From: Mitosporidium daphniae
Taxonomy: Eukaryota > Microsporidia
DNA: 48,884 nucleotides
Direction of reading: 5' to 3'
Assembly (NCBI RefSeq): GCF_000760515.2
Contig: NW_013546578.1
Span: 1-48,884 of the forward strand
Position 1 is the first letter of the stretch, and the number at the start of each line of letters is the position of its first letter. Positions 1-48,884 of this stretch are shown one piece after another. A program made the position numbers and the translations under genes. Below the pieces are notes generated by a model. That model ran no database searches. It saw nothing but the letters and a program-made list of their open reading frames with translations, and had not been told where the DNA came from.

Positions 1-63
1 ACCTTCTTGACCTTCTTGACCTTCTTGACCTTCTTGACCTTCTTGACCTTCTTGACCTTCTTG
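1..63. repeat. 9-bp tandem repeat, seven units
   Basis: Seven perfect copies of accttcttg (plus strand) begin exactly at the window edge, so the array may be longer. On the minus strand it is in frame with the BMT5-like gene and encodes repeated Gln-Glu-Gly. Confidence 0.95.
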
Positions 64-387
64 ATTCTTTGAATTTTCAAAAGTCAAAAACAAAGATTTG
101 GCCAATGCAACAGCAAAAGAAAAATTTCCCTCTCCCAATAGTATTACACGAGAAAACGGAGAAAATGGAATTAAGCTATCAGGGCAAGGTGGTGTCTTTT
201 CAGGCACATTCAAAGTGAACAAGAATTTTATCCGTTGGCTTTTGGATGCCGAATTTGCCGCTTTTAGGCCCGACTTTTTTAATGTCTCGTTTGCCTTTTT
301 TGGCTTACCCTGCTTGTCCTTTTGTTTTTTAAGCTGGTCCAGCTGGTGCTTCAACGAAGATTTAAGCTTTGGTCGTTTGATTGCCAT
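1..387 (-). CDS. BMT5: 25S rRNA (uridine-N3)-methyltransferase BMT5-like, 5' part only
   Basis: The gene starts at 387 and runs off the left edge of the window in an open frame, so only the first 129 codons are present. The N-terminus is Lys-rich (nucleolar-type). It is followed by 'VILLGEGNFSFAVALAKSL' at about residues 91-109. This is the first SAM-binding motif (GEGNFSF) of the BMT5/DUF2431 family, which methylates uridine N3 in large-subunit rRNA. Directly after the motif the protein enters a Gln-Glu-Gly repeat encoded by seven 9-bp units (1-63). Most of the catalytic domain lies outside the window, so its integrity cannot be judged. The family call rests on the GEGNFSF motif and the basic N-terminus. 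Confidence 0.72.
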   Translation of the reverse strand, partial: MAIKRPKLKSSLKHQLDQLKKQKDKQGKPKKANETLKKSGLKAANSASKSQRIKFLFTLNVPEKTPPCPDSLIPFSPFSRVILLGEGNFSFAVALAKSLFLTFENSKNQEGQEGQEGQEGQEGQEGQEG

Positions 388-434
388 AAAATAAAATTTA
401 TTGCTCGTTGTGCTACTTTTAAACCGGATTTAAG

Positions 435-1320
435 TTAACTAAAATCTGCCTCATCTTCTGTTTGAGGCTCGCTGTTTTCGGGCGAAGAGTCATGGAAGAG
501 GGCAAAGTTCACCTCAACAACTACCATTTTAGAGGAAAAAATACCTTCTTCATCTTCGGCCAAGCAACCAGCAGAGTCCGACTGCTGTTCTACTGAATTT
601 CGCTCAAATAACTGCCTTCCGGTCAGTTTTTGGGTGCCTGAAGATGTCTTTGGCTTGCTGGCATCAACTTTGTGAGCGTAAAACGACGTTTTCCATTCTA
701 AAAAGGCTTCCTCTGTAACAAGGGCTATATCCTCTCTCTATAATTAAAAATAGCAAGTACATTCAGCTCATTTTCAGCATCGTCTAGCCCCAATACATTT
801 AAAGATGACTCATGCGGCGTGCTTGAAAGTGTAGTGTCTTGCAGGATCTTTGTGAGAATGTGTACAGGTGCTGATAATTTCTCCTTGTTTTTGATCGAGT
901 AGTTGTCAATCCATTCTTGCAAAAAGGACAACAAGGGCAGCAGCATCGGCGTGCCGGTTAACAGGGACGCCTAAATTGACAAAGCTACAAAAACCTGCTG
1001 AGATAGCTCGGAAATAAGCGTAGATTTGTAGGATTGGGCTATTCCATCGAGTTCGGTTATTTCAAAAGAGGGCGAAATGTTTGGATATGATTCATTCGAT
1101 AAATGAAATCGTATCTTCAAACTTACTAAATTATGGGAGGATAATGTCAGGCGGTACATGATATGGAGCCTGTCGAGGTTCTCAATGATACTTCGATTCG
1201 AGTATAAGATCCTTCCTGTTCACTTCCTATAAAATTTGCATAACCCATGGTACCGGTTACATCGCTTCCATACATACATTCCAGGCAGAAAAGCTCATCG
1301 TGGATAATTGCATTTAACAT
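435..1320 (-). CDS. GIR2: RWD-domain protein, RWDD1/GIR2 (DFRP2) family
   Basis: Four exons: 1320-1158, 1125-995, 970-761 and 737-435, with introns of 32, 24 and 23 nt. The product is 268 residues. Exons 1-3 hold an RWD domain: 'DELFCLECMYG' near residues 8-18, 'SNESYPNISPSFEI' near 63-76, then a helix ending 'LLSFLQEWIDNY'. Exon 4 has the family's C-terminal signature, 'AFLEWKTSFYAHK' followed by 'KLTGRQLFERN', then an acidic tail. RWDD1/Gir2 binds the DRG GTPases and, in yeast, Gcn1, so it acts at translating ribosomes and in amino-acid-starvation signalling. Each splice junction restores the family reading frame. The start at 1320 puts the first RWD helix close to the N-terminus, as is usual. 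Confidence 0.82.
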
Positions 1321-1534
1321 GTAGGAAAAAATTATTTTTTATTATTTCCTTTTGACAAGAAACCCAGTAAGAAATCCGAGAGACAAAGATCCATATCTGG
1401 AAAACTATCAAATAAGAAGTAATTTTCACCAAACCTTCACAGCAGGTGAGGCAATCATTAATATAAATCGATGAAATCGCTTAAAATAAATACTATGTTA
1501 GTTAATATAAAAGCATTTGAGACGCATTCTCTAA

Positions 1535-1608
1535 GTTTCGATGGTGTAGTTGGTTATCACTTCTGTCTAACACACAGGCGGTCCTCGGTTCGATTCCGGG
1601 TCGAAACA
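1535..1608 (+). tRNA. tV(AAC): tRNA-Val(AAC)
   Basis: A 74-nt cloverleaf. The acceptor arms GTTTCGA and TCGAAAC pair. The D-arm contains GTGTAGTTGGTTATCAC. The anticodon stem is TCTGT/ACAGG around loop CTAACAC, giving anticodon AAC. The T-loop is GGTTCGATTCC. There is no intron. Confidence 0.95.
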
Positions 1609-1629
1609 TTTTTTATTTTCGTTTAAATA

Positions 1630-3903
1630 ATGATATTCTCATTTCTTCTGTTGAGTTTGAAAGTTGTCAGCGTCCTTGTTCTGTGCTATTTGATTGTCAG
1701 CCGCAAAAATAAAAGGTCAATATTGCCACCCGAGAGGAAGCCCAAAGTCATTGCTTCATCATCCGTTGGTGTTAAAATTTTTTTTGCCTCCAACAGCGGC
1801 CATTCTGAAAAATATGCCATTCTAATGCATGAATCGCTGTGCAGATTTTTCGCCAAGCATCCGAGTGCTAAGCGCAAATTTGCCTTATGTGGTCCCAAAT
1901 CTCTCGAGTACTACGACCCCGATGACCTTTATACTGAAGATTCCGTTTTATTCCTTTTTGTTCCGACATACACGGACGGACAACCACCATTGGCTGCAAA
2001 ATGGTTTTCCGCATTCTTGGAGGATGCTGCCAACGACTTTCGAGTGGATCGCTCAAGCCTGAAAAGGCTCAAGTTTGGTGTTTTTGGCCTTGGAGATTCT
2101 GCATTTGCCCCCGAGCATTTCAATACTGCTGGCCGTTGCATTGATAAAAATTTATCGTTGCTTGGTGCTACTCGAATCATCTCTTTTGGAAACGGCGATC
2201 AGCAAATTGACAGATTGAGCGTTTTGGGCGATTGGATTAACAGGGCGCAGCTTTTGCTAAGTTGCTATTCTGAAAATCCGGAATGGATCAGCATTCCAAT
2301 GGAGGATTTTTCTCAAGCACTGCCATACGAATCGGACGAAGATATTTCGTCTGAGCCGGTAATTGATATGGAGGATCTCGAAATTCTAGATTCGCAAGAA
2401 AAAACCATGCAAGAGGACTCTAATGGCCGCTATTTCTCTGGCGTTGCTATCCAAAGCAAAAGAAAATCTCGACTTGCAAATGTCGTGCCCGCGTTAGAGG
2501 AGGAAGATGACCCTTCATTTTCCAAATTTATTCTGGAACCTTCGCCATCGGAAGTGCCCATGGTGACGCCGGAAATCGGCAGGTCTTTAACCAAACAAAG
2601 ATATAAGGTTGTTGTGAGCCATTCTGGCGTCAAATTGTGCCGGTGGACCAAAGCAATGCTTCGTGGCCGCGGGGGATGTTATAAGCACACTTTTTATGGA
2701 ATTGAAAGCCATCGATGTATGGAGGCTACTCCATCTCTCGCGTGCGCAAACAAATGCGTATTTTGCTGGCGCCATCACACAAATCCGGTGGGAACCCGCT
2801 GGGTGTGGAAGCTAGATAGTGCGGAAAGCATTGTTTCTGGAGCGCTAGCCGGCCATGCTAGCATGGTTAAGCAAATGATGGGCGTCCCTGGCGCTTCGCC
2901 AGAGCGGCTATTGGAAGCGCAAGTTGTTAAGCACTGCGCGCTTTCTTTGGTTGGGGAGCCCATTATTTATCCCCACATTAACGAGCTGGTTGCTCTTCTT
3001 CATGAAAAGTCGATCTCCACATTTCTGGTTACGAACGCCCAGTTTCCAGATCGAATAGCTCAGCTTTCGCCCATCACTCAACTGTATGTTTCCGTGGACG
3101 CATCCACTAAGGCTTCTTTGAAAAAGATTGACAGACCCCTTTTTTCGGACTTTTGGGAACGATTTTTATGCTCGCTGAAGGCCCTCAAAGAAAAGGTATG
3201 GTGCCTTGTATTTATGTGCTAGAAACAACGCACCGTGTATCGCCTGACCCTTGTCAACGATTACAACACCGAAAACTTGAAGGAGTACGCCAACTTGGTT
3301 AATGTTGGGGTGCCCGATTTTATCGAGATCAAAGGTGTTACTTTTTCCGGGGCCGGCTCCACAGCCACAACAACGGGGGCCGATACATCCGCCTCCTTGA
3401 GAATGTCGAATTGCCCATTCCACCATGAGGTGGTTTCTTTCTGCCAGCAATTGTGTGCTCTTCTCGGGGGAATGTATTCGATTGCCTCGGAACATGCACA
3501 CTCAAACTGCGTGCTAATTGCACATGAAAAATTCTTCATCGATGGCAAGTGGTTCACTTGGATCGATTACGAGAAATTCCAGCAGCTTATTCGCCTGGGT
3601 CAACCCTTCACCTCTCTAGATTATGCCAAAGAAACGCCACAATGGGCCATGTTTGGTTCTGAGCATCGAGGATTTGATCCATGCGAAACACGGCATTATC
3701 GAAACAAGCAGCCCAAAGAGGCTGCGGTGGAGGTCACTAAAACTGGCAGTCCAGATGTGTGCTGTTCCACACAAAGCTCATCGAAAGATACCGAGAATCT
3801 CCCGAATTATAATCTCGCCACTTGTTCTTCTGGAGACTGTTGCATGGGGCAACGCCCAGAATCCGAGCCCGCTATGTGTGGAGACGCAGAGAGCCGCCCC
3901 TGA
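1630..3903 (+). CDS. TYW1: tRNA 4-demethylwyosine synthase TYW1
   Basis: Two exons, 1630-3195 and 3223-3903, separated by a 27-nt intron that ends in an in-frame TAG. The product is 748 residues. TYW1 carries out the second step of wybutosine synthesis at G37 of tRNA-Phe. Residues 3-24 form a membrane anchor, as in yeast Tyw1. A flavodoxin-like FMN domain follows ('FFASNSGHSEKYA', 'GVFGLGDSAFAPEHFN'). The radical-SAM core has C-x3-C-x2-C ('CANKCVFC') near residue 372. The join gives 'KEKKQRTVYRLTLVNDYN', closely matching the family. The last ~50 residues form an unusual cysteine-rich tail beyond the conserved 'GFDP' region. Start 1630 follows a short A/T-rich leader just after the tRNA. Confidence 0.95.
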
Positions 3904-3979
3904 GCCCGATATCGCCGCTTCCCAGTCACTTAATATTATTAAAGTCCATAAGCTTTATTAATTTACCAAAGGGCCTTCG

Positions 3980-4804
3980 TTATTGTAGCGCTGCATTGGC
4001 TGCACAGCGAGCCAGTTTTCTTTTCAACTTTGCATTGTGTTCTTGAAGTCCCTTCATTAGCAGAATTGCAGATCTTAGTACTTCTCTGTGGCTCATTTGA
4101 AATTGCCTGTCCAGGCCCTGTGGTAGCAGCGAGCGAAGAGTAAACATGGCAGTTCTGAAGTTGGACCGTCTTTTTTGTTCAGACTGCAGATGTCTCTGTT
4201 TCTTTTCTAAAGATGTCATCGGAGATTTCTTTCCGGGTTTAAATACAAGTGCGGGTTCGCGGCTTTCTTCGGAGAGCATAAATTGATACTTTGGCGGCGA
4301 ATGGATGTCAAGTGCTGTTGGATGGCCTTCATAAGTGGGCGATGGCTCTTCACGTCGCTTATATGTACAATTATCAGGATATGACGTGTTGGTATTCTCG
4401 GATCTATTTGTAAGTACATATGGGGAGTACTGGGATTTAGGGTAGCAGTGCAGTGCGCTCAAACTTGATGCAGGGTGGTCAGATTGGCGGGTTTCTGCAG
4501 GGTTCGGCCTGCATGGAGAAAATCCGACATATGAATATGTTTCCGTAGAAACACTGGAAGCTTGCCTCTCAAAGTCTCTTTCAAATGGAAGTTTATCGCG
4601 ATGCTGGTGCTGATGGTGGTGATAGGCATTTGAAACATTCAAGGATCGAACAGTTTGAATTGGAATCGCTGAATGGGAGAGGCACGGGGCTTCTAATGCT
4701 CTGTTGATAGATACAAAATCAGGAATTGTCGTTAGCTCTTCTAGCCACAAATTCATGAGCATAGAACCTGAAGGTCCCAAAACAGCAAATGCAGGGCAAT
4801 TCAT
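3980..4804 (-). CDS. basic helix-loop-helix transcription factor
   Basis: A single exon of 274 residues. The frame is open to 4888, but the first ATG is at 4804. The C-terminus is a bHLH domain of about 60 residues. The basic region 'EKKQRHLQSEQKRRSNFR' has the His-Glu-Arg pattern (H..SEQKRR) that reads E-box CANNTG DNA. Helix 1 is 'AMFTLRSLLPQ', and helix 2 is 'SHREVLRSAILLMKGLQEH', running into a short basic coiled extension. The rest is low-complexity, with a His-rich stretch near 'NAYHHHQHQH', and is probably disordered. It should act in the nucleus as a dimer. I cannot name the orthologue. An upstream first exon is possible but was not seen. Confidence 0.78.
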   Translation of the reverse strand: MNCPAFAVLGPSGSMLMNLWLEELTTIPDFVSINRALEAPCLSHSAIPIQTVRSLNVSNAYHHHQHQHRDKLPFERDFERQASSVSTETYSYVGFSPCRPNPAETRQSDHPASSLSALHCYPKSQYSPYVLTNRSENTNTSYPDNCTYKRREEPSPTYEGHPTALDIHSPPKYQFMLSEESREPALVFKPGKKSPMTSLEKKQRHLQSEQKRRSNFRTAMFTLRSLLPQGLDRQFQMSHREVLRSAILLMKGLQEHNAKLKRKLARCAANAALQ

Positions 4805-4989
4805 CAAACAGGTTGCTGGAAATGGAAAATCGACCGAAATCAGTATCAAGCCGATCACAAAGTGATAAATATCAGTTGGATGATACAACCAGTAAAAATA
4901 ATCAGTAACTAATGGGTAGCAATTTGACAGAACAATTTATCTCTGAATCACCGCGTCTGTATGACTCACAAATACTGGTGGAGCAAAAA

Positions 4990-5062
4990 TGTTTCGTCCC
5001 GGGATCGAACCGGGGACCCTTCGCGTGTGAGGCGAAAGTGATAACCACTACACCAACGAAAC
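4990..5062 (-). tRNA. tV(CAC): tRNA-Val(CAC)
   Basis: A 73-nt cloverleaf on the minus strand. The acceptor arms are GTTTCGT and ACGAAAC. The anticodon stem TTTCGC/GCGAAG carries loop CTCACAC, giving anticodon CAC. The T-loop is GGTTCGATCCC. There is no intron. Its acceptor and D-arms are nearly identical to the tRNA-Val(AAC) 3.4 kb away, so the two are diverged valine isoacceptors. Confidence 0.95.
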
Positions 5063-5134
5063 TCGTTTAATTTTCAAATTAAAGATTTTAGTAAAATACA
5101 ATTCAATCATATTACAAAATTTATTGAAAGTTAC

Positions 5135-7052
5135 ATGGAACCTTTGTCTCCATTTCCAACCTCGTTTTCCCCGAATGAAATAAGCGATTCAAATGATCCT
5201 TCGTCTTCGTCGTTATCGGCATCAGATACAGACCTCATTCAAGATGCATCTTTGGAAGAAGAGGATATTACTGCAATCTCAGATCAAAGTGCATGTCAGG
5301 ATTTGGAGGCGGGTAGTCTTTTATCCAAGGATATTGATGTTAATACCGGTGCACATATGCCCACCATTCGGCTCAAATTGGTTAATATTTTAAAGTCCTC
5401 CAACCAACCCTTGTTACGAGAATCCCTGGGCAAATGTATCTCGGCGCTCAAAGTGTAGTTTCGCCTTGGTGTTTTATCATTAGAAAGGATGCATATGGGT
5501 TTTTCTTGGAGCCCGTTGATACCTCGATCGTGACGGACTATTTGAGTGTAATCAAGAACCCAATGGATTTCCAGACCATTACTCAGAAAAACGATATGAA
5601 TCAATATTCATCATTCTCCCAAGTGCAGGTAGAAAATGCCCTTTTCATTGCCCTAGGAAGATTTCGAGCTTATCTGTTCAAATGCAATGACATACAATGC
5701 ACCCACAACCATTTATTACAAAAGCGCCCAACGGCTTTTGAACATAGGACGAAAGATCATCAAAAGAGAGGCTCTCAGACTCAATGATCGATTATTGAAG
5801 CTTGCTTGTAAAAAGCGGGCCAATATTGATTCCATGAGCACCCACTTTTCTAGCCAAGGGAAACGGCGTCGTCAATGCGAAAAGGGGCTGCTGTCGCTAT
5901 ATGACCAAGTCCAGCAAGAATTGTCCTTCAGGGCAAACGCTTTGCCCGTTTCAACCAGAAAGGTTTTAGAAGCTAAAGTCGCATTGTTCAAAAAATTTTC
6001 AGACGGCTCGTGGCTTTTTTCGAGCAGAAACAGAACTCAAATCCCGTCCGTTTGCTACAATTCCGATGGCTCTCTCAATTGTGGTATGTCGTGTTCCCTC
6101 ACTTTTATAGGACAAGAAAAGGATGTAAGAGAAATGCTGATCGGGCCATTTCACGACAAAATGGGATCTACAGAAAGTACGTTGTTACTTGGACCGTCTT
6201 CCCAGATCCTTGCATCCGTTTTGTCCAAGAATTTGAATTCCTCGCAAATGGTTGGCAAGCCGACCAGCAGTTTTTGGCTATCATCGCCTTCTAACTGTGG
6301 CTCCAGGTTTTACGATTCCTTGGGCTATCCGATTGAAGACTTTATTTCGCCATCCCTCTGCTTGGCATATGGCGATCCAAAAGGAAAGGAATTTATTAGC
6401 AAGCTTTTGCGAATGGATCAATCCACCTGTGACGCCTCCAGCTCTTCACCCTCTCGAATTTCCCGTGTGTTATCAAAGCTTGCAGACGACATGACACTGG
6501 GCGGCCATTCATTTATGGAAAGTATTGCCGCATTTAAGAATTCCGTGGGTAAATCGTCCCCGAAACATGAAGACCATGAAAAAACGTCAAACACAAATAT
6601 CTGCAATGCAATTACAAACAAAGAGGCGGAAGATCCTGGGCATGCTCCCCAAAGCAGCGGTGGCGGCGATCTTGCTGCTCCCCAAAGCAGCGGTGGCGGT
6701 GATCTTTCTGCTCCGCAAAATCCCGGGAATTACACAGCTTGTAACGATCAGCTTCTTTTTGAGATTTCTTCGCTGCTGATCAAAATGAATTCGATAAAAT
6801 CGCAACTGTTATCGTCTCGTTCTGTGGATCCAAGTTTAAAGGTTGAATTGGGCTCTGTTTCTTCTGAACTAAAGGAAAAATTGTCCAAAATTGCAAGACA
6901 ATGCTCTCCGGCTGACTTACTGGGGCCAAGGTATGTTTCCCTCACTATTCTTTAGGATGGAATCCACAAGACAGTTTATGAAAGATCTAATTGCCGACCC
7001 GATTCCTACAAGTTACCCTGGAACTTTGCCCACTGTGCCCATGCAGAAATAA
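5135..7052 (+). CDS. bromodomain protein, BRD7/BRD9-like
   Basis: Four exons: 5135-5454, 5484-5628, 5657-6930 and 6956-7052, with introns of 29, 28 and 25 nt. The product is 611 residues. An acidic, Ser-rich N-terminus precedes a bromodomain at about residues 105-190: 'KDAYGFFLEPVDTS', then 'IKNPMDFQTI', then 'CSNAMTYNAPTTIYYKSA'. The last segment carries the acetyl-lysine-binding Asn (MTYNAP). It appears only when intron 2 is removed. The bromodomain resembles BRD7/BRD9, which read acetylated histones in SWI/SNF-type remodellers. Membership of that complex here is inference. A Gly/Pro-rich duplication, 'APQSSGGGDL' twice, lies near 6645-6715, before a C-terminal helical region. Confidence 0.82.
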
Positions 7053-7329
7053 ACCCCATCAAGTGTAGATTGCTCGGAATTAATTTTACAAATTTAATAA
7101 AATGTCAATTAATACGGAATGCGCTAGCCTAGAGGATTGAGCAGTTTAAAAAGAGGCACCGATGGCACGCTATATTGATACCCTATACTAAGCTACCCCA
7201 AATAACCTATAAAAAGCACAAATGGGATCCATCCATAGTGAAGAACATGCTTTGAGATCTGGACGAAGCGAGCATATGCCAGACTCGAGGATGAAGACAT
7301 AATAAAATATTTAAAAAAATTATTTTAAA

Positions 7330-9424
7330 ATGAAGAACAAAAAAGGTAAGAATACCCGCTTTCATTTCATCATTCGTAGTTCGAGCCATTCTGCAGCGAG
7401 AAGAAAACTCGAGAAAATATGCCGCAAAAAATAAAAGAAAAAACAAGGCCGAATCAGAATCCGAGGCATCTTCTGCTTCGATGTCAGATACCGATATTTC
7501 ACTATCAGAGGATAGTTCCTTTTCAGAGGCAGAGTCCCTTGAAGCAGGATCTTTTTCATCTGAAGACGGACAGACCGATGATTTTGAGTTGAATGAGGAA
7601 GAAGGGGAGGAGGAAGAGGAGGAAGAAGGGGAGGAGGGGGAGGAGGGGGAGGAAGAAGGGGAACAGTCGAATCAGGATGATGACGAATTGGGAGGTATTG
7701 CCTATCCGTCCTCTTCGGAAGATGAAGAGGAGGCTTTCATTGAAAAGATTATTTATGATTCTGAAATTAAAGCCTGGAAAGAATCGGTGCATAAACTTTC
7801 CAACGCATCGAGTGTAGACCATGCACCGAGCATGGATTTTATTCGATTGGTCAAAAAAATCATCTCCGCTTGGAATAGAATGGTAAGCTCCCAATATCCA
7901 TCCTGTTCGCATCCAAACAAGAAAAACAAAAGGGCCTCCTCTTTGGTCGCCAAAACGCAGCAAAAAATAAGAGCCGAGACGGAGGACGTTGAGGTCGCTT
8001 TTTTCTCTCTTGTTTTTGAGAATATTTTCCGCGATTTTCTATGGATAAAATTTTCTAATTCCGGCTCTGCTCGCCCCCAGCATATGTATCCGGAAGAGGT
8101 CAAAAGGCTGCGTAATCCCATAAAGGGCGTCATTGAAGCTCTAACCTCAATATTTGACCATGCTCCATCAGGGTCTTGGATGCATACCATCATACTGGGC
8201 GAACCCCTAGAGAGAATGCTTCCATTTTTTGCTATCTTTCCTGTTGCGTTTTCACGATTGCTAAAGATTCTCATTACAAAGGTATGGATATCATTACCCG
8301 GCGAGAATGACGAAATGATGTTAAGCTTTAAGCGGCTACAGAGCTTTTTGCTAACAACATGCTTCAAGTACCCATCCTTTGCTAGCAAAATTGTTGTCAA
8401 GACAGCGTATGCATCGTGGATCAAATCTCTCGTTAATATGTCGGTCCACAAGCATGAAAATGCAGGTTTTTTGCTCGAATCTTTATGCGAGCTTTTCTTT
8501 GCCATTCAAGATGCACAGAAACAATATGACTTTGCGTTTCTTTCCCTAAGGGCTCTGGCCCTAAGTGCTAGATCCCAATTGGTAACTTGCGCCACCTCAT
8601 CGGAAAAAAAGAAGGGGCAACTTGTGGCACAAGGAGGGCAGCTAAAAGTTGTCCCCAAAAGCTGGACATTCATCTATGCCATACGGTTCTGGTCTCGTGT
8701 CATTGGAACGACAACCTCTTCCGTTGCGAAGGAAAATTCTCCATTGATGCTTTTAAAATATCCGCTTTTGCAGATAATATCTGCAGGCGTCGCCGCAAGC
8801 GGGAAGTGTCCCAGAGAAATCCCATACCAGCTCCACCTTGTAGATTGTGCCGTTTCCTTTTTGCAAGTGAGCATTGGGCTCCCTATTGAAACCCTATTAA
8901 GGATCATCAAAGAAGTCATCGAATCAATCCGGAAGCCGGGGAAGATGGATAAAAAGCCTGCAGATCCCGTATCTTTAGACTGGAAATCGTTGCTAAAAGG
9001 CCCTGCAGATGCATCCGCCGCCCCTTGGTATTGGGATTTGGTGGGAAGGCGTGCTTCATATCTATTTGCCAAATGTGCTTTATTGCACTCGTCAAGTGCA
9101 GATTTTCCAGAAGTCGTAGGATTGCCATTGCGCTGGGTATCAATTTTATTGAATTATTTGTAGATCCGGGGCTGGTTAAAAAACGAATGCAAGGACACAA
9201 GGATATCAATAGCAAAGAGACTTGTGCTTCTTGTTCGAACTTTGGAGGAGCATTCTTGCTCGATCTCCGAGGCAAGAAAGGGCCTCAACGTAACAAGTGT
9301 CATTTCGGTCGAAGGAAAGCAAGCAACATACAGTCACCTGATCGACACAAGCAAAACATCAAGTTCTAATCAATTGGCCACGGTTTATAAACAGTTTGCC
9401 AACGAGGATGGATCGATTAAATAA
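7330..9424 (+). CDS. NOC2: nucleolar complex protein 2 (60S ribosome assembly)
   Basis: Three exons: 7330-7345, 7380-9136 and 9164-9424, with introns of 34 and 27 nt. The product is 677 residues. The first exon encodes only 'MKNKK'. The basic N-terminus (AAKNKRKNK) is followed by a long acidic Glu/Asp region (about residues 35-100). The Noc2 core comes next: 'SFLLTTCFKYPSFASKIVV'-like helices, 'KSWTFIYAIRFWSRVIG', then 'LKYPLLQIISAG'. Noc2 pairs with Noc1 and Noc3 to move pre-60S particles through nucleolus and nucleoplasm. Removing the 27-nt intron at 9137-9163 replaces an early stop with 90 more residues ending at 9424. The 5' gap from the bromodomain gene is about 280 nt and A/T-rich. Confidence 0.85.
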
Positions 9425-9535
9425 TTATTTATTTGACCCTAAATTAATTAATGAAATTTAAAAGGAAATTTTTGCGTCAGTTTCAAGGCCATCCCACCAT
9501 CCATCCATCTCAATCAATCAAATTACACCACAGTA

Positions 9536-10854
9536 ATGCCATTTCCTATCCAAGTTGCGGCGATAGCCATTTCCAATATAAGGAGATCAACCAGGTTTTC
9601 CAGATTTTTAGGCAAAAGGCATTTTGGTACTTTACCGATCCACTTATCATAGCGGAGAGAATCATCTGCACGCCAACTCTGGCTGATTCCATCACCGAGG
9701 GGGTGCTGTCTTCTTGGGAAAAAAGTTTCTCCACATGCATGGCTAATTTTTAGAGGTCGGCGACGTCGTTTCGCGAGACGAAGTGATTGCCAATATTGAG
9801 ACCGATAAAATCACCCTTCCCATTACCACTCCTGAGCATGGCAAAATTATAGAATTCTTTGCAAAAGAAGGCGACAATGTCACTGTTGGGTCGCAGCTAT
9901 TTAAAATCGACTCTTCTGCAGACACAGAGCATGTGGAAAAGCCGCAAGAGCCCGTAGCGACTTCTTCCCCTCAGGAAAGTCCAATTCAAACTCCCAAAGC
10001 AGCCGAACTACCTCAGAAGAATGTAAAAGCTGCCAAGGAGACAAAGGCTGTTGACGAACCCAAGTCCCCCTCAAAGACGGAATTAAGTTATAAGACACCG
10101 TCACCGTCGGGATCATCGGCATCCAGAACAGAATCGAGAAAACGGCTTACCCCGATGAGAGCAAAAATTGCAGCCCATTTGAAAGAATCGCAAAACATAA
10201 ATGCCTCCTTGACGACCTTTAATGAAATTGATATGTCTTCGCTGATTGAGTTCAGATCCATTCACAAGGACGCCGTTTTGAAAAATGATGGTGTCAAGCT
10301 TGGGTTCATGTCTCCGTTTATCATGGCCGCAACCCGAGCCCTCCAAGAAAATCCAATGGTTAATAGCCGAATTGAGGGCTCCGAGATCGTCACTCCATCT
10401 TATGTTGATATTTCGGTGGCCGTTTCCACGCCAAAAGGCTTGGTTACTCCGATTATTAGAGATTGCCAACTAATTACTAGCTTTGTTGAGATTGAAAAGA
10501 CTCTTTCTTCGCTTGCAGACTTGGCCAAGTCAAACGGACTCACCCAGGAGCACTTGAAAGGCGGCACATTTACAATCTCAAATGGAGGTGTATTTGGATC
10601 GCTCAGCGGGACCCCTATAATTAACCTGCCTCAGTCGGCCATATTGGGGATGCACGCAATCAAAGAAAGGCCCGTGGCAATCAAAGGAAATGTACCAGCC
10701 CCACTTGCCAACTCTAACCATATAGATTGTCATCCGCCCAATGATGAATGTTGCTCTTACTTATGACCATAGAATTATCGATGGAAGAGACGCCGTCATG
10801 TTCCTCGTCCGCTTGAAGGCTCTGCTGGAGGACCCTAGACTATTTCTATTATGA
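9536..10854 (+). CDS. KGD2: 2-oxoglutarate dehydrogenase E2, dihydrolipoyl succinyltransferase
   Basis: Four exons: 9536-9626, 9653-9724, 9754-10691 and 10726-10854, with introns of 26, 29 and 34 nt. The product is 409 residues. Start 9536 gives an Arg/Ser-rich mitochondrial presequence ([15 protein letters not shown]). The lipoyl domain follows, with '[16 protein letters not shown]' and the lipoyl lysine in 'IETDKI'. A Pro/Ala/Ser/Lys linker leads to the catalytic acyltransferase domain. The active-site motif '[14 protein letters not shown]' sits in the last exon, and the C-terminus '[10 protein letters not shown]' is typical. As in other eukaryotic E2o proteins there is no obvious E3-binding domain. 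This is the core of the TCA-cycle 2-oxoglutarate dehydrogenase complex. Confidence 0.95.
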
Positions 10855-11093
10855 ATAAAAACGTTCATATTTTATTTGGCAGTGCGTGGCGTTTGCAGCT
10901 GTCATTGACGGCAAGAAACGAAACTGCACTCAAAAGTTGAAGATTTGGTGTTCGGTGTGTAAAAAACAGGGCTACACAGTTGCGATGTAAATTCCAGCCG
11001 ACTACATTTACAAATCGCCAGACAGCTCAATTAGCTAATCAATCCGAAATGGAACAAATGTGGGCCAAGGGTTTTATGTAGTTGCGGATTTAT

Positions 11094-13908
11094 TTACAAG
11101 ATACCATTTGAGTAATACTGGAAAGAATCATACAGCTTTGTAAAGATGTTGTCATATGAGGCGGAAATGAGTTTTTCCACATACTCTACCACCTCTGCGT
11201 CTGTGTAGGAAAGGACAAACCGTTCTCTGAGGTGGTACAGGGCAATGTCAGCTCCAGAGTAGAAGCATGCAAGCGAAGAGTCCTTCATCATCATCTCCAC
11301 AAGCAATAGGATGCGTTCCGAGTGCTTTCGCAGGGCAAGAAAGGCCTTTACAAATCGATCTCTGAATTCGTATTGAAAAAGCGGCGATTCGGCACCTCCA
11401 AGAATATCAACCCATTCTGAGAGCAATTTGAATGGCGCCGATTCAAACCCCACGTATCCCGGTGAATTGGACAGCATGAACCCGAAATCGATATGGATAA
11501 GGTGTCCCGAACTATCGATCAGAATGTTGCCATTGTGTCTAAATGTGATTGAGCCTCCCCTGTGTAAAGATACCTGTCCTTGAGTGCCAAAAGATATGTC
11601 AACAAAGAGTACCCGACCAGCGAGGCAAGAAAGGCTTCTCTCGCGTTGATGAACGACTTTGAGGTGATGTTCCCAAAATTCTATTCAAAGTCAGGCGGCC
11701 AAAGGCTTACCTTGATGAAATAAGTTAATAACGTATAGGACTGGGGATAATTGGGCACCTCAACATTTACATCTCCCTCTTCAAGGATGCAATATTGGAG
11801 CTCTGAATCAACCGCATGGATGAGATTTTCCGATAAAGGCTCGATGGAATCCCTTTCCACTGGCGAGGGCAGTTTCGAACTGACACAGATCCCTTCCTTT
11901 TTCAAAGAGTGCAGAGAGATCGAGTCCGTGATCGTCTCAATCAGCCCGGAGTTTCCGGATGTCACTAAAATTTGGAAGCTAGAAAAAAGCAATAAGCACC
12001 TACTATTTGAGCCACACCTCTTCCGAGGGCTCCAAAGAATCTTTCCAAATGCACAGCATCTCTTTGATGATCTGGACTGCAAGAAGTTCTTGACGCAAGT
12101 CGGCAGATGATTTGACAATCAGGGAATGAAGGGCCCAGCCGGATCTCCCACCAAAGGGCGAAGAAAGCTGTACCCGCTTCATCTTGTCTTGCCAATTTTC
12201 TTTCATTATCGAACCTACAGTAAATATTTACGCCAATCTCTCACATGATGGATCTTCATGCAGCATCTGGTCTTTGACAAGAGCCAAGTCATTTACGATG
12301 TTTTGACACTTATCGTTCCCTACGCTGATGAAGGAAGCAGCGCCAGAGGCCTCAGATGACGATTTTAGCTTTTGCAAGTCGAGTAACTCCATTTCCTTTA
12401 TGATCCGCGACCGAATGGTCGATATGGTGGCCGGGTTTAAATTTTTTGTAAGCGTCATTTGGTGAAGTTGTGCCAATAAAATGGCAGCCGTGCGCATTTT
12501 GTCGTAAAACTCGCACGCGCTTGTTGAATTCAACATGGAGTAGGAAGGCTCATTGTCTCTAAGAAGCTCCACATCAGATGAAGATGAAGAGGAAAAGGAG
12601 TCCGCTTCAAGCGGAGACTCAGAAGTGCAGTTGCTCTCCGTTTCAATAAGAATCATAAAGGGGACACGTTCTGCAGAATTCAGTACGACCGCCTCTGTGG
12701 GGCAGATTCGCAATATACGTGCGTGAGGAACGGCCGAATTTCGAAGGCATTCAGAGCACCAAAATGGGATACAAACATTGGCGGGTAGGTTGTGGTTGAG
12801 CAGGCTCAGTTCGGCCTGCAGGGCCTTTTGGCGTGACGACTTTGGAATGCGGAAAAGCCGTTCTGAAATCTCTGTCAGGGCACTAATAAAGGCCATCTCT
12901 GAGTGATAATAGTGCGTCGATTGAATGTCAGCACATAGCTTCGGCTCGGAAAAAAAGAGCGGAAGACTATTTTCCTCCGCATCTGCGATGCTATTGCTTA
13001 AAGATGATGATGCAGGAAGAGATGCAGATAGATTGTCTTGTTGTAGACAGGGTCTAGACTCTGGCCTTTCCAGACTGGTAGTCGATCGCGGCAATGACTT
13101 GAGTGTAGATATGGGGACTTTTGAGAAGGCGGTTTCCAGTTTTGAGAGCGAACGCTGCAGGGAAAAAGCCTTTCCCACATAAAACTCATCCCAGGAAGGG
13201 TTGATTTTCTCTGCAATTGCCTTCAAAATGGTAGCCATAGATTTTTGAGTGAGATTTGTATGCCCTTGTGCTCGATCTGGAGACCCGCCATCTACCTTAA
13301 AAAGTGTCGAAAGGCCTTGTTGCAGAGAAAACCGCCGAATCTCCTCTAGGCCTTGCGGAGAGACTATGGACGCAGCTATCGCTCCCATGCCAACAAAAAC
13401 TGATTTGATCGAATAGGGCGAGATTTTAAGTGGACATGACGCGCCTATTGGCGGCAAAGGAGTAAGGGCGAGCGATTCGGTGTCGTTCTGCAAAAGTGAG
13501 GAGTGGAATCGCGCCTTTAGCTTGGAAATCCTGCCGATATAGGTGGCAATCTTTTTTTCTGCAAAGTCGGCTTCATATGATTCCAGTAGCCATAGCACCT
13601 AGGGTAAAGGCAAATGAAAAGTACTGTAATGGAAAGATGAGACCACTTGGATCCAAGGTTGACAAGAAGGTTCTCCAAAGACACAGACTGTGAGGCTGTG
13701 CGGGTCACCAATAAGTGGCTACAATCAGCAAGGGCAAGACAAACCATAGTTGCGGGAGTAAAAACGAAATTTCAGATATCGGTTGCTCGCTAAGCCTTTT
13801 GCAAAGGTACTCTTGGATGCCTGGATCCAGGTATTTGTACAGATAAGAAACTGCAATCCATGTGTTGAAAAAGTCGGACTCAAAGAGACGCAACAGGAGG
13901 GACTGCAT
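11094..13908 (-). CDS. PIK1: phosphatidylinositol 4-kinase, PIK1/PI4KB type
   Basis: Seven exons: 13908-13745, 13718-13625, 13598-12245, 12214-12004, 11978-11713, 11682-11574 and 11538-11094. The six introns are 26, 26, 30, 25, 30 and 35 nt. The product is 880 residues. The N-terminus carries the lipid-kinase-unique helical domain ('LLRLFESDFF', 'YKYLDPGIQEYLCKRL'). A long Ser-rich linker is followed by the catalytic domain: 'SADLRQELLAVQIIKEM', 'DRHNGNIL' (catalytic loop) and 'HIDFGFMLS' (activation segment). It ends with the conserved 'TKLYDSFQYYSNGIL'. It makes PI4P at the Golgi. Three of the catalytic-domain introns fall inside invariant motifs, so splicing is essential. Start 13908 is the first ATG in frame. 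Confidence 0.94.
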
Positions 13909-14334
13909 GTGATCAGAAAAGAAAAGGACCTGGGATATCCACCAATCAGGGGTTCTAATCAAATTAGATTAACCTTGTGTAGGGAGGATAAATTTTAGCG
14001 TGGAATTTACAAATTTTGGAAATTTTCCCATTCACACTTGGTCATTTTGATTTTAACGATGCCCAAGCCCCAATGGAGACAGCCCCATGTGTAGAGTTAG
14101 GCTTTGGCATATGGGAGCCGACCGTGGTAACCCTCTCACCCCGCCTCGGCATCCCAAAAGCATGGCACCAATTCTAACTAGCCATTAAATTTTAATCAAT
14201 TGGAGACAGGGTAACACAAGTGCACTAAAATGTAGCCCCATATGGATGGGTGGGCTGTAATTTACGGTGCCAAAAGGATATGCAATTTACGGCGTCAAAC
14301 GGATATGCAATTTAATCTTCAAAATTAATTTAAG
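13909..14334. other. intergenic region with a 25-bp duplication
   Basis: There is no open frame of note between the PIK1 start and the ENP1 stop. It is A/T-rich at both ends with a G/C-richer middle (about 14080-14170), where a GCCGA/TCGGC inverted pair could close a hairpin. A 25-bp tandem duplication sits at 14259-14314. The two genes are on the same strand, so the region must hold the PIK1 promoter and the 3' end of nothing else on this strand. Confidence 0.5.
14259..14314. repeat. 25-bp imperfect tandem duplication
   Basis: Unit 14259-14283 and unit 14284-14308 begin aatttacgg and end ggatatgc, and differ at three positions. A third partial copy (aattta) follows. Confidence 0.9.
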
Positions 14335-15717
14335 TTACTGGAGTTCTCGTAGCACTTCTGGCGTGACATGATCGTGCCTTTTGGAAGCACATAGCCTTCT
14401 GAGCTCTTCCTTTTCTTGTCCAGGCAGCGCTTTTCGGTACCTTTGCACAAAAACAAGCAAACACTGATGCCACAAAAGGTAACATGGCCTTGGATCGTCG
14501 AGGAACGAAGTAAAATGCCCCACCAAAGCGGTGACAACCCGCTGGGGGAGAGAATATTTTTTATCCAGCAAGGTTCTGATAAAGATGGAGACACACCCCG
14601 AATATTCTATCTCAGTAAGCTTTAGCAAGCATGCTGCAGAATGCAGGACGGGAATGGATTGTTTAACGAGCACCGAGGAAACAATCACTGCTTCTCGAAG
14701 GGAGCAGTCCCCAGAAGCACAAAGAGGGAGAATAATTCCTTTATAGAAAGCCGATGGCTTGTAGATGGCCTTTTTCAGGGCATCGTATAGATAAACATTG
14801 AGTTTTTTTTGTTCCGAAATATTGTTCCGTACGTGCGGCAAAAGCACGCTTTCATAAAAGAGCTGCGCTTGCAATGGCTTTAAAGAGGAGGCAAAGAGCC
14901 TTGCGGCTTGATAAACGGCATGTGGTGTCCACTTTTCTGGATTGGTGAGTACCAAAATATCGGGCCAATTTGAAAGGGCAGGAAGTACCTTAAAGGCCTT
15001 GGGCAACTTTCCCGATTTATAACGCGACAGCAAAAGCCCTAATTTTTGGTACACTTGCACAACTCTTTCGGGAAAAACCAATGGCGCCTGGGATTGCGCA
15101 GTGGAAACGCGGGGTTCCGATTGCTCCTTTGACTGATCCAGCTTTTTAAGAATAATCTCAGCAAGGGTAAGAGGAACACCTTCACCAGAGTCTGCGGACG
15201 GGCGGATCCATTTTTCGAACAGCTCACGGTCTCCATGATCAAATTGCGTGTCTTCATCATTGGCATCTGCATACAAGGCATCTAGTTCGTCTAGAAGAGC
15301 CTCGTTTGGTTCGTAATCCGACTCTTCGTCTACATATGATTCTTCACTGTCATCAGAGCCGCCAAGGGAAGTTTCTTGCGAAACCTCGTGCTCCAGTTCC
15401 TTTTGCTGCGATAAGACTTTTGAATAGAGCCGTTTTGTCATTTTGTCTTTTAAAAAATCGATAGAACTTTCTTGAAGCTCTTCGGCATGGTCAAGATCTG
15501 AATTGCCTTCATTTGGGTCGTCGTCGTCGTCGTCGTCGTCATTTTGAGGCGAACAAACCACGGCAGGAGCCAATTGGTTGCGATTCTTTTTTCTAAAGCT
15601 CTGGGGTTTTGAGGCGGAAGGGGGCGGCAATACCTGTACGTCTCTGATCATCTGTAATTCTAGCGACTCAGCATGGCAAGCGGGGATGAGGTTGGACCTC
15701 TTTTGGCTCGAATGCAT
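14335..15717 (-). CDS. ENP1: bystin (40S subunit assembly factor)
   Basis: A single exon of 460 residues, the usual bystin length. The N-terminus is basic, with 'SFRKKNRNQL', then a run of eight Asp encoded by GAC/GAT triplets near 15517-15543 and further acidic stretches. The conserved bystin domain fills the C-terminal 250 residues: 'YKSGKLPKAFKVLPAL', 'WTPHAVYQAARLF', 'AQLFYESVLLPHVRNNI' and 'PSAFYKGIILPLC'. Enp1/bystin binds the head of pre-40S particles for their maturation and export. The gene lies only 4 bp downstream of the next gene on the same strand, an extreme case of packing. Confidence 0.95.
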   Translation of the reverse strand: MHSSQKRSNLIPACHAESLELQMIRDVQVLPPPSASKPQSFRKKNRNQLAPAVVCSPQNDDDDDDDDPNEGNSDLDHAEELQESSIDFLKDKMTKRLYSKVLSQQKELEHEVSQETSLGGSDDSEESYVDEESDYEPNEALLDELDALYADANDEDTQFDHGDRELFEKWIRPSADSGEGVPLTLAEIILKKLDQSKEQSEPRVSTAQSQAPLVFPERVVQVYQKLGLLLSRYKSGKLPKAFKVLPALSNWPDILVLTNPEKWTPHAVYQAARLFASSLKPLQAQLFYESVLLPHVRNNISEQKKLNVYLYDALKKAIYKPSAFYKGIILPLCASGDCSLREAVIVSSVLVKQSIPVLHSAACLLKLTEIEYSGCVSIFIRTLLDKKYSLPQRVVTALVGHFTSFLDDPRPCYLLWHQCLLVFVQRYRKALPGQEKEELRRLCASKRHDHVTPEVLRELQ

Positions 15718-15721
15718 TTTA

Positions 15722-16429
15722 TTAAAAAAAATCTCTTGGCTTTGAATTTAAAATGGAAATTAATTTGTGGATCGCATGCAACGAGTCCTGGATTATCACA
15801 ATCAGTCTAGATAATTGGTCTATCGGCAACATCATTTTGAAAAGCAGAGATATGTCGTGATGCTTTTGCGGCAGCGCCAAAATGATTTCTCTGATTTTGT
15901 CGATAACCGTTTTTCTGCCGTAAATGCTCACATGTTCACTGGAAAAATCCAGTCGCGTTAATATGTTAATAGATAATTTGAGGCTATTTGCAAGCTCTAT
16001 TCTAATAAAAGACAGAAAGGGGATGATTGTGTCTGCATAGCGGATGTTGAAATTCACGTTTTCCGAGCAATTCGACCGGATCAATAGTGCTTGGTTCAAA
16101 ATGGAATGAAGATTCCTCTCGGCACTCTAAAACCGATTGGCTGTGGAACTTACCTGTAAATATGCGGTACTTGTCTCCAGAATAAACGCCGTATCTGCTC
16201 TGGAGGGAGGTGGGTTTTGAACGGCCGGGAAGATTTTAATTCCCATTTGGGCTCTAGATGCACAGGATGAACCAATGTTTGGATAGGATTCTGATGAAGA
16301 AAAACGGTTTTGCTCAAATGGCCTTGCCAAAAATTCGCTGCGATAACCACAGTTGTTTATGCTGTTGTAGTAGGGTGAATTTTCGTAGCCCATATGTTGA
16401 TTATGCGGGCGTTGGTGTGTTGATGGCAT
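15722..16429 (-). CDS. orphan protein, low-complexity N-terminus and helical C-terminus
   Basis: Two exons, 16429-16154 and 16126-15722, with a 27-nt intron that carries an in-frame stop. The product is 226 residues. The first ~90 residues are rich in Asn, Ser, Pro and Tyr ('NQHMGYENSPYYNSIN') and probably disordered. Residues ~95-226 look like an all-helical domain with many Leu and Ile ('SLKLSINILTRLDF', 'DKIREIILALPQKH', 'SLHAIHKLISILNS'). I do not recognise a family. The splice is supported by consensus ends (GTAAGT, TTTTAG) and by continuity of the helical pattern across it. The stop is 4 bp before the ENP1 start. Confidence 0.6.
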
Positions 16430-16547
16430 CTATAGACAAATTTGGCTACTAAATGCCCAATTTGGTTTTCAATTTAACTTGTGATGCGGGATTGATCTTG
16501 CATTGTTATTGTACATTATGATCGCAAAATTCAATTTCAGTTGTTAA

Positions 16548-17296
<749 letters not shown>

Positions 17297-17343
17297 ATTC
17301 CGCTCGTACGGTGTCGTACATCATGGCGTCAAGTAAATTCTTT

Positions 17344-17350
17344 AACCCTA
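17344..17350 (+). promoter_or_regulatory. AACCCTA (telobox-like) motif upstream of SKI2
   Basis: AACCCTA followed directly by AATTTACA, about 100 bases before the SKI2 start. The same heptamer recurs in several intergenic gaps in this window. A regulatory role is inference. Confidence 0.3.
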
Positions 17351-17447
17351 AATTTACATTTCAATTTGCCAAGTGCAATTTATAGTTCTTCCAGATGGAT
17401 AGGGTTCGGCTCCATTTGTTAATCCACTAGGAGGCGCGTGGAATGTT

Positions 17448-20400
17448 ATGGGTTGCACCGACCACCAAATTTTCGTGCCACTTGGAGGCTTTCTATTCCC
17501 AAAAAGCTGGTCATCTCGATTTCAAAAAGCTGGTCATCTCGATTTCAAAAAGCTGGTCAACTTTTCTGGGCTTTCAACAACTTTTCTTAACCAAACCAGG
17601 CCTTGTATTACTTTCCCAGACATTGACTGGTCCGAAAGGAAGACGGAAGTCACTTTAAAGCATGACAATGCGACCGTTCAGCCGAGCAGCTTTTCTGAGG
17701 ATGTTTTTGGTGGAGCTTCCTACTGTGAATGGGATCTCCCCTGGCTGACTGGTTATCTGGACGATTTTGATGGAATCCATACGCTTTCCCTTGACTTTGT
17801 CAAGGAACAAAAAAAGGAACTTTCTCCCACCATCAACGCCGATCCGTCGCCATCTTTACCGCTTGAAAATGATGTCACAAAACCACACGTGGGTGCATTT
17901 GAGGAACTTTATTATCCTGAAATAGATGCCGTTGTAGAAGGCGTCCTTGCCAACGCTTCAAGCCCATCCTCAATTGAAAGGTTGGAATATCATAGAAAGA
18001 CAACAATGATATCCTCTTCATCTTACACTCAATTTGGGGCCCCAAAGAATACGTGGGCCATTCCTGTTTCGCTAACTGATCCCGTGGAGCCAATCGCAAA
18101 TCCTATTCTTACATTCCCTTTTGAACTAGATTCCTTTCAAAAACAGTCCATTTATCACCTGGAACAAGGCCATTCGATTTTTGTGGCGGCCCACACTTCA
18201 GCTGGAAAGACCGTTGTTGCAGAGTATGCGGCGTCTTTGGCTCTATCAAAGCTTTCCAGAGCGATATATACAAGCCCCATCAAAGCGCTTTCCAACCAGA
18301 AGTATCGTGAATTTTCACGACGCTTTTGTGGCAAAGCAAAAAAAAACAGCACATGCAAAGATGCGTCTTTACAAGATGGCATTACTGAAGATCTTGAAAA
18401 TATGGATCTCGATCCTGGTCTGGCGAGAGATGTTGAGGCTTCCTTGGCTTATTCTTCATCGTTTCGGCAAAGAAATCTTGAAACATCAGTGGGACTTCTC
18501 ACCGGGGATATACAGGTTAATCCACATGCCTCGCTGTTGGTGATTACAACGGAAATTTTACGCTCCATGCTGTACAAAAACTCTCCCCTGCTCTCTGATC
18601 TTTCGTGTGTAATTTTTGACGAGGTCCATTACATGAACGATTCGGAGCGCGGTGTGGTGTGGGAGGAGACCCTAATTTTGCTCCCTCCAACCGTTCAGCT
18701 TGTCCTTCTTTCCGCAACTCTTCCAAATGTGATCGAGCTTGCCGATTGGCTTGGGCGAACGAGAGGGCAACCGATTTGGGTGATCACCACTCCGCATCGT
18801 CCGGTGCCTCTTGAACATTATTTGCTTCATGTTCCTGTTGCCACAGGCAGCACATATAAACCCATTCTACTGTCTGCCCCTGAAAATCAAAAGCCTTTTT
18901 TCAGTATCAATCCAGCAGCTTCTGCTAGAAAGGCTTGTAATCCAACCCAAAAAGCGCCCTCAAAAGTACCTTCCAAAAACAATCCTACTGCTGGTGGCGG
19001 AATTAAAAGGAACCCTTCTGGTGGGTCAAGGGGCTATTTTAGTCCCCATCACATTAAGGGAGTGTTGAATTTTATTCAACGCTGCGCTCTGCTGCCTGCA
19101 ATTCTGTTTGTTTTCAGCAGAAAGCGGTGTGAAGAGGCAATTGACTTGTTATCAAAGATGAACATCACTTTGCTGTCCAAAGGCGAGCAGTATTTTGTAA
19201 ATAAGTTTCTCAACCAGCGGGTTTTATCTTTGCTGTCCACAAAAGAAGATGAAAAAACCCTTCCTCAAGTGATCGGAACCATTTCGGTGCTCAAAATGGG
19301 AATTGCCACGCATCATTCAGGGTTGCTTCCTGTTCTCAAGGAGGCCATTGAGATTTTGTTTTCTTTTGGAATCATTAAGCTTCTTGTGGCAACCGAGACA
19401 TTTGCAATGGGCATTAACATGCCTGCACGGTGTGTTATTTTTGGAGAGCTTCAAAAACCAGACGGGACCACTGGCTCTAAGGGTCGTCGTCTATTAACAC
19501 CAGGTGAATACACCCAGATGGCCGGGCGTGCTGGACGTCGAGGGCTTGATGAACGGGGCCTGGTCTTTGTATGTCATGAACAACAAGATGGCGGTTGTGA
19601 AGATGGTTTCAAGCTCAAATGCAAGCAGTTGATTGATGGAAAGGGCCAGCCTCTGCAGTCTCAGTTTCGACTTACCTACAACACGATCCTCCAATTGATC
19701 CGACGCCCCAATATTCAGAACTATTCGAATCAAAGCAGCGAAAATGGTGTTGCCAACGTGAGCGACCTGATACGAAAGAGCTTTTTTGAAAACGCCACAC
19801 AGCGCAGCCTTCCTACCCAGGCGGCTTCGTTACGGCAGTTGGAGCTCGAGCTTGAAGATATTTGTATCCCCATCTGCCCGTATGGCTGTGACGAGGAAAT
19901 GATGCAGAACATACGTGAACGAGTCTCCCGTGCAAGGGAAAGCGTTTCTACCGCTTCTTTTGTTCCTGGGCGTCGTGTTGCATCAATATCGGAAGCGACA
20001 GAATTTTTGCAGCCAGGCTTGATACTTGCTGATGTGGGGGCAAGTAGGAGCGCCACCTTCCCTGGCGCCATTGGGCCTGGAAAGCTTTCCGAAAAAGCGC
20101 CGGCAAAAAATGCTGCAAACAGCTTTCTGGTGCAGGTTCTTTTCTTCCCAATAGCAAAGGGAAATCCTTGGAGGGGACAATTGGAGCGACCCATCGATGC
20201 AGGCCGCCCGAGTTCAATCTCCATTCAGGCCGTGCCTGCAAATGAGCTGATTCCTGTCGGGGGGAACAAGTTAATTCCGATTGAGAACTACTCATCCAAC
20301 ATGAAATTCGACTCGTCAGCTTATCAGGGTTTACTGGATGCAGTTTTGGCCTTCCACTTGGAAGAGAATGGTCCAGACTTTTCACGCGCATCAGATGATC

Positions 20401-21252
20401 AGGGGTTTCTCAATTTTGGGCAGGCTTTTGGGGGTAGCCATGCTTTGCCTCAATGCCCAGCCTTTTCGGAACACTGGGCCACATTTCATCGTATTCACGA
20501 GTGTCGCCACAAAATTGATGCCCTCAAATGGAGTCTCTCTGCCGAGTCGCTCTCGCTGCTTCCCGAATATGAAAGCAGATTGCGAGTATTGGAGCTCTGT
20601 GGATTCATTCAAGACCATGCCATCATTACGCTGAAGGGCCGCATTGCATGCGAGGTATCGCCATTTTTGCTGCCTTTTAACCTATTTTGTGATGCTTATT
20701 TTTGCTATTTTTGCCATTTTTGCTTGCAATGCTAACTGGTAGATCCAAACTGCAGATGAACTTCTTGTGACGGAGCTTCTTGTTGGGCGAATGTGGGGTC
20801 CAACGATGCCGGCTGCAGATATCGTTGCTTTGCTTTCGGTCTTTGTTTTTCAAGAGAAGACATCAGAAGACTATGACGTGCATACTGTCCCGGAACATTT
20901 GCTTTCCCATGTGCAAGAAATGCGAGCCGTTGCAAACCGTCTGGGAAGCATACAACGCGAAGCAGGGCTTCCTCTTTCCGCTTCCATCTCCAATTATGAA
21001 AAAATCAATACGGGGCTCGTTGCTGTCATACATGCCTGGGCCTCGGGGAAGCCGTTTTCCGAAATTTGCAAAATGACAAGTACACAAGAGGGCATTATTG
21101 TGCGCACCGTGCTTAGGCTTGATGAGACATGCAGAGATATTCGGAACGCAGCTCGCATTATGGGAGACTCTCTCCTTCAGGAGAAGATGCTGGAGGCATC
21201 TTTGATGATTAAGCGGGATATTTGCTATCTCAAGTCGCTCTATCTCGATTGA
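17448..21252 (+). CDS. SKI2: SKI2-type RNA helicase (Ski complex)
   Basis: Two exons, 17448-20654 and 20743-21252, separated by an 88-nt intron. The product is 1238 residues, close to yeast and human Ski2. The pre-helicase segment 'WAIPVSLTDPVEPI' is typical of Ski2 rather than Mtr4. Motifs are the Walker A 'AAHTSAGKT' near residue 247, 'TSPIKALSNQKYREF', 'IFDEVHYMND' near 390 (DEVH box), 'LSATLPN', and 'GEYTQMAGRAGRRGLDERG' (motif VI). The C-terminal 'GRIACEIQTADELLVTELL' appears only after splicing. Ski2 unwinds mRNA and feeds it 3'-5' into the cytoplasmic exosome. A 23-bp repeat lies in codons 19-37, so the exact N-terminus is the least certain part. Confidence 0.94.
17501..17559. repeat. 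23-bp tandem repeat in the 5' end of SKI2
   Basis: Units at 17501-17523 and 17524-17546 are identical (start aaaaagctgg, end ctcgatttc), with a partial third copy to 17559. Because 23 is not a multiple of three, each copy is read in a different frame. Confidence 0.93.
20655..20742 (+). other. 88-nt intron of SKI2
   Basis: It starts GTATCG and ends TGCTAACTGGTAG, with a clear CTAAC branch-type site 8 nt before the AG. The middle holds T-rich repeats of the type tttttgc. It is much longer than most introns here. No snoRNA C/D boxes were found. Confidence 0.8.
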
Positions 21253-21614
21253 AGATCATTTCAGCCAAATGGCACCAATATGCTCCCGACGGCTCCAATT
21301 CATCCCATGCTTTTGTAGCCTTTCATCCCATGCTTTTGTGGCCTTTCATCCCATGTTCGCTTCGGCAAATAAAAGTTTTTGGCTTGCACTTTACTGTGTC
21401 TTCCATTTGCCATGTTGGCATCAAAGTGGTCCACAAGCTACGCCTATCCATTCAGCATGCAAATGCGTTCAAACAGGCAGGTCCATCATTTATTATAAAA
21501 GCAATCCTTAAGGTCAGCTGGCGATGCAACATGGATCGGCCTTTGAAACATGTATCGGTAGCTGATACCGCTCACCACACCAGTCTCGCGGTCTTCTCAA
21601 AATCGCAGCTGTGT
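21253..21614. other. intergenic region with a 23-bp repeat
   Basis: It lies between the SKI2 stop and the end of the small gene on the other strand. It holds a 23-bp repeat at 21301-21355. I see no gene or RNA in it. Confidence 0.5.
21301..21355. repeat. 23-bp tandem repeat, 2.4 copies
   Basis: Units at 21301-21323 and 21324-21346 (start catcccatgc, end gccttt) differ at one base. A partial third copy catcccatg follows. Confidence 0.93.
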
Positions 21615-21842
21615 CTATGTACCAGTATCATCACCCGTGTCTTTGTCCTGCAATTGCTGGAGGACTTCCATTTGGGCCAGTCTGTCTTCAAAGGAAAGCG
21701 TAGCCTTCATATTTGGCTGCATTCTGTTATGTATGACTGCCGGTTTCTCCCGCTGCAATTGCTTTCTAGCGATCCAGAGCCCCGCGCATCCTGCAGCTAT
21801 ATAGGCCATCCATCCATAGATCACGCTTCCGGGTGTATTCAT
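21615..21842 (-). CDS. small single-pass membrane protein, possibly mitochondrial
   Basis: An intronless ORF of 75 residues starting at ATG 21842. One hydrophobic segment, 'VIYGWMAYIAAGCAGLWIA' (about residues 7-25), is followed directly by a basic stretch (RKQLQREK) and a charged, probably soluble tail ending in acidic residues. This layout (short N-terminus, one helix, basic flank) resembles small mitochondrial inner-membrane proteins of the DUF4748 or Pet117 kind, but I cannot assign it firmly. It ends head-on against SKI2 and starts 85 bases from the eL19 start, so the two would share a divergent promoter containing A/T motif tttttaaattta. It could be a chance ORF. Confidence 0.4.
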   Translation of the reverse strand: MNTPGSVIYGWMAYIAAGCAGLWIARKQLQREKPAVIHNRMQPNMKATLSFEDRLAQMEVLQQLQDKDTGDDTGT

Positions 21843-21927
21843 CCAAACACTGGGGTTTTGTTTTTAAATTTAATTCACACTTTGCTGAACCCATGCATGA
21901 AGGGTGAAAATTTTTCTTTTTTTCACT

Positions 21928-22533
21928 ATGCCGTGCCTTCGTTCTCAGAAGCGTCTTGCCTCCAGTATTCTTAAATGCGGCAAGCGCCGTGTGTGGCTTG
22001 ATCCTGCAGAGGCCAGTGATATTTCAAACGCCTCGTCCCGTCAGCAGGTCAGAAAACTGATTGCCGATGGGCTTGTCATCAAAAAGCCTCAAGCCATCCA
22101 TTCTCGGGCCCGTGTGAGAGCCATGTTAGAGGCCAAGAGAAAGGGCCGCCACTCTGGACCAGGTAAGCGCAAGGGTACGGCCGAGGCTCGTATGCCCTCC
22201 CGCATCCTATGGATGCGCCGCATGCGCGTTCTTCGTCGCCTGCTACGCAAGTATAGGGAGTCTGGAAAAATCGACAAGCATCTTTACCATGACCTCTATC
22301 TTAAGGTCAAGGGTAACGTCTACAAGAACAAGCGCGTCCTCATCGAGGCTATTCACAAAATCAAGGCAGAGACCCTGCGTACCAAGATGCTTGCCGACCA
22401 GGCCGAAGCTCTTCGCATCCGCAAGAAATCCGCCTATGATAAGAAGCATGAGCGTGTTGCTGCAAAAAAAGCTGCTTCCGACAATCACTACTCAGAGGAG
22501 ATGAAGAAGGAAATTGCCAAGCAGAAGAAATAA
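21928..22533 (+). CDS. RPL19: 60S ribosomal protein eL19
   Basis: A single exon of 201 residues. It starts at 21928 because eL19 begins 'M[10 protein letters not shown]', and here the protein opens '[18 protein letters not shown]'. The frame is open a little further upstream, but those residues are not conserved. '[14 protein letters not shown]', '[17 protein letters not shown]' and '[13 protein letters not shown]' are strongly conserved. The C-terminus is a long Lys/Arg-rich helix, as in other eukaryotes. It is a structural protein of the large subunit. No intron is present, unlike uS13 in this window. Confidence 0.97.
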
Positions 22534-22815
22534 ATCTTAAATATTTTCCTAATTGGAGAACGGCTGATTGGCTTTCAGCCGGCTGCTAGCCAAGCACATC
22601 GGGTTGCGGTTATCAAGCGCATGAAAATCGATCTGGGGCTCTTTAAAACGGGTGCAGACCCCCTTTTGCTAGGCATGTTTCGCTTGCGGCATGTTATAAT
22701 TTACATGCGCAAGTGCACAGTGGCAATTAAGGTTTGCCTTTAGGTCAATCAACCCTGAATTCCAGAATCGGGCGTATAATCAGAATTTGAATCACTTGAT
22801 AATTTATTGAGGTTA

Positions 22816-24956
22816 ATGGAAGTTGGATATCGTATGTAGCTGGGTGTTATTATTCCATCATAGGCGAATATTCTTCTCCAGCAACGGGTACCGTTCCAGA
22901 CTCTCCTGTTGAAACGCTCTATGAAAACTTTGAATTTGGCTGTAAACGGGACCCGGATGCGCCCTGTTTGGGGCGTCGAAAGCCTCTGCAAGGGGGCGGT
23001 TCCTTTGCCGATAAATACTCGTGGCTTAGTTATGCTCAGGTGCAGGAGTTGCGAAATGCCGTGGGCTCCTATTTGAGGCAAGAACATTTTTCCACGGTTC
23101 GTTCGGAGCTTAAATCGGTTGGCCTGTATTCTATCAACCGACCTGAATGGGTCATTGTAGAGCAGGCTTGCAATGCATACTCCTTAGTGTCGGTCGCGCT
23201 TTGTACGCATTTTGTGTGGCTAATACGCGATAGATGACACGCTCGGCCGGGAGACAATTTCTTACGTAATTAACCACTCGTCGCTTTCAATTGTCTTTAC
23301 GACAAGAGACAAGCTGGCCAATCTTCTTTCCATTTCCAAAGAAACGTCCTGCTTGAAGACCATCGTGTGCATGGACAATGATGTCGATGGTGACAATCAG
23401 GGTGAACCTGCACGTGGTGATGGCAACGAAAAACCCCGAAAGCGATATGACGCAACTTCGTTCGATTCTCTTGCTTCTCAATGGGCCTCAGATAGAAAGG
23501 TCAAGTTGGTACCATGGTCCAGTGTCGTTTGCAAGGGCAGAAAAAATCCGCTGCCCTGTGTCCCTCCACGCCCCTCCGACCTGGCCTCGATTTGCTATAC
23601 TTCCGGAACAACGGGAACCCCCAAAGGAGCTATACTTTCACACTCGTACCCATAGCTTTGTGATGGCGCTTTAGAAATTATGTAGCTGCGATTCCTTGTT
23701 TGTTGTCGCTCGGGGTTGAATTAAATTCGGGCGATGCTCATATCTCATATCTTCCACTTGCACATTGCTTTGAGAGGCTGGTGCAAGTAGCCGTGGTCTT
23801 TTTGGGAGGAGCCATTGGATTCTATTCAGGAGATGGTAGCGATTTCCTTGATCATACTAATGATAATAGTTACACGCATCGCAGAGGATATGAAGATCTT
23901 GCGGCCTATCATCTTCATTAGCGTTCCCAGGCTTTTGAACAAGATTTACTCAAGGCTGCTCTTTGAAACACTGAATGCTCCAGGCGTCCGAGGATTTCTT
24001 TTCAGACGAGCCTTTTTATCAAAAAGAAGAAATTTTGAAGCCTCCGGGGCACTTTGCCACTCGTTCTGGGATGCGCTTTTGTTTTCAAAGATTGCATCTG
24101 TTTTTGGGGGCAGAATCAAATATGTCATTTGCGGCTCAGCACCCATCAATCCAACCGTTTTGCAATTTCTTCGCGTTGTGCTTTCCGCCCAAGTGTTTGA
24201 GGGATATGGCGCCACGGAAAGCTCTGCGTGTGGATCAATTACGACCGAGGGCGATCCATTATGTGGCTCAGTTGGATTTGCCACCATAGGGGGCAAGATC
24301 CGTCTCGTAGATGTGCCAGAGTTGAACTATAGCGTCGCCGATAGTCCCCAACCGAGGGGCGAGATCCTTATCAGTGGCCCCTTTGTATTCAGTGGATATT
24401 ACAAGGATGACAACATGACAGCATCTACGCTTACCCCTGATGGCTGGCTGCAAACTGGTGATATCGGCACCGTTGACCGCGATGGACGACTCTATGTTAT
24501 TGATAGAAAGAAGCATGTATTCAAATTGGCCCAAGGCGAATATATCGCGCCGGAAAAACTGGAAAAAGTCTATTCAGAGTCGCGGTTTATCAATCAGATC
24601 TTTGTTGATGGCGATTCTCTTTTCTCATTCATCGTCGCAGTGGTGGTTCCTGAGGCAGATTACATTGATCCGGTGATATATCAAGACAAGAAGAAATTGG
24701 AGCGCTTCTTGTTGGAGGAGTTGAACTCGATTGCTGTGGCGCAGGGGCTTCTCAAGTAACCAGAGAAATTAACTTTAGATTTGAATTTGTTCAAAAGATA
24801 TACGTCGAAAAGGAGCCATTCTCCATCGAAAACGACCTGTTGACACCGACCATGAAGATCAAGCGACATGTAGCCAAGCAGCGGTATGCCGATGTCATCT
24901 CTGCCATGTATACATCCAAGAAGCTCGGTCTTCCCGCACTGGACCCGCATCTGTAA
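22816..24956 (+). CDS. long-chain acyl-CoA synthetase
   Basis: Six exons: 22816-22831, 22864-23202, 23234-23645, 23675-23835, 23870-24755 and 24779-24956. The five introns are 32, 31, 29, 34 and 23 nt. The product is 663 residues. The AMP-binding motif is 'YTSGTTGTPKGAILSH'. 'LYDTLGRETISYVINH', 'YLPLAHCFERL', 'RIAEDMKILRPIIF' and 'PRLLNKIY' follow. The adenylation motif is 'EGYGATESSA'. The FACS signature region is 'WLQTGDIGTVDRDGRLYVI' then 'DRKKHVFKLAQGEYIAPEKL'. It activates long-chain fatty acids to acyl-CoA with ATP. All five junctions restore family sequence. The first exon encodes only five codons plus one base, so the start is the least certain part. The C-terminus 'LGLPALDPHL' has no obvious targeting signal. 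Confidence 0.93.
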
Positions 24957-25089
24957 GGAGGCTTATTACACGCTGATTGATCAATAAAGAGGAAAAATTG
25001 GGAGGCAAGCAATAAAAGCATAAAATCCTGAGCGCTGGCTGGGGGTTAGCAAGCCATGCGGGTTGTTAAATTTGGGTTCCGCCTAGAAT

Positions 25090-27660
25090 TCAGATTGGCG
25101 CCACACCACGGCATTGTTGTGGTGCAGCCGCATATCCGAGAAGAGCGAAGCTAAAGGACGCAGTTCCAGAGCTGATTGATCTCAGATGAGAAGAATAGGA
25201 TGAAAGAGCTGCGAGCGGAGCCTCTGCCTCAATGATGCAATATGTAAGGGGGGAGGAGGAGAAGCTATCAATGGGATTTTTTTGCGACGCACTTTCCCCA
25301 AAAGTCGATCCACTGATTTTGTCTCCACGCGTCTCATCAGTGACGGAAAGAATCGTTCCGCGGCGAGAAGACGAACTTAGATCTCCAAGGATACTTCCAG
25401 AGTGCTCTCTTGGCGTCCTGATGCGGAGCGCCATAATAGGCTCGAAAATAGATGTTTTAGTGTTGAGTGCCTCTCTAATGGCGTCAGAGAGCGCTGCTCG
25501 GATGGCGGGGCGAGTGGTGTCGACAAAGAGCTCAAGTCTCTCTATGGTCACATGGAGGCCGATCATTGGGAAGCTTTCCAGAGGCCCATTTGTGAGGACG
25601 ATTTCCACATGCTCCCTAAGATCCTCTTGCAGCTCAACAGATGAGATGTTGAAAATGTTAAGGGTCATCTGCTCGTCAACAAAGTGCGCTCCAAATGAGA
25701 CCTTATTTGCTGTTTCCACAATGAGATCCTGGCGAGGAGCGTGTTGCGCCACGTCAGAGCCACGATCACCATCAAAGGCGGTATCGGTACAGGGATTAGG
25801 TAAACTATCGAGCGACGATCCCCCAAAGATTCGTAAATTTACACCGGCATGCAGTCGCTTTCCAAATATTTCTCGATCCACAACATGTGAATGTTGAAAA
25901 AGGCTTCCTCTGCCGATAGATTCCTTGTAAGCGATATTGACAGGGCCCAAGCGCACCTTGCTAGATTTGCATTCTCGTAGCAGGCGGTTTGAGATTATCT
26001 CAAGATGGAGCTCGCCCATTCCAGAGATTATCATTTGCCCGGACTCTTTGTTCTTTTCATATTTGAAGGAGGGGTCTTCCAGCCCCAATTTTGCCATCGC
26101 CGTCTGAAGGAATTCTTCATCAGTCTCATTTTCTGTCCAAATGGAGCGGAAGAAAACAGGTTCAGGGATCTTGATCCCAGGCAGGCAGTATCGCTCAACG
26201 CTGGCTTCTGGATATGAAGCGGATGCCTTGGACGGGCTGGCGGTCGAATGTGTTCGCTTAACAAACTCAACTTCAGAGACAGGAAGTAACAGAGTATCTC
26301 CTGTGGTTGTTGCACGAAGTCCGAGCAGAACAGCAATATTTCCAAAGGACACAATTTGGATCTCGTGGCTCTCTCCGGAGGTCATGTGGAGGATCTTTGA
26401 AATTCGCTCTCGAAGGCCACCCTTAGAGGCATTGATAACATTCGATTTGGCACGCATATGGCCATGATATACTCGCACAAAAGCCATAGGCCCTTTCCGC
26501 TCGTCCACGACCATTTTGAAAACGAGAGCAACCCCTTGGATCGAGTTGGCATCCACAGGCCAGCTGAGCGGTGCTGGTGCGGGTAAGTATCGTGTAATTG
26601 CATCAAGAAGCGGCTCAATGCCCCAATTGCGCAGAGAAGCACCATACAGAACGGGGTGCAACTTTCCACTATTCGTTAGTCCGCATATGCACTTCATCAG
26701 CAGCGGTGCGGGGAAGGTTTCTCCCTGGGCTGAATGTTCAAAAAAGGTCTCGAGAATCTCGTCATCATCACTGCGCTCCGCTACTGCTTCAACAAGGGAG
26801 AGTCTGGCCGAGATAATGGCATCCAAAGGTGCTCTGGCGTTCGAACGAAAGAAAGGATCTGCGCTCCAATGCTCAAAAGGCAGCATAAGGTTGTGGTGCA
26901 CGTCTGACTCGTGTCTGGTGATCAAGTCAAGGGTAGCCAAATCGACTAGCCAAGGCATCTTACCAAAGAGCGAGGTTTCGCATTCATTAAAGGCCGCTGC
27001 GAGCGGCCGTACCTCAAAAAAAGCCTTCTGTATTGGCCGGGCATTACTGGAAGCAAGGCGGAGGCCGATTTGGGTAAATATTTTAGATAGGCAAAAGCCC
27101 TCGCGATCTGTTTTGTTGATAAAAATGATACGCGGTAAGTGATGGCTATTCGCCTGGAACCAGACAGTCTCTGTCTGGGCCTCCACACCAGAGACGGCAT
27201 CGATGATGGCGACAGCCCCATCGAGGACGCGGAGCGAGCGTTCCACTTCCACTGAAAAGTCGACATGACCTGGGGTATCGATAAGATTGATCCTATGACC
27301 GCCACGCCAGGGGAACGAAATTGTGGCAGACGAAATTGTGATGCCACGCTCGCGCTCATCTTTAAGAAAGTCCATAACCGTATTGCCAGTATCGACGTTG
27401 CCGGGCTGTTCGATGATTTGTGCCGCAAAAAGCATTCGTTCTGTCGTTGTGGTTTTCCCAGCATCGATATGGGCGATGATGCCGATATTGCGCGTTTTCT
27501 CAGCAGAAATGGTATTGGAAAGGATGGGGTGCAGAGCGCTCATGGCGAACCCACGGCGCAAAATCCCAAAGACCATATCAGAACCGTTCACACGGAAGAT
27601 GCAGAATGTTTTTCCGAAGAATCTGTTAACAAATGGATGGCAACATGTGGCACACGACAT
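25090..27660 (-). CDS. MEF2: mitochondrial elongation factor G2 (ribosome recycling)
   Basis: A single exon of 856 residues. The GTPase domain has 'AHIDAGKTTTTERML' (P-loop), 'KDERERGITI' (switch I), 'IDTPGHVDF' and 'NKTD'. The pattern 'GNTVMDFLKDERERG' and an overall length above 800 residues fit EF-G2 (Mef2/GFM2), which recycles mitochondrial ribosomes with RRF, rather than the translocase EF-G1. ATGs at 27660 and 27576 are both possible starts. The second gives a better presequence (MVFGILRRGFAM). Ser/Gly-rich insertions interrupt the C-terminal domains (about residues 590-620 and 760-810). It faces the carrier gene across 39 bases that contain ttaaattta. It is unusual here for having no intron despite its size. 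Confidence 0.92.
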   Translation of the reverse strand: MSCATCCHPFVNRFFGKTFCIFRVNGSDMVFGILRRGFAMSALHPILSNTISAEKTRNIGIIAHIDAGKTTTTERMLFAAQIIEQPGNVDTGNTVMDFLKDERERGITISSATISFPWRGGHRINLIDTPGHVDFSVEVERSLRVLDGAVAIIDAVSGVEAQTETVWFQANSHHLPRIIFINKTDREGFCLSKIFTQIGLRLASSNARPIQKAFFEVRPLAAAFNECETSLFGKMPWLVDLATLDLITRHESDVHHNLMLPFEHWSADPFFRSNARAPLDAIISARLSLVEAVAERSDDDEILETFFEHSAQGETFPAPLLMKCICGLTNSGKLHPVLYGASLRNWGIEPLLDAITRYLPAPAPLSWPVDANSIQGVALVFKMVVDERKGPMAFVRVYHGHMRAKSNVINASKGGLRERISKILHMTSGESHEIQIVSFGNIAVLLGLRATTTGDTLLLPVSEVEFVKRTHSTASPSKASASYPEASVERYCLPGIKIPEPVFFRSIWTENETDEEFLQTAMAKLGLEDPSFKYEKNKESGQMIISGMGELHLEIISNRLLRECKSSKVRLGPVNIAYKESIGRGSLFQHSHVVDREIFGKRLHAGVNLRIFGGSSLDSLPNPCTDTAFDGDRGSDVAQHAPRQDLIVETANKVSFGAHFVDEQMTLNIFNISSVELQEDLREHVEIVLTNGPLESFPMIGLHVTIERLELFVDTTRPAIRAALSDAIREALNTKTSIFEPIMALRIRTPREHSGSILGDLSSSSRRGTILSVTDETRGDKISGSTFGESASQKNPIDSFSSSPLTYCIIEAEAPLAALSSYSSHLRSISSGTASFSFALLGYAAAPQQCRGVAPI

Positions 27661-27690
27661 GAGCGTCTGTCAATATGCAGTTGCACAAAG

Positions 27691-27699
27691 TTAAATTTA
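27691..27699. promoter_or_regulatory. TTAAATTTA motif in a 39-base divergent promoter
   Basis: The only space between the EF-G2 start (27660) and the carrier start (27700) contains ttaaattta directly before the carrier ATG. Similar palindromic A/T motifs precede most genes in the window. The promoter role is inference. Confidence 0.35.
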
Positions 27700-28739
27700 A
27701 TGGCCATAGCCTCAACGCCATCGACATCGGTAATTGCCGCTGAACAGCGGCAATCATCTGTCCCGGAAACACCGCGCACTAGCGGTATTGTCATGGAGGC
27801 TCCAAGCATAGCCGAAAGGGCGCTTCGATTTTCAAAGGACTTTGCAGCCGGATGGATCGGCGGCATCGCTCAAGTGCTTGTGGGGCAGCCGTTTGACACG
27901 GTCAAGGTGTTACTCCAATCCTCGTCGCGAAGCTCTGCAGCCTCTGGAGGCACGATGCGTTTTACGCTTGATACCATCAAGAAGGAAGGCTTCGCCGGGC
28001 TGTACAGGGTAAATGCGTGCGAGCGTTTAATTTATAGGGAACCACGGTCCCGTTGTTCGGAATTGGGTTGTGTGTCTCTGTCCAGTTTGCGGCTTTGGAG
28101 CAAATGAAGAGGTTTTTCAGTGCAAATAGAATTTTGGGAGCCAATAGCGACAGCGGAAAAACGGCACAATTGTCACTTGGCCAAATGGCGGTCAGCGGCT
28201 GCGTGGCCGGGATTGCAAACACGGTCTTTTCCGGGCCCGTGGAGCACATCAGGATCAGGCTGCAGGCGCGTACAGAAAATTTTACCGGTGCCACCGATTG
28301 CATCAGGCGTATCTATGGCGGGGGTGGGCTGCGGGCCATATACCAGGGGCAGATTATGACGATGCTACGCGATGGCGTCGGTTTTGGCGCCTATTTCTTC
28401 TCATATGAGGCACTGGTGGCTCGACACCAGAATGCGACCAAGGTCGCACGCTCAAAAATAGAGACGTGGCGCCTTATGGCATATGGAGCGATCGCTGGCG
28501 TGTCCTTCTGGAGCGTTGCGTTTCCCTTTGACGTGATCAAAACGAAAATCCAAGTCGATTCCTATAAATTGGGAGAGAAAAGAAAATTTCCGACCGCACT
28601 AGCGTGCGCAAGACATATTTTTTCGACGGACGGGGTTTCTGGCTTCTTTAGGGGGTTCGTGCCTTGCTTTTTGCGCTCAGCACCTGTCAATGCGGCCACA
28701 TTTGTGGCGTTCGAATATGCAATGAGGGTTTTGAATTAA
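27700..28739 (+). CDS. mitochondrial carrier protein, YMC1/YMC2 type
   Basis: Two exons, 27700-28008 and 28038-28739, with a 29-nt intron. The product is 336 residues. Three repeats each carry the carrier signature: 'GQPFDTVKVLLQ', 'SGPVEHIRIRLQ' (the E/R variant) and 'FPFDVIKTKIQ'. 'GGIAQVLVGQPFDTVK' and 'GLCVSVQFAALEQMKRFF' match the yeast Ymc1/Ymc2 group closely, which lies near the ornithine/carnitine carriers. The substrate is an amino acid or related metabolite, not determined by sequence. The intron is removed between 'LYR' and 'GTTVPLFGIG'. The first ~45 residues are a Ser/Thr-rich extension absent from yeast proteins. Confidence 0.9.
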
Positions 28740-28744
28740 AGTTT

Positions 28745-28753
28745 TAGGGTTAG
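28745..28753 (+). promoter_or_regulatory. TAGGGTTAG motif upstream of RRS1
   Basis: This copy lies between the carrier stop and the RRS1 start, about 75 bases before the latter, beside an A/T tract (ttaatttaattttt). Confidence 0.3.
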
Positions 28754-28826
28754 CAGGGGATGATATCATTGTAGCGAATCGGTGGCATTTTAATTTAATT
28801 TTTCAAGCCTTTTATTTTTTATTTCC

Positions 28827-29240
28827 ATGCCTCCGGCCCTTGACCTCGGCCACCTCATGCTGATAGATGCGGAGAATTCATTCTCTCTAAATAGTATTGA
28901 AGGCGAGCGTCTTGCCCTCAAAACGGCAATTCGAAACTTTCAGCTGCTAAGCGACTCTTTATCCCAGCTCCCTAGATCAAACGAAGAGGAGATCGGCACT
29001 TCTGTGATGCTGCCAAATCCGATTCTTGCACTTCCAAGGGCATTTCCCGCACCCATTCCCAAGTCTGAAAAGCCACCGACCAAGTGGGAGGCTTTTGCAA
29101 AGAAAAAGGGCATAAAGCCAAAGCACAAGCGATCCTCGCACGTATTTGACGATAAAATTTCGAAAGAATGGAGGCCTCGACATGGGTCGAAAAGTGCAAA
29201 GAACGATGCCCTTGCCGACTGGGTGACCGAGCTCGACTGA
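28827..29240 (+). CDS. RRS1: RRS1-like ribosome biogenesis protein, short form
   Basis: A single exon of 137 residues. The N-terminal 'LDLGHLMLID' and the core 'KPPTKWEAFAKKKGIKPKHK' are the RRS1 hallmarks, followed by 'KEWRPRHGSK' and 'DALADWVTELD'. Yeast Rrs1 (about 200 residues) continues into a basic C-terminal tail of roughly 45 residues that is missing here. The stop codon is followed by A/T-rich, non-coding-looking sequence. Rrs1 with Rpf2 brings 5S RNP into pre-60S particles in the nucleolus. The conserved core makes the family call secure. The short C-terminus may be a true lineage feature. Confidence 0.9.
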   Translation: MPPALDLGHLMLIDAENSFSLNSIEGERLALKTAIRNFQLLSDSLSQLPRSNEEEIGTSVMLPNPILALPRAFPAPIPKSEKPPTKWEAFAKKKGIKPKHKRSSHVFDDKISKEWRPRHGSKSAKNDALADWVTELD

Positions 29241-29395
29241 ACAATAATTAAATTATGGCTTTGCAGATTTTGGCAATTTTTTGACCACAAAGGGAGGGAG
29301 GGGGGAGCACATAATGGGGTGTAAAAGCTGTCCACACTTGCAAGTTGGTACCTTAACGTAAAGTGATAGCATTGCGGACTTTTCAGCCCATCATC

Positions 29396-29403
29396 AACCC
29401 TAA
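29396..29403 (+). promoter_or_regulatory. AACCCTAA motif between RRS1 and the membrane-protein gene
   Basis: This copy lies in a gap where two genes converge, 66 bases from the 3' end of the minus-strand gene, so a promoter role is unlikely for this copy. Confidence 0.2.
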
Positions 29404-29468
29404 TCGGGCCCCAATCCCCTGGATATTTTTAATTGAAAAGAATTGAGGATATAAATATTTATGTTTAT

Positions 29469-30482
29469 TTAAAGCAGAAAACTCAGTAGCAGTTCCCTGA
29501 GTTTTCCAAAAATCAGAGATTTTCCCCAAAAATAGTCAACGATGCTCAAAAAAAGACATAGGGATAAGAAAAAAAATAAATTAAGATACACAGCACCAAA
29601 AGAGGACAACCGATTGGCGCTCCGGGTAGTTGATTCGGTCCAGTACAGAACTGCTGAAGAAAGCAGAAAGGGTCCAGCTTCTATTGTGTTTTTTGTAAAC
29701 TCTCTATCTGTAGAAAGGTAAAGAAGAAGATTTAGCGGAACAAGGAGAAAATATCGAACTTTGAGATTATAGAAATACCCTCGCCTTCGAACAAGAGAAA
29801 AGCCAAGGTTTTGAATAAAAATGGAGATGCTGAAATTGACGACAAATTTTAAAATGTGTTTCTTTAGTCCTTCAAGTGTTTCGAAAAGTAGATAATACCA
29901 TTCATTCAACAGGCAAGGAATAATGTATACAAAATATATCATTCCGGGGGCAATCAGGGTAATTACAGATGCAGCCATGTAAATGCCCTGGAAGAAAATC
30001 GATGGCGACAAATAATTCAAAGATAATTGACTTGTGCCACCGTTCTGGGCCTTTGAATCGGCTTGGGCGTCTTGTTGGCCCTGTGTGAAAAAGTTTCCGC
30101 TTTGCATATTTTTGGAAGGAAATTTGGAATAGAAAAGGTCGCTGATGCTGAAAATACAAAAGACAGCACTTAACGTGGCAACTGAGGCAAACAAAGCGGT
30201 TTCCCCCGTCGTCAAGTTTAGATTTTTGAATCCACTAGGAATTAATAGGCTGGATGCATTTAAAACGGCATCATTGGTTTGCGAAGCCGTATGCATAAGC
30301 AGCCTTTTCGCCGAGTCTAGATCTAGTGATGACAATGTCGATAATGCCGGTAACAGTGACAATGTTGATGCAGTGGACGCAGCTTGACGAGACACGTATT
30401 TTGGCATAAAAATCATTATACAAATCGAGGCCAACATGGCCGCACAGAAAACAGAAACCATAAGGACAAAGCTCGGCTTCAT
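29469..30482 (-). CDS. unrecognised multi-pass membrane protein
   Basis: A single exon of 337 residues starting at ATG 30482. The N-terminal helix 'VLMVSVFCAAMLASICIMIF' (about 7-26) could be a signal anchor. A Ser/Thr/Leu-rich segment follows (35-90). Further hydrophobic helices lie near 96-115, 165-190, 215-235, 245-260 and 300-325. Hydrophilic Gln/Ser-rich sequence spans about 125-160. Basic residues (SLVRRRGYF) sit near 235. I see no catalytic motif and cannot name a family. The layout of a few helices with a basic hairpin would fit an ER or mitochondrial membrane protein. The low-complexity N-terminal third makes homology hard to see by eye. It converges with RRS1. Confidence 0.65.
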   Translation of the reverse strand: MKPSFVLMVSVFCAAMLASICIMIFMPKYVSRQAASTASTLSLLPALSTLSSLDLDSAKRLLMHTASQTNDAVLNASSLLIPSGFKNLNLTTGETALFASVATLSAVFCIFSISDLFYSKFPSKNMQSGNFFTQGQQDAQADSKAQNGGTSQLSLNYLSPSIFFQGIYMAASVITLIAPGMIYFVYIIPCLLNEWYYLLFETLEGLKKHILKFVVNFSISIFIQNLGFSLVRRRGYFYNLKVRYFLLVPLNLLLYLSTDREFTKNTIEAGPFLLSSAVLYWTESTTRSANRLSSFGAVYLNLFFFLSLCLFLSIVDYFWGKSLIFGKLRELLLSFLL

Positions 30483-30633
30483 TAAATTGAAAAACCAATG
30501 CCATCATTGGCTGGGCTATAACATTCTATTTAAAATTTAAACATTTGAAACTGATCCACAAAAGCCTTTAAAATTTGGCGATTTTCCTATTTGTAGAAAT
30601 CAAATCCAAATCCAAATCCGCTTGCTCGTGGTG

Positions 30634-30859
30634 ATGTCTGTCTCTTCATTTAGATTTTATTCCCGGTTTGGACGAGATCTGTAAGTAAAAGCTATCAAAT
30701 GGCGTGATGCATAGGGCGCCTGTTCTTGGAGGCTGGTCGCTATGTGCAACGCTTGCCATGCTGTACTGGACAGAGAGAATCCCGATTTTCAGAAGACTGA
30801 TTTTTCAATACATCCCGCTTGGTCGATATGATGCAGATCGCAACTGCGATGAAGACTAA
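30634..30859 (+). CDS. QCR10: cytochrome bc1 complex subunit 10
   Basis: Two exons, 30634-30680 and 30715-30859, with a 34-nt intron. The product is only 63 residues. A single hydrophobic helix, 'GGWSLCATLAMLYWTE', is followed by 'IPIFRRLIFQYIPLGRY' and an acidic tail. The order helix, 'TE', Pro, two hydrophobic helix turns, then 'IPLG' matches yeast Qcr10 ('TEGWPKFQD' then 'KKIPLLG'). Qcr10 is a small peripheral subunit of respiratory complex III, known mainly from fungi. The short basic N-terminus (FRFYSRFGR) would suit mitochondrial import. Its presence implies a functioning bc1 complex. The homology rests on short motifs, so the call is good but not certain. Confidence 0.75.
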
Positions 30860-30956
30860 TTCGCAATAAAGACCGTAAGCTCTCGTATCGATAATTTATT
30901 TAAATTATTTTCAAGATCCGTTCTCAAAGCAGGCACTGCTGATCATCCCTAGGCCC

Positions 30957-32761
30957 CTAGTCCTCCAAATCTCCCTCTTCACTGCTCAGATCAGGCCCCT
31001 CGCTGCTGCTGTCCATATCCAGAATGGATTCAGAGTCTGCAGAGAGGGAGCTATCTTCTGCAGAAGAAACCTGCAGATCAGCCTCATCTGCAATGCCATG
31101 TTTGGAAAACCCAACTACATATACGCCTTGAGAGGATGAAGGCAGCGAGGATGCAACATTCCATCGACCAAGCCTATGTTCTCTGGAAAGTGCTATGGCT
31201 ACAGCACAGCGTGAAAGAGCTTTCAAAGAAGCCTTTTCCGTTGATGCCGAAAAGATTGAGGCCGAATGCAGCCAAGAAATGGAGGATATAAAGCCATTCT
31301 CTGCAATTTGAATGCATTGAATTTGCTCGAAAGTACTGAAATCCGAGGAGCACTTCCATATTTTTAACGAGGCGCGTTCATCTCCGCTTGCAAAAATCGC
31401 AGAATGGGGGAGCGCCGCTAAGGAAGAGGGCCGATGCTCCAGCTTTGCAGAGAACGAAAATTTCTTTTTCGAGCTATTCCAAAGGAATAGCTCTTGGCTT
31501 TCGCTAGCCACAACAAAGGCAGATTCTGTCAGCATGCAAACAAGATCCAATGTTCCCGATTCAAGGGGAGCATTGAAGACCAAATGGGTCGAGTCCATGA
31601 CCTTCCAAAGGCGAGCCGAGCGATCTCGGCCCCCAACACTCATGCAGCGTTCTTTGGAAAGAACACAAAGGTCCACTGGGGATTCCTGATGTCCAAATAG
31701 GGTGTCCACGTAGGCCAAATTTATTGATGCCTTTTCTTTATCTTGCTGGGCCTCGTTGGGATCATAGCTGAATTGCCAAATTTTGAGCGCTCTGTCGGTT
31801 GAGATGGAATAAAGATCGCTTTGAACAAGCCCAGAGCTGCTATTTGTAGTTGCCAAACGAAAACAAAGCCCAGTGATCGGGCCTCTATGATGGCGAAGAG
31901 CTCGAAGATATGAGCCCGAAGAAAGACTCCAAACGTGAATAATGGCATCCAGGCCACCACCGACCAAAAACTCACCATCTGGGGACACCGCAATTGCCTG
32001 AAGACCGAGGGCTTTTTTGGCATTGCAAGTGAAAGATTTCGTTGATGATATGCCTCTTAGGTCTTCGGTCAGAGTCCACTGAAAGATGCCCTTGCATTTT
32101 TTAGTGGCACCGAAAATGGACCTCGATGGGGAGTGGGTGCAAACCGCACTGGGCGGCCCATTCAGCAGGGACTGTCCTCCAGCGAGCCGTTTCTGGCCAA
32201 ACAACACCGAACATGCGGTATTTTCACGTGAAACCTAAGGTTTTCAAAATACGGCCATACATAAGTTCCGATGGGGGAAAACTTTTTTCCTTCCTTGAAA
32301 ATGGCGTCCTTAATGAGGCGCTGGGAGATTATATCGCGGTCAATTTCTTGAGCATCTATTTCACCCTCTGATTGTTCAGATGAGGATGAATTATCTCTTG
32401 AGCTTTCGTCAAGATCTTCCTCTTGCTTTGAAATGGATTCTACACGGGGTTAAAAAGATGCCTTACTGATATATTTTTTGGCGAGTTTGATGCGGCTTGT
32501 CGCATCATCCAGATTCTCATCTTGAGAGAGGGAATCGCCATCGCTTGCTTCGGAGGATGAGGATGAGGACGAGGATGCTTCTTTAGGTAAGGCAAAAGGA
32601 GCTATGCTGATGCTCGGTTTAGAATGCACCTTCTGTATAATTTTTGACGTCTTCATATTCTTAAGGCTTTTAAAGCTATTATTCGGCCGCTTGGCGGCCA
32701 CAGTGGCATTGGATGCCGTCAATTTTCGCCTGGACGAAACAGAAAAAAATGGGTCGTTCAT
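30957..32761 (-). CDS. RRP9: U3 snoRNP WD-repeat protein RRP9 (U3-55K)
   Basis: Three exons: 32761-32467, 32439-32261 and 32234-30957, with introns of 27 and 26 nt. The product is 583 residues. The N-terminus opens 'MNDPFFSVSSRRK', as in other Rrp9 proteins. A Ser/acidic stretch, 'RIKLAKKYI', and an acidic helix 'EIDRDIISQRLIKDA' come next. At least five WD40 blades follow, including 'DGEFLVGGGLDAIIHVWSL', 'SISTDRALKIWQF' and the diagnostic 'SVGGRDRSARLWKV'. Rrp9 binds the U3 box B/C motif in the small-subunit processome. The acidic C-terminal tail (SSSEGPDLSSEEGDLED) is extra. It starts 66 bases from the divergent SDR gene. Confidence 0.9.
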
Positions 32762-32827
32762 GGTTTGGCTGCAGAAGAAATTAAAAAATTTATTAAATCA
32801 AAATTTACACAATTACAATCTGATCAG

Positions 32828-33819
32828 ATGCTCGCCGGAAAAACCATTTTGATGTACGAGCCTTTTCCCTTTGACTGCATTTCATAGTACTGGAAGTTCG
32901 TCTGGCATCGGGGCTGCGTGTGCAAGTGCCTTTGCGGCAGAGGGCTGTAAATTGGTTGGGCGGTCTCCATGCTTATCATAGATTCTTTGTGCAAGACGGC
33001 TTGTAAAGCTGGAAATTGTGAGGGAGCAAATCCTTTCTGCACATCCAAGCGCCTGCATTCTGATTTTGAAGCTCGACGTGTCGGATGCCAAAGAGGTGCG
33101 TAGTGTCCTTTCCTCGCTTCCGCCCGATTTCGGCGACATCGATATTTTGATAAACAATGCAGGTTTGCATAGATGGCTCAATCAAAGGACTTGCCATTGG
33201 CGTGGAGCAGATCTCTGAAAACATCACAGACGAAATGATCGATTCGATGCTGGATACAAATGTCAAAGGCGTGCTGTACGTGACCAGGGAAATTTTGCCG
33301 AAAATGCTGCAAAGCGGTCGCAACGGCCATATCATCATGATCGGGTCGATTGCAGGAGTCGAAGCATATTCTCGCGGGTCAATCTATTGCGCCTCCAAGC
33401 ACGCACTGAATGCGATATCCGAGTCTCTGCGGAAGGAACTCATTTCCACCCCGATTCGGGTCACCGAAATCCAGCCTGGTAAGCATTTGCTACGCAAGTT
33501 CGATTTTCTTTTTTTGAGCACCTTTGCATGGGGCGAGCTTTGCGAATGGCAGGCTTTTTGACAGCTTTTACACCCAACGTTGTTTTTACTGATTTCGATT
33601 TTAGGTCTTGTGGAGACAGAGTTTTCTCTTGTTCGTTATGGTGGGGATGTACATGCAGCCAAAAGAGTCTACAACGGCATTGAAGCTCTTTCTGCCAACG
33701 ATGTCGCAGAGGTAGTTCTTTTCGCTGCCACCAGACCAAAACATGTTCAAATTGCCACCGTCAAACTACTGCCCACAAACCAAGCAAGCGTTTTTGAGGT
33801 GTCCCGTACAAAAAATTAA
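32828..33819 (+). CDS. short-chain dehydrogenase, YdfG/YMR226C type
   Basis: Five exons: 32828-32853, 32888-32954, 32982-33162, 33188-33478 and 33605-33819. The introns are 34, 27, 25 and 126 nt. The product is 259 residues. The cofactor motif is 'TGSSSGIGAACA', and 'LCARR' after strand 2 suggests NADP. 'INNAGLAIGVE' (NNAG), the Ser of 'MIGSIAG' and the catalytic 'YCASK' follow. The C-terminal half, 'LVETEFSLVRYGGD' then 'VYNGIEALSANDVAEVVLF', is the signature of the YdfG/YMR226C group, NADP-dependent 3-hydroxy-acid (serine, allo-threonine) dehydrogenases. Intron 3 ends in AAAG rather than TAG, which is rare here. Confidence 0.93.
33479..33604 (+). other. 126-nt intron of the SDR gene
   Basis: It starts GTAAGC and ends TACTGATTTCGATTTTAG. 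It is one of five long introns in the window. No snoRNA box pair was found. Confidence 0.8.
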
Positions 33820-34045
33820 AATTTCAAATGGCCACACGGCCTATCATGTCAATGACGCGATGTGTGTCAATAACAACAGTGCGAAACTGACCGCCATTAC
33901 ACGGTACCACTTGGGATCGTGTAATTTCAGAAACATCGATGTCAGCAAAGAGCCGGTCTATTACGGTACAACATATGCAGTGCAAGCGCGTTGCCGCTAC
34001 ACACTTCAGTACATGAGATGGATGCTTTAGAATATATTGAAATAA

Positions 34046-34673
34046 TTAAGCTCCCTTTTTCTTGGAGACACCCATTGTTCTTCCAAAGCGTCCAGTGGTC
34101 TTGGTATGCTGTCCTCTGACACGAAGATTCCAGTGATGGCGAAGACCGCGGTGGCAGCGGATCTTCTTTAGGTAGTCCAGATCCTCACGAAGTTTGTTAT
34201 CAAGGGCGTTGGAGACGACCTGCGAGTAGCTTCCGTCTTTGATATCTTTCTGTCTGTTGAGGAACCAATCGGGGATCCCATATTGACGAGGGTTTTGGAT
34301 GATCGTTACAAGACGCTCAAGCTCTTCGTTGGATAGCTCACCAGCTCTACAGTAAATAAATTTGAGAAATTTGCCCACCTCTTATTGAGATCAACGTCGG
34401 CTTTTTTGCACACAATGTTGGAAAAGCAGCGACCAACACCCTTTATTGCGGTGATGGCATACATGACTTTTTGCTTTCCATCAACGTTGGTATTCAAAAG
34501 ACGAATGATATGTTGAAAATTGGATTTATCGGAGACGACCAAAGACTATATGGTTAGCATGAACAATATTAAAAGCACTCAATATCCAAAATTCACCAAT
34601 ACATGGCTATGTAGAAAGAGATATCAATACGATGGATGAAAAGAATGATGAGACAGGTGGTGATACTTACCAT
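34046..34673 (-). CDS. RPS18: 40S ribosomal protein uS13
   Basis: Three exons: 34673-34671 (ATG alone), 34545-34379 and 34346-34046. The introns are 125 and 32 nt. The product is 156 residues. Splicing gives '[20 protein letters not shown]', matching the conserved 'MSLV' start. '[21 protein letters not shown]', '[14 protein letters not shown]' and '[12 protein letters not shown]' follow. It is a head protein of the small subunit that contacts tRNA and bridges to the 60S. A long first intron directly after the ATG is common in fungal ribosomal protein genes. That intron has GTAAGT and TGCTAACCATATAG at its ends. Confidence 0.97.
34546..34670 (-). other. 125-nt first intron of RPS18
   Basis: It follows the ATG directly, starts GTAAGT and ends TGCTAACCATATAG, sharing TGCTAAC with the SKI2 intron. 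No RNA gene was recognised inside it. Confidence 0.85.
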
Positions 34674-34728
34674 TTCAGATAAAAAATCAAAGGAAGGCTA
34701 AATGTTAAATTTGAACCCAAATTTGAAA

Positions 34729-35525
34729 TTATAAGATTTTATTATTGGCCTGCCTCATTTTTTGGATAACCGCACGTGGGTCAGCAGAGTTAAATATTGC
34801 CGAGCCAGCCACGATTACATTTGCACCGGCCTTGATGATGTCACCGACGTTTTCCAAGGTAACTCCACCGTCTACCTCAATATCGAGATGGGGCGTAATA
34901 TTTCTGATCGCCTCAATCTATCGAAAATAAGTCAAATCACAGGCTTGTTAGATAAAGACAAGTCTAAAGCGGACACATGACATTACTTTGGGAATAATGG
35001 AGGGCATGAATTTTTGGCCGCCAAACCCGGGCTCTACCGACATCACTAACACCATGTCAATTGACTGGAGATAAGGAATCACATCAGAAACAGGAGTATT
35101 CGGCTTAATTGCAATGCCGGCCTTCATTCCGGTTTGCTTGATCTCAGCGATTAGATTGAAAATGTTTTCGATTTCAGACTCCAAATGGAATGTGAAAATC
35201 GTTGCTCCGGCCGCAGCCAGGGGTTTAACCCACTATGCATAGGAATGGGCTAAAATAAAATACCATCTTCGGATCAGAAACCATCAAGTGGCAATCAAAG
35301 ATTTTGTGTTGAACTTTTTCCCTCAAACATTTAACTACAGCAGGTCCGATGGTTAAATTTGGAACAAAATGGCTATTGGGGTGGGAAAAAATACACATAC
35401 CCATCCATAATATCAACATGCAGGGCGTCAGCCCCGGCGTCAATTACTCTTTGGCAATCGGCAGCCAAATTTGCAAAATCGCTCGATAAAATCGAAGGAG
35501 CAATGATAATTGGCCCGGCGGTCAT
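34729..35525 (-). CDS. RPE1: ribulose-phosphate 3-epimerase
   Basis: Four exons: 35525-35401, 35372-35264, 35232-34987 and 34917-34729. The introns are 28, 31 and 69 nt. The product is 222 residues, the normal length. TIM-barrel motifs are present: '[12 protein letters not shown]', '[16 protein letters not shown]' (metal ligands His and Asp), 'FDCHLMV', '[12 protein letters not shown]' and '[11 protein letters not shown]'. It interconverts ribulose-5-phosphate and xylulose-5-phosphate in the non-oxidative pentose phosphate pathway. The 69-nt third intron is of intermediate length. The gene shares a 62-base divergent promoter with the G-patch gene. Confidence 0.96.
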
Positions 35526-35587
35526 CGTGTATGTAAGCGGAAAAATTTAAATTCCTTAAACTTGCAGAAATTTTAATTTTGTTAAAA
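35526..35587. promoter_or_regulatory. 62-base divergent promoter, RPE1 / G-patch gene
   Basis: It is nearly pure A/T apart from the ends and contains aaaatttaaattcc and ttttaatttt. It must drive both genes, unless elements lie in coding sequence. Confidence 0.4.
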
Positions 35588-36050
35588 ATGAGTATGGCCC
35601 AAAGGAAAGAAAAGCAGCGTATACCAAATGATCCACGGGGGTTGCAGTGGCTCAAGCAAGGTATGAGACTTGAGCATTATTTCAAGTGCCAAAGGAAGAT
35701 ATGGGACTAAAGCTGCTGCAGAAAATGGGCTGGAAGCAAGGAGATGCCATCGGAGACACCATGGCGACCATCCAGCCTGTGATCAAGATAAAACCGAAAG
35801 ACCTGTCAAACGGAGGTATTTTCAGGCTTATTATAACTTACATGTAGGGCTTGGGCTATCTTCCGCATCAACTTTTAAAGAATCTCTGCTTTGTATAGAC
35901 ACCTTTGACGAGATCCTCAGGAGAATGAACTCAAATCAGCCATCGCTCAATAATATCACCACAAAAAAGGAGAAAAAAAAGAAAAAGGCATCAAAAGACC
36001 GCAAAAAGAAGAAAAGCTCCGCAATGGCGCCCACAACGCTGGATAGCTAG
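35588..36050 (+). CDS. G-patch protein, PINX1/PXR1-like, very short
   Basis: Three exons: 35588-35660, 35699-35815 and 35848-36050, with introns of 38 and 32 nt. The product is 130 residues. The N-terminus 'NDPRGLQWL' parallels 'DPRNTAW' of PINX1. A G-patch-like core 'KLLQKMGWKQGDAIGD' follows, then 'IKIKPK', 'GGLGLSS' and a basic tail 'KEKKKKKASKDRKKKK'. PINX1/Pxr1 (Gno1) activates the helicase Prp43 in rRNA processing. This version is less than half the usual size and several G-patch glycines are replaced, so the orthology is moderate. The 38-nt intron ends in GAAG, not TAG, which is the least certain junction. The tail may be a nucleolar signal. Confidence 0.62.
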
Positions 36051-36166
36051 ATAGATACATAGATGAATAGGTAGCCTTCGTAAAATTAAAAGTAATTTAA
36101 ATTTTAATTCACACCTCGCAGTGTAAAGTAAACGGCTCCTTTTTTGCATTCCAATATTTCCAACTG

Positions 36167-36880
36167 ATGGCTTTGTTTGTTGGCCGAATTCCCGAGCATG
36201 TGCGTCCGAGAGACCTTGAGGATCTATTCATCAAGTATGGACGCATAAATCGCTGCGATATCAAACGAGGAGGTATTTGATGCCCATTTAATGCGTTAGG
36301 CTATGGATTTGTTGAGTTTGATGATATCCGAGACGCCGAGGATGCCCTGCGTGACGGTCGCTTTCAAATTGACGGCCACCCAATAGTTGTTGAATGGGCA
36401 AAGGGTAGTGGTCGTCGCTCCAATTCTGATGAGTGTTTCCGCTGCGGAAGAACAGGGCACTGGGCGAGAGACTGTCCGTCTGGCGGTCGTGGCTCTTCGC
36501 CGTCACGATCTTCGCGTTCTTCCAGATACAGATCCCGCTCGCGTGAAAGAAGAAGATATAGCCGCTCCCCCTCTCGCTCCTCTTCAAGATCACCACCAAG
36601 ATCTTCACGCCGCAGCAGCCGCTATCGCTCTAGATCCCGCTCACTAAGCCGCCCTCGCTACCATCGTAGTGAGCGCCGTTACCATTCTCGCTCGAGATCG
36701 GTCAGTCGTCATCGTCATGATTCCAGATCAGCCTCTCCTAGGGGAGGCTCGCCAGCTCGCTCGCCACAAAGAGAACCTGTGGATCGATCTCGCTCGAGAA
36801 GCCTCTCCCCAAGAGGAAGATCCAGAGACCGCTCGCCAATCCCCGAGCGCTCCCAATCCCCACGAGATGACCAGTTGTAA
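36167..36880 (+). CDS. SR splicing factor: RRM, CCHC zinc knuckle and RS domain
   Basis: Two exons, 36167-36272 and 36300-36880, with a 27-nt intron. The product is 228 residues. The RRM (residues 1-75) has 'ALFVGRIP' (RNP2) and '[10 protein letters not shown]' (RNP1, split by the intron). The knuckle '[14 protein letters not shown]' follows, then about 125 residues rich in Arg-Ser and Arg-Tyr dipeptides, ending 'SQSPRDDQL'. The domain order matches human SRSF7 and plant RSZ proteins. It should bind pre-mRNA and help recruit the spliceosome, which is relevant to a genome with extremely short introns. Retaining the intron would stop translation in the RRM, so the gene could autoregulate (inference). 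Confidence 0.92.
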
Positions 36881-36986
36881 TAGTACTGCAAATGTGTTGG
36901 CAATACATGGTTCTAGGCAGCCTTATTCTGTGTAAATTCAATTATTTTAAATTTAATATTTTCAAATTTTATTTTATTTACATTGA

Positions 36987-37553
36987 ATGGTGGTGGTGCC
37001 CCCCATGTCCTCTGCGGCGTGTCCGGCCTCTTTGAGTCCATTTTCGAAGCATATGGAACACGATGGGCCCGTTGGTGGCGATACAGACGAAGCCCCAATT
37101 TCCACATTAAAGAGCCTAGTAGCAACAATAAGCTCACTCAAACAGGAAATAGAGCTTTCCGCTCCGTCTTCCAAGCTGGAGTCTCCCATTGCCGAGGCTG
37201 AGTTGGCCACATCATTGCTACAAGGCCTAGCAAAGACATTCTGCACCCTTCAATCGATTGATCTTTGTGGAAAGGGAGAAATGAGTATGCCGTCCCAAGC
37301 GAATCATGATACCAAACGTCCAAAGGCTGGCCCTTTTTCCTCGCTCGCCGCCGTTAAAGGCAAAGATTCACCGATTGATTTGTTTCAAAAGCGAGTTGAT
37401 GTATATGTTTCTAAGATAGAGAAACTATCATGTCCCCAGAAAGAAAAGAAAGATTCAAAAGGCAAATCTACCGTTGTCAATACAAAGGCTGCCAACAGAA
37501 TCGTAAAAGAGACTCTAAATTCAGCGCCAAAAACCAGAGCAGAACGGCCATAA
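36987..37553 (+). CDS. LRP1: exosome cofactor C1D/LRP1 (RRP47) homologue
   Basis: A single exon of 188 residues. 'TLKSLVATISSLKQEIE' and 'ATSLLQGLAKTFCTLQSID' form the helical Sas10/C1D-type domain. The family's second motif is 'SPIDLFQKRVDVYVSKIEKL', and the last one is 'NTKAANRIVKETL', equivalent to 'RGAASRFVKNAL' in human C1D. Lrp1/C1D binds Rrp6 and assists the nuclear exosome in 5.8S rRNA, snRNA and snoRNA processing. A 40-residue insertion of low complexity lies between the motifs. The start at 36987 gives a short Pro/Val leader. An alternative ATG lies at 37005. Confidence 0.78.
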   Translation: MVVVPPMSSAACPASLSPFSKHMEHDGPVGGDTDEAPISTLKSLVATISSLKQEIELSAPSSKLESPIAEAELATSLLQGLAKTFCTLQSIDLCGKGEMSMPSQANHDTKRPKAGPFSSLAAVKGKDSPIDLFQKRVDVYVSKIEKLSCPQKEKKDSKGKSTVVNTKAANRIVKETLNSAPKTRAERP

Positions 37554-37746
37554 TTGACAGAATGTACCTGTAGGCTCCATGAACACAGACACATGGAAGA
37601 CCTCCCACATTTGCCTTTAAATTAAAAAACGGTCCCCTGTAAGAAAAATAAAGCAATCAACAATGGCGGCACATTCGATGAGCGTGGTATTCACGATCAA
37701 GCTGTAGGTAGGCCGGATCGATGATATCTTGGCGTTAAAACTTTAT

Positions 37747-38796
37747 TTAAAAGCGAGGGCCTCTTTTCCTAGCAGTGTATTTGGTATCTTGCGGCACATC
37801 TTCAAATCCCCGCTTTCGGCGAAGGTCCTTTTTGCGAAGGACCCATGCCTTGTCTTTGAGGTTCTTTTTTCGCCTATGCCGAATCTGCCTGAGCGGCGTG
37901 TCATCCTTTCCTTTGGGAAGCGAGGCTTGCCCCACAATCAGGACGAGAAAATATTTCTTTCTGCGGGGTGCATTTGGGAAGTCCACCACCATGCCGCCGT
38001 TGAAGCCTACCTTTAAAGCCACATTTAGGATCATTTCAATTTGGGCAGCGTTTTCTGGATAAAATTGAAACACAGCCCTCGCGCCAATTCTCAACGTAGA
38101 GTACAGCGAAGAAAATAAGCGACGTAAACGGAGTTTTGGGCTTGCCTCCCTTGTGTCGGCATTGCAAAGCCATTGAAGGGCAGATACAGAGATGGCGCCA
38201 TCAAAGGATCCGGCTCTAAAGCCAAGACCATCGCCCATGTCTCCTAAAACCAAATCACCATTCTGGTGCTGGTTATCGGACTCTTTGTCATAGCTGTCAT
38301 CGCTACAGTCACTAGCATCGCTATAATTATTTTCAGAGCCCTCACTATCAGATTCGTCATCAAGTTCCGTTCTAGTATCCTCGTTTTCGATCTCAAATTC
38401 CTGCCCTTCTTGGCTTTCGCAGTCTGCAGGCTCCTGTTCTGCTTCTTTATTAGGATGCAGCAGTCGTGATTTTGCCACGTGAAGCATCGGTACAGAAATG
38501 TCCAAACCAATCCATGCATGGTTATTTTCCCCAAGAACAGAGGCACACATTCCAGATCCAACTCCAATATCCAGTAAAAGCGAGGGGATGCATGGCTTTG
38601 GATTAAATAGAGAGCGAGGCTCGTCTTCCTCCTGGTCATTGCCATCCAACGAGGGCAAGGCTAGTAACTCGTATGCGCGAAAGGCAAGTTCTCTCTGGAT
38701 TTTGGCATATCTTGAAGACTGCGAGTACTTTTTTGCTTCAGCCTCACTATAAAAAAGCTCAGGAGGGCCCGTAAGCTCGGGTCGTTGTCCGCCCAT
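37747..38796 (-). CDS. BUD23: 18S rRNA (guanine-N7)-methyltransferase BUD23
   Basis: A single exon of 349 residues. It opens 'RPELTGPPELFYSEAEAKKY', the BUD23 hallmark. The SAM-binding motif is 'LLLDIGVGSGMCASVL' (about 73-88), then 'WIGLDIS'. The later motifs are 'DGAISVSALQWLCNA' and 'FQFYPENAAQIEMIL'. The C-terminus is basic, as in the family (KKDLRRKRGFED). Bud23 with Trm112 makes m7G in 18S rRNA. It is about 75 residues longer than yeast Bud23 because of an acidic insertion at residues 114-180, in the middle of the Rossmann fold. The start ATG 38796 fits the family start. Confidence 0.95.
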   Translation of the reverse strand: MGGQRPELTGPPELFYSEAEAKKYSQSSRYAKIQRELAFRAYELLALPSLDGNDQEEDEPRSLFNPKPCIPSLLLDIGVGSGMCASVLGENNHAWIGLDISVPMLHVAKSRLLHPNKEAEQEPADCESQEGQEFEIENEDTRTELDDESDSEGSENNYSDASDCSDDSYDKESDNQHQNGDLVLGDMGDGLGFRAGSFDGAISVSALQWLCNADTREASPKLRLRRLFSSLYSTLRIGARAVFQFYPENAAQIEMILNVALKVGFNGGMVVDFPNAPRRKKYFLVLIVGQASLPKGKDDTPLRQIRHRRKKNLKDKAWVLRKKDLRRKRGFEDVPQDTKYTARKRGPRF

Positions 38797-39065
38797 GGGC
38801 TAAATAGTTCAAAATAACATATTTTTATTGCATTCAACTTGGCCGATTAATTTGCTAATTAATTCATTAATTAATCAGCGGGTTAGCTAGTTGAATATGT
38901 TAACCCTTAAAATTATGAGTGACCAAATGAAATGGACGGTCATTTATTATTGCCTCTACATATAAAAGTCCACGGTGGTGGTTCAAATTTTGACTGTTTA
39001 AATATTTTTGGCAGGAAGAGTTAGAGTAAATAAAGCGATCTCCACTGGATGGCCTATGATCGGGG

Positions 39066-40337
39066 TTAGCTCAGTGTGTTAATGTTGAGAAACGACATTG
39101 AGGTTTCGATGACATTGAAAATGGCCTTTTCATCCAGAAGCTCTTTGCTGATTTGAGATTTCTACGATTAAAAAAATTGCTAACCAGAGAGTAGGTACAT
39201 GTCGAATAAAGGGCACGCCAGGCCTCTTTGAACTGTTCTTGGGGCCCAGACTGGTCAATTCCTATCCTTTTAAGGGAAAGAACAAGGCATCGTTTGAGCT
39301 TCTAAAAGAAAAGATACCAAACATACGGCAATATTGATCTCTTTGACTTGGTCGTTGTTAGTTGGTGCATTTTGCGCGCCGCTGCGGATTTTCGGCTCTA
39401 TGGAATAAGTTAAATAAATACTTTTTCGAGTGGCGCTTGATAAAAGTCGGTGTTCTGTAATTTCAGCAAGGACACTCGCGGCTCTTGAGCGTGCACAAAG
39501 GCTAGAATACATGCCATCTATTTTGGGAACACGCCTGTCTATACAATTGTCTCCGTTTATGCAATCGTTGTTAGAAAACCCTTTAGCTAAATCCTGTTCG
39601 CAATCTTTGCGAATGACCTGATCATCTTTGTTCAAGGGCCATGGGTCACCTCTTCTTTCTAGGAAACCTGGCTCCTCAGCAAGGTAGCCGTTGAAAATTG
39701 ACCCCCCTTCATCTGGCTCCAAGAGAAAACAATGCGGTTCAACAGGCAACAAATTATAGCTACTCTTAGCAAGTACCAATATCAGCGAATTATTTTTAGA
39801 AATGTCAAGCAAAAACTGGGCATCCTCGCAGTGGGGGTGAAGGCTTCTAAAAATAAGCGAAAATGTGGCAACACTTGAATGGAGGGAGGCCTCTCGTTTC
39901 TTTTATTGCAAAGCGAGCCAATATGCAGCTCTGCTCTCCAAATAAATTCAGGCAGAACATATTGGGGCGAGCAGGACGTAATTGAAATTTCTACAAATTA
40001 TCGATACGCGCTGACCTTTACAAATGATTAGACAGAACGAGGAGGCATAGCCCAAGTATTTTTCTAATGCCCTTGAAGAAGAGGAAGAGGAAGAGGAGGA
40101 GGAGCAAGACGATGATGAGGTCGGGGATATTTTCTTGATAATTCCAAGGATGTCTTTTTCTGGAACCGAAAAGGCAGGCCAATGGAGGGGGCCCTGCCAC
40201 ATTTGACGAGGCTCGAAACCAGACTCAATCGCACTATGGGTAGTCTCTAGCGCTAAAAAGGGGCCAGATGTAAGTAAATCTTCCAGTAAAGCTAAGGGGC
40301 CATCCGTATCAGACGTAGAGTCCCTCGACGTCATCAT
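39066..40337 (-). CDS. orphan protein with a weakly SLD7-like C-terminus
   Basis: Six exons: 40337-40016, 39990-39959, 39930-39875, 39846-39327, 39301-39185 and 39161-39066. The introns are 25, 28, 28, 25 and 23 nt. The product is 380 residues. The N-terminal part has 'MWQGPLHWPAFSVPEKD' and a run of about 15 Ser. The middle has 'LILVLAKSSYNLLPVEPHCF', and the C-terminus is helical with 'LKRCLVLSLKRIGI' and 'IFNVIETSMSFL'. The C-terminal pattern and position recall the SLD7 C-terminal domain (a replication-initiation factor partner of Sld3), but the similarity is slight. The second intron ends in GCAG, and the exon chain through 39875-40015 is the weakest part. I would treat the function as unknown. 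Confidence 0.5.
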
Positions 40338-40370
40338 CAGACGACTAGTTAAAAGATGGCAGTTAAACTG

Positions 40371-40378
40371 AACCCTAG
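40371..40378 (-). promoter_or_regulatory. CTAGGGTT motif upstream of the orphan at 40337
   Basis: On the plus strand it is aaccctag, 34 bases before the orphan's start. It is one of the recurring AACCCTA copies. Confidence 0.3.
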
Positions 40379-40428
40379 CTTTGGGTCACAATTTACGAAA
40401 CTGTGAACATTTATTTTCGAATGCTTTT

Positions 40429-42022
40429 TCAGATGTCCGTTGACAGTTGCACACTTTTCTGCGCTGCCTCGGTTAGGTCGTCTATTGAGAAAATTTTTAG
40501 CTGACTATCGGCGATGATTTTCTTGGCCGAATCGACGTTTGTCCCTATGCGGTGTCAAAAGTTGCACTACCTTGAAGCCTCACCACCAATGGAACGTTGA
40601 TTTTGAGCGACGAGGCTGCCTTAACAATGCCCTCTGCGATGATGTCGCATCTCATAATGCCTCCGAAAATATTTACAAGAATCGAGGAAACCTAAAAAGA
40701 GAAATGGCCACTTACTCTCTTATCTGAGACCAGGATTGAAAATGCCTCTGAGACTTGTTCTACCGAAGCACTGCCGCCCACATCCAAAAAGTTGGCCGGA
40801 TCGCCGCCATGCAGCTTGATTATATCCATTGTGGCCATGGCGAGACCAGCTCCATTCACTATGGTAAGAAAAAAAAGCAGTAAGGGACATCGGGTCGACG
40901 TAGAATTGAAATTAGTGGGCGGGCATGAGGTTAGGGAAGACAATTGGGGTTGGAGGTGCATGCACTTTATGCTTTGCATGGCAAGCAGAGCATCATTGTA
41001 AGGCACGTTAATAACAAGGGCAAGCAACACATACCTAAGCAGCCGATGGATCCATCAAGACCAATGTAGTTCAATTTCGCCTTGGAGGCCAGTACTTCTC
41101 GCGGATCCTCCTGTTCCGGATCTCTCATGAGAAAAAGCTCCTGCTGGCGGAAATCTGCATTTTCGTCAATGTTTATCTTGGCATCGAGACAGATTAAACG
41201 GGGCTCCGTGGGCGACGCAATCTCGGAAAGGGGATTAATTTCGACAAGAGAGGCATCCTTCTCAATAAAAAGCTGGTACAGCCGAAGAATGGTGCCTCCG
41301 ACAAGCTAAATAGTTAGAAGAAATAACGGAGACGTCTAAATAACGGCCGGTAAAGCCCATTTTTGCGCCGAAGGTTTTCGCCTCGTCAAGGGAGAGTCCT
41401 AAGGGCAGATCGGCATCACCATACCTTTGGAGATATCAATAGGATATGTATGAATGGCTTCTGGACTTTGAGCCGCAACCTTCTCAATGTCCATGCCGCC
41501 TTGTGGAGAGCCGACCAGCATTGGTCCTTTGCAGTTTCGATCATAAAGTATGGCGAGGTAATACTCTTTGGAGGGAGAAAGAGCCTCGCAAATGAAAACC
41601 TTTGAGCACGGACGGCCTGCTGCCCCCGTTTGCTTAGTGACAAGGGTTGAGCCAATCATTTTAGACGTTTTTCCATATGCCTCCTGGGCGTCTGCAGCAA
41701 ACTGGATCCCACCACCGGGAAGGTTGGCCTTGCCGATCCAAGAGCCTTTACCACGTCCGCCAGCCAATACTTGGGCCTTGAGCATACACCCTAAATTGTG
41801 ATGTTCGGACCGCGTAGGGGAACCTTTTTTTGTGGCATGCATCTCCCAAAGCGACTTTGCATCGTTTGGATCTGTACAAAGCGATCCTCTGGCATGATCA
41901 ATCTTGTACTTTTCAAAAAGTGACATCGACTGGTATTCATGCAGCGAGAGGTAGCGTCTTTGCATCAATGCCGAGCATGATGGCAACGATGTGGGGCGAT
42001 AGAGACGTGTAATGAGCATCAT
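40429..42022 (-). CDS. LSC2: succinyl-CoA ligase, beta subunit (mitochondrial)
   Basis: Six exons: 42022-41425, 41398-41334, 41305-41035, 40858-40716, 40691-40571 and 40544-40429. The introns are 26, 28, 176, 24 and 26 nt. The product is 437 residues. The presequence '[15 protein letters not shown]' precedes '[17 protein letters not shown]', the ATP-grasp start of LSC2. '[14 protein letters not shown]', '[10 protein letters not shown]', '[18 protein letters not shown]', '[10 protein letters not shown]' and '[17 protein letters not shown]' are all present. It makes ATP or GTP from succinyl-CoA in the TCA cycle. An upstream ATG at 42139 extends the frame but adds non-conserved sequence, so 42022 was chosen. 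The 176-nt intron is the longest in the window. Confidence 0.95.
40859..41034 (-). other. 176-nt intron of LSC2
   Basis: It starts GTATGT and ends TTTCTTACCATAG with a T-rich tract before it. It is the longest intron seen. I looked for C/D and H/ACA elements and found no convincing set. Confidence 0.8.
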
Positions 42023-42311
42023 CGGTACAAAAAGTAAATTGCTGCAACGTTGAATTGCTGCGCTATTAACATTTATTGTGGTGCCATTTAGCAAGTTTGC
42101 TACCAATTTTATTTTACCCGCTTGGGCCAATTGTTCCATCGCAGCTACAACTTTAGCGATGCAATTGGCGGTATTGAGATTCTGCTACGAACAGAATCTT
42201 GGATGCATTGGACAGACAGACAGCCCTATTCCGGTTTTGTATGGAGGCTCTTTTGGGGCCCATAACCCTGGTGGTATTTTAATGCCAACCTAGACCGAGA
42301 GGCTTATATTT

Positions 42312-42320
42312 AACCCTAAC
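42312..42320 (+). promoter_or_regulatory. AACCCTAAC motif
   Basis: This copy lies in the gap upstream of LSC2 and is preceded by TT. It belongs to the recurring AACCCTA set. Confidence 0.25.
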
Positions 42321-42366
42321 CAAGTACAATGTGCTTGACAAAAACTTTTAAATTGCGGCAATCAAT

Positions 42367-42380
42367 GGGGTTAGGGTTAT
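42367..42380 (+). promoter_or_regulatory. GGGGTTAGGGTTAT motif
   Basis: This 14-mer is repeated exactly at 48157-48170. In both places an ATG follows shortly after (42384 and 48184). Confidence 0.3.
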
Positions 42381-42543
42381 AGGATGGAGGAATTCGATGT
42401 GTTACAGCTACTCTTTAGATTATAAAAATTTAATCAAAAAGACCAGACCATGCGTTGATGCATTCGTAGCCAACTTGAGGGGGCTTAGTCCGATGAAAGA
42501 ATGCAGGGACTGTCTTGCATACCGATGGATGCAAGTGACGAGA

Positions 42544-45500
42544 CTAGCTAACAGTTATCGCGGACAGCTTATCATTTCGCTTCTTTTTACGATGAAAAAG
42601 AGAGATAATCATCGGAGTGATCAGGGAATCCAAGAAAATCGACAATGCCACGTCTAGGACGATCAGCCCGGAAATCACGCCAATGCGAAAGACGGAAGGA
42701 AGATCAACGGTGCCAAACAGTGTCGACATCAGACTGGTCTCGCAAGAGAGCAGTATCGAAAAATTACAAACAATCAAAGCAAGGATCAATCCAACCATCA
42801 GGAAGTTTGCATAAACTGGCTCCTGGAAAGGCGGCCAGGTCCCGAAAATCAAGGCCATCAAAAGATATTGAAAGTTTGAGAACAAAAAAATAGACGAGTT
42901 CAGCATATTGCCTTCAAATGCACTGAGATCATCACTGGCACAAACGGACAGGATTTGAGCGTGCGGTGGGAAAATGCGTACGGAAATCGCGTACAGCAGA
43001 AAAAGCAGCAAAATCTGGAGAACTATTTGAACAAGCATGGCTACCAAGACACTCGGATCGACCAGGCGGCCCGGCAGGCGGCCAGACGAAAGTCCCCCCG
43101 ATCCAGGACGCATTCTGGCTATCGCAGTAGCCAGCGGTAAGATTACAAAAAGATCTTGCCAAATGAACTGCCCATCAGAGAGATTCATTCCCCACGTGTA
43201 AAGGAGCGAAACAACCGTAAACTGGATCATCGAATACAGGGCCATGAACCGGAAACAGGCAAACGAGACCCCAAGCGAGCCGCGACCCTCAATCAGCACA
43301 TCGAGTACGCAGCGCGGATCATCGCCTGTTGAGCAAAACGGGGCCACTAGCGAGTCTGTGGATGTAGACAAGGAAATGCCCACGTCGGCCACTTGGAGCG
43401 CAGCTACATCGTTGGCCCCATCCCCACAAAAGGCAACCACGGCCCCGGTAGCAGTCATACTCTCCACCAACAGCCGCTTGTCATCTGGAGATAGACGGGC
43501 AAAAACACGGACCGGGCCATCGATAAGAGAGAGCGACGGATCGCTGTCAATAGCCTTCAAATAAGCCGCAAGAGCATCTCCCCCGGAAACAACGGGAACA
43601 TAGCCCGGCGGTACGGGAAGAAGCATAGAGGAGAATCCAGAGCCTTTTGATACGCACCCAAAGCTATCGTCATTAACGGGACGTATTGCCTCGTTTCGTT
43701 CGTTCACCCAAAAACCAGAGCCGCTGAGAACGGCAACCGGTCTAGACCTAGCGTCGATGACTCCATCATTATGGTCATCATCCGAGGCAATGATTCCGAC
43801 CTGCTGAGCTACAGCAGCTGCCGTAACGGCATGGTCGCCTGTGGCCATTCCCACAGCCAATCCAGCCTTTGTCAGTCTAGCAATGGTTTCCCAAGAGCCT
43901 CGTTTAACGGAGTTCACAAGCACCACAGCGCCAAGAAAGCGAAGCTGGCCCTTTGGTTCTTCAGCCTGTGCTCGAGTAAGCCTCTGCGCAGCAACCCAAG
44001 AAGACGAGGAGAGGGGCAACATGCCTCCCGCAAATAGAATAACGCGATAGCCCCGACGTGTCCATGCGGGAAGCGTGGTCTCCAGGAAGGATTCTGGGAC
44101 ACTTGTAGGGTCGCAAAGAGCGAGAAGAGATTCTGGGGCCCCTTTGACAAAAACTTGAAGAGACGACGACGGGGCATGAGACTGTTCAGAAGAATGAGCA
44201 GAATTAGCATTCGGTGATATGCGCTTTACAATAACCGTGGTGCGTCGCAAAAGTGGGCAAAAAGGCCAGGCTCTAACAACAGCTAGACGAACCTGATCGC
44301 CAGGCGATGGTAGTTTTGAGGGGTTTCCACTAGTGACGACAATCTGAGCCAGACCGTGGGTATTGTATTCCATATTCCAACCGCTCCACGTAAAGAGGGT
44401 AACGTCAAGAGGATCCCCAACAAGATTCCCACCGAGCATTCGTAGTGTGTGGCATGTAGCCAAGGCACCTCTGATGCGTGAAGAAGACGGCGAAGAGCCA
44501 ACCTGCATAAGCCTAACCACTCCAGAGTGGTTTGAGGAATTCTTTGCTTCAGAAACCCAAAGGACATCAAGAGAATCTTCTGTGAGAGTGCCTGTTTTGT
44601 CAAAAAGCACCATTTGGACCCTACCTGCAACGTTTATGGGGGATCCAATGGTATTCCCACTGCCTCCAGAATTCATAACGCCTGCAGTACAAATGATGCC
44701 GCGTTGTGCAAGTCTACGAATGGCAAATCCAGTGCCCAGCGCCAGCGATGCTGGCAGAGCTGGGGGTAATACAACCGTTATAAGATCACCAGCACGAACA
44801 AGCAAGGCAACCAAGGAATTGGAAGGCAGCAAAGCAACTGTTGTAACAAAGCCGATGATAGAAATAGCACCAAGAACGCCCATAAATATGAGGGCATCTA
44901 TATGAAGCTGGTCAACAGAGGGCAATGGGGGCGGATAGCGCATCGCCTTGAGCATACGACCGCGCAGGGATATCGAACCAGTAGCTGTGGCTCGCATCAT
45001 GGCCCCACCGGTAGCCTCCAGCAGTCTAGTCCCACCATATACGAGTGAAGCTCTGTCAATATTTCCTTGCTGCAGTCGTTTGAGTGATGGGGATGAATTT
45101 TCTATCATTTCAAAGCCATCATGGCCATGTAGATTGGCCGTGGTTTTGGTGATCGGTATGGACTCACCAGTAAGAAAAGATTCATCAACAAGAGCCTCTC
45201 CCCTTACTAAAATCCCATCGCATGGGAGAGTTTGAATGGGATACTCGCCATGACCATGATGATCAAGGATAATAAGATCTCCAGGAACAATCATCGAAGC
45301 AGGGATTAAAACCGGACCCATTATTGACCCTTGCCTTTGGTCATCACCTCTGATTATGAAAATGGATGGAGGAATTCCAGAATCGTTGGCCAATTTTGAT
45401 AATGATGCCATTGAGGATAATGTCGTTCGAATGGAAAGGATAATAGAAACAGCTGTAATAAATGCGATCGCACAAGCATAGGCCCAATAATTCTCCAAAC

Positions 45501-46164
45501 ACCAAAGGGCAACTGAAGCACTCTGAAATAGTACAAGCGGGCTTATGACTTCGCTTAGAATCAGCGAGAAAAGCATCGGTTGCGCCATGGAAATCGTATT
45601 TGGGCCAAAACAGTCTAAAAGCACTGCCGCTTCGGCATTACTTAATCCGTGAAGTGGATGTTTTAATTCTCCAAGGAGATTAGAATTCAATTCAGAAATA
45701 GGCAAGAAGTTTGAAGGGCAGCCAGAAATTCCATTATTGTCTAGGAGATTTGCTGTCCAAACAAAAGCATCTTGATCGCTCTTCCAAACACACCTATCGC
45801 CTCGGTGAGTCAGAGACTTCCATGAGGAAGTGGGCTTCTGCTCAATTGTAAGTAGGGTATATGAGACTCTAGCTGATATCCTTTTTGAAGATGAAATTGG
45901 AGAAGTGGAAGGCTTTGCTGCTATAAGTATACGTGTCGCTGATTCTAAGGGGCATATTTTAAACCATGCAAGGGTGTAGATCCTCACAGACCACCTTATA
46001 AAGAGTAAGAAAAGACCGCCTGTTGCAATGATCAGTAGAACGGAAACAATGCTCCTGAAAAAAGAGAAACAGCGGCCCTCTATCCACGCTATATCTGGCG
46101 GCAAGAGGGATTCGCTAGCTTCCTGGCGGGATCGCCCCTTTGGAGCAACCGAATATTCAATCAT
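42544..46164 (-). CDS. P5B-type ATPase (ATP13A2/YPK9-like)
   Basis: A single exon of 1206 residues. The order is N-terminal membrane helices, 'LTGESIPIT' (actuator, near 330), 'VLPPALPASLALGTGFAI' (TM4, near 465), 'FDKTGTLTEDS' (phosphorylation site, near 520), 'KGAPESLL' and 'CGDGANDVAAL' (near 915). Several C-terminal helices follow. PPALP in TM4 marks subgroup P5B (human ATP13A2-5, yeast Ypk9). ATP13A2 and ATP13A3 are known polyamine exporters or importers of endolysosomes, so a vacuolar polyamine pump is the likely role (inference). It is the largest single-exon gene here. Its frame antisense to the small ORFs at its 3' end is intact. Confidence 0.94.
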   Translation of the reverse strand: MIEYSVAPKGRSRQEASESLLPPDIAWIEGRCFSFFRSIVSVLLIIATGGLFLLFIRWSVRIYTLAWFKICPLESATRILIAAKPSTSPISSSKRISARVSYTLLTIEQKPTSSWKSLTHRGDRCVWKSDQDAFVWTANLLDNNGISGCPSNFLPISELNSNLLGELKHPLHGLSNAEAAVLLDCFGPNTISMAQPMLFSLILSEVISPLVLFQSASVALWCLENYWAYACAIAFITAVSIILSIRTTLSSMASLSKLANDSGIPPSIFIIRGDDQRQGSIMGPVLIPASMIVPGDLIILDHHGHGEYPIQTLPCDGILVRGEALVDESFLTGESIPITKTTANLHGHDGFEMIENSSPSLKRLQQGNIDRASLVYGGTRLLEATGGAMMRATATGSISLRGRMLKAMRYPPPLPSVDQLHIDALIFMGVLGAISIIGFVTTVALLPSNSLVALLVRAGDLITVVLPPALPASLALGTGFAIRRLAQRGIICTAGVMNSGGSGNTIGSPINVAGRVQMVLFDKTGTLTEDSLDVLWVSEAKNSSNHSGVVRLMQVGSSPSSSRIRGALATCHTLRMLGGNLVGDPLDVTLFTWSGWNMEYNTHGLAQIVVTSGNPSKLPSPGDQVRLAVVRAWPFCPLLRRTTVIVKRISPNANSAHSSEQSHAPSSSLQVFVKGAPESLLALCDPTSVPESFLETTLPAWTRRGYRVILFAGGMLPLSSSSWVAAQRLTRAQAEEPKGQLRFLGAVVLVNSVKRGSWETIARLTKAGLAVGMATGDHAVTAAAVAQQVGIIASDDDHNDGVIDARSRPVAVLSGSGFWVNERNEAIRPVNDDSFGCVSKGSGFSSMLLPVPPGYVPVVSGGDALAAYLKAIDSDPSLSLIDGPVRVFARLSPDDKRLLVESMTATGAVVAFCGDGANDVAALQVADVGISLSTSTDSLVAPFCSTGDDPRCVLDVLIEGRGSLGVSFACFRFMALYSMIQFTVVSLLYTWGMNLSDGQFIWQDLFVILPLATAIARMRPGSGGLSSGRLPGRLVDPSVLVAMLVQIVLQILLLFLLYAISVRIFPPHAQILSVCASDDLSAFEGNMLNSSIFLFSNFQYLLMALIFGTWPPFQEPVYANFLMVGLILALIVCNFSILLSCETSLMSTLFGTVDLPSVFRIGVISGLIVLDVALSIFLDSLITPMIISLFHRKKKRNDKLSAITVS

Positions 46165-46285
46165 GCAAAATTTACGCCATTGGTGGATAATTTCAATTTA
46201 ATTTAAATTATTTTCCAATCATATGCGCGCGTGGCCTGATAAAAAATCAAATTTGCCCCATCCCAACACCACATTTTCGAGCACC

Positions 46286-46294
46286 TAGGGTTAG
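46286..46294 (+). promoter_or_regulatory. TAGGGTTAG motif upstream of the P5B ATPase
   Basis: It lies about 120 bases upstream of the ATPase start, identical to the copy before RRS1. Confidence 0.3.
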
Positions 46295-46347
46295 ATGACA
46301 ATACGTTGACAATATAATATGATATTTGCATCAATTTGTGTAATAAC

Positions 46348-46389
46348 TATATTGGGGTTGGTAATTATATTGGGGTTGGTCATTATATT
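46348..46389. repeat. 18-bp tandem repeat, 2.3 copies
   Basis: Units 46348-46365 and 46366-46383 (tatattggggttggt plus aat or cat) differ at one base. A partial third copy follows. Confidence 0.9.
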
Positions 46390-46534
46390 CAATTCGGCTA
46401 GCCATAGTACTTGAACAGATCTGCTCAAGGGCTAGCTTTAGATGCAAACTTCCACAGCGAGTCTACCAATCGCTGTTCATCCGCTTCCGAGTCAAATTGC
46501 GCAGCTCTATATTGAAATATAAGCAGTTAGAATA

Positions 46535-47596
46535 TTACATTGATGGGATCTGTGGACATTTCTTTTTCAAGAGCGCTGTGAGAGCACGGTTTCCAACTTC
46601 GATGAAAAGATTGCAAGGTTTTGCAACAAGCGCATCGATAGTTTGTGTCCAATAGACCGGGGATATTATTTGCGACCGCAAATAGGCTTTTATTTGATGT
46701 GAATCAAAGGGATCCTTCATCTGATAAATTATCCTGCAATTCCTTGTTACCTCTGTAAGAATGGAGCTGGAGAAATACGAGCTTAGATGATTCTTGCACC
46801 TCGTGGTTTGTGCAAACTGAATCTGTTCTAAAGACTTTCCAAATTTATCTGAAGCCTCATTCATCAGTGGAGAGTGGAAAGCACCAGAGACAGGCAGCTT
46901 TTTTGACGAATTTTCGAAGAACAAATGTAGATCCGTCAGCCTTTTAATAGCTGAAGTTACCAAGGTCGGCGTTCCAGAAAGGATAATTTGGTCCGCGGCG
47001 TTATAACATGCAATCGCAAGCGAGGGTCTTGCTAGCAAGGCTGGTTTTGAGGATTCGACGTCTTCTGGATTACCATCCTTACTAAATTCCTGAATGCTTT
47101 TCCCCATATTATCCATCAGAGCCATTCTGATCTCCGAAAAGGATATCTTTGGCCTTAAACGAACGCTAACCATAATTCCGTTTGGAGAAAACTCGGACAT
47201 TGCTTTTGCACGCTCACCCTAACTAGTATGATTGACTGCGCAGTAGCTTACCACAATCGCGACACCCTGCTCCTGAGTGAGGAAATTGGCCGCCACAAGT
47301 GCAGTAATGTCGCCCAAAGAGTGGCCTGCAAAAATAAAAGCCGTGCTTTGATCCTTTTTGATAAGTGGTGGCAAATCAAGCTGAAACATCCTATTGAGCG
47401 TTGCAATGGAGGTGGCAAATTGGAGCATTTGAGCAAATTGTGTGTTTATGGTCTCTTGAGACATTGCTTCAAAAAGCCCCGGAATTTCAGAGCCGCAAGA
47501 GTCGAACATAGTCTTGAAATGGGAATTCATTAGGTAACGCCCCATGTTAGCATAATGATGGCCTTGACCAGGAAACAGAAGCCCAATTTTGAGCAT
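46535..47596 (-). CDS. MCT1: malonyl-CoA:ACP transacylase (mitochondrial type)
   Basis: Two exons, 47596-47252 and 47218-46535, with a 33-nt intron. The product is 342 residues. 'LLFPGQGHHYANMG' forms the oxyanion loop (GQG). 'FAGHSLGDITALVA' carries the nucleophile Ser, with Asp where most family members have Glu. 'GAFHSPLM' carries the catalytic His, and 'FIEVGNRALTALLKK' is the C-terminal motif. Stand-alone FabD-type enzymes in fungi serve mitochondrial type II fatty acid synthesis, which supplies octanoate for lipoate, needed by KGD2 in this same window. The N-terminus is short, with no clear presequence, so mitochondrial location is inference. Confidence 0.92.
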
Positions 47597-47630
47597 AAAT
47601 TAAAATGCTGCTAAAACGTTCAAAGACAGA

Positions 47631-47648
47631 GGGTTAGGGTTAGGGTTT
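47631..47648 (+). promoter_or_regulatory. GGGTTAGGGTTAGGGTTT, three telomere-like units
   Basis: It sits 35 bases upstream of the MCT1 start (on the other strand it reads AACCCTAACCCTAACCC). It is the longest TTAGGG-type run in the window. Confidence 0.35.
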
Positions 47649-48156
47649 AACTCATTTACAAGGGTTAGAAAAATATGGGCAGTATTCGAGTCTGCTTTAA
47701 GACATACGTAAAGGGTTAGTGATTGAAATACATTAAAAAGGTACAGGTTGTGCGTTGCGAAAATTATTAGACGTAAAAGAATTTGTGATTGAAAATGGCC
47801 CTAAAGTTTGTGAGAGGTTAGGATTGAGGTTGAGTGATATTAATTTTTATATTGTGATAGGGCGGAATGCAAGGACCATGCATCCGTAAAGAGCGGTCAG
47901 TATTTGTGCCTCATTTTGTTGGAATTTTTGAAGAAATGGGTCTAAACTTTTTGGCAGAAATATGTCGAATCAGCTATCAGTACTGATACTGTTCGAGGAG
48001 GGTAGCCCGATAAATACTCGTAGTTATCTGCATAAATGGCACGTTTTAACGCCATGAATTCACTGGTTGAAAACAGGCAAATTATCTTGAGCAGAACGAA
48101 ATAGTTCGACGTTTAGGCTTGTTGGCTTATTTTTAGTTGCATTAAATTTAGGATTA

Positions 48157-48170
48157 GGGGTTAGGGTTAT
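48157..48170 (+). promoter_or_regulatory. GGGGTTAGGGTTAT motif, second copy
   Basis: It is identical to 42367-42380, about 14 bases before an ATG at 48184 that opens a 42-codon frame. Confidence 0.3.
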
Positions 48171-48183
48171 GCGAATATAAATG

Positions 48184-48540
48184 ATCGCATCCATAGCCGT
48201 TCGATTTAGCTTTTCGATTGGATGTAAAGTTTTTGATGGAGCCAAAGGTGTGCTGGATAGTTTATTATTGCAAAGTGATGCTTTGAAACATCCAAAATTC
48301 TTCAATTAAACCAACCGATTGTGAGCGCGACCAGAGCAAAAGCCAATATATATTTGATTGAGAAATTTGATATCAAGGTCGTGCAGAGATATTTCAAAGG
48401 GTTAAGCACAAGTGACGCCTAAATAGAAGCCGCTAATTTCATCAAACAGAATATTATGGGTGCTGCTATAAACCTTTTCAGTAATGTTATAGAGAAAGTT
48501 GCAGGAAATTCTCTCCATAGAGAAAATAAACCAAACTAAT
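48184..48540 (+). other. cluster of short open frames, possible unrecognised or decayed gene
   Basis: From ATG 48184 a 42-residue frame opens 'MIASIAVRFSFSIGCKVFDG' and stops near 48309. In another frame about 47 residues (ending 'VVQRYFKGLSTSDA') are followed by one TAA at about 48420. A further 38 residues continue in the same frame ('IEAANFIKQNIMGAAINLF') to a TAA near 48540. No family was recognised and no splice solution was convincing. Confidence 0.25.
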
Positions 48541-48884
48541 CTAAAGCACGCCCAAATTGAGCTATGATATGGATCTCATGATTTTAATCATAGATTTAGC
48601 TCATATGAGAAGCTTCAGGTCAAGACTCCAGGGAGACTTTGAATGCGAATGGATTGTAAATCATTGGATATTTTTTTCTTGCTTGGTAACATCATGCTGG
48701 AAGAGGTGAATTTACGCAACGGAAAAGATTGGATTGCCTTGTTTACGGCCTATTAATATCCTATTTTCTTTTAAGTTTATTTATGAAAGGTTCCCCTTTG
48801 GTATTGAAAGGATCATTGTTACATAAAAGCTTGCTTTTGATTCTCTTCTCCTGTGATTTTGTATTTTTTCGCATTCAAAGTCTC

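Follow-up and report, generated by a model that had tools for sequence, protein, structure and literature searches.

Among the Microsporidia, very short introns are described in Encephalitozoon cuniculi, where introns of 22–76 nt are supported by RNA-seq; in the portion of that report drawn on here (PMC3629993), they number 37 in total, carry strict motifs and are spliced at low levels, with U1 not found. Mitosporidium daphniae, an early-diverging microsporidian that parasitizes water fleas, shares with it the GT-AG ends and a branch motif, in introns that are confirmed by RNA-seq there and predicted here. In contrast, M. daphniae has a U1 gene and a 5′ site that is weak; scaling the 224 short introns called in 230,756 nt to the 4.66 Mb genome gives an estimate of about 4,500, and the species falls outside the intron-poor E. 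cuniculi-type set with few introns and a strict 5′ motif. Mikrocytids, likewise parasites whose numerous introns vary very little around a short length, have them all at 16–17 nt, and in the excerpted account the 224 introns of Mikrocytos mackini are highly conserved in sequence and served by a reduced spliceosome (PMC10245619), whereas those of M. daphniae span 22–38 nt with loose motifs. Paramecium and other ciliates, which have no microsporidian kinship, resemble M. daphniae in having introns of about 25 nt and in the richness of those of 3n length in in-frame stops (PMC5014332, in part). Trichomonas vaginalis also has two length classes, type A of 56–196 nt and type B, which is about 25 nt long and goes down to 23 nt, but differs in its few introns (24 type B and 39 type A) and in the better conserved motifs of its long class (PMC12316389, in extract). 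Chlorarachniophyte nucleomorphs (18–21 nt, as quoted in PMC10245619) and heterotrich ciliates (15–16 nt; Stentor, PMC9505925, in extract) show the same extreme narrowness at sizes below those of M. daphniae. In terms of density, the part of Lim et al. used here (PMC8476143) puts Rozella at 2.53 introns per kb, compared with an average of 0.01 across 15 Microsporidia.

We focus here on a stretch of 48,884 nt from one M. daphniae contig, hereafter the window, and on further sequence from the same genome. It is very likely that M. daphniae has ordinary U2-type spliceosomal introns, nearly all of them predicted at 22–38 nt with a median of 27 nt. Genes were called with a finder that relies on GT and AG ends, on codon statistics and on splice weights that it learns itself, applied to 230,756 nt, or 5% of the 4.66 Mb, in eight stretches from seven contigs. 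In its flat-length version, which treats all lengths of 12–200 nt as equally likely, 125 of 188 introns measured 22–38 nt, with a mode at 26–27 nt. The final version, with an added length preference, placed 224 of 252 predicted introns in that range (median 27 nt); since this proportion is partly built in by the preference, the flat figure is the fairer one. The short-intron density thus obtained is about 1.35 per kb of predicted coding sequence (224 in 165,715 nt).

The narrow mode, below about 35 nt, places M. daphniae among ultrashort-intron genomes, as judged from that 5% of the sequence, and it could in principle be a local property of what was read. We regard real introns with a merely local short mode as very unlikely, given that each of the eight stretches, on seven contigs, shows the mode with short-intron medians of 27–31 nt and that strict-motif matches across the whole 4.66 Mb also cluster at 22–38 nt (46 of 58 distinct matches against 30.2 expected, with 9 against 26.2 expected at 39–55 nt). 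This genome-wide search is the weaker check, and it lends support through its length distribution only, because its raw count of 61 is lower than the 108 of the backward-read control. The original prediction of a sharp mode near 27 nt thus holds in the finder runs and agrees with the genome-wide check.

Homology provides a separate view of these segments and covers 20 of the 45 short and three of the long introns predicted in the window; at all of these, excision of a segment with GT...AG ends restores the protein, as in U2-type introns. In the succinyl-CoA ligase beta gene (minus strand), excision restores the conserved protein at all five introns, and none of the 12 alternative GT-AG pairs within 24 nt scores as high as the called one. 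Against 592.0 bits for the spliced protein, retention lowers the score to 183.3 bits for intron 1 (41399..41424, 26 nt), 200.8 for intron 2 (41306..41333, 28 nt), 340.8 for intron 3 (40859..41034, 176 nt, long class), 579.7 for intron 4 (40692..40715, 24 nt) and 537.0 for intron 5 (40545..40570, 26 nt). The public protein P0121 (DI09_23p250) matches four of the five; at intron 2, the 28-nt choice is favoured by 4.4 bits over the 22-nt choice that P0121 implies. Alternative cuts score higher in 12 of 655 cases at intron 2 (best +2.5 bits) and in 1 of 624 at intron 4 (+0.8 bits), none of them GT-AG. In the acyl-CoA synthetase gene (plus strand), excision restores the conserved protein at four of five introns. 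Retention reduces 810.7 bits to 90.8 for intron 2 (23203..23233, 31 nt; alternative GT-AG pairs lose 29 bits or more), 240.1 for intron 3 (23646..23674, 29 nt; another GT-AG 10.4 bits worse), 315.4 for intron 4 (23836..23869, 34 nt; another 16.4 bits worse) and 739.4 for intron 5 (24756..24778, 23 nt; two others 5.3 and 22.8 bits worse). Intron 1 (22832..22863, 32 nt), from the finder and junction scoring, has putative boundaries. At introns 1, 3 and 5, 2 of 708, 2 of 683 and 4 of 624 cuts score higher, by at most 0.9 bits and never with GT-AG ends, so that at each tested junction of the two genes the best GT-AG alternative scores below the called one.

Pfam domains continue across 12 further short and two further long junctions, in nine of the ten proteins scanned. 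Called by the finder and placed relative to Pfam domains are introns inside the RWD domain (971..994, −, 24 nt) and, after that domain, at the edge of DFRP_C (738..760, −, 23 nt); at the edge of and inside a bromodomain (5455..5483, 29 nt; 5629..5656, 28 nt; both +); inside the lipoyl domain of a 2-oxoacid dehydrogenase E2 gene (9725..9753, +, 29 nt); inside a PI3/PI4 kinase domain (11539..11573, 35 nt; 11681..11710, 30 nt; 11979..12003, 25 nt; all −); inside a thymidylate kinase domain (16735..16761, 27 nt; 16998..17023, 26 nt; both +); inside a mitochondrial carrier repeat (28009..28037, +, 29 nt); at the domain edge (32854..32887, 34 nt) and inside the domain (32955..32981, 27 nt; 33163..33187, 25 nt) of a short-chain dehydrogenase (+); and inside an acyltransferase domain (47219..47251, −, 33 nt). 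The same dehydrogenase contains a 126-nt intron of the long class (33479..33604, +), and a ribulose-phosphate 3-epimerase with a low gene score contains another, of 69 nt (34918..34986, −). The introns are thus not all short, as those of 69, 126 and 176 nt are supported by homology.

The finder also called a 27-nt intron in a gene we take to be TYW1-like (3196..3222, +) and a 32-nt intron in the acyltransferase gene (46507..46538, −), each of which would introduce a stop if retained; a second epimerase intron (35233..35263, −, 31 nt) and a 32-nt intron (35816..35847, +), both in genes of low score; and an 88-nt intron of the long class in a SKI2-like helicase (20655..20742, +), whose flanking residues presumably continue gap-free as in that family. 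The coding model alone accounts for two further introns of the bromodomain gene (6084..6110, 27 nt; 6931..6955, 25 nt; both +), one near a gene start (7346..7379, +, 34 nt), two of 27 nt (9137..9163, +; 16127..16153, −), three in the PI kinase gene (12215..12244, 30 nt; 13599..13624 and 13719..13744, 26 nt each; all −) and two in a presumed WD-repeat protein (32235..32260, 26 nt; 32440..32466, 27 nt; both −). It also yields, in a protein with no Pfam match, introns at 39162..39184 (23 nt), 39302..39326 (25 nt), 39847..39872 (26 nt) and 39991..40015 (25 nt), all on the minus strand. Two 24-nt calls are weak, being of 3n length with no stop if retained: 521..544 (−, coding model alone) in the RWD/DFRP_C gene and 39398..39421 (−, finder) in the gene without a Pfam match.

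In the window, the final model gave 51 introns from genes scoring at least 2, namely 45 of 22–38 nt and six longer (69, 88, 126, 176, 295 and 384 nt). Those of 295 and 384 nt were judged false, as they join separate genes, in one case the thymidylate kinase to a SKI2-like helicase and in the other a bystin-like gene to a PI kinase. The 25-nt call at 21941-21965 is probably false as well, since the unspliced frame reads from its start like ribosomal protein L19. The gene models are thus imperfect, with two of 51 window calls fusing genes and one short call in conflict with a presumed conserved start. The original prediction had counted 50 short and five long introns, 55 in all, against 44 and four kept here; the observation as such is confirmed. 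Its five smallest introns (738-760, 971-994, 24756-24778, 39162-39184 and 40692-40715) all begin with GT and end with AG on the coding strand, and a finder blind to them recovered each exactly, the flat version as the same sequences and the final version as the same intervals. The weakest of the five is 39162-39184, which lies in the protein without a Pfam match. The proposed empty range of 39–68 nt is nearly empty rather than absolutely so: the final model calls none there in the window, where the flat version calls one at 39–55 nt, and final-model calls of 40, 44, 49 and 66 nt lie outside the window. The introns, at about 27 nt, approach the known lower size limit for splicing in cells, but their placement near the shortest known outside nucleomorphs and ciliates is not supported, given mikrocytids at 16–17 nt, Encephalitozoon at 22–76 nt and Trichomonas at 23 nt in the excerpted reports.

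Could these segments instead reflect faults in sequencing or assembly, or mistaken gene models in which a permissive finder uses introns to skip stops? This genome shows weak coding bias, the finder calls introns above 68 nt at about the decoy rate, and the call over the L19-like start is of this kind. Nevertheless, we consider such an explanation improbable to a high degree. Decoy splice pairs give no peak at 22–38 nt, with 14–29 calls for nine decoy dinucleotide pairs (one being GC-AG, a possible genuine minor class) against 124 for GT-AG, and GT-AG training on four other length classes gave 6–15 calls in the trained class against the same 124. When the coding sequence that the finder had spliced was scanned again, a check on errors within coding sequence alone, one call was returned in 165,715 nt, and GT-AG excision restores conserved residues.

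The splice signals and spliceosomal components further agree with U2-type introns. The branch site is YTWAY, whose fourth base is A in 84%, and lies 7–9 nt from the intron 3′ end, as expected of a YTNAY-like U2-type signal; its position is partly selected by the finder, because the acceptor weights cover the last ten intron bases. The intron start lies about 19 nt from the branch A (17 in introns of at most 25 nt), and length variation is absorbed 5′ of the branch site (r = 0.83). TAG ends 192 of the 224 short introns. The 5′ site is AAG|GTAWGT-like and weak, with GTA alone well kept and 0.13–0.14 bits at each of intron positions 4–6. In-frame stops occur in 53 of 69 introns of 3n length and in 74 of 155 others, a result toward which the finder is biased. 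The genome carries genes for U1 (with ACTTACCTG), U2 (with GTAGTA) and U6 (with ACAGAGA), all with the canonical recognition sequences of the U2-type spliceosome, together with a PRP8 domain in a 2,419-aa open frame and a KH domain of SF1/KHDC4 type. The RED_N and LisH_TPL profiles, for the RED and SMU1 genes expected under Smu1/RED-dependent splicing of short introns, found no match in M. daphniae, nor in any control genome. Translational bypassing, in which the mRNA keeps the segments and the ribosome hops over them, as it does with byp elements of similar size range in the mitochondria of some yeasts, is extremely improbable given the TAG ends, the positioned YTWAY motif and the spliceosomal snRNA genes of the same genome.

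For ordinary splicing of such introns, each would be recognized as one unit ("intron definition"), with U1 meeting the weak 5′ site and U2 the branch site shortly before the TAG end, and the remaining length falling between 5′ site and branch point. These RNAs would then indeed be spliced, the short size may itself aid recognition, and the floor of about 22 nt may be set by the closest approach of 5′ site and branch site inside the spliceosome. The human B complex has been modelled to need about 52 nt from 5′ site to branch point. On a more doubtful reading, splicing at about 19 nt that proceeds without a RED gene would imply a B-complex geometry unlike that of human. If RNA-seq bears out the introns, M. 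daphniae, rich in introns and with canonical snRNAs, would be suited to studying how a spliceosome operates at this spacing.

What may be new here is an intron-rich microsporidian relative in which introns are shrunken yet not lost; the "collapse" of the original prediction is a historical process that we infer. C/D snoRNAs probably lie within two of the long introns, with Rfam matches to snoR1 and SNORD18 that are both below the gathering scores (34.2 of 41 and 36.1 of 49). None of the four long introns kept in the window matched an Rfam family. From these two snoRNA cases, it may be that introns with such cargo escape reduction. A tentative and rather doubtful extension is that M. daphniae represents a middle state of microsporidian intron loss, in which introns shrank to the physical floor of the spliceosome, at about 19 nt from 5′ site to branch point, with U1, U2 and U6 kept canonical, those with snoRNA cargo being spared, and wholesale deletion came later in other microsporidia. 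If RNA-seq confirms the density given above, this lineage would allow one to ask whether shrinkage precedes intron loss. A practical consequence is that annotation of this genome would go wrong with gene finders that accept no intron shorter than 40–50 nt; for the single public gene model checked, one of five introns departs from the choice favoured by homology.

Most introns predicted in M. daphniae, a parasite of Daphnia, over a sample of 230,756 nt made up of the window and 19 further stretches, are 22–38 nt long. The gene finder that bears on this most directly (the flat model) relies on codon statistics, lets any GT pair with any AG and treats all lengths of 12–200 nt as equiprobable; its initial settings were set aside as over-stringent. 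It called 188 introns, with 125 at 22–38 nt, 2 at 12–21 nt, 8 at 39–68 nt, 21 at 69–120 nt and 32 at 121–200 nt. Since its splice-site weights are self-learned from its own 22–38 nt calls, training might itself create the peak, and the same training was thus applied to decoy splice pairs. GT-AG produced 124 calls at 22–38 nt against 14–29 for nine identically trained decoys, while GT-AG trained on four alternative length classes gave 6–15 calls within the trained class. In runs lacking splice-site weights, the GT-AG excess could be seen but was modest (32 versus 6–21 for eleven decoys). Flat-model calls above 68 nt occur at about the decoy rate, and the majority are thus probably false. The final model adds a preference for the learned lengths and yields 252 introns in genes scoring at least 3, 224 of them at 22–38 nt (median 27, mean 28.1); this share is partly built in by the length preference, and the flat model is therefore the real test. 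The median of the short introns was 27–31 nt in all eight of eight stretches, and rerunning the final model on its own spliced coding sequence (165,715 nt) gave a single intron call. A strict consensus scan, with 55 matches at 22–38 nt against 23.5 expected in the sample and just 7 inside the window, was dropped as too weak.

Within the window, the final model places 51 introns in genes scoring at least 2. Forty-five of these are short, and among them are all five of the very short introns singled out by the original prediction (738–760, 971–994, 24756–24778, 39162–39184 and 40692–40715). Three calls were discounted as at odds with the protein sequences expected: two long ones, each of which fuses genes, and a short one at 21941–21965, which breaks the apparent start of what we take to be ribosomal protein L19. 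Twenty of the 45 short introns, together with three long ones (69, 126 and 176 nt), lie inside alignments to known families. Nine of ten further spliced proteins have a Pfam match, their domains spanning 12 short and 2 long junctions; intron 738–760 sits at the edge of one domain and downstream of another. The tenth protein, which contains the 23 nt intron 39162–39184, has no Pfam match, and this intron is called from coding statistics alone.

Homology provides a test of individual boundaries. First of all, a protein search with the spliced gene model at 40429–41965 on the minus strand, encoding succinyl-CoA ligase beta (SUCLB), shows 100% identity in local alignment to the public protein DI09_23p250, which has a longer start and two more residues at one junction. 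Against a profile of 117 homologues, from which the M. daphniae protein was left out, the spliced model scores 592.0 bits, falling to 183.3, 200.8, 340.8, 579.7 or 537.0 bits when introns 1–5, respectively, are kept one at a time. At all five junctions, the called pair outscores every other GT-AG pair up to 24 nt away (12 pairs). Some cuts other than GT...AG score equal to the called cut; at intron 2, 12 of 655 such cuts score better and at intron 4, 1 of 624 does, with a gain of at most 2.5 bits. Intron 2 is also the sole difference, within the model span, between the public protein (locus 40429–42184) and the model: the public protein implies 22 nt, whereas the profile favours 28 nt by 4.4 bits. 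Second, an acyl-CoA synthetase model scores 810.7 bits against a profile of 120 homologues and loses 71 bits when the 23 nt intron 24756–24778 is retained, with a clearer retention effect for introns 2–4. Intron 1 of this gene lies at the very start and has ambiguous ends; its retained version yielded no reported score.

The 5′ splice site is weak: beyond GT, the third base (A) carries 0.94 bits and positions 4 to 6 only 0.13–0.14 bits each. At the other end, 192 of 224 introns finish in TAG, and a motif search within introns finds a YTWAY branch motif, with the branch A in 84%, although its placing is partly finder-selected because the acceptor weights span the last ten intron bases. A median of 7 nt follows the branch A (quartiles 7 and 9) and 19 nt precede it (17 and 21), so that the distance from intron start to branch point is here about 19 nt. 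Nearly all change in intron length occurs 5′ of the branch A (r = 0.83 versus 0.15). Introns of 3n length show an excess of in-frame stops (odds ratio 3.6), which we do not take as evidence of selection since the finder tends to overlook stop-less 3n introns.

A strict motif (GTAWGT, YTAAY and TAG, 19–55 nt in total) was also sought genome-wide, in 4,662,434 bases on 147 contigs; the published assembly is described as 5.64 Mb with 43% GC, 612 scaffolds and 3,331 models (PMC5701793). It occurs at 61 places, representing 58 distinct strings, of which 46 are 22–38 nt and 9 are 39–55 nt, against 30.2 and 26.2 expected under equal gap lengths. The pattern read backward gave 108 matches, exceeding the forward 61; there is thus no excess in total, and it is the length distribution alone that favours introns.

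The genome contains a single match each for U1 (83.6 bits), U2 (137.2) and U6 (90.8), all three carrying their canonical recognition sequences. It also encodes a PRP8 domain, within an open frame of 2,419 residues, and an SF1/KHDC4-type KH domain. A U2AF65 search returned RRM-like pieces alone and none above cut-off, and the SF1-HH and LisH_TPL profiles, run without a positive control, had no match in the genome. RED_N gave no match in M. daphniae, nor in the control genomes, so that the negative does not establish absence. For Stentor, a heterotrich with tiny introns, IK (RED) and SMU1 are listed (PMC9505925), and CLK splicing kinase was not found in M. daphniae by others (PMC12795684).

The original prediction placed these introns near the shortest known for a non-nucleomorph, non-ciliate eukaryote, a ranking that is not supported, and their size sets no record. 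Earlier reports give 16–17 nt for mikrocytids, 18–21 nt for nucleomorphs and 15–16 nt for heterotrich ciliates, all shorter (PMC10245619), 22–76 nt for E. cuniculi (PMC3629993), 23 nt for Trichomonas (PMC12316389) and around 25 nt for Paramecium (PMC5014332). What is distinctive is that a relative of the microsporidia has numerous short introns with loose motifs. At about 1.35 per kb of predicted CDS, their density lies between the 2.53 introns per kb of Rozella and the 0.01 of Microsporidia (PMC8476143), which suggests that introns may have shrunk before being lost. Introns go unmentioned in the main text of the paper on the Paramicrosporidium genome (PMC5701793), and that of a 590-species analysis (PMC11649378) names neither Microsporidia nor Rozella; we did not meet M. 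daphniae intron lengths in the open literature covered, though they may be published elsewhere.

Among 26 calls longer than 60 nt, two contain C and D boxes together, against 0.07 expected from shuffles. A 167 nt intron (C2:8511–8677), in a gene that is presumably ribosomal protein S3, has a snoR1 match on the minus strand (L003:8587–8654, in a further M. daphniae stretch) that scores 36.1 bits, with E 4.3e-6 when 401 bases are scanned and 6.8e-4 over 64 kb. In the gene for an RRM-like protein, a 149 nt intron (C64:5439–5587) has a SNORD18 match, also on the minus strand (L007:5479–5561, in another stretch), at 34.2 bits with E-values of 7.7e-5 and 0.014. These two matches are below Rfam gathering scores, and the two loci are probable C/D snoRNAs, snoR1-like and SNORD18-like. 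Rfam gave no match in the window's four credible long introns (69, 88, 126 and 176 nt) and, over all 230,756 nt, a snoRNA match in these two long introns only, which rules out snoRNAs as a general feature of long introns; cargo may thus hold some introns long, while most stay unexplained. At L003:3566–3647 on the plus strand, where no gene is predicted, there is a further weak match, to SNORD49 (E 0.45), and both C and D boxes are present.

The window carries two tRNA-Val genes, one with anticodon AAC at 1535–1608 on the plus strand (ARAGORN, also an Rfam match) and one with anticodon CAC at 4990–5062 on the minus strand (ARAGORN only), and its contig begins, at 1–60, with a short tandem repeat of ACCTTCTTG. 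Three contig pairs (C47/C84, C53/C99 and C59/C138) share identical intron strings, which suggests that they are duplicated or haplotypic. At the end of contig C2, an inverted repeat (L004:6708–6922) that matches two miRNA-precursor families, one per strand, is perhaps an assembly artefact.
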